DNA from: a virus
Reading direction: 5' to 3' (one strand)
Length of the DNA: 32,961 nucleotides
IMG/VR virus record: IMGVR_UViG_3300044539_000180
Span: 1 to 32,961 of that record
The notes under the pieces are model-generated. The model saw only the letters and a program-made list of their open reading frames with translations, had not been told where the DNA came from and searched no databases. A program made the position numbers and the translations under genes. Of the stretch, positions 1 through 32,961 are shown one piece after another (within the stretch, counting starts at the first letter, position 1; each line of letters begins with the position of its first letter).

Positions 1-59
1 GCAAGAGACTTCTCTTTCAAATCTCGCATCAAACGTGAGGCTAAGGCGATCGTTTTCAT
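1..59 (-). CDS. 5' end of an unidentified phage gene, cut by the window edge
   Basis: Only about 19 codons are present, beginning MKTIALASRLMRDLKEKS. The ATG overlaps the TAA stop of the preceding adaptor gene by one base (TAATG), the same junction seen at 5237-5241 on the other strand. This coupling, and an open frame to the window edge, are the evidence for a gene. By position it should be another connector or tail protein, but too little sequence is present to assign a function. Confidence 0.55.
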   Translation of the reverse strand, partial: MKTIALASRLMRDLKEKSL

Positions 60-847
60 TATTTAGGTGCAACCGCCTCCTTCCGGTCGTTCATGTTGTC
101 ACCGGATAAACCGGGGAGGGGATCAGCTAAGCCGATCTGGCGCGCGACATCCAAGTATTCCATCATTAGGGATTTCTGTTGAGCTTCTCCTCCTGCAAAA
201 AGCCAGAAACAAGAGGCGTAATATCTCACGGCCGGGAGAAGCAGGCTTTCAACGTATTTGTGAGGAATCGGCACAACCGTTCTGGCCGTGTAATCTTCCC
301 AGGTGTAACGGGGCGCTTCGTTCACGACTTCGAGAAGGATAACCGTTGCCTCGGTGGGTGCCGGAGTAATATGGATCGAGCATGACGCAGGATCGTTTTC
401 AGAAGTGGCTTCGCGGTCAATGTAATAAGCAACCGGGCGATCCGGGGTTTCTCCATCCAGAAAAAGATCAGAAAATTGCTCTAACTCCGACAAACTCCCG
501 ATCGGAGCCAATGTCTTGAGGTTTGACGCAAGCCTGGCATGGCCTGTGACGTTTTGCACGTTTCCGGGAAGGTTGATTTTTCCCTGGTTGGCTGGGAAGG
601 TCAGCTCCAGCTTCGAACTCGTCCAATAGCTTCTTTCTTTGGCGCGGTTCCAAATCACCTGCATGGCGCGGTTCAAATCATTAAGCGCGCGCTTGCGGTA
701 ATGGATTGCCACGTTACAAGGGCTTTCCATCGCCCACATGAGGAAGACATCCAAAAGAATGTCCTGAACTGTTAGCGCGTAATTCACCCCGGCGAGCCTG
801 GGAGAAAAGCTCACGTTACACGGGAAATTTACGGAAGGAAGTGTCAT
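59..847 (-). CDS. Probable head-tail adaptor (connector) protein
   Basis: A 262-residue product that probably forms part of the ring below the portal. The fold pattern resembles phage adaptor proteins: an N-terminal helical part with LTVQDILLDV (about residues 25-34) and ALNDLNRAMQVIW (about 54-66), a middle beta-rich part with PIGSLSELEQF and RPVAYYIDR (about 115-145), a strand pair around SIHITPAPTEATVILLEV, and a C-terminal helix with the IPHKYVESLLLPAVRYYA block (about 194-211) typical of this group. I chose ATG at 847 because it forms an ATGA overlap with the stop of the upstream gene; an in-frame ATG at 880 would add 11 residues and a longer overlap. It lies downstream of capsid and fibre-like genes and is coupled by TAATG to the next gene. 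Family assignment is from recalled pattern, not a search. Confidence 0.62.
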   Translation of the reverse strand: MTLPSVNFPCNVSFSPRLAGVNYALTVQDILLDVFLMWAMESPCNVAIHYRKRALNDLNRAMQVIWNRAKERSYWTSSKLELTFPANQGKINLPGNVQNVTGHARLASNLKTLAPIGSLSELEQFSDLFLDGETPDRPVAYYIDREATSENDPASCSIHITPAPTEATVILLEVVNEAPRYTWEDYTARTVVPIPHKYVESLLLPAVRYYASCFWLFAGGEAQQKSLMMEYLDVARQIGLADPLPGLSGDNMNDRKEAVAPK

Positions 848-1245
848 TGCATGGAGAAAGACAACGATCCGGCTGGCCATGAGGGAGTGTCCCCGGCTGC
901 GATCGTGACTTGTTGGCTAAGGTTTGCTGAAAAAAGGAGGTTGCCGCCTGAAGAAGCGTCAAAGATCCCAACTGCTCGAACGGCACCCCAGGAGGCGGAG
1001 GGCTGCGGAAATGCGATTTCCTGCCCGTTGGATTTCACTCCATTGACCGCCGCTGGGAAGTTGGTGTTATTGTTTGTCACCTCCACTCGCTCATAATCGT
1101 TTCCGGTTACTTCATCTCCGCTCCCATCGTCTCCGATAGCAGTAGTGAAAAGGCCGACGAACACCGAGGCCGGGCGAGTGTAGTCGCCTCCGCCCAGGAT
1201 GTGATCCAGGATTTCGTTTTCAAGATAATCGGAAAGTGCGCTCAT
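844..1245 (-). CDS. Small tail-fibre-like phage structural protein
   Basis: A 133-residue product matching a widespread phage family usually labelled 'tail fiber protein'. Recognisable elements are MSALSDYLENEILDHILGG at the N-terminus, the VFVGLFTTAIGDDGSG segment (about residues 28-43), the NDYERVEVT strand, AFPQPSASWGAVRAVGIFD (about 78-96) and SGGNLLFSANLSQQVTIAAG near the end. These proteins are predicted to be compact beta structures; their exact place in the virion is not well established. It starts 7 nt after the preceding stop, with leader TACCACC and no Shine-Dalgarno, and its TGA overlaps the adaptor start (ATGA). Length is as expected for the family. Confidence 0.7.
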   Translation of the reverse strand: MSALSDYLENEILDHILGGGDYTRPASVFVGLFTTAIGDDGSGDEVTGNDYERVEVTNNNTNFPAAVNGVKSNGQEIAFPQPSASWGAVRAVGIFDASSGGNLLFSANLSQQVTIAAGDTPSWPAGSLSFSMQ

Positions 1246-1252
1246 GGTGGTA

Positions 1253-1798
1253 TTAAACTAAGGGTTCTGCTGCGGGTGACTCTCCAGCGGAAGCGATAAA
1301 GGCCAACGCTTTTTCGCGGAGCTCTCCCTCGCCTTTGACCATCTTCAACTTGCCTTCAAAAAGGCGGCCGACGATCCGGCCTTCGTGGTAGATGTCGTCA
1401 CCGTCTTGGAAAAAACCGTAATTAAAATCTTTTGTGACTAAATTGGAATCTTCGGAGGTAGATTTGATTTCTTCGGAGGTGGGCTCCGAATCTTCGGAGG
1501 TGCTTTTTTCCACTGTTTTTTTGGCAAGCGCTTTACCGAGTTGTTTACGCTCGTAGGCGTCGGGCTCTCCCGTGTTTGGGGAAGCGTTTGCTTCGATTAT
1601 GGCCAAAGGCCGGAAATTGTAACCGCTTGTGCGATAGTTTGGGTCAAAGATCGTTTCGCAAGCCGCGTTGAACTCGTGAACGTCCATGATCTTGCCCTGG
1701 TAGATGTATTTCCCAAGCTGCTCGTTGTAGGGAAAATCAGACATACGCGGAAATTGTCCCTGGCGAAGTCGATTGCAGATATAAATGATAAATTTCAT
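1253..1798 (-). CDS. Hypothetical protein with a Ser/Thr/Glu heptad-repeat linker
   Basis: A 181-residue product that I do not recognise. An N-terminal part with KYIYQGKIMDVHEFNAA is joined by a charged linker of three imperfect 7-residue repeats (STSEDSE, PTSEEIK, STSEDSN) to a C-terminal part with YHEGRIVGRLFEGKLKMV. Two starts are possible: ATG 1798 or ATG 1744 (MSDFPYNEQLGKY, 163 residues). I chose 1798 because its leader, CAAGAAAACGCCACATT, closely resembles that of the giant gene, while the region before 1744 does not look like any other leader here. It is the first gene after the capsid terminator, so it needs read-through or its own promoter. Position between capsid and fibre-like genes suggests a head or connector accessory role, by inference only. 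Confidence 0.6.
   Translation of the reverse strand: MKFIIYICNRLRQGQFPRMSDFPYNEQLGKYIYQGKIMDVHEFNAACETIFDPNYRTSGYNFRPLAIIEANASPNTGEPDAYERKQLGKALAKKTVEKSTSEDSEPTSEEIKSTSEDSNLVTKDFNYGFFQDGDDIYHEGRIVGRLFEGKLKMVKGEGELREKALAFIASAGESPAAEPLV
1449..1501 (-). repeat. Three 11-bp direct repeats with 21-bp period inside a coding region
   Basis: TCTTCGGAGGT (plus-strand sense) occurs at 1449-1459, 1470-1480 and 1491-1501, exactly 21 bp apart. It encodes the TSED/TSEE repeats of the host gene, so the reading frame is kept. Identity at DNA level over the core suggests recent slippage or duplication. Confidence 0.85.
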
Positions 1799-1814
1799 AA
1801 TGTGGCGTTTTCTT
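1799..1814 (-). promoter_or_regulatory. A/C-rich start leader with AAGAAAAC box
   Basis: Minus-strand box AAGAAAAC (1814-1807) lies 8 nt before ATG 1798. The giant gene has the same box 7 nt before its ATG and the portal has AAGAAAAT 6 nt before its ATG. No Shine-Dalgarno is present. This similarity decided the start chosen for this gene. Confidence 0.4.
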
Positions 1815-1815
1815 G

Positions 1816-1858
1816 AAAAAAAGGGTAGCGGGGAGAGAACCGAAATTCTCTCCCCGCT
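1816..1858 (-). terminator. Intrinsic terminator downstream of the major capsid gene
   Basis: On the minus strand, arm AGCGGGGAGAGAA (1858-1846) pairs perfectly over 13 bp with TTCTCTCCCCGCT (1839-1827) across a 6-nt loop, then 4 nt and a run of seven T (1822-1816). The hairpin starts 13 bp after the capsid stop codon. This is a textbook rho-independent terminator and should set high capsid mRNA apart from the genes that follow. Confidence 0.92.
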
Positions 1859-1871
1859 GGTTGGTGGTTAA

Positions 1872-3338
1872 TTAAGCCACGGTTGGGAACGAAATTCCCG
1901 GATAGCTGATAGCGTGGCGAACACGGACAACCGCAGGGTGACGGCCTTTACGGTCTTCACGGATGGTTTGACCAAATACGCTGGTGATGAAGCGATCCAT
2001 AAGGAATCCGCCTTCATGCACTTGCTGGCTACGATGGCCACGGTGTTTGCCGTAACCGCGAAGCGCTGCACACTTGCCGAGCACAAGGGTATCACCAATC
2101 GGAACTCCTTTGGAGTTACAAGGAATGATGAGGGATCCTTCTGGGTGCGCGTCGGTGTGTTTTCCACTCCATACTCCAGTGTTCCAAACGACATCACCAA
2201 GGGTAGTGACGCGAGCGCCGGAAGCGGCGGAGCCAAGGCGATTAACGATAGTGATTTTCTCACCGTCGTTGCCAGTAGTGTAGGAATACATACCGAATTT
2301 ACCTGCATCGGCACCAGTGGTGTTGCAAATGAGGAAATAACGAGTTTCGGACGCTGGGCTGAATATGCCTGTATCGACAAACTCATAAGGACTACCCGCG
2401 AAATAGCGGAAGAAATCAGAGCTGTCGGCTTCGGCTGCGGTGCCGCCACCTTTAACGTCGATTGCCGTGGTGCCTGCGGTGATTGCAACACCGAGGAAAG
2501 CTTTCGGGTTAAGGAACGAGCCTTGTGGGCCAACTCCGTCGTGGTCAATTGGGTTGTAAGGAACAACCGTGTGGCCATCGATGGAAGGATAGCCACCTTT
2601 GAAGATGGTGTTTCCTTTGCCGCGAATGTCACCAGAAGCAAGAACCGTTTTGTAATCCGGATCAAGTTTAAGAGACAGAAGTGCAGCTTCGGTGGCGATA
2701 ACGGATTGCGACCAGATCGGCTGACCGGATTGCTTGCCTGCGACGTTCGCAGGAAGGCCTCCCAGGGGCTTCATGGCTTGGCCAGCGGTAACAATCTCGT
2801 CCCATACAAGCGCATCAGCACTGGAAAGGGTATTGAGAGTCTTGCCGTTGGCAAACAACACGTTTTCGCTATTCAGTTTGAGCTGGAACATACCGAAAAG
2901 CTGTTCGGACTTGGTGCGGCCGAGCCATTTACCAAGCTCAATGTTGAACTTGGTTTTGATCTCGTTACGCATACCCATAACTTCTTCCATGCGCTCGCTG
3001 TTACGAACAGCGTTACGAATAAAGTCAACGGTAAGCGTGAAGTCACCAACACGAACCGTCTCGAAGTCAGAAGGGCCTTCGAAGAGAGCTTCTCCGAATT
3101 TACCTTTGTTGTAGAATCCACTCATAGGAGTGAATACCATCGATTGGCCGCGTCCTTTGGCGGTGTCGGTTTTTGCCCAGATCGGGGCGCGATCCGTCGA
3201 ACTTTCCATTTGTTGGAAAAAGTCTTCGGTTTGTTCGGCAATCAGGACGCCCTGATGCCAGAGCTTGCGAACGCTCGCGGGAGACATTGCAGCAAGTGAG
3301 GTGCCGGTATTCGGCGATGTGAAGTCAAATGAAGGCAT
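1872..3338 (-). CDS. Major capsid protein, N4 gp56/DUF4043-like
   Basis: A 488-residue product that should form the head shell. The N-terminal third has the pattern of N4-type capsid proteins: a GRGQSMVFTPMSGF strand (about residues 63-75), a LFEG turn (85-88), the long helix with DFTLTVDFIRNAVRNSERM (about 99-117), then IELGKWLGRTKSEQLFGM (133-150). A P-domain-like centre and a long C-terminal beta part follow. It lies directly downstream of an acidic scaffold-like gene and directly upstream of a strong terminator, the usual capsid arrangement. The leader is A/C-rich (TTAAAATAACCACAA, 13 nt before ATG) without Shine-Dalgarno. A same-strand frame inside the gene (1868-2665) and a long antisense frame (1914-3299) look like shadows. 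Confidence 0.85.
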   Translation of the reverse strand: MPSFDFTSPNTGTSLAAMSPASVRKLWHQGVLIAEQTEDFFQQMESSTDRAPIWAKTDTAKGRGQSMVFTPMSGFYNKGKFGEALFEGPSDFETVRVGDFTLTVDFIRNAVRNSERMEEVMGMRNEIKTKFNIELGKWLGRTKSEQLFGMFQLKLNSENVLFANGKTLNTLSSADALVWDEIVTAGQAMKPLGGLPANVAGKQSGQPIWSQSVIATEAALLSLKLDPDYKTVLASGDIRGKGNTIFKGGYPSIDGHTVVPYNPIDHDGVGPQGSFLNPKAFLGVAITAGTTAIDVKGGGTAAEADSSDFFRYFAGSPYEFVDTGIFSPASETRYFLICNTTGADAGKFGMYSYTTGNDGEKITIVNRLGSAASGARVTTLGDVVWNTGVWSGKHTDAHPEGSLIIPCNSKGVPIGDTLVLGKCAALRGYGKHRGHRSQQVHEGGFLMDRFITSVFGQTIREDRKGRHPAVVRVRHAISYPGISFPTVA

Positions 3339-3444
3339 GGTTTTAGGTGGTTTGTGGTTATTTTAAGGCTTAGAAAAAGGAATTACTTCCTTATGAGAGC
3401 CCCTAAATAAGCCGTTTCCACGACCTGCCAGGTGTCACAACCAA
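3339..3444 (-). promoter_or_regulatory. Capsid gene leader with 15-nt motif shared with the gene at 29297
   Basis: A 106-bp gap upstream of the capsid gene. It holds the minus-strand motif TTAAAATAACCACAA (3366-3352), 14/15 identical to TTAAAACAACCACAA at 29327-29313, upstream of another gene start at nearly the same distance (13 versus 15 nt). The TAAAAT could serve as a -10 element, but no convincing -35 stands 16-18 bp upstream. A small inverted repeat (AAGGAA/TTCCTT, 3377-3392) lies just upstream. Whether it acts in transcription or translation is not clear. Confidence 0.4.
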
Positions 3445-4527
3445 TCAGAGCGATGCAGCGAGGTCTTCGTAGGCCTCCAAAGAATCAATCCGACCCAATG
3501 TGTCTTCCAGCTTTGTAGTGGTAGAGCTATTAGGGGTAGTGCGGGCGTTTCCGCTCGCGGGTTGAATCAGACGGCCTTTCGATTGCACGGATTTATTTCT
3601 AGCGGGTTCGGCAGAAGGATTGCGCATAGGTATGCCCAAATCTCTTGCTGCTTGTTTCGCCAGGATAAAAGGTTTTTCGGGAGAATAATAAAGTGGATCG
3701 TCGAGTTGACGCATTTGCTCGTTGAGCTCAATGATGCGTTTTGTCATGGGACTTTCAGCTTTGGCTGCATCCGGGTAAAACCGAACTGCTTTTGCTTCGT
3801 TGTCCTGGAACTGACGCTCAAATGATTCTTGTAGCTGCTGCTCACGGGCTGTTTCACGCTGCATTTCAATCACTTGCATATTGCTGCGCTCGTCGCGCAA
3901 CTGCTCTAAACGGTCGAAAAGGTCTGCTGCTTGTTCAAATTCAAGCGATACAGTGGCTTCCCGGTGCTGTTGTCGGAGCGATGCAATCTCGGCGTCGATG
4001 TCGGCCACACCTCGTTGCTGGGCGGTGTTTCCATCCTGCCACTGCTCGTTTTGCGCTTGGTCATTGATTCCAAGGATTGATTTTGCTTTTGTGAGACATT
4101 CCTCAAGGCTCCAATCAGGGTGGCGCTTGCGGAGGGATAGTGCTTCAATCTCTACCTCGTCTTTCGCACGAATACGAAATCGATCGGATTTGATTGTTGC
4201 GCCGTCGTCCTCTTCTTCGTCTTCAGATCCGTCGCGGGCTTCCGCCTCTGCTCCTTCTTCTGATTCCTCTTCGGGGTCTTGCTCTGTTGATTCTTCTTCT
4301 CCACTTAACTCCTGCTCAGATTCGCTTTCTTCACTTACGTCGGTAGAAGCGGAGTAATCCTGCTCTTCCTGGTCAAGTGCATCAATAAAGTCTGTGTATT
4401 TGTTAAGTTCTGCCGCCTCTTGATCGAGGTCATTTGAAGTATCCAATGGATCTTCAACCGTCTCTTGCTCCTGCTGCGAATCGGCTTCCGCCTGATGGTC
4501 GTTTTGCATATCAAGGAAACTCCGCAT
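3445..4527 (-). CDS. Probable capsid scaffolding protein
   Basis: A 360-residue product with the look of an internal scaffold: a very acidic, disordered N-terminal third (Asp/Glu runs from about residue 35 to 110), a central highly charged helical section (about 160-250) likely to form a coiled coil, and a basic, Ser/Thr-rich C-terminal tail ending in LEDTLGRIDSLEAYEDL. Scaffolds of this type guide shell assembly and then leave or are cleaved; no protease domain is visible here. It lies directly upstream of the capsid gene on the same strand. ATG 4527 is the outermost start; ATG 4509 (MQNDHQAEAD) is preceded at 10 nt by GGAG, the only Shine-Dalgarno-like site noticed among these genes, so the true start may be there. 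Assignment rests on position and composition, not on a sequence signature. Confidence 0.68.
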   Translation of the reverse strand: MRSFLDMQNDHQAEADSQQEQETVEDPLDTSNDLDQEAAELNKYTDFIDALDQEEQDYSASTDVSEESESEQELSGEEESTEQDPEEESEEGAEAEARDGSEDEEEDDGATIKSDRFRIRAKDEVEIEALSLRKRHPDWSLEECLTKAKSILGINDQAQNEQWQDGNTAQQRGVADIDAEIASLRQQHREATVSLEFEQAADLFDRLEQLRDERSNMQVIEMQRETAREQQLQESFERQFQDNEAKAVRFYPDAAKAESPMTKRIIELNEQMRQLDDPLYYSPEKPFILAKQAARDLGIPMRNPSAEPARNKSVQSKGRLIQPASGNARTTPNSSTTTKLEDTLGRIDSLEAYEDLAASL

Positions 4528-4538
4528 TTCTTAATATC

Positions 4539-4567
4539 TTGTCAATCCGAAAGATTTTGGGTAAATG
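4539..4567 (+). promoter_or_regulatory. Weak candidate promoter for the plus-strand cassette
   Basis: TTGTCA (4539-4544, 5/6 to a sigma70 -35) and TAAATG (4562-4567, a poor -10) are 17 bp apart in the 37-bp gap between divergent genes. Transcription would begin near 4574, the second ATG, giving a leaderless message. The host's promoter rules are unknown, so this is tentative. Confidence 0.25.
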
Positions 4568-4573
4568 TTTTTT

Positions 4574-5239
4574 ATGAGCGAGCCGCAATCAGTATTTCCA
4601 ATGGGAGGCGGCCTGGCTGGGCCAATGGGCGGGTCAGGAGGCGGTTTGCCGGAGGATATGATGTTCGCCCGTATGGCTCATCTTGAAATGTTTATTGGAA
4701 GCTTTGCCCCGCACCTAATCGATGCCAAGATCGATGGGATTACAAAAAGATTGCTAATTATGGCAATCAGACAAGCTGGGTCGGGAGAGTATTATGAAAA
4801 ACATCCTTGGAAAGTAACTTACAACGCTCCAGACCCAGAAATAGAAGACCCCCCAAATGAATGGAGCTTCATAGGTGATACGGTTTATTTTTGTGGGCAA
4901 GGTGATGATATTTTGGTCGCGGATGGAACCGTAACGGGAGAGACTGGATACGTCTTGCTGAAAATAACCAGAAGCGCCAGCGCAAGAGAAGGAACAGCCG
5001 CAGAAGTAATTTGGTCTGAAGACGTTTTAGAATCCGGTCAGAACTATCAATACAGAGTTTTAGCCAAAGTTATTGAAGGAACTCCAGCCACTGAAGAGAC
5101 ACCGGGAGAGCCGCCAACAATAATCCAATATCAGTTTGAGGAAATTCGATTGTTTGAAGAATTGGTTGTAATCAACGGTGATTTTGCTTTGCAGGTATAT
5201 GAAATTAGCCACAGAAACAATTACGACCTACCACCATAA
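4574..5239 (+). CDS. Hypothetical protein, first gene of the plus-strand cassette
   Basis: A 221-residue product that I do not recognise. It begins with a Gly/Met/Pro-rich segment (GGGLAGPMGGSGGGLPEDM), followed by a short helical part with GITKRLLIMAIRQ and then a beta-rich C-terminal half. ATG 4565 would add three residues (MFF); ATG 4574 is preferred because MSEPQ is a more usual start. It overlaps the next gene by one base (TAATG), so the two are probably co-translated. The gene is AT-richer than its neighbours (about 38-43% G+C on sampled 60-base lines) and lies opposite to all surrounding virion genes, which suggests separate acquisition. A structural or host-interaction role is a guess from context. 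Confidence 0.72.
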   Translation: MSEPQSVFPMGGGLAGPMGGSGGGLPEDMMFARMAHLEMFIGSFAPHLIDAKIDGITKRLLIMAIRQAGSGEYYEKHPWKVTYNAPDPEIEDPPNEWSFIGDTVYFCGQGDDILVADGTVTGETGYVLLKITRSASAREGTAAEVIWSEDVLESGQNYQYRVLAKVIEGTPATEETPGEPPTIIQYQFEEIRLFEELVVINGDFALQVYEISHRNNYDLPP

Positions 5240-6132
5240 TGGCTAACGGAGTATTTACTCGAAACAAAAGATTTGAATGGGTTGATGGTCAAGTTACTAA
5301 CGGAACCCCCGACGAAGGATTTGTGGCTTGTGGCGATGGGACAGCATTTCCAATGGAGGTAACGCTAGATCAAATAGCTGAAATTTTCTACAGGGTCAAA
5401 GATGCTTGGTTCACAGGAGGCAGCGCATCATGGGAGATTGATGTCTTTGGAACGCCATCGGCTTCAATCTCAGCACCTACAAGTGCTCCAACAAACAGGA
5501 CGCTAGAGATTGATGGAGTGACGTATCAAAAAAGAGGTTACACAATCCTTGACGCATACCCATACAACGGCGCGACATACGATGCAGGTATCGGCAACTA
5601 TTACAGCGATATTGCAGACAACGAGAACGGGATGTGGAAGGATGCGTGGAATGACCCAGATCACGTCGATGCGTTTTCCTATGAACAAGATGACCCAAAC
5701 AGCATCCAAGGAGGAGATCCTGAATGGTGGGGCGACACGGGACTTGGAGTCTATGCAAAAGTCTACCGAGGAAAGCGTGTGGCAGTCGTCAAAGCAGATC
5801 CGGCAGATGGTCTATATGCTCCAACTAATCAGTTCTTTCTAGAGATCGAGATGTATTGGTTCGATTATGGCATCGTTCCGTTTGGAGGCAGCACCAACAT
5901 TTATAACTCTCAGGGCGGAGCCGGTGATTTTAGCTCTCGGGCAGTCTTGATTTCAAACTACATCTTGAGACTCGCAACGGGAGATGCAACTTGTCCGGTC
6001 TACTTCGATGCGCTTGGATCGATTAATGAGACAGGCACCGATTTCATCCATGAACCGCAGGTCTGGTGGCCATATGCCAAGGACAATCCAGCCGTGCCTG
6101 TTTGGGATACTGACAACGGCGCAAAGCTCTAG
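5239..6132 (+). CDS. Hypothetical Trp/Tyr/Asp-rich protein, possible virion appendage
   Basis: A 297-residue product with no family I recognise. It is rich in aromatic and acidic residues (for example NGMWKDAWNDPDHVDAF and DPEWWGDTGLGVYAKVY), has no signal peptide, membrane helix or coiled coil, and looks like an extracellular or capsid-exposed beta protein. A Ser/Pro/Thr linker (about residues 77-90) divides it into a small N-terminal and a larger C-terminal part. The start is fixed by TAATG coupling to the previous gene. An 80-bp gap with inverted repeats follows. A receptor-binding or decoration role would fit a mobile cassette within a structural module, but this is inference. Confidence 0.72.
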   Translation: MANGVFTRNKRFEWVDGQVTNGTPDEGFVACGDGTAFPMEVTLDQIAEIFYRVKDAWFTGGSASWEIDVFGTPSASISAPTSAPTNRTLEIDGVTYQKRGYTILDAYPYNGATYDAGIGNYYSDIADNENGMWKDAWNDPDHVDAFSYEQDDPNSIQGGDPEWWGDTGLGVYAKVYRGKRVAVVKADPADGLYAPTNQFFLEIEMYWFDYGIVPFGGSTNIYNSQGGAGDFSSRAVLISNYILRLATGDATCPVYFDALGSINETGTDFIHEPQVWWPYAKDNPAVPVWDTDNGAKL

Positions 6133-6158
6133 TTTGACTAACCGTTTATGATTTTTCT

Positions 6159-6196
6159 CGCCAAATTACGACTTACTCAGTAATTTGCGGTCGTAA
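6159..6196 (+). promoter_or_regulatory. Two mutually exclusive hairpins in the leader of the 106-residue gene
   Basis: In the 80-bp gap, CGCCAAATTAC (6159-6169) can pair with GTAATTTGCG (6180-6189), with one bulged C. Alternatively TTACGAC (6166-6172) can pair perfectly with GTCGTAA (6190-6196). The arms overlap, so only one can form. Neither is followed by a T run, so a simple terminator is unlikely. The gene start at 6213 has an A-rich leader without Shine-Dalgarno. Confidence 0.35.
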
Positions 6197-6212
6197 CAAC
6201 CAATAAAAAATT

Positions 6213-6533
6213 ATGGCATTTGACCCAATCCCTACCGCACTATTCCCAGGCTGGACTGAAGATGGAACCGATATTACGCTTCCTATCGCGGATCTTCCTG
6301 AATTGACGGCCGCTGAAGCTGACGCAGCAACCGGAGACTCCCGGAAAATCATTTACGCTTTCTTGGAGCAATTTTACGCTTGGTATAACGGCCTTGCAAT
6401 TGCCGATCGCCCCTCTCGGATCACAATTAGTCGCGGAACCAACGTGGAAACTTCGCCGGGACTATTTACCCGCAGTTACACGTTTCAAGTTGTTACTGAA
6501 TCTGGCGCTCCGCTTGATGTGGCTGACGAGTAA
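6213..6533 (+). CDS. Small hypothetical protein, third gene of the plus-strand cassette
   Basis: A 106-residue product with an N-terminal FPGWTEDGTDITLPIADL segment, a helix following ELTAAEADAATGDSRKIIY (about residues 31-49) and a C-terminal beta segment with RITISRGTNVETSPG and RSYTFQVVTES. The pattern looks like a small conserved phage structural protein, but I cannot attach a defined family. Upstream is an A/C-rich leader (AACAACCAATAAAAAATT) with no Shine-Dalgarno. Its stop lies 7 bp from the stop of a convergent minus-strand gene, with no terminator hairpin visible between them, so opposing transcripts must overlap here. Confidence 0.7.
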   Translation: MAFDPIPTALFPGWTEDGTDITLPIADLPELTAAEADAATGDSRKIIYAFLEQFYAWYNGLAIADRPSRITISRGTNVETSPGLFTRSYTFQVVTESGAPLDVADE

Positions 6534-6540
6534 AATCGGC

Positions 6541-6864
6541 TTACAACCCGTATTCTGTTCCGTCGCCAGGAAATCTTCCTGATGCGGCTAATACGTTGCA
6601 TTGCGCGTTACGATGATCAACTGGCCATCTGAGAACTTCCAAAATGCCTAAACGGTGATTTCTTTTGGCTTCGCGCTCTTTTTCAATCAATGCGTCATTG
6701 TGAAGTATTTCGTCGGCCAGTAAATCAGCTCGTTCTTGAAAGTATTGCATAAACTCCTGAAATTCAGGTGAGCGCATGAGCTGATCAATACTGCTTACCG
6801 CTTCTGCGGCTCTTTTTAATACCTCGTCGGATTGTTTTTGTTGTGCGGGTCGTATTGTGTTCAT
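6541..6864 (-). CDS. Small helical protein translationally coupled to the portal
   Basis: A 107-residue, mostly helical and highly charged product (SSIDQLMRSPEFQEFMQYF, then DALIEKEREAKRNHRLGIL). Its ATG overlaps the portal's TGA stop (ATGA), so it is probably translated by reinitiation in a fixed ratio to the portal. I do not recognise the family. The Cys/Gly-rich last 20 residues differ in character from the helical part. Position between portal and scaffold fits a head assembly or connector accessory role. Its 3' end faces the plus-strand cassette. Confidence 0.68.
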   Translation of the reverse strand: MNTIRPAQQKQSDEVLKRAAEAVSSIDQLMRSPEFQEFMQYFQERADLLADEILHNDALIEKEREAKRNHRLGILEVLRWPVDHRNAQCNVLAASGRFPGDGTEYGL

Positions 6865-9056
6865 AAATTAGGAGCTCCTTGCCGGGGCTTAGGCTTGGCG
6901 GCCTGTGCTACTTGCGTCGCGTTTGGCATACCTGCTGGCGGTGCCTGGATAACGGTCGGCTGGATGATTTCATCCACGGCGGAAACTTGCAAGGCTTTGA
7001 GCATATCCTGGAAGAGCTTTTGGGTGCGCTCTTGGATCTCCGGTGCCATCGCATAAAAACGCTCCACCAACTCCACGGCTCTTACCGAGCTTTCGAGGAT
7101 CTGCTCGCCACGGTAGCGAGTGAGTAGGATCCTGGTATCGATTTCCATGTCGGCGATCTCGCCCGGATCAATTTGAAGCATTTCCTCGGCACCTTCTCCG
7201 CCTTCGCCTTCTTCGAAGTAGCGATAAACCTCCATCTTGTCCAAGTTGGCGAAAAGAAGTCGAACCATCTTTTGAAGGGTGCCCGAGACGCCTGGTTCCA
7301 AGTGGCCGAGATACAAGCTGAAAAGCTCCTGGCCGCTTTTCTCGATGTTCCTGATGCCAGTGGCAAGTTTCTGTGAATCCATACCCACGGCCTGGCCGTC
7401 GTTGGCGTTGTTTACTCCGGATTCCGTTACCATGAGCTGAAGGAAGAACTCGGTGAGCTCCTTGATATTGTCCTTCGTGTTGTTTTCCAGATAAACCGAC
7501 TCCAAACAATCTTTGGCTGACTTGCCAGGAAGCGGGGTGTAGGTGCCTCCCCAATTCAGCGCCAGGCCGGAGTTGGCTCGGCCTTCCAAAGTGTTGTGAG
7601 GGTTCCAGAAATCCACGCGGGCTGCGCGCGATTGGGCAAAGTTCCAGCGGTTGACCAGTAGATCGACAATCTGCTGGGAGGATTCGAACATCTCCATTGT
7701 GCCGATACCATACCAACGGCCGGGAACTTCGTTGACTCGTGTTACCGAAAACGGCCGCAAACCGTCAGGAGTGACGTTGGCAACGTAATCATAGAAAATC
7801 GGGGTGCGGGTCTTGCGATCGACAATCAGCATGATGTCTTCAAGCAGGCCGTCGCCGTCGGCGTCGTAGCGGAGGTGAAATTCTGCGATCTTTGCCAGCG
7901 GTGCGGTGCGGTCGCCACGGTTGAAAGCGCTGCCGCTTCCCATGTTGCTGTCGGCCGTGTTCTGGCCGCTTTCGGGCTCCGGGGTGGAATGAGCAAGCTC
8001 GCTGATCAGGTTGATCGCTTTTTGCACGTCGCCATAGTGCTGCATCGCTGTTGCAGATTGTTCGGTTTGTTTTCTCCATTGGTCCGCCAAATCCATTACG
8101 GCCTGGTCGTAGAGGTGCACAACGCAATCGGCGGTCTGCACATCTTCCGCGTCGAGTGGGCAAAGGAAGTCGAGATAATGGATCGTTTTTGCTTCTGGTC
8201 CTTTGTATTGGGTGATGCGGCGGGTAATCGGTTTTTCTTGCCAGATCATGTTTTGCGGCTGCGGAGTCTGTCCGTCTCGCTTCAATACCATTACATTTCC
8301 CATCATTTGCTCTCCGGTCATTGGATCTTGAATCACTTGCTGGATCCACAAGTCGGTTTCGAGAATGAAATCACCATCAAGGCCAAGAATGTCGGCCCCG
8401 GCCTCGTCCACAAGCACGGTAGCTGTGGTTTTGTAGTATTGCTCCCGGTTTGCCCAGGTGGTTTTCACTACCGCTTCCCCAAGCGTGAAAGCGCGCTCAA
8501 TAGCCTGCTCTTGTGATCTTTTGAGCTTGGCTTGATCCATTTTCCAACGGGTGTATCTGTCTGCTTTGTCGGCCCTGATCCGGTCGGCGGCTCCTACCGG
8601 GTAAATACTAAACCAAGGATCGGTGCCAAAGAAGTAATTGACGGCACGGGCAACCATTTGACGGGCAATTTTGCGGGCAATCGGCACAACAAGGTTGGAT
8701 TCGGCGAAAATGCCTCCCAGGATGTAGGCACGGTGCTCCACGTTGTTTTGTGAAACCAAATCGTAGAGCCTGCGCTTTCCTAAGAAGGTGCGCTCGGTTG
8801 GAACTCCGCCTTCAGGATCGCGATATTCTCCAGTTGCGGCCGTATCGTTCATCCACCAGTCTCCGGCTCCGGCTATATCCCGGCCAAGCTCGCTTTCAAG
8901 CTGCTGAAGTCGATCAAAAGCATGATTGATCAATTCCGCCTCCTGGGTGCGGTTTAAGACGTAATTGGTAGGGAATGGCATCAACGGTGATTCCCCATCG
9001 TCCTCCAGTGGAATATGCTGTGCCTGTGCTGAGATTCTGTCGAGTTGGTCGTCCAT
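6861..9056 (-). CDS. Portal protein
   Basis: A 731-residue product expected to form the dodecameric DNA channel at one head vertex and the docking site for the terminase. Length and arrangement match portals of podovirus-like phages. Visible elements are an N-terminal clip with NHAFDRLQQLESELG, the GRWYGIGTMEMFE block (about residues 444-456) followed by QQIVDLLVNRWNFAQSR typical of portal wings, the long helical segment through about 560-640, and an Asn/Pro/Ala-rich C-terminal tail ending KPRQGAPNL. It lies between the giant virion protein (12-bp gap) and the scaffold region. The leader has AAGAAAAT 6 nt before ATG instead of a Shine-Dalgarno. The same-strand frame at 7168-7716 is a shadow. 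Confidence 0.85.
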   Translation of the reverse strand: MDDQLDRISAQAQHIPLEDDGESPLMPFPTNYVLNRTQEAELINHAFDRLQQLESELGRDIAGAGDWWMNDTAATGEYRDPEGGVPTERTFLGKRRLYDLVSQNNVEHRAYILGGIFAESNLVVPIARKIARQMVARAVNYFFGTDPWFSIYPVGAADRIRADKADRYTRWKMDQAKLKRSQEQAIERAFTLGEAVVKTTWANREQYYKTTATVLVDEAGADILGLDGDFILETDLWIQQVIQDPMTGEQMMGNVMVLKRDGQTPQPQNMIWQEKPITRRITQYKGPEAKTIHYLDFLCPLDAEDVQTADCVVHLYDQAVMDLADQWRKQTEQSATAMQHYGDVQKAINLISELAHSTPEPESGQNTADSNMGSGSAFNRGDRTAPLAKIAEFHLRYDADGDGLLEDIMLIVDRKTRTPIFYDYVANVTPDGLRPFSVTRVNEVPGRWYGIGTMEMFESSQQIVDLLVNRWNFAQSRAARVDFWNPHNTLEGRANSGLALNWGGTYTPLPGKSAKDCLESVYLENNTKDNIKELTEFFLQLMVTESGVNNANDGQAVGMDSQKLATGIRNIEKSGQELFSLYLGHLEPGVSGTLQKMVRLLFANLDKMEVYRYFEEGEGGEGAEEMLQIDPGEIADMEIDTRILLTRYRGEQILESSVRAVELVERFYAMAPEIQERTQKLFQDMLKALQVSAVDEIIQPTVIQAPPAGMPNATQVAQAAKPKPRQGAPNL

Positions 9057-9070
9057 TACTGTATTTTCTT
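9057..9070 (-). promoter_or_regulatory. A-rich start leader with AAGAAAAT box (portal)
   Basis: AAGAAAAT (9070-9063) lies 6 nt before ATG 9056, and there is no Shine-Dalgarno. It partly overlaps the stop codon of the giant gene, so the portal may be translated by coupling to it. Compare the boxes before 27983 and 1798. Confidence 0.4.
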
Positions 9071-11030
9071 ATTTGAGGTTTCTCCAGGCTTCCTGCATCA
9101 CAAGAACACGTTTGGCTATTTCGCGAGAATCAGAAACAATTTCTCTGAAGCGTTTAATATCCATTTCGGTTGGGTTGTCGATGTTGAAAGGCGTTCTTTT
9201 TACTTGTGATTTAATTCTATCTCCAGCCACTTTTACAAATTTGGAGTATTGATCGGCGCTCATTGTCACTGATTTTTCTTTTGTGATAGGATCGGTGTAA
9301 GTTTTTCCAGCGCTAGATGGTGCCACTAGGTCTGCGTTTGGATTCTGGCGAATCCAGTTGTAGAGCATCTTGTCGGTTTTTTCTGACGCGCCATAAACGG
9401 TGGTGTCGGTAGGATCAAAAATCCGGCCTAAAGCGGTCTTACCTGGCTTTTCCTGATCCTGGCCGTAAAGATTTACTTTTGCGGGAAGCCCGGTGATTTC
9501 TCCGGATGGGAAGGTTGCAGCAATCAGCATATCCTTGAACTCGGTCGGTCTTTCGCGGAAAAGCGGATCGGATTCGCGGAGAGCTTGCTTCACAAAGTTT
9601 GGCATGATCACCGAAAGGCGATCGGCCGCAAACTTATCGATAGCGCCTTCACCGCTGAGAATCTCCAGCATATCGGCGGCTCCGCGCAGCGAAGTTTTTT
9701 CGTTGATCTGGGAAGTGAGGCCGGAAAGTGCCTTGCCAACCATTTCCCCGGTGCCAATCTTGCCAGAAGTGCGAAGTTTTACCGCTTTGAGGGTGTCAAC
9801 CGTGCCTCCCATCATTGTGGCGAATGGCTCGATACGGCCGTAACTAACCGAAAGCCGTTTTCCGCCAGGCATCTTGATGGAGATCGTGTAGGGACCTAAG
9901 CCCATGCGGTAGCCAAGCTCGCGCTCACCTTTTTTTGTGTCCTTGTAAGGCCGGGATCCGGTGATAAGGATGGTTTTCTCCAAGTCGTCGTCGTCTCCCT
10001 CTCCGAGAGCTGCCAGCACGGCCAGGAGCACAACACCTTGCATTTGTTTGGAGGCGTATTCGATCAGGCGCTCTTTGCCTCCGTCGGCATTAAGAGTGAA
10101 CTTGCCGTTTTTTACGCGGAGATTGGAACCGATCAGAATCGACATATCGAGAATACTGAGCGGATTGACGGTGCGCTCGATGCCTTGCTGCATGATGTTA
10201 AACGGAACACGGATGAACGGGATGAAGAGCATCCGAGTTAGCGTTTTCAGTGTCGCCGTTGTGCTATTTTCAAGCTCAACCGGAGTAAGCGCTTTCTGGA
10301 TTTTTCCAAGGCTGAAACCTACGAAATCCATTGCGGTTCTCACTGGAACCACGTTTTCGCTCTTTTTCTTCGATTGCTGCACGGTGGATGGTTGGCCGGG
10401 AAGCGGAGCGTTGAAAGATCCTTTCAGGGCTCGATCGGCTGCCATTTGCCAGGAAATGCTTCCGGGGGTATTTACTTCCAGTTGCAGGAAGCGCGCAAAC
10501 TCTTCGGTGCCCGGTGTCATTCCTTTTTTCTTGGCCATCCGGAAAGCCATAGCGCCAACCTCGGCCGAGGCCCGGAGGGTGTTGAGGAAGTCGTCAGTTG
10601 CCATCAGGATGCGCGACGGGGTGCGAATAATCCTGCCTTTCACTCCGGCAATGCTGCCAGGTCGATAGCTGGATCCTGCTTCTGCAATCCGTTGGAAATC
10701 CGGTGGACGGTTCAAGATGTCTTCTTCGAAGAATGGAATCTCGGTATTCCAGGTCGAAATAGCGTTTGACCAGGCGCGCGCCCAACCTGGACGAAGTGCT
10801 TTCATTAGGTATTGGTATTCCCCAAGGCTTGCGTTGTCCTTGTTGCCGATCACTGAGTTAAGCATTGTCTCGAATCCTCGATCTACAACGGCCTGGTAGG
10901 TGCTGTTGACGATGCCAGTGGCGTTGACGATCATCGTCTGGAGGCCGGAAAGAATCGACGAATAGTAGTATTCCTGAACCTTTTCGATGGCGCTCGCGTT
11001 AATGGCGGCGATGGTGCGGGCGATGATTGC
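9069..11030 (-). other. Giant protein domain: C-terminal membrane-associated/ejection-like module
   Basis: Residues about 5651 to 6304. It carries SSILSGLQTMIVNATGIVN, a block common near the C-terminus of very large phage virion proteins, then FIPFIRVPFNIMQQGIERT, a hydrophobic QGVVLLAVLAALGEG segment (about 5985) and SVSYGRIEPFATMMGG. The alternation of amphipathic and hydrophobic helices fits proteins that leave the head and enter the cell envelope during infection. Role is inferred. Confidence 0.6.
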
Positions 11031-14000
11031 GACGTGGCGGCGGTCGTTGATGTCGAAACGGTAGTTGGCGGCCTTCATCTTGCCTTGTGCCATCTCCAGG
11101 GCGTCGGTCTTGTATTTGGCCAAGATCACGTTCATTTCTTCGATGAGCTTATCGCCTTTGACCCGATCCTTGCCTGTGAGGGATTCCACGGTTCCGGTGA
11201 TACCGGTAAGCAAGCGGAGCTCAACAACCCGTTCCATGAGGTCGGTGCGCTCGGTGGTGGTAAAAGCGTAATCCTCCAACCCTTCGCTGAACTCTGGGCG
11301 GTTCCAATCAACCTCATAGGCCTTTTTGGGTTCCAGGGTCTTTGGTTTGCGCTTGGTAGGGTTTTGCTTCTTCCATTCGCGGATCGCTGCTTTGCGGCCG
11401 CGCTCGGTGGCGGCTTCCGCGTCAAGGATTCGCGCCTGTTCGGCCGTCGCGCCCAGCGATTGAGCGATACGGGCGAAATTCGGCACGGGCTTGGCCAGGT
11501 GGGCTCTAATCAACTTGTTGAGCTCGTCCTCTTTGCCTGCTGTCTTCCAAGCGAGGGTGTCTGACTGGCTGATTGCAAGGCGATCGATCCAGCGTTGCGC
11601 GATCCGGTTGGCTCCGGCCTCCAGTGAATCCTCATCGTCTTCGATCTTCTTCGGCACTTTCTTGGCGGTCGGGATCCCTGACTTCTTCTGAAGCGATTGT
11701 GGAATACCGAATCCAACTGAAATGATACGATCAATCTCGGCTTGGACCTGCTCCGGAGTAAGTCCACTTAGGGCTGCTGACTCAAGCGCTCCCTTCATCT
11801 GGTCTTTCATGTCCTCCAGGGTCATGCCCGCCTCAACCTTGGCGCGGATCTTCTCTTCGAGCTTTTTGTAAAGGTCTGCCCGGATCTTTTCGATCTTGGC
11901 ATCCGGAAGGCCTGTTTTGCGTCGGATCGCGTCGAAACCGTTACCTTGCTGCATGAGCTTCACGGCCAGGCGGCTCGCGTTGTCCATCTTGTCGGTGATG
12001 TTCCGGATGATCCGGTTCTGACTCAGTGAAAGGAAAGCTTCGCCGTTTAATACCTCGTCGATAGTCACTCCCATCTTGGCGAGCTCTTTCTCGATGCGTT
12101 TGATCTGATCCACGGTTTGCTTCTCGATCTCCTGCTCTTTGGCTGCCTGCTGCTCTTTGGTGCCGCTGCCAAAGCGCTCTTCGATGTTCCTCATGTCCTT
12201 TTCAGGAAGAGTGGTGATCAGGTTCACAAGCTGCTCTCTGTGGCGCTGCTCTGGCTTTTTGAGGGTGTCCACCCCGGCTGCCATCACTCGCGCGATGTTG
12301 GCGCGGGCGGAGCGGTAGGCGTTGCGGAGGATTGCAACCTTGGCGAGTTTGGCTGGATCTCCCCCGGCCTGCTTGGCACGGCGCTCCATGATGATGCGAA
12401 TTGCTACCACGAGCTCCGGATTGAGCTGTTGGGCGTCAAACTCAACTCCACCTGCGTCGGCGGCTTTGTCGGCCTGCAATGCGGCGGCCAGCCATGTTCT
12501 GACAACTTTATCTTCGTCTTCATTAGCAAGTTTTTCCCCGGCTTTGTTCCATTGTGCCCAGGTTTCTCGGTTGGCGTAAAGTTTGCGGATCTCGTCTTCC
12601 TCGTCGAACAAATCACGAGTTTCCTCGCTCATGCCTGGGTTAGCCAGATCTGGACGGCCAACAACTTTGCCTTCTTCCTTGAACGCAGCTTGCTGCTTGC
12701 GGATCTCTTCACGCTCTTCCAGGGTTCCCATTTCGCCGAGATCGTCTTCCAGCGGGGCGTTGTAAAGCGCCTGGCCTGCTCCTACGGCCTTGCGAAGCTC
12801 TGGAGTAATGGTGATTTTCCAGAAGTCTCGAACTGTTGGATCGTTCTTCTCAAGCCAATCCTCGGCCGCTCTGATTGACTCAAAATCGGCAATTCCTTCC
12901 AAAGTGACACGATGGCGAATAATAACCTCTTGTTTTGAGTCCACGTCGGCTCCAATGTCTTCCGCGTCGAGAATATACATTCCCTCGGAAGCTTCGGAAA
13001 GTTTAGCTTTCTCGACCTTGGCTCCCCACTGTTTGACATACTTGCCGATTTCCTTCGGAAGCATGGTGTCATAGAAGCCTTTCATTCCTTTCCCTCCTAT
13101 ATTAAGCCCTTCCCCACTCAATTCCCCAGATTCACGGCTTAGTATTAGATCAGCTACATCTTTCCCTATTACTTCATCCAAGCGGGAACCATCGGGGACA
13201 ATTCCTGCTGCTGATTCCCCTGAATTATTGATAACTGTTCCGTCAGGTTTAACGAAGAATGTGAACCCGTTTTGACCTATGGGTTCAATAAATACATCTC
13301 GATTTATGCTATTCTTGCTCGTTACCCAGTCAATAGACTTAATGTGGTTTGATAGGTTGTATCTATCGTTCTGCGTTTCTCCGGTCGTCCAGCCGATCCA
13401 ATCCTTGCCGGATCTCACCGCGTCGCGCAAAGCGCGCTTGAACATCTGGAGCGGCCAGCTTGTGCGAAATGGTGCGTCGGCGATTCCTTCCTCTCTTTTG
13501 TCATGGAAGACTTCGTTCAAATCGACATCGGATCCAACCGCGTCGCTTAATCTTTTCCACTGATCGCCTGTCGGGCGGGCTGCTGTGGATAATGGCTCTT
13601 CCAATAAATGATCAATGTCGGCACGGGCGGCTGCTTCGGTCATTCCTCCGGCGATAGCGGCCTTCAAGACGTTTTCAGGAAAATCTCCCTTGTAACCCTT
13701 CTTCCGTCCCGCCTGGTGGCGATCGCTTTGGATCTCTTCGATAAAAAGGCCTTTTTCATCCCGATTCACTTCTTTGATCTCCAGTGAATAAGTAGCGGGG
13801 TATTGCTTCATATCAGCTTCCGCTTCCCCAAGGGTAGCAAACACCGGACCTGTTCTTCCGCTCTTGGTATTCCGGACAGTGTAACCTTTGCCGGGAAGCG
13901 AGCGCTCGTTAAGCCTCATGTGGGCGACGTAGTTCGGGACGTCAGGAAAATGCGTAGATCTATAATCTATGCTGCCTTGCTCTATTGGAGCGTATTCAGT

Positions 14001-17000
14001 CATTTCAATGGCTCGCTCAAGCGTGGCACCTTCCGATACAACGCCTCCTTCTGGGTCCTGAACGTACCAGTTGTTGCCGTATTGCTCAAAAGTGAAGCCT
14101 GCATCTTCCAAAAGCTGCTTTTGCGACTTCTGGCTGCCTCCTGGCATTGCCAGCACAACCTCGCGGTAGTTTTCTCCGCCGGGAAGCTGGTATTGGGCGT
14201 ATTTGGTAGCGTCATTCACTCCAAGCTCTTGCTCATCTCCTGTGAGCTCTTGTATTTCATCGAACAATGGCTGGAGGTCTTCAGGTAGATCATCGTAAGT
14301 AATGTCTTCATCCTCTTCGACGTTAAATATGATGTATTCTCCGTATTCTTCTTGAAGTTCATATCCTCTAGCTTCGATTTGCGCTGTGAGCTCGGCTATT
14401 CTGGCTTGGTTTTCAGAGCGTCCCATTGTGACTTCTTTGAATTTCACTGATCCCTCAGTGGCAAGCCAGTTAAGCACGTCGTCCTTGGAAACCTTTTCTT
14501 TGCCTTGCAACCAGGGAATAAGTCCGCTCCACTTGATCTCGTCGGCTTTGGATCCGGCCTTGGCGATTTGAAGGACCTGCATAGGCGTCGCCGTTTTCGG
14601 CATCTTCTCGGCGATCGTGCGCGATAGCTGCGAGTAGAACTCCGGCATCTCGTCGGACAGATCGGCATTTTCCAGTCTTTTTCCAAAAAGCTCTTCGTTT
14701 ATTGCTTTGATCATCTGGAAAGCTTCTTCTCTCCTTTGCTCAATAACAATTTGATCGTTTGCTCTAGCCTCTTCAGCATCTTTTTTTGTCTCAAAATAAT
14801 TTGGACGCAGTGCATAAGTTTCAGGATCGCTGATGAGCACGGTGAAATAGGTTTTGCCTAAATGCTTGGCCAGTTTCACCGGGTTGGCTTCGATGGGCAA
14901 ATCGTAGAGATCTGCCGCTTCCAGGCCTCCTTCTTGGCTTTGTTCCCCGTTAAGGGCTTCTGCTGCGGCGGTTCCAATATCACGCGAAAGGATTGTTCTC
15001 AAGCGCTTGGTGATCTCTTCCTTGGATTTCTCAATCCCAAGGCGTCCCATGCGGAATCGGATGTGGATCCGGTTCCAGGTGTCGGCAGAAAGTTCGGGAA
15101 GCGCGCTGGCGTTTTCGGCGATACCCAGAAGTTGCTCCGCGTTGGCTTCTCCGATCATTTTACTCAAAGAGCGGAAGTAGCGGTGTTTCCTTGGGTCGGC
15201 GTTTTGCGCGGCTAGTCTCCGGTTTACTTCAATGATCTCGGCCGTTTTCTCTCTCCACTCGGTTTCTTGCTCGAATGGTTTAGGATCCCGGACAAGGGGT
15301 TCAAGCGTTTCGATGGTTTTTTCAGTCTGTTTGACCTGTGCTTCAACGTTTCTGGCGTAGCGCTCGGCATACGATGGATCTGAAATCTTCTTGAGGCTAT
15401 CGAGAATACTTTGTGCTGGGGAAGCTCCGCTGACATTGATCGAGGCGTCAAATACGACTTTGCCATTGATTTTGCCCGGCCAGGCGATCTTGGCGTTATA
15501 GACGGATTCGCCTCTCCATTCCCATCTGTAATCAACGACGATCGAGAATCTTTCGCCGTTCACAAAGAAATCACGGATCTGCACCTGCTTGGTGTCTTTC
15601 GCGTCAACCATCATGTCGGTGACGAATTGGTTGAGCGGAGCCACGATCTTGCCGTCAGGCTTGCTGGTATCGATTTCCTGATCTCCAAACTTGTAGATAG
15701 GAACCTCCATTTCTCTCTCGGCTGGCTGTTTGGCCTCTTCCTCCGAGATCTCGCGGTCTTCCATCTTGGCGATAACGCCTTTGGTGGTTTTCACGATACG
15801 TTTCACTCGGGAGAAGACTCCGGCGAACTTTTTGCCTTCTTCCCGGATCAATTCAGGATCCTGGAGTTTGAGCGATTTCAGCTCTTGCTCGGCACGTTCC
15901 AGGGCGTTTTCACGGTTATTTTTGTCGCGGAGGTGAGCGGAGCGGAGCGCGTTGAGCTTGTTGAGCTCGCCATCGAGAATAACCCGGCGCTTCAGGTTTT
16001 CGTCTCCCATCGACTCTGCTGCCATGAGAGCGAAAGATGCGGTTTCCTCTGACATCGGATCATCGAACTCATCCATGACGTTTTCGCCCATGAGAACTTG
16101 GTCAATGAAGCGCTGCTTGGCTTTCATCATCGAATAGACGGATGAATCCATCGAGAACTTGAGGCCGTAGTTGACCACGATCACCTCAAACTTGGCTTCG
16201 GCCTTGCGGGCAACTTCTTTCTGTGCCTCGGTGCCGTTTTTGTCCAGCCACTCCACGGCCTGCTCGTAGCGATCTTCGAGCTTTTTGGCGTCGAATTTCT
16301 GCTTGGTGAGCTTTTCAACCGTTTCAATGAAGGCCTGGTCGGCCCAATCCCGGTGAAGGTTGCCTTGGCGGATAATCCGGCCGATACGCTGCTCCATCAT
16401 GGCGGGTTTGAAATCGCGCGGCGGGGAAAGGTTGTGAAGGGCTGCCAGGCGCTCCTGGATGTTCACACCGACGCCCAGGCGGGCCGTGGAACCGATAATC
16501 ACGCGGATCTCGCCATTGTTCACCTTCTCGAAAGATGCTTCGAGCTTCTTCTTCGTGAGGCTGGATCTCGCCAACAAGATTTCTCCGGCCGGGATTCCTC
16601 TGGCAACCAGTTTGTCCCGGATGTCGTCCAGCAAGTTGAAGCGTTGCTCCACGAGCTTGTTGTATTGATCCATCAGCTTCCGCTTGGCCTTTTTCTCGGC
16701 GTCGGTTTCTGTTGGGGAAGCCATGATTGCCGATTCTAACTCTTCCATCTCGCTCGTTGATCCACCGTATTCCTCGAATGGATCTCCGTTGAATTGACGA
16801 AGGAGAAGTGTTGAGAACGGGTTGGAAAGGTCGGTGAAGACGACTTGCGCGGTTTTCCTGTCGGTTCCGGCATGATAGATCTCTGCGATCTTCTCAACCA
16901 TCCGGTTCACTTTGGAGTTTGGATCATCCGGTGCGTTTGGATTGATCAAGCGAGGATCGATGGCCTGTGCCATACCCGCTTGCATGACCATGATCGGGAT

Positions 17001-20000
17001 TGCCGACATCCACGGGTTTTCTTCGAAAGCTGCGCGCTTGTTTTCGATATTGTCAAATTCGGCGGCGGTATCGATCACCCAATCGTTGAAAATCTCACTG
17101 GCTTCGGTTGGCTCGATAATGAGCATTTCAGGAACTCCGCCTTTCATCTTAGGAACGCGAATACCCATCGACTCGTTGCCGAGCGCTACATCGAACACGG
17201 AACGAATCAGGGCCACAAGCTCCGGACCGTTCACGAACTTGGCGAACCGCTCCACAAGCTCGATCTCGCCTCTCCAGGTCGATTCTGGCTCCGTTACGGT
17301 GCGACCGAACATGGTGGCGAAGTCGTCGAAGTTGTTGATCCCTTTCGATTCGAGAAGTTTTGGCGCGATGTAGTTGAGCATCGTGTATGCCTCGGCCATC
17401 GTGTTGGTGATCGGTGTCCCGGTTGCAAAATACACGTTGCGGCCGCCAGTGTTGGCTTGGACGCTTGCCGTCTTCATCTGCATCATCACAGCGCGATCGG
17501 AGGCTTCTCCGCTCGGGAGGTTCTTCACCCTGGCTTTGCGGGTAATGATTGGGGCGTTTTTGAACTCGTGCGCTTCGTCCACAATCAGCGCGTCAACTCC
17601 AAGCTGCTCCCATGTCAGGAGGCTCTTGGAACGCTTCGTTGCCTTGGCGAGCATCTTCTCCAGTTTCTCCTGGAGTTTGTCCAATGCTTCCTGGATGGCA
17701 CCTTGCTCCTGGCTTCCTTCATCGGCTGCTGCAAGAATTTCCTCAAGCTGGCCAATGGCACGGGCCATGTAGTTTCTGATCGCCTGCTCGTCATGCCCGA
17801 TTTGGGAAATGTTCGAGTGCGTCATAATGATCGAATCGTAATCGCCTGTTGCGATCTTGGCGAGGAACCGGGCGCGCTTCCGGGCGCTGAAGTTGGCTTC
17901 GTCGGCAACTAGGATTTTCGCGTGTGGGTAGGCCTTCATGTGTGAGGCCGCGAATTGGCGAATTGTCGAGTTTTGAACGATCGTGACAACGCGGCGAGCT
18001 TTGCCCAGGCGGCGGAGCTCCATCGCAAGCGCGATTTGGTTGTAGGTCTTACCGGATCCGACTCCGTGCGCCATCATTCCGTAGCCCATGATCAAAAGAC
18101 GGGCGAGAACGGATTTGCGGTGAGGCTTCAGCCAGATCTCTCCAGACTGGCCTGGAAGGGTGATCCAATCGCCGACAAAGTTAGGAGTGACCAATCCGGC
18201 CACCTTGTCGTTGAACTCGCGCTCTGCCAATTCCGAGACTTTGATGGTTTCCCCCTCGTTGTCGACCTCTTCCTTGGTGGTTTTCACCCATTCGGCAAAC
18301 TTGTCCATCATCTGAGAAGCCTTTGTTTGGGCTTCGATGGTGGCGGCCGGATCGAGCACGACTGATCCGCGTGTTGGACCGGGTTGAGTGACGCGGATCT
18401 CGCGGGAGTTGAGAAGTGACTCAAAGATTTCCTCTGGAGTCATTCTGTTGGTGCCCAGGTAATCAGGTTGGGACATTTGGGCTGCGCTCACGGCTGGCCT
18501 GTTCCTGCGGCGGTTGTCGCGGCCGGATTCGGTAACTTGCCAGATATTCGCGGCGGGCTCGTAGCGGATCACTGGATCGGCCATGCCGAGCATTGTTTCG
18601 GCGAACTTCTGATACACGGCGGAAGGAATCCACCGGGCTCCAAGAATAACCGAAATCGACTGGATTGGTCTGGTTGCTGGCAAAACTCTCTGAAGTGCCT
18701 CGATGTTGCCCTGATACTTGCCAGGATCCATCATGTCAGCCTCTTGTGCCTCGCGCAGCTTGACCTTCACCTCGCCAGATAGGTAGGTGTCGTCAGTCTC
18801 GTAGATCCCGGTCTTGGGATTCATAAAGACCATTCCGCTTTCTTCCAACTGGCTCTCGGTTTCTTTTGCGGAAATACCAAGCAGGTCGGCCATGTATTGA
18901 ACGCTGATCCGGCCTTTGTAACCGAGCGAAATAGCGATTGCGTCCTTGATGTCTTTCGCGCTGGACGGTGCGACGGCGCTGGACATCACCGACTCGGTGA
19001 AAACCGGGCGCTTCTCGTAGCGATAGATGGCACGGCCTTTTTCATCGGTGCCTGTCATTACCTCATCTTCCAACGACTCCAACAATGGGCTGTCGTCTTC
19101 ATCGAAAAGGAACTTGTGCGGGTTTTGCTTCCCTGGCTGGTTCCGGGCGCTGAACGCTCCGAACTCTTTGACGTGAGCATCATAAACCTTGTTAAGCGCT
19201 TCTCGATACACCTCAACGTCTTCCATCCCTTTCAGCTCGGCATCCATGAGTGCTCGCGCGGCGTCTCTCACTTTGACCCAGGAAGCGAATACTTTATTCC
19301 GGCGGGCGGTTTCCTTGCTGATCTTCTCGCGGATCTTTTTCGCGGCGTCTTCCGAGAGGTGTTGATCGATGAAATCTTCGATGTATTGGTCGAGCTCTTT
19401 TCCGGTGAGCTCATCCATGCTCGTGGCGAAGTCGGCGGCAAGTTTTGGATTCTTGGCAAGAATCGCCTTCACGTCCTTGTTATCAGGAAGGAAGTCTTCC
19501 GCGTATTCCAGATCCCAGCGAACCGGGACAAGTTGGCCGCTTACGACGTGGTAAGGTTTGCCGTTTTGCAAGAGGATCGATCCTTCACGCTCTTTGCTGT
19601 TGGCTTCCTGAACTTCAATTTCATCGGTTTCCGAGGCTTCGCCAAAAATATCACCAGGCAATGAATCGACGATGGCGGCAAGCCTTTCGTTCACGTCGCT
19701 GCCATCTGGGAGCACGGTGTAGGTGCCCTGGGAATACATGGATCCCTGCAAAGCGTGTTTGCCGATCACGAACTGCGGGTTTTGAGCGAAATACTCGTTC
19801 ACTTCGATTGGAGCGACAAACGGAATACCGTCAGCTCTTGAATATCCTTTGGCCCCAATGGCTTTAATGAGAGCATCCCATTTCTTGCCAGTTTGAGGCT
19901 TACGGCCTTTCCAGTCGTTCCATAGCTCGTGCAGATCCTCGTCTTGAGGCATGAATCCTGCATCCACTGAAGAAAGAAATTCGTGCGCGGTTTTGTTGCC

Positions 20001-23000
20001 CTGCTTGATGAACACGGTGTCATTGCCGACGATCTCGGTGTTGAGCCATGATTCGCCTTTTGCGTCGCGGCTGCCGTCCTTTTTACGAAGGATGATGATG
20101 TCGGTAACAACTTCAGTCCCGGCGCTGTCTTTGAAAGCGTTGTTGGGCAAGCGGATCGCCCGGATCATCTCAACCCGGCCAGCGAGGATTTCGCGCTGGA
20201 TGATGTTGTTGTCCATCGTCGAGTTGGAAGTGATCGAGATCACGATACCGCCCGGCTTGAGCTTGTCGATCGACCTGGCGAAGAAATAATTGTGAAGGTT
20301 GAGCTTCCGGCCGAACTCCTTGATCGACTGAAGCGGGCCATCCTTTGCGAACGGGAAGTTGCCGATAATCAGATCAATCGAGTTGTTTGGAATGTTCGAT
20401 GATTGGAAACCTTGACCTTCCACCAGGCGGCCTGGATCCGGAGCGTTGCCGTTGATCCTGGCCTGCGGGTAGAGTTTCGAGAATACCCGTGAAGAGATCG
20501 AATCGAGCTCCACGGCCGACCATTGCGACACGTTGGCAAGATCGGCAGGTTGACGGCCGACAAAATACCCGGCTCCGGCTGATGTTTCGAGCACACGGCC
20601 GCCTTTGAAGCCCATCGCCCGAACCATGTTCCACATCTGGTCAATGACTGGCAATGAGGTGTAGTGAGCGTTGCGGATCGATTTCGACATCGCGGTGAAC
20701 TCTTCAGGCGAGAGCATATCGACAAGTTGATCATGGAGCTCGCCCCACTTGTCGCGCCAGGCCTTTAATTCGATGTAGGCCTCGCTGTTCCGGATGTTTT
20801 GGCGGTAATAGTCTGACGTGCTATTGATCCGCTCGTTGATCTCCAGCCATTTCTTCTGGTTGATCTTGTTGAAAGCGTTTTTGAACGATCCCCAACCGCT
20901 ATACATGGCGAGAATCTTCTTCTCTGTATAGGTGGCGTTGCGGCCTTCTTCCTCGATCTTGCGAAGTAGCCGGATCGCCTTCATGTTGGCGTCCACACGG
21001 GCTTTCTCGCCTTTCGGCATCTTGAAATCGTCGGTAATGACGAAATCAGATTCCGGGCTTTCTACATCGGATCGTGTTCCAGGACGAACTCCGGATTCAC
21101 CCACGGAACTCCCGCTTGGGCGATCGCTTCCAGGCGCTCCGTCGTTATCTCCTGCTCCCTGAGCATTTCCGTTACCTGCTGGAATAGATCCGCCCGGTAA
21201 CTCGCCTCGTCCGTCGCCATCTGGCTGTCCGGCGCGAACTCCTCCTGATCCTTGTTTTGATCCAGGCTCATCACCCAGATTTGGCGAAGTTGAGCTTCCG
21301 TCGCTTCCTTCAGATACCCCTTCCTGCCCATTTGCAGTAGGATCTCCGCCGTCTCCGTCTCGCTCATCTTGCTCATTGGTATTACTCTCTGCTTCTTGGG
21401 GTTGATTGTCAATGTCGTTTGCCTTGTACACGTCCTGCCATTTCACTTTTTGCGGGAGGGAAGGATCGACCATGCGGAAGGCGCTCCAAACCGATTCGGA
21501 ATAGACGCGGAGCTTCGGTGAAATCTTGTCGAGTGCGGCGGCCAGTCCGGCCGGGGTTGTCACTCCTTCGGCAATCAGGCTTTGTGCTGCACCGATAAAC
21601 TGGCCGATTTTCGCGGCCGGGATTCCCTGCTTGAAGTAATCGTCGTCGAGATCCGCGTTGTCCAGGCCGTCAACCATGCCTCCAAACGCATCTTTCAATG
21701 ACTGTTCGGCGGCGGTGAGTTTTGGCTTCGCGGCTGGCGCTGGTTTCTCGGCCTGTGGCCTGAACTCAGCAGGCCTCATGTGATCGACCTTGTTCCGCAT
21801 CTCTGGAGACAAATACCTCCACCGAACTCCTGGCGCGATCTTGTAAGTCGGATCCCCGGCTGCCTTCAAAATGTCTGAACGGCCTGCCGAGGTTAGGCTT
21901 TCATCCCACCATTTCTGTCTCAAATCCGCTTCTGGATGAGTGTCGGCGTTGTCCGTTGGTTTCGCTTGTGGTTGCTGGGCTTCGGCGGGTTTCTGTCCCT
22001 CGGTTTGTCCATCGGCAGGCTTATATCCGCCAAACTCAAACAAGCTGTTGATTGCGTCTTTTTCCTCCTGTGGGAGAGCTTCAAATTCAGCATCTTCGCG
22101 GGCAATTTCAGCCTCGTCCATTTCCTCTTGTTTCAGCCTAGCGTATTCATATACGGGCTTGAAATCTTTACTCCATTTGAAAGATCTATCTCCTTTTGCA
22201 AATCCATATTTAGGAACAGATCCACCACCAATGTTTGTGATTCTCCATCCTTCAGAAAGAAGGGTTTCCGCATAAAGTTTCCCATTGATTACGGATCCCT
22301 TGTAATCAACTAGAATTTTTTCCGCGTCCTTCTCTATGTTTTCACGTCTCCGCGCTTCTTCTTTCGCTGCGTTGTCTTCCGACCTCTTCTGGCGGGATTC
22401 ATCCAATCTTTTTTGATGCGCGTCGAAGGCTTCTTTCCCGACATAATTTAAAATCACATCAGAGATTCCCTTTTGCGTTTTAGGCAATGGGCTCATTCCG
22501 GTTCTAAGTCCGAAAATCCTCCAGAATCCATCATACATCCCATTGTTGTATCGGACAAGTGCGGCCACATCTCGGGAGTCGATCTGATTAACAAATTCGA
22601 TCACTCGGGCTTTTACTTTTTCAGGCGTCCATTGAGCGCGCTGTTGGTCGTAATACTCTTGGTTCTGGCTTCCTCCTTTTGCTTCTCTTGCTATCCTGGC
22701 AATATGATAGTTTGAGTAAGCCGTGACCATTTTATCTATGTCCTTTGGCTCATTTTCGGAAGAATCTTGTTCTACAGGTGCCGGAGCGGCCGCTGGTGCT
22801 GGAGCAGGGGTTGGAGGTTGTTCGATGATTCGATTCTCGGTCGAGTCGTAATTCGGGAATTTTTCCCACAACGCCTTGGTGATGTTTTCTATTTCATCTG
22901 AAAGCCTTTCAACTGCTTTCCAATCCTTTTGCCTTGTCTCTTCGTCGATTCGGATGCGAAGTCGCGCAATCCTCTCCATTGCCTTATCTGCTCCTTGCTC

Positions 23001-26000
23001 TCGAATGTAGCGGTTTCCGTAGGATTCTGGTTTTGCTTCTGGAGCTGGAGCGGTGGCACCTTCGGCCGTCTCCACGGAAGGCATCTGCTTGACGGTTTCC
23101 AGGATTTCCATAACCGGAGCTTCAAGGATGATCACCTTGATCGGCTTGTCTGGATCGGTTTCGAGAGCGGCAAGCCACTGGTGATGGCCGTCAATGACTC
23201 GGCCGTTGGCGGAAACAAGAATAGCGCGATCGCCTCCTTCGTAGGATTTGGCTTTTTCAACCTTCTCGCGTGAGTATTCCGCCTGGGTTGGGGAAAGCTG
23301 CGATGGGCGCATCATCACGTCGGCCTCGTAGTTGATTCCACGAGCTTTGAGGAACTGCACCATTGCGGAGCGGTCCTCTGCTTTGATCTGTGGCATCTCG
23401 GCGCGCGGGATTCCAAGTGTTCCGCTTTCTTCGGGGAACATCTCCCATTCTTTCGCGGGTTCGGATTTCTTTGGTTTGGCGGCGGCCTGCGGGGCTGCTT
23501 GCTCTTCCACAACCTCGGAAGGATCGACCAGGACGTTCTTGCCGTTCACTTCGACGATGATCTTGCCGTTCTTCTCCGACTGGATCCGGAATGTCCCGGT
23601 GAAGGTTTCACCATTACGAACGAAAGTGACTTGCGTTGGCTGTTTTGGCTCCTGTGGCTCCGCTGCGGGCTCTTCTGGCTCGATTGTGGCTTCTGGTGCC
23701 GTCTCGATAGGTGCGGGCGCTGCTACCACGGCTTTCGGCGATGGCGCTGCTTTCGCGGGCTTGTTGGCCTTGTCGTATTCCTTGAGTTGCGCGGTGATCG
23801 CGTCGATCTCCACCTGGAGCTCCGGTGATAGGCCGCTGGCTACAAGCTCTTTGAGTGCTTTTAGGGCTGCGCGAAGGTGATCAACTGTTTCCTGGCGAAG
23901 ATTCGCCCAAAACTTCGCGATCTCGGTCGGTGATCCGGTGGCCGTCTTCTGCTGGATGATGCGAAGGCCTTCGAAAGCCTTTTCCCAGGGCTCATACTTA
24001 GCAAGTTTGGCACCGTAAATATCGATAACCATCTGATCCTTGCCTGATGCAACAAACTCATTCTGCCAGATTTTGCCGTAATGCTCATTGCGCCATGTAA
24101 CATAATCGCCGGGGCTGCCCTTGCTTTTCCAGATTGCCTGGGCTGCGCGGTGTTGAGCGGCGTGGCGAACTTCCTCGTCGATCGACTTGGAAATCCAAAC
24201 GCTTGTTTCCTCTTCGCTCATGTTCCGCTTTGCGGCGGCGGCCTTGAGTTGGTCGATGTTGATTACGATGGTGCCATCCTCGTGAGCGGCCGTTTTCTTG
24301 TTCGGATCGCTGGTGATCTTCAGGCCGTCTCCGAGCATCTTCTTCGCCTTGGCGAGTGCTTTCTTGATCCTGACTTCAGGGCGATCGGTTGAGGTTGGTG
24401 CACCAGTGTTGGTCGGTGCATTTGCACCAGGCTGCACTTCTGCACCTAAATTGATTTCGGCGGTTTCCGGTGTTACATCGAGCACACTGTCAACTTTCTC
24501 TCCACCTTGCCAGGAAGGATCGGACACGGCTTGATTCTGCGCGTCGGCTTCGTTGCGGGCGGTGACTTCGATCACGGTGCCATTCGTTCCGGTGATCCGG
24601 AAAACACGGTCAGTTGGTGCGATTCCTGGTGTTGCGGCCGCTGGATCGACAAAGTTAGGATCTGCTGCACGACGGTCTTTCTCTGCGCGGATAGCGTCAA
24701 TGCTCAACTGCGCAAGCTTGGCTACTTCTTGGCCGTCAGGATCAGTGACATTTTGGCGAAGGATTGCTTTCAACTCCGTTTCTTTTTGATCAAGCTCGGC
24801 GTTGGTTCTTTTTATTATGCCTTTTGGGGAAAATGGTGCTTCTTCGGGCGCGGTTCTTGATCCCGGTGCGGTTCCGGTTGATCCGGTCGATCCGGTAGTT
24901 CCTGCTGCGGCTCCTGGAGCTGTTCCTGCTGCTGCGGCCTGTGCTTTAGCAATAGCGGCGGCACGATACTGAGTTTCGTCCATTGTCACCTGAGTCTTTG
25001 CTGCTGGTGATACGCTACCCATTATAGCGCTGCCTGCGTCGGTAATGACTAAAGATCCGTCTGCTGTATTATTTGACACCAGTGGTGCAGTGAGCCCGGC
25101 GGCGGCCAGTTCTTTTGCGGAAACTGGTTTGCCTTCACGAGTGATACCAAGCGCTTTGACTTCGGCATCGGTGAGAGTTTCCAGGCCTTTGCCGTTGGTG
25201 ATCTTGAGCATCCCTCTGGTTTGTGCCGGGGCGGCCGCTTCTGCGGTGGCTTTGCCTAAAACTTGCTCGGCCTGCGCGATCGCAACCGGATCTCCTGTCG
25301 CCTGGGCCTGGGTATATTTCTCCTGAGCTTCGGCGAGAGATTGCTTCCCGGCTTCTTCTTTCGCGTTGATCTCACGAGAGATTGCGACGTGTTTCGCCAC
25401 ATCATCCAGATCGCTTGGCTTTTCGGCAATGGCCTTGGCCTTGTCGATCTCGTCCTGTTGAGCTTTCGGGCTTCCTGGATCTTGAGCGATCAGGCGAGTG
25501 TTGACCCCTTTTCTTTCGTCATGTTCAGCGCTGGCTTGTTCGCCTCTTCTGAGTTGGGGAAGGCCTCCACCGACAACCGCGCCCATTAAACCTGCATGGA
25601 TCGATTCTTCGAGCACATCTCCAAGTTTGAAATCTTGTCCCAGGCCGACGGCTGAAATGGCTTTGTCTAAGAATTGGTTAAGTCCTTCTTCGACAAACTC
25701 ATCTTTTGCATCGGCGAAAATGGTTTTACCCATCTTCTTGAGCTCCGCTCGTAATGTGCTGTCCTGGAGAGCTCTGCGGCCTCCTTTTGTGAGGAAGTCA
25801 CGAAGGCTCATCGATTGCGCTGCTTTGCCAAGCGCTGCTCGCTCAACACCTCCGCCTAATACTTTCGCCAGAATCATGGTTTGCGCTGCGTTTGCAAACG
25901 CTGAAAGCTGCACGTCGGCCCGGCCAAGAGTAGATGCTATTTCTTTCTCGGTTAGGTCACGGCCTCCGAACTTCTCTTTCTCTATTTCGATTGCGTCGGA

Positions 26001-27983
26001 AAGTTTTGATTCGTAGCCTTGTGCTCCTGCCCATCCATAAACTGAAGTCCCTGCTACGATGGCCTGGGTGATCCCTTTCAGCCCTTTTGCATACGCTCCA
26101 CCGACAAACATCGGAGCCATTTGAGTGACAGTTCCCGAAAGGTCTTTGCTTACAGAGAGATACCCGGTATTGCCTCTGGTATCGAAAGCGGAATCTGAAG
26201 CGGCAATGTATTTCCCTACTTCTTGCGCGTGAGCGCCCATACTTCCTGCCAGTTCATCGGCACCTACCAATCTGACGGCTCCGGCTGTCCCGCCTACTGC
26301 GGTTTTGTATATGCCCGCTCCACCCTCTTTGACGCCCGTTATCACGGCATCACCGAATTTGATGATCTCATTGCGATCCCTCATCGTGGCCGCGTAGGAA
26401 TCAACGATCTTCACTTCATCGGTAACTCCGGCTTTTTTCATTGCCGACTCATGCGTCTTGAAACTTCCGTCCGATTTCCTTAAATCCTCGGCGATCTTCG
26501 CTACTACATTCACTCTCACTGCTTCCATTCGAGCAATGGCTTCGGCCGCATCGGCTTCGCTTCCAGCTTTCGCTTTGATGTCTGCCTCGATCCGGTCCCG
26601 CTGGCCAAAGATTCGAGCTGGGTTAAAAACAACCTCTCCGGTGGAAAGTCCCCGCACGTTGTCGGTATCTTGTGCCGTCCAGTAATTTTCTAGCGCTGCA
26701 TCTTTGACGATACGCTCCCGGTCTTTCGGATCCGTAATGCCAGCTTCGGCAAACTTCTCGTCCTGGCGCTCAAGCATTTTGAGAAGCATCACGTTATCCA
26801 GCCTGGTTTCGCTCCATGTTGAATTAGGATTTTCTTTGAGCGCTTTATCATAGTTGGCGATTCTAGCCTGCAAGTCAGCCCTGACGTTTTCACGCCCACC
26901 AAGCCTTGCTGTCATTCCGTTCAACTGTTCCTCAAGATATTGAACGGAAGCCTTTTTCTTCATGCGCTCTCCCTCACTAGGAACATCCAAAGTGTTCAGA
27001 TCGGAGACGGCTTTGCCTAATACTGTTACGGTATCTTTGGTGGCCTCAAGTCCTCCCCTTTCTACTCCCGTCAGTCGATCCAGGTTTTTGATGTTGATAC
27101 TCTCGCGGATCTGCGCTTCACGTTGGCGTCGCTCTCCCTCCAGGCTTTGCTGGGCCTGTCCACGAACCGCTTCAACTTCCTGGTCCGGTGCTGCTTTCTG
27201 CTCTGCGAAGGCCTCGCGGGTTTGCTTGAGCTCTTTGAGCTTGGCCTGGGTTTCCGTCAACTCCGTGCCTCGAACACCCTGCTGCATTTTCTGCATGAGT
27301 GCGGTTTCCTCCTGGGCCGCTGAGTTGTCGGCCGTTTCGAGTGCTTTCGCCCGGCCTTGCGCGTTGCTGGCCGCTTCGTTGCCTTGGTCGGCAATGTCCT
27401 TTTGCTGTTGCGCGTAGGTCTGCTGCCAGTAGCCAGGGCCTCCAATCTTGAGCTCATTGGCTTTGACCTTCAGGCCGTAAAGGTGCTGATCCTCTTCATC
27501 GAGCTGTTTTTCGCGTCCAAGGACGGCATCGAGCTCTTTCTTGCGCTGGGCTGAAGTCTCTTTCATTCCATACTCGGCTTCAAACATTTCGCGCTCCTTT
27601 TTATCAAGGCGCTTGAAGTTTGGATCTTGGCGAGTAAGTGAGATCCTGGAAATTTCGTTTTGAGTAGAATCAAGCTCGCGCTCAAATCCCAGCTTCACCG
27701 GGTCGTTTTTTTCTGCGAGGCGCTGGGACTCTCTCACGGCCGCATCAGATCGACTGAGAGCTTGTCGCTCGGAAGCGATCGCTTGAGCGTTGCTCTTCTG
27801 GAAGGCCACGTTATCGACGAACATTCTCCACACTGGAGGTGCGGTCTTTGCTGCGAATCCGCTTTGCGGGCTTACGTTGTCAGTCACCGCTGTTTCACCC
27901 ATACCACGTCGCATAGCGCTACTTGGCTTTTGGGCAAACATCGACGGATTCTCTTCTTGTTCTTCATCGAGAAAGTCTTCCAT
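9069..27983 (-). CDS. Giant polyvalent virion protein (6304 residues): ejection, DarB-like methylase and helicase modules
   Basis: One open frame of 18.9 kb. Order of parts: charged coiled-coil N-terminus (about residues 60-350); Gly/Ala-rich hydrophobic stretch (about 540-815); degenerate zincin-like motif EEVRH (1270-1274); ParB/sulfiredoxin-like motif VIDGHHQW (1596-1603); Pro/Ala linker (about 1720); Gly/Asp/Ser linker (about 2200-2308); DarB-like adenine methylase (SAM motif 2464-2474, GNFPF 2541-2545); DEAH helicase (Walker A 3307-3313, DEAH 3469-3472, motif VI 3865-3875); polyvalent-protein domain with EIQSDRHQ (4750-4757); long helical section; hydrophobic C-terminal module with SGLQTMIVNATG (about 5680) and IPFIRVPFNIMQQ (about 5920). 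Similar large fusions are known in phages and mobile elements. It is probably packaged and injected with DNA to resist restriction (inference from P1 DarB). It starts 24 bp after the upstream stop, and the portal follows 12 bp downstream. Confidence 0.93.
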   Translation of the reverse strand: MEDFLDEEQEENPSMFAQKPSSAMRRGMGETAVTDNVSPQSGFAAKTAPPVWRMFVDNVAFQKSNAQAIASERQALSRSDAAVRESQRLAEKNDPVKLGFERELDSTQNEISRISLTRQDPNFKRLDKKEREMFEAEYGMKETSAQRKKELDAVLGREKQLDEEDQHLYGLKVKANELKIGGPGYWQQTYAQQQKDIADQGNEAASNAQGRAKALETADNSAAQEETALMQKMQQGVRGTELTETQAKLKELKQTREAFAEQKAAPDQEVEAVRGQAQQSLEGERRQREAQIRESINIKNLDRLTGVERGGLEATKDTVTVLGKAVSDLNTLDVPSEGERMKKKASVQYLEEQLNGMTARLGGRENVRADLQARIANYDKALKENPNSTWSETRLDNVMLLKMLERQDEKFAEAGITDPKDRERIVKDAALENYWTAQDTDNVRGLSTGEVVFNPARIFGQRDRIEADIKAKAGSEADAAEAIARMEAVRVNVVAKIAEDLRKSDGSFKTHESAMKKAGVTDEVKIVDSYAATMRDRNEIIKFGDAVITGVKEGGAGIYKTAVGGTAGAVRLVGADELAGSMGAHAQEVGKYIAASDSAFDTRGNTGYLSVSKDLSGTVTQMAPMFVGGAYAKGLKGITQAIVAGTSVYGWAGAQGYESKLSDAIEIEKEKFGGRDLTEKEIASTLGRADVQLSAFANAAQTMILAKVLGGGVERAALGKAAQSMSLRDFLTKGGRRALQDSTLRAELKKMGKTIFADAKDEFVEEGLNQFLDKAISAVGLGQDFKLGDVLEESIHAGLMGAVVGGGLPQLRRGEQASAEHDERKGVNTRLIAQDPGSPKAQQDEIDKAKAIAEKPSDLDDVAKHVAISREINAKEEAGKQSLAEAQEKYTQAQATGDPVAIAQAEQVLGKATAEAAAPAQTRGMLKITNGKGLETLTDAEVKALGITREGKPVSAKELAAAGLTAPLVSNNTADGSLVITDAGSAIMGSVSPAAKTQVTMDETQYRAAAIAKAQAAAAGTAPGAAAGTTGSTGSTGTAPGSRTAPEEAPFSPKGIIKRTNAELDQKETELKAILRQNVTDPDGQEVAKLAQLSIDAIRAEKDRRAADPNFVDPAAATPGIAPTDRVFRITGTNGTVIEVTARNEADAQNQAVSDPSWQGGEKVDSVLDVTPETAEINLGAEVQPGANAPTNTGAPTSTDRPEVRIKKALAKAKKMLGDGLKITSDPNKKTAAHEDGTIVINIDQLKAAAAKRNMSEEETSVWISKSIDEEVRHAAQHRAAQAIWKSKGSPGDYVTWRNEHYGKIWQNEFVASGKDQMVIDIYGAKLAKYEPWEKAFEGLRIIQQKTATGSPTEIAKFWANLRQETVDHLRAALKALKELVASGLSPELQVEIDAITAQLKEYDKANKPAKAAPSPKAVVAAPAPIETAPEATIEPEEPAAEPQEPKQPTQVTFVRNGETFTGTFRIQSEKNGKIIVEVNGKNVLVDPSEVVEEQAAPQAAAKPKKSEPAKEWEMFPEESGTLGIPRAEMPQIKAEDRSAMVQFLKARGINYEADVMMRPSQLSPTQAEYSREKVEKAKSYEGGDRAILVSANGRVIDGHHQWLAALETDPDKPIKVIILEAPVMEILETVKQMPSVETAEGATAPAPEAKPESYGNRYIREQGADKAMERIARLRIRIDEETRQKDWKAVERLSDEIENITKALWEKFPNYDSTENRIIEQPPTPAPAPAAAPAPVEQDSSENEPKDIDKMVTAYSNYHIARIAREAKGGSQNQEYYDQQRAQWTPEKVKARVIEFVNQIDSRDVAALVRYNNGMYDGFWRIFGLRTGMSPLPKTQKGISDVILNYVGKEAFDAHQKRLDESRQKRSEDNAAKEEARRRENIEKDAEKILVDYKGSVINGKLYAETLLSEGWRITNIGGGSVPKYGFAKGDRSFKWSKDFKPVYEYARLKQEEMDEAEIAREDAEFEALPQEEKDAINSLFEFGGYKPADGQTEGQKPAEAQQPQAKPTDNADTHPEADLRQKWWDESLTSAGRSDILKAAGDPTYKIAPGVRWRYLSPEMRNKVDHMRPAEFRPQAEKPAPAAKPKLTAAEQSLKDAFGGMVDGLDNADLDDDYFKQGIPAAKIGQFIGAAQSLIAEGVTTPAGLAAALDKISPKLRVYSESVWSAFRMVDPSLPQKVKWQDVYKANDIDNQPQEAESNTNEQDERDGDGGDPTANGQEGVSEGSDGSSTSPNLGDEPGSKQGSGGVRAGQPDGDGRGELPGGSIPAGNGNAQGAGDNDGAPGSDRPSGSSVGESGVRPGTRSDVESPESDFVITDDFKMPKGEKARVDANMKAIRLLRKIEEEGRNATYTEKKILAMYSGWGSFKNAFNKINQKKWLEINERINSTSDYYRQNIRNSEAYIELKAWRDKWGELHDQLVDMLSPEEFTAMSKSIRNAHYTSLPVIDQMWNMVRAMGFKGGRVLETSAGAGYFVGRQPADLANVSQWSAVELDSISSRVFSKLYPQARINGNAPDPGRLVEGQGFQSSNIPNNSIDLIIGNFPFAKDGPLQSIKEFGRKLNLHNYFFARSIDKLKPGGIVISITSNSTMDNNIIQREILAGRVEMIRAIRLPNNAFKDSAGTEVVTDIIILRKKDGSRDAKGESWLNTEIVGNDTVFIKQGNKTAHEFLSSVDAGFMPQDEDLHELWNDWKGRKPQTGKKWDALIKAIGAKGYSRADGIPFVAPIEVNEYFAQNPQFVIGKHALQGSMYSQGTYTVLPDGSDVNERLAAIVDSLPGDIFGEASETDEIEVQEANSKEREGSILLQNGKPYHVVSGQLVPVRWDLEYAEDFLPDNKDVKAILAKNPKLAADFATSMDELTGKELDQYIEDFIDQHLSEDAAKKIREKISKETARRNKVFASWVKVRDAARALMDAELKGMEDVEVYREALNKVYDAHVKEFGAFSARNQPGKQNPHKFLFDEDDSPLLESLEDEVMTGTDEKGRAIYRYEKRPVFTESVMSSAVAPSSAKDIKDAIAISLGYKGRISVQYMADLLGISAKETESQLEESGMVFMNPKTGIYETDDTYLSGEVKVKLREAQEADMMDPGKYQGNIEALQRVLPATRPIQSISVILGARWIPSAVYQKFAETMLGMADPVIRYEPAANIWQVTESGRDNRRRNRPAVSAAQMSQPDYLGTNRMTPEEIFESLLNSREIRVTQPGPTRGSVVLDPAATIEAQTKASQMMDKFAEWVKTTKEEVDNEGETIKVSELAEREFNDKVAGLVTPNFVGDWITLPGQSGEIWLKPHRKSVLARLLIMGYGMMAHGVGSGKTYNQIALAMELRRLGKARRVVTIVQNSTIRQFAASHMKAYPHAKILVADEANFSARKRARFLAKIATGDYDSIIMTHSNISQIGHDEQAIRNYMARAIGQLEEILAAADEGSQEQGAIQEALDKLQEKLEKMLAKATKRSKSLLTWEQLGVDALIVDEAHEFKNAPIITRKARVKNLPSGEASDRAVMMQMKTASVQANTGGRNVYFATGTPITNTMAEAYTMLNYIAPKLLESKGINNFDDFATMFGRTVTEPESTWRGEIELVERFAKFVNGPELVALIRSVFDVALGNESMGIRVPKMKGGVPEMLIIEPTEASEIFNDWVIDTAAEFDNIENKRAAFEENPWMSAIPIMVMQAGMAQAIDPRLINPNAPDDPNSKVNRMVEKIAEIYHAGTDRKTAQVVFTDLSNPFSTLLLRQFNGDPFEEYGGSTSEMEELESAIMASPTETDAEKKAKRKLMDQYNKLVEQRFNLLDDIRDKLVARGIPAGEILLARSSLTKKKLEASFEKVNNGEIRVIIGSTARLGVGVNIQERLAALHNLSPPRDFKPAMMEQRIGRIIRQGNLHRDWADQAFIETVEKLTKQKFDAKKLEDRYEQAVEWLDKNGTEAQKEVARKAEAKFEVIVVNYGLKFSMDSSVYSMMKAKQRFIDQVLMGENVMDEFDDPMSEETASFALMAAESMGDENLKRRVILDGELNKLNALRSAHLRDKNNRENALERAEQELKSLKLQDPELIREEGKKFAGVFSRVKRIVKTTKGVIAKMEDREISEEEAKQPAEREMEVPIYKFGDQEIDTSKPDGKIVAPLNQFVTDMMVDAKDTKQVQIRDFFVNGERFSIVVDYRWEWRGESVYNAKIAWPGKINGKVVFDASINVSGASPAQSILDSLKKISDPSYAERYARNVEAQVKQTEKTIETLEPLVRDPKPFEQETEWREKTAEIIEVNRRLAAQNADPRKHRYFRSLSKMIGEANAEQLLGIAENASALPELSADTWNRIHIRFRMGRLGIEKSKEEITKRLRTILSRDIGTAAAEALNGEQSQEGGLEAADLYDLPIEANPVKLAKHLGKTYFTVLISDPETYALRPNYFETKKDAEEARANDQIVIEQRREEAFQMIKAINEELFGKRLENADLSDEMPEFYSQLSRTIAEKMPKTATPMQVLQIAKAGSKADEIKWSGLIPWLQGKEKVSKDDVLNWLATEGSVKFKEVTMGRSENQARIAELTAQIEARGYELQEEYGEYIIFNVEEDEDITYDDLPEDLQPLFDEIQELTGDEQELGVNDATKYAQYQLPGGENYREVVLAMPGGSQKSQKQLLEDAGFTFEQYGNNWYVQDPEGGVVSEGATLERAIEMTEYAPIEQGSIDYRSTHFPDVPNYVAHMRLNERSLPGKGYTVRNTKSGRTGPVFATLGEAEADMKQYPATYSLEIKEVNRDEKGLFIEEIQSDRHQAGRKKGYKGDFPENVLKAAIAGGMTEAAARADIDHLLEEPLSTAARPTGDQWKRLSDAVGSDVDLNEVFHDKREEGIADAPFRTSWPLQMFKRALRDAVRSGKDWIGWTTGETQNDRYNLSNHIKSIDWVTSKNSINRDVFIEPIGQNGFTFFVKPDGTVINNSGESAAGIVPDGSRLDEVIGKDVADLILSRESGELSGEGLNIGGKGMKGFYDTMLPKEIGKYVKQWGAKVEKAKLSEASEGMYILDAEDIGADVDSKQEVIIRHRVTLEGIADFESIRAAEDWLEKNDPTVRDFWKITITPELRKAVGAGQALYNAPLEDDLGEMGTLEEREEIRKQQAAFKEEGKVVGRPDLANPGMSEETRDLFDEEDEIRKLYANRETWAQWNKAGEKLANEDEDKVVRTWLAAALQADKAADAGGVEFDAQQLNPELVVAIRIIMERRAKQAGGDPAKLAKVAILRNAYRSARANIARVMAAGVDTLKKPEQRHREQLVNLITTLPEKDMRNIEERFGSGTKEQQAAKEQEIEKQTVDQIKRIEKELAKMGVTIDEVLNGEAFLSLSQNRIIRNITDKMDNASRLAVKLMQQGNGFDAIRRKTGLPDAKIEKIRADLYKKLEEKIRAKVEAGMTLEDMKDQMKGALESAALSGLTPEQVQAEIDRIISVGFGIPQSLQKKSGIPTAKKVPKKIEDDEDSLEAGANRIAQRWIDRLAISQSDTLAWKTAGKEDELNKLIRAHLAKPVPNFARIAQSLGATAEQARILDAEAATERGRKAAIREWKKQNPTKRKPKTLEPKKAYEVDWNRPEFSEGLEDYAFTTTERTDLMERVVELRLLTGITGTVESLTGKDRVKGDKLIEEMNVILAKYKTDALEMAQGKMKAANYRFDINDRRHVAIIARTIAAINASAIEKVQEYYYSSILSGLQTMIVNATGIVNSTYQAVVDRGFETMLNSVIGNKDNASLGEYQYLMKALRPGWARAWSNAISTWNTEIPFFEEDILNRPPDFQRIAEAGSSYRPGSIAGVKGRIIRTPSRILMATDDFLNTLRASAEVGAMAFRMAKKKGMTPGTEEFARFLQLEVNTPGSISWQMAADRALKGSFNAPLPGQPSTVQQSKKKSENVVPVRTAMDFVGFSLGKIQKALTPVELENSTTATLKTLTRMLFIPFIRVPFNIMQQGIERTVNPLSILDMSILIGSNLRVKNGKFTLNADGGKERLIEYASKQMQGVVLLAVLAALGEGDDDDLEKTILITGSRPYKDTKKGERELGYRMGLGPYTISIKMPGGKRLSVSYGRIEPFATMMGGTVDTLKAVKLRTSGKIGTGEMVGKALSGLTSQINEKTSLRGAADMLEILSGEGAIDKFAADRLSVIMPNFVKQALRESDPLFRERPTEFKDMLIAATFPSGEITGLPAKVNLYGQDQEKPGKTALGRIFDPTDTTVYGASEKTDKMLYNWIRQNPNADLVAPSSAGKTYTDPITKEKSVTMSADQYSKFVKVAGDRIKSQVKRTPFNIDNPTEMDIKRFREIVSDSREIAKRVLVMQEAWRNLK
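12745..14650 (-). other. Giant protein domain: EIQSD-type polyvalent-protein module
   Basis: Residues about 4445-5080. It runs from EFYSQLSRTIAEKMPK through KWSGLIPWLQGK, YAQYQLPGGENYREV, HFPDVPNYVAHMRLN, EIQSDRHQAGRKKGY (4750-4764), GKDWIGWTTGETQNDRY and MKGFYDTMLPKEIGKY. This conserved string recurs in large polyvalent proteins of phages and conjugative elements. Its biochemical activity is not known to me. The part between the last two blocks is much AT-richer than its surroundings. Confidence 0.75.
16050..18450 (-). other. Giant protein domain: SF2 DEAH helicase
   Basis: Residues about 3180-3980. Both RecA-like lobes have intact motifs: Walker A GVGSGKT (3307-3313), DEAH (3469-3472), motif III in YFATGTPITNTMAEAY, motif V in GSTARLGVGVNIQERL and motif VI QRIGRIIRQGN (3865-3875). 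This should be an active ATPase translocating on DNA. Fused downstream of an adenine methylase it matches the DarB-like antirestriction arrangement and resembles Type I/III or ISP restriction-modification enzymes in layout, but no nuclease motif is visible next to it. Confidence 0.88.
20080..21060 (-). other. Giant protein domain: DarB-like N6-adenine methylase
   Basis: Residues about 2308-2635. Motifs in order: KILAMYSGWGSF (2356-2367), NAHYTSLPVIDQMW, SAM-binding VLETSAGAGYF (2464-2474), acidic SAVELDSISSRV, catalytic GNFPF (2541-2545) in place of the usual NPPY/F, and KPGGIVISITSNSTMD. The N-x-P-F catalytic form is normal for this phage group, so activity is expected, most likely on adenine. 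No specificity domain can be recognised. Confidence 0.85.
21062..21376 (-). CDS. Candidate overlapping gene nested in the giant gene's linker
   Basis: A 104-codon frame on the same strand, shifted relative to the giant gene. It begins at ATG 21376 (MSKMSETETAEILLQMGRKG) and ends LEHDPM at TAG 21062. In this frame the product reads like an ordinary soluble helical protein (for example EAQLRQIWVMSLDQNK, ADLFQQVTEMLREQEITTER, AGVPWVNPEFVL), while the giant-gene frame over the same bases is a Gly/Asp/Ser-rich linker without evident structure. The leader GTAATACCAATG resembles that of the fibre-like gene (TTTAATACCACCATG). Against it: a Gly-rich frame with GGA codons tends to yield Glu-rich, stop-poor shifted frames by chance. 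Function unknown. Confidence 0.3.
   Translation of the reverse strand: MSKMSETETAEILLQMGRKGYLKEATEAQLRQIWVMSLDQNKDQEEFAPDSQMATDEASYRADLFQQVTEMLREQEITTERLEAIAQAGVPWVNPEFVLEHDPM
23060..23460 (-). other. Giant protein domain: ParB/sulfiredoxin-like
   Basis: Residues about 1508-1641. It contains IPRAEMPQIKAEDRSAMVQF, then RPSQLSPTQAEYSREKVEKA and the diagnostic ILVSANGRVIDGHHQWLAAL (motif VIDGHHQW at 1596-1603). This G-x-V-x-D-G-H-H pattern is typical of ParB/Srx-fold domains in phage polyvalent proteins, which may bind nucleotide and DNA or cleave DNA. Activity here is not proven. Confidence 0.75.
24873..24896 (-). repeat. Short 9-nt tandem repeats in an Ala/Gly/Thr linker of the giant gene
   Basis: TCCGGT (plus-strand sense) at 24873, 24882 and 24891 gives three 9-nt units encoding GST-type repeats (TGSTGSTGT) within an Ala/Gly/Thr-rich linker. 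It looks like in-frame slippage between domains. Confidence 0.7.
25539..26372 (-). other. Giant protein domain: N-terminal Gly/Ala-rich hydrophobic region
   Basis: Residues about 538-815. It has repeated glycine-rich amphipathic or hydrophobic stretches (AVITGVKEGGAGIYKTAVGG, QMAPMFVGGAYAKGLKGI, AGLMGAVVGGGLPQL) separated by charged helices including DAKDEFVEEGLNQFLDKA. The same type of region occurs in phage proteins that pass with the DNA into the cell. It may insert in membrane; this is inference from composition. Confidence 0.5.
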
Positions 27984-27998
27984 TTAGTGTGTTTTCTT
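27984..27998 (-). promoter_or_regulatory. A/C-rich start leader with AAGAAAAC box (giant gene)
   Basis: CAAGAAAACACACTAAATG reads into the start codon, with AAGAAAAC (27998-27991) 7 nt upstream and no Shine-Dalgarno. It is nearly the same as the leader of the gene starting at 1798. Confidence 0.45.
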
Positions 27999-28007
27999 GG
28001 GTGTTTT

Positions 28008-29297
28008 TTAGCGTTTGAATTTCTTCGGCGCGCGTTTTTCCATCATTTTGTCGTAACGATTTGCGGAATTCACATCCTCTCCAGTCCTCCATCTTTTTGC
28101 GTTATCGCTTTGAATCCCTGGATTGTCTTCGTAAAATCTAGTCAGCGCTTTTTTCTCAGATCGTGATTCCTGTGGCGCTTCGGCTCCTTTGCCAATGTTA
28201 CGCATCCAGTCATAGGAAGCTGGTGCAGCAACTTGTTTCATCCCTGCATCTTTCAATGCTTTGTCTCCGGCGTCCCATGCCGCTTTGTTAGCGCGTCCTT
28301 GTGCTTGGCGCTGCTCGTATTCTTTTTGAGCGTTAGCCTTGGCTTGCGCTACTCCGGCGTCACGCGCTTCTAGGCTTCCAGGACGTGGTGCGGCTTTAGC
28401 TGCGGCCGCATCAGCTTTAGCTTTTGCCTGATTCTTTGCATAGGCTTCTGCGGCAGGCCTCGATTGTTCTTGTCTTAACTCTGATTCTTTCGCTCGCGTT
28501 TGCATGGATCCAGTTGCTCCGGATGGAAGCTTGTCGCCGGGTTGATAGCCAAAAGGCAATCCAGTAGCAGGGTTGATCCTCTGTTTATTTCCGGCGCTAT
28601 CCTCTATGGTTTCATATTGTCGTCTTTTGACTTCGATATTATTGCCGTTCTTGTCTTTTCCTTTTATGGTAACATCTGGCAATACTTTGCTTACGTTCCC
28701 CCCGGTTGGAGCGTTGCTCATTGCGGTCTTGTTTTGCTCAATTTCCGCGCTGTTGGGTTTTACATTGGCTGCCATTGCTCCTGCTCCTGCGGATGGTGCT
28801 GGTGCTGCGCCTGGTGACTTGACTCCTTTTATCCGTTCACGAGCTGAATCATTGTTGGCCCAATTTTTATCTCCTGCTTTCAATGCGTCCATCTTAGCCT
28901 TGTCTAGTGGAGATTTAGGATCAAAATTGGAAGCGGTGCCTTTTCTAAACTCCTTTGTATAATCAACTTGAGGCGCTGATTTAGGCGCGGCAGAAGTTGG
29001 GGGTGCTGGGGGCGCTTCTTTTGTGCTACGCGGCTCACTGTATGCCTGCGCTTGCAATCTGCTTTCAGGTGTTGCCACCTTTCCGTCAGAAATAAGTTGA
29101 GATCGGTTAGGTTCCACCGACGATACAGGGATTGCTCGCGGAATAGTTGAATCCGCCGGAGCTGGGGCAACAGGCTTAATGTTCGCAGCCATTGAAGAAT
29201 TAGCCACTGGAACTGGAGCTGCGGGCGCTGCGGGTTTTTTTTTCACGTCATAACTTCCTGTGGACGTTTGACCCATTTGTAAATAGTTGGCTGGCAT
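28008..29297 (-). CDS. Low-complexity Ala/Pro/Lys-rich hypothetical protein
   Basis: A 429-residue product, mostly disordered. The N-terminal half is Ala/Pro-rich linker; the middle has a short ordered-looking part, IKGKDKNGNNIEVKRRQYE followed by NKQRINPATGLPFGYQPG; the C-terminal third is charged helix (AKANAQKEYEQRQAQGRANK) with a basic end (MMEKRAPKKFKR). A motif is repeated: SMAANIKPVAP near residue 35 and AMAANVKPNSAE near residue 175. No enzyme motif is visible. It lies 24 bp upstream of the giant gene and probably shares its transcript. A virion or ejection accessory role is inferred from position. The leader carries the motif TTAAAACAACCACAA shared with the capsid gene. Confidence 0.72.
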   Translation of the reverse strand: MPANYLQMGQTSTGSYDVKKKPAAPAAPVPVANSSMAANIKPVAPAPADSTIPRAIPVSSVEPNRSQLISDGKVATPESRLQAQAYSEPRSTKEAPPAPPTSAAPKSAPQVDYTKEFRKGTASNFDPKSPLDKAKMDALKAGDKNWANNDSARERIKGVKSPGAAPAPSAGAGAMAANVKPNSAEIEQNKTAMSNAPTGGNVSKVLPDVTIKGKDKNGNNIEVKRRQYETIEDSAGNKQRINPATGLPFGYQPGDKLPSGATGSMQTRAKESELRQEQSRPAAEAYAKNQAKAKADAAAAKAAPRPGSLEARDAGVAQAKANAQKEYEQRQAQGRANKAAWDAGDKALKDAGMKQVAAPASYDWMRNIGKGAEAPQESRSEKKALTRFYEDNPGIQSDNAKRWRTGEDVNSANRYDKMMEKRAPKKFKR

Positions 29298-29334
29298 GAT
29301 CGTGGGTAATGGTTGTGGTTGTTTTAAAATTGGG
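29298..29334 (-). promoter_or_regulatory. Leader with 15-nt motif shared with the capsid gene
   Basis: TTAAAACAACCACAA (29327-29313) lies 15 nt before ATG 29297 and differs at one base from the capsid leader motif at 3366-3352. The gap is only 37 bp. No hairpin or Shine-Dalgarno is visible. Confidence 0.4.
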
Positions 29335-29922
29335 TCAATAGCCGTATCCGGCTCCTTTGGTTGGTTTGTCCATCGGCTTCTTCCATTGGGTGGATTGTGT
29401 TCCAGTGGAATTCATTGAAGTGTTTTCTTTAGTGCGGTTAGTGATTCGCGTTCCTGATTCTGGATTGACAACAAAATCTTCATCAGCACCAGGCAAATTG
29501 TTTACGTTGTTTGCGGCCTGCGCAGCTTGATCCATTTGATTAAATGCGGCCATGCGTTCAGAGTCGGCCGGGCGGTTTTGAACACGACTGGCATATTTGT
29601 CGCGGATTTCTTTGGGTGCTTTTTCCCATAGTTGTTTGCCGTATTCAATGGCCTCGTCTTCGGTCATGCCTTTGATGGCTCCACTTTTGTATGTTCCTGC
29701 TTTGTTATCCCGGACATTTGCTTGTAACCCGCCACCTGTCGAAAGAAGGCTTGATAAGGCTTCGCCGAATCCGGCGGCTTGTTCAACCGCTTGCACTGGT
29801 TGTTGCCTTTGTGACATAGGTTGCGTTTGTGCTGAATTGCCCATTCCGGCCCCAGCAGTAGGTTTATCCATTGGTTTTTTAAAACCAGGCTTAACATCGG
29901 CTTGATACTGCTGCTCGTCCAT
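29335..29922 (-). CDS. Hypothetical protein with a KKPMDKPT motif at both ends
   Basis: A 195-residue product that I do not recognise. Close to the N-terminus it has KKPMDKPTAGAGMG and at the very C-terminus KKPMDKPTKGAGYGY. The codons of the two copies differ, so the similarity is kept at protein level. Between them are Gln-rich linker, a helical part (DEAIEYGKQLWEKAPKEIRD) and a polar tail with FVVNPESGTRITNRTKENT. ATG 29922 (MDEQQYQ) is preferred over an upstream TTG at 29940. It follows the large terminase by 40 bp and precedes another low-complexity protein. Two terminal copies of a short motif suggest a docking peptide, by inference. Confidence 0.7.
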   Translation of the reverse strand: MDEQQYQADVKPGFKKPMDKPTAGAGMGNSAQTQPMSQRQQPVQAVEQAAGFGEALSSLLSTGGGLQANVRDNKAGTYKSGAIKGMTEDEAIEYGKQLWEKAPKEIRDKYASRVQNRPADSERMAAFNQMDQAAQAANNVNNLPGADEDFVVNPESGTRITNRTKENTSMNSTGTQSTQWKKPMDKPTKGAGYGY

Positions 29923-29962
29923 AGCAGGGAATGTCAACAAAACTTAACCATTTGTCAATCTA

Positions 29963-31738
29963 TCAAGCGGAAAACGTAGATTTTTTGGGCACTGGTCGGT
30001 TGTAGTATTGGCTTTGGCTACGAAGATCCGGCGGTGTCCATTCCTCCCGCGCATTTTCGAACCAGGGAGTTGCCTGGTCGATAAGCTGGAATCCAATGGC
30101 AATCGCCAATACGTCGTCGTCGTGCTTGCCTTGCGAAGCTTCGGCTTTCCCGTTGGCTTTGGTCACGAAATGGCGCATCTGCTCGATCGCCCAAGGGCAC
30201 CGGATGTGCAGGCCTTCGCCAAATTCTCCCCGGCCTGTCTCGCGCACACCTCGGGCAAGGTTTTCAATAATCATTCCCCTGGTCCGAACGTCTGTCATCC
30301 AGCCATAAGCCTTCGTGATCACGTTCTCACGGTTGTTGAAGAGCTCGCGTTGGTAGATGTCCACGTCTCCCTTGAGTTTGAGAAGTTCCACCATTCCCTT
30401 GTCCATGTTCATCTCCGGGATGATCTTGGCTTGGTAGTAGCGAGCCATGCGCCAAACCTCTTCGGTAAGGACGTCGATGTCCCACCAACATCCGAACCGG
30501 ATCCCGTCTTTTACAAGGATGTTGCGCATAACAACGGCTGGAGGCACCCAGCGGCCGCTTTCGACGTAGCCTTGCCGGAATACGAACACTCCATGACTGT
30601 CGGGATCAATTCCTCCGGTTTGACTGGCTCCTGTCATTGGGTCGATTGCAACCAGGTAGCGACATCCTGGGCGCGGCTGCTCCCATCGGACGACGCGGGC
30701 GGTTTGCTCGCTGGTTGGCGTCCAGGAAACACGGTCGGCACGTTGGTTGTATTCAAGTGCACCGAACTGGCGAGGAATACGCTTTGACATCTCTGCCTGG
30801 TGATCGAGCCCGGCCTGATCGAATCGGCATTGGCCAGATTTGAGGAAGGCGCTTTCCGGATCGAAGGGATAATCCTGGCAAAACCGATCGAAGTCACCGT
30901 TACACTCGTCTCGGATCGCCCATCGCATCCATGCGACCTGATAAAGATCCAGGCTCCACTTCTCGGAGAGCTTCTGCTCCTGTGGGGTGAGATCGCCGAA
31001 AGAGTAAATTCCTTCACTCTCTGGAGGTAGGCGAGAATCATCGAACTCGAACCAGGCCGCGAACACTTTGACATAGCCGTTCTTGCCAGCAAGGAACTCT
31101 TCGAGCGTGATCGCCTTGTCGAATCGAACGTAAAAGAATCCACTGGCACCTTTGGCTGTGCTCTCTTCGATGATCAGTGTGTCGGGCTCATTTGGTACGC
31201 ACTTGAGAAGGCCGTTCAACACCTGGTCGGCGTTGGCGACTCCCTCTTCTGCCAGGTAAGCAACCTCGGTGATGATCAACACCTGGAAGGTGCCGGATCG
31301 GCCTGCGTTCTGGTTGGCCAGCGTGATCCGCTCCATCGATGATCCATTGGAAAAGCGCGCCTCGGAGTCCATTACTTTGCATGATCGTGGGTCGAGCTCG
31401 TCAGTCTCGGCGTAAGTGGACAAGATCTTGAATAAGTTCTTCCCCTGGAAATGCGCACCTCCCGCAATGAGCCCGCTGGCTGGCTTGGCTTGCAATCGGC
31501 GATACCCGGCGGCAACCGAGAAGGTGGAAGATCCTTTTTGCCGGGGCTTGAGACATACCAGGCGGCAAGGTCGGCCGGATTCATGCGCGGCTTTGATCAC
31601 TTGATTGATCCGGATCTGATACACGTTAGCCTGTGGCCTTACGAGCTCACCGCTCTTCTTTCGAATCTTGCCGAATGACTCCATCCAGGCCGCTGTGTCC
31701 CAGCGAATTGTCTCCCGGATAGTGGCTTGATCGATCAT
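29963..31738 (-). CDS. terL: Terminase large subunit
   Basis: A 591-residue packaging motor with both expected domains. ATPase: Walker A-like LKPRQKGSST (about residues 63-72), Walker B region VLIITEVAYL (about 153-162, with Thr-Glu where Asp-Glu is more usual), and the coupling motif EESTAKG (about 191-197). Nuclease (RNase H-like): LVAIDPMTGAS with catalytic Asp366, and the C-terminal acidic cluster GKHDDDVLAIAIG (about 538-549). I chose ATG 31738 (MIDQATIRETI); the frame stays open to a TTG at 31834, but that extension covers strong inverted repeats and reads unlike protein. It lies one gene downstream of a possible small terminase. The gene symbol is generic. Confidence 0.9.
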   Translation of the reverse strand: MIDQATIRETIRWDTAAWMESFGKIRKKSGELVRPQANVYQIRINQVIKAAHESGRPCRLVCLKPRQKGSSTFSVAAGYRRLQAKPASGLIAGGAHFQGKNLFKILSTYAETDELDPRSCKVMDSEARFSNGSSMERITLANQNAGRSGTFQVLIITEVAYLAEEGVANADQVLNGLLKCVPNEPDTLIIEESTAKGASGFFYVRFDKAITLEEFLAGKNGYVKVFAAWFEFDDSRLPPESEGIYSFGDLTPQEQKLSEKWSLDLYQVAWMRWAIRDECNGDFDRFCQDYPFDPESAFLKSGQCRFDQAGLDHQAEMSKRIPRQFGALEYNQRADRVSWTPTSEQTARVVRWEQPRPGCRYLVAIDPMTGASQTGGIDPDSHGVFVFRQGYVESGRWVPPAVVMRNILVKDGIRFGCWWDIDVLTEEVWRMARYYQAKIIPEMNMDKGMVELLKLKGDVDIYQRELFNNRENVITKAYGWMTDVRTRGMIIENLARGVRETGRGEFGEGLHIRCPWAIEQMRHFVTKANGKAEASQGKHDDDVLAIAIGFQLIDQATPWFENAREEWTPPDLRSQSQYYNRPVPKKSTFSA

Positions 31739-31914
31739 AAAGAAAATGTGCGCCTTATTGGTTATCCCCGCAGGCGCGGAAGGGTATGAATTGCCGGGTT
31801 TGCGTGTCCTTTGGCTTACCCGGCCGCCAACCAACTAGACTAACGTGGACATGAGTGTTTGAAGTGAATGGTTTTTCATGTTGCCGAAACATCAAGCACA
31901 TCCATTAAGGCCTG
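31739..31914 (-). other. 176-bp structured gap upstream of the large terminase
   Basis: No convincing gene is present. On the minus strand GCCGGGT (31824-31818) pairs perfectly with ACCCGGC (31799-31793) across an 18-nt loop; nearer the gene CCGC (31779-31776) pairs with GCGG (31771-31768) across a 4-nt loop. A weaker ATGTT/AACAT hairpin lies further upstream, near 31879-31893. None is followed by a T run. It could be a structured mRNA leader or a packaging recognition site; the sequence does not decide. Confidence 0.45.
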
Positions 31915-32577
31915 TCAATCTTCAACATTTTGAGAAGATGAAGTTTCTTCGTTCACTCGATACATCCAATCGTTGCTGTCTTCGGTTGCCCATTTGTCGT
32001 GCGCTTCACAATTCCACTCGTCAGTGTTCACTTTGTAGTCCGGTCGATCCGGGAAAGGCTTGGTGACGTGGCTGGGCTCATGCCAGCGGAGGCGGTTGTT
32101 GGGTTGTAAAGCAAACTCCCCATTGTCAAGCTGGATGAAATGAGCGCTCTTGTGCTCGGATGGATCAACGGCAAGGGTAAAATCAATCCCGTGTGTCATG
32201 TCAGACCCCCATTGCATTGTCCAAAGGTATCGGCCGCGAGCCCATTTACCCGTCTTCATGCGAACCTCAACAATTAGGCCAGCAAGATACTGAAGCTCGA
32301 CCAGGTTGAAATTAGAGCTGAAACAATTCCAAAGCTGAAGATGATGGAATGGGTGTTCATGCTCGTGCTTTTGTGAATGAAGTGCGTGGATCGGCAGCTT
32401 GTCCCGCAATGCACCATTCTCCAGCAATACCTGGAAAAGCGCAGCGTTGCCGGGGATGGATCTTACCGAGATCATAACTCCAAGCTCATATTCACCGTGC
32501 CCGGCGGTGTGGTCGGTCATAAACTCTCGACGAACAAGAACTTTGATGGGCGGGGTAGATGCTTCGTGTAATGGCAT
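31915..32577 (-). CDS. Conserved phage protein commonly found beside terminase genes
   Basis: A 220-residue product of unknown function. The pattern resembles a conserved family found near the terminase genes of podovirus-like phages: VLVRREFM at the N-terminus, MISVRSIPGNAALFQVLLEN (about residues 35-54), LPIHAL, HHLQLWNCFSSNFNLVELQY (about 78-97), GRYLWTMQW, PSEHKSAHFIQLDNGEFALQ (about 138-157), PNNRLRWHEPSHV and PDYKVNTDEWNCEAHDKWAT, ending in TEDSNDWMYRV. The conserved block around the LDNG and PNNR motifs is the diagnostic part. It is co-oriented with and lies 14 bp from the gene upstream. A role in packaging is inferred only from location. Confidence 0.75.
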   Translation of the reverse strand: MPLHEASTPPIKVLVRREFMTDHTAGHGEYELGVMISVRSIPGNAALFQVLLENGALRDKLPIHALHSQKHEHEHPFHHLQLWNCFSSNFNLVELQYLAGLIVEVRMKTGKWARGRYLWTMQWGSDMTHGIDFTLAVDPSEHKSAHFIQLDNGEFALQPNNRLRWHEPSHVTKPFPDRPDYKVNTDEWNCEAHDKWATEDSNDWMYRVNEETSSSQNVED

Positions 32578-32591
32578 GAAATTGGTGTCGG

Positions 32592-32961
32592 TTAATCTTC
32601 AAACTCCAGGGTTGGGCTCTTCTTTGCTACGGCTTTAGCTTTCTTTGCTACTGTGGGTGCTTTTGTTTCCGCCGGGATCACAACTTCCACCGTGGAGGTT
32701 GGTGGAACGGCCTCAGTGGTTGAGTGCTTCTCTGCCTGCTCCAGGATCGATCGGAAGGCTGCGCGGAGTGCTGGTGATCCTTTCAGGCGCTCTGCCAGGT
32801 CGTGAGCGGCATCCGCGTTCATGTTGATGTTCAAGATCTCCTGGCGCTCCACCGGGCGGCCAATCATGTATGCCAGGATCAACGTGGCCGCGCTCAGCCT
32901 GGTCCGGTTGTCCGGGATCTTGTGCCCTCCATTCGTGATGTTCTCGGCTTTGCTTAGTTCA
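32592..32961 (-). CDS. C-terminal part of a possible terminase small subunit, cut by the window edge
   Basis: The frame is open from the right edge; about 122 codons are visible. An internal TTG at 32882 is not needed as a start. The ordered part includes ELSKAENITNGGHKIPDN, then TRLSAATLILAYMIGRPVER and a helical DAAHDLAERLKGSPALRAAF segment, followed by a Val/Thr/Pro linker and a Lys/Ala-rich tail (KKAKAVAKKSPTLEFED). Segments like 'RLSAATLILAYMIGRPVERQE' without the last residue resemble the oligomerisation part of HTH-type small terminases, and the basic tail would suit DNA contact. It lies just upstream of the conserved terminase neighbour and terL. The assignment is tentative because the N-terminal HTH region is outside the window. 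Confidence 0.5.
   Translation of the reverse strand, partial: ELSKAENITNGGHKIPDNRTRLSAATLILAYMIGRPVERQEILNINMNADAAHDLAERLKGSPALRAAFRSILEQAEKHSTTEAVPPTSTVEVVIPAETKAPTVAKKAKAVAKKSPTLEFED

Follow-up and report, generated by a model that had tools for sequence, protein, structure and literature searches.

The window analysed here is the whole of the 32,961-base IMG/VR virus record IMGVR_UViG_3300044539_000180, a sequence free of any N, and its minus strand holds a single open reading frame that runs from an ATG at 27983 to a stop codon ending at 9069, with 6,304 codons before the stop. The encoded protein of 6,304 residues, with a mass of about 697 kDa, is in our judgement likely to be a DarB-like polyvalent giant from a podophage-like phage, probably one of Verrucomicrobiota, that would be packed and ejected and that would carry its antirestriction core as exchangeable cargo. 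The frame and its domains, a constant C-end, an exchange of the cargo and a stronger selection on the core are directly observed in the window and its relatives. The underlying idea is already published, as that of the polyvalent proteins of 2017, and what is new here is a vehicle-and-cargo pattern with a near-isogenic exchange of the whole core. The features of the window are the following:

844 to 1245, minus strand: head fibre protein (Pfam Gp80 of podophage GP4, 3e-41)
1872 to 3338, minus strand: major head protein candidate (PHROG, E 2.2e-8)
6861 to 9056, minus strand: portal protein (SU10-like), starting 12 bases past the stop codon of the giant gene
9069 to 27983, minus strand: giant polyvalent protein gene, a single frame with homologous single frames in other contigs
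9072 to 12716, minus strand: constant C-end, residues 5090-6304, matching the internal virion protein family PHROG 6651
12753 to 14207, minus strand: region with the letters EIQSD, residues 4593-5077, function unassigned
14916 to 23054, minus strand: exchanged segment, residues 1644-4356, replaced in record G002 by a different segment of 2,329 aa
16104 to 18266, minus strand: SWI2/SNF2-type helicase/translocase, residues about 3240-3960, with GVGSGKT, DEAH and QRIGRIIRQG
20004 to 21086, minus strand: DarB-like adenine methylase, residues about 2300-2660, with GNFPF
23025 to 23459, minus strand: ParB/sulfiredoxin-like domain, residues 1509-1653, with DGHHQW
23742 to 27983, minus strand: N-end, residues 1-1414, more than 99% identical in the near-isogenic G002
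24144 to 24188, minus strand: recurrent EExxH motif, residues 1266-1280, DEEVRH, from a regular-expression search
28008 to 29297, minus strand: upstream gene of 429 aa, no function assigned, ending 24 bases ahead of the giant gene
29963 to 31834, minus strand: terminase-like gene (PHROG terminase, E 2e-7)

The initial annotation had described one uninterrupted frame, and this is borne out; its proviso that the frame might come from an assembly error largely falls away, because further contigs carry the gene uninterrupted as well. A homologue of 5,988 aa is encoded by G002 (37,321 bp) and is also whole in G003; G003 is 99.9-100% identical to G002, as are G004 and G005, which contain part of the gene only. 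Further homologues measure 7,210 aa in G001, 5,359 aa in G006 (a contig of 59,688 bp with a 127-bp end repeat) and 4,889 aa in G007, and seven giants of 4,345, 4,503, 5,495, 4,862, 3,983, 3,988 and 5,747 aa were added from portal-related records. The set of 12 giants compared below consists of the window, G001, G002, G006, G007 and these seven, which come from 7 of the 10 portal-related records (10 of 25 loci) in which the C-end was tested; it leaves out G003 (same gene as G002), G004, G005, G008, G068 and G070 (partial genes), G009 (cut off, the part held being identical to G007), G010 (lacking the C-end) and G064 (frame length equal to that of G065). Giants of cultured phages have 4,914, 4,841, 4,515, 3,640, 3,799 and 4,947 aa. 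The position near the upper end for phage proteins that the initial annotation gave to the protein is a relative one: in ParB-domain contigs of IMG/VR (50 of the best 80 of 297 loci), the frame ranges from 489 to 7,375 codons, with at least 4,000 codons in 20 of 50 and at least 6,304 in 3 of 50, lengths that are possibly cut where frames end at contig ends. The window protein is larger than the ejected proteins in those parts of the cited papers that we draw on, which counts against its ejection. A megablast search with window positions 8000-32961 against 50,697 phage records returned no match.

The core of the protein shows homology to both enzymatic parts of DarB. PHROG 10089, 'DarB-like antirestriction', spans methylase and helicase with 1213 bits, and BLASTP against DarB of phage P1 matches the methylase (29.5%, 8e-21) as well as the helicase (24%, 3e-20). 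Pfam matches for the helicase region are SNF2-rel (7.6e-8) and Helicase_C (8.8e-7), and the methylase region matches Eco57I at E 0.0012, under the cut-off of that family. All of the catalytic motifs listed above for the core are intact, the methylase motif reading NFPF, not the canonical NPPF, with a second position that also departs in P1 DarB (NVPF). A DarB-like adenine methylase and a DEAH helicase with all its motifs, both named in the initial annotation, are thus supported. A comparison of the core with solved structures gave no match at 0.001, and a Pfam match to an RXLR effector family in the core region (3.5e-5, under the cut-off) was taken as chance.

For the ParB/Srx-like domain, which had also been claimed, a structure model was built on 45 sequences (pLDDT 81.5); in Foldseek, each of its 18 top-ranking matches is to ParB, Noc or sulfiredoxin, at probabilities of 0.47-0.99 and E-values of 0.048 and above. 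Because no match has an E-value of 0.001 or less, it is the consistency of the matches more than any single score that argues for this predicted fold. The D-G-H-H-Q-W columns of the domain are invariant across the 45 aligned rows. With ParB/Srx, methylase and SWI2/SNF2 parts on one chain, the protein combines several unrelated catalytic or nucleic-acid domains, as polyvalent proteins do. The EExxH motif recurs across the giants at the place where a zincin would show HExxH, a lax pattern, and in the window protein it appears zincin-like in pattern only. Two families known from polyvalent proteins were searched for: MPTase-PolyVal (PF18818) matched in 0 of 6 records and, below the cut-off, in 3 of 14 controls; LPD38 (PF18857) matched in 0 of 6 records and in none of the 14 controls. 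True HExxH motifs are carried by F116_60. As to the EIQSD-type domain that had been proposed, the letters are present, at residue 4750, and no Pfam family covers the region, parts of which show weak similarity to proteins in four phage records.

The two ends of the protein differ from the core in how widely they are kept. By BLASTP, four 200-residue blocks of the C-end were found in 11 of 11 other giants, N-end blocks of the same length in 2 to 8 of the 11, and the window core in at most 5 of the 11; the C-end was also present in all 10 portal-related records tested. In all 4 members tested, its sequence matches the 'internal virion protein' family PHROG 6651 (2.1e-7 for the window), over 108 of the 1,375 profile positions. 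The AlphaFold model of the C-end, with a pLDDT of 39, was too poor for a fold search. Hydrophobic modules at both ends, as claimed initially, have to be given up for the window protein, in which a single 19-residue segment reaches a Kyte-Doolittle value of 1.3, where 50 shuffles gave 10.9 such segments on average; a few hydrophobic segments near both ends are seen in G001 and G006.

The gene lies beside virion and packaging genes, with the portal gene downstream and the terminase-like gene upstream on the same strand. The linkage of giant gene and portal gene is usual and not strict, because in G069, one of the 12 giants, about 13 kb and a change of strand separate the two, and in a Chthoniobacterales record about 3.7 kb lie between them. 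A further gene beside the terminase gene (31915-32577) matches PHROG 3704, 'ferredoxin', at 8.7e-63, and at 4565-6533, between the portal and the head genes, three plus-strand frames break the run of late genes; no convincing family match was obtained for them. In a non-exhaustive scan of cellular genomes, seeded with two short peptide patterns, portal relatives were found in three assemblies, all of Verrucomicrobiota (Luteolibacter pohnpeiensis, 62%; a Chthoniobacterales MAG, 48%; Cerasicoccus frondis, 43%), which suggests that the host of the window phage belongs to this phylum. An equally non-exhaustive scan with the C-end, also seeded with two short peptide patterns, returned no relative. 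The Luteolibacter pohnpeiensis contig (L152, L160, L161), at 63,387 bp, is close in length to a complete phage of the group (59.7 kb, G006); it shows no exact end overlap and may be extrachromosomal or a partial prophage.

The clearest view of the cargo exchange comes from the comparison of the window with G002. Outside the exchanged tract, the two are 99.9% identical, with 18 differing columns in about 21.9 kb (bases 1-7499 and 18500-32961 of the window's reverse complement), their common flanking proteins are 99.4-100% identical, and in the giant gene, residues 1-1414 and 4357-6304 are more than 99% identical. Both exchanged segments encode a methylase and a helicase, and these are only 39% and 34% identical, respectively. 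The closer cores are found elsewhere. The window shares 77% identity in the methylase and 82% in the helicase with G001, at a C-end identity of only 40%, and G002 shares 87% and 85% with G006, at a C-end identity of only 43%; compared with the window portal, that of G001 is 56% and that of G006 62% identical. Since the cores (77-87%) are closer than the C-ends and portals of the same pairs, cores have moved between divergent phages. The borders of the exchange carry marks as well. Of the 50 changed codons in the left shared end (9 non-synonymous, 41 synonymous), 46 lie at residues 869-1386; of the 24 in the right shared end (5 and 19), all lie at residues 4357-4482; and the ParB stretch between the border changes has 88% DNA identity. 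On this sequence comparison, the clustering of changed codons at the borders is the trace that recombination with a divergent donor would leave. Among the papers listed on polyvalent proteins and DarB, we recognised no account of a payload exchange between near-identical phages.

Among the relatives, the cargo takes several kinds. A DarB core that we call type A is carried by the window, G001 and G069, and a type B core by G002, G006 and G066, with G066 and G069 being placed by BLASTP alone; G007 and G065 have a Strawberry-notch helicase instead, in G007 together with an NPPF motif. The Luteolibacter record has a ResIII/SNF2-like helicase and a methyltransferase match under the cut-off, and G067 is 50% identical to this payload. 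RadC and LPD3 are present in the Chthoniobacterales record, and LPD3 again in the Cerasicoccus record, there beside a polyvalent-type kinase and regions 2 and 4 of sigma-70. The Pfam scans of payloads covered parts of five proteins, and G067 is placed by its likeness to the Luteolibacter payload. The sigma-70/kinase/LPD3 giant of Cerasicoccus frondis (L156:2473-14421) sits beside the portal gene and is a candidate for an injected transcription starter. G001 adds a zeta-toxin-like kinase and ART-PolyVal to its DarB core, and its ParB domain stands behind the core, whereas that of the window stands ahead of it. In G001 (L002, about 16480-22260; residues about 4470-6390), 7 of 8 L.AGPL motifs lie among domain cassettes (ParB, zeta toxin, ART-like and others), and two GPI variants then follow; the motif is possibly a linker or a cleavage signal. 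As a general cleavage site, the AGPLP repeat was rejected, the repeated motif of G001 being absent from the window protein. Relatives also bear the annotation PLxRFG.

A pattern like that of the window group, with kept ends and an exchanged middle, is shown by the cultured Pseudomonas pair Epa33 and USP_18. Their ParB domains are 83% and their C parts 68-78% identical. The middle of Epa33 shows a methyltransferase match, lacks a helicase motif and is not matched to the DarB cores by BLASTP, and USP_18 has in its place a core closest to type B (37-38%). Among the matches listed, the N parts have no mutual BLASTP match, F116 being matched at 84% and 61%; the DNA around the two gene starts is 71% identical. 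In Itty13 (L041:8586-20921), three annotated long genes lie opposite a frame of 4,112 codons, which runs to the end of the record and has a match to the DarB core, both strands being open over almost the same 12 kb. The annotation looks mis-stranded, and Itty13 was rejected as a case of a split protein, as the matching strand holds this one frame.

Purifying selection is stronger on the core than on the C-end. For window and G001, dN/dS is 0.09 in the helicase and 0.14 in the methylase, and for G002 and G006 the core values are 0.03 and 0.04, against 0.31 and 0.26 for the C-end; these ratios are rough because dS is high (1.2-3.2). The low values of the core argue for enzymes in use.

Packaging, ejection and antirestriction are predicted for the window protein from homology and published work. 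The initial annotation had the protein packed in the head and entering with the DNA, which fits the position between terminase and portal genes, the internal virion match of the C-end, and JC1 gp69, and is predicted for the window protein by homology. The DarB-like JC1 gp69 was detected in CsCl-purified particles with 51 unique peptides, 15.6% coverage and the second highest score (PMC9144972). The Dar proteins of P1 are reported to be co-ejected with the DNA, and packaging of P1 DarB depends on DarA and Hdf (PMC12810830), so that the self-delivery initially proposed may not apply, delivery of the window protein perhaps needing other virion proteins as well. For the giant RNA polymerase of N4, with about 3,500 residues, a beads-on-a-string passage through a 35-angstrom channel has been proposed (PMC12633501), and injection of polyvalent proteins was predicted by Iyer et al. 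in 2017 (PMC5512222); a podovirus paper of 2026 cites polyvalent proteins (PMC13299392). The established view of DarB is that it counters restriction with a methylase and a translocase (PMC5512222, PMC12810830), and with this the antirestriction function initially proposed agrees; for the window protein, homology makes antirestriction from within the virion likely.

From these sources, a course of events can be proposed. The giant protein would be made late, together with the head proteins, and packed in the capsid near the portal, and the chain would be drawn out along with the DNA, its domains in a string. Once in the next host cell, the methylase-helicase core would attach to the incoming phage DNA, move along it and forestall its cutting, either by adenine methylation or by blocking restriction enzymes of a type I-like kind; the ParB/Srx domain may be an accessory DNA-binding, nuclease or nucleotidase part. 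We infer that the ends, the C-end above all, would act as the vehicle and the core as cargo swapped by recombination between phages, and that this exchange would answer differing restriction systems of hosts. A wider proposal, which we hold tentatively and at somewhat less than even chance, is that the giants are a modular delivery chassis: their ends would direct how they are packaged and how they leave through the portal, and between the ends would lie an open slot for antirestriction cores or effectors, filled by at least four divergent or unrelated antirestriction kinds, or by sigma-70 with kinase, RadC, zeta toxin or ART. Cargo exchange would then resemble that of the toxin ends of polymorphic toxins, and near-identical phages in one community would differ mainly in cargo.

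Several known systems resemble the window protein in part. JC1 gp69 (4,515 aa), the giants of PEp14 (4,914 aa) and POI1126 (4,841 aa), and Atu_ph08 gp21 (4,877 aa, described as DarB-like; PMC6630229) are likewise products of a giant late gene, in phages of about 60 kb, with an adenine methylase and a SWI2/SNF2 helicase. The window protein is longer than all of these Bcep22-like giants. JC1 and PEp14 share the ParB-like domain with it, and the BLASTP homology of JC1 gp69 covers this domain and the core, not the ends; the ends of JC1, PEp14 and POI1126 have no BLASTP likeness to those of the window. The gene lies ahead of the lysis genes in JC1 and PEp14, whereas the window gene lies directly ahead of the portal gene. 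P1 DarB (2,255 aa) has a homologous methylase and helicase in about a third of the length, and BLASTP gave no match between it and the ParB domain or the ends of the window protein. The giants of the Pseudomonas aeruginosa phages Epa33 (F116-like, 3,799 aa) and USP_18 (4,947 aa) keep the ParB domain and C-end and exchange the middle, but by BLASTP only their ParB domain is alike to that of the window, plus the core in the case of USP_18. The N4 virion RNA polymerase is like the protein proposed here in being a giant enzyme in a podophage head that is ejected; it is another enzyme and about half the size. The polyvalent proteins of Iyer et al. (PMC5512222) are the same many-domain chains with a methylase-helicase dyad in a late-gene context, and a recombinational variability like that of toxin cassettes was raised there for kinase-bearing loci of Verrucomicrobium spinosum. 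That study infers from domain architectures, and a near-isogenic exchange of a whole payload is not met in those parts of it that we draw on.

The evidence can also be read in other ways. The chain might be a polyprotein whose domains are released as separate proteins, ahead of packaging or later, by a protease that could be its own zincin-like part or a different one. It speaks for such processing that 7 of the 8 L.AGPL motifs of G001 lie among the domain cassettes past the helicase, that the EExxH motif recurs in the giants, that P1 DdrB is reported to be processed ahead of packaging (PMC5512222), and that the single chain of Epa33 corresponds to two overlapping frames in F116, for which a sequencing error is also possible. 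However, the L.AGPL repeat is absent from the window protein, MPTase-PolyVal was not detected, EExxH has a glutamate for the first histidine of HExxH, the N4 virion RNA polymerase is reported to be packaged unprocessed (PMC5512222), and the three annotated genes of Itty13 are no split, so that we consider a polyprotein rather unlikely. A methylase-helicase could also modify DNA inside the producer cell, and the protein might act there, in replication or in modification of progeny DNA, and stay unpackaged. We regard this as quite improbable, given that the gene sits among head genes, that the C-end matches internal virion proteins and that a homologue, JC1 gp69, is reported in virions (PMC9144972).

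All 10 portal-related records tested and all 11 other giants have the C-end, with a cargo that varies, and this would also suit a mainly structural protein, an inner core or scaffold around the portal whose enzyme domains are passengers of little use. But the core keeps its catalytic motifs, it is 77-87% alike between phages with more divergent ends, and its dN/dS is 0.03-0.14, which makes a mainly structural role very improbable. The frame or the exchanged core might, finally, be a chimera assembled from two phages in one sample, and it is in keeping with this that a type A core joined to the window's ends was seen in the window alone. Yet giant frames are intact in 11 other proteins of the group, the 5,988-aa form is whole in two contigs, identity drops toward the edges of the exchanged tract as in recombination, and a like pattern exists between the cultured Epa33 and USP_18; such an artefact is scarcely credible. 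A packed and ejected DarB-like protein with exchangeable cargo remains our preferred reading, although several points speak against it: the homology to JC1 gp69 is confined to the ParB domain and core, MPTase-PolyVal was not detected, the C-end gave no usable model, the portal linkage is loose in two records, the methylase motif is NFPF, and the protein exceeds the cited ejected proteins in size.

Few phages of Verrucomicrobiota have been studied, and if our reading is true, the window protein would be a candidate antirestriction system for phages of this phylum. It would also mean that vehicle and cargo are separable in a giant ejected phage protein, and the routing of such proteins into and out of the head would become testable, the natural swaps being ready-made experiments. 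It would further suggest that phages answer host restriction by swapping whole methylase-translocase cores.
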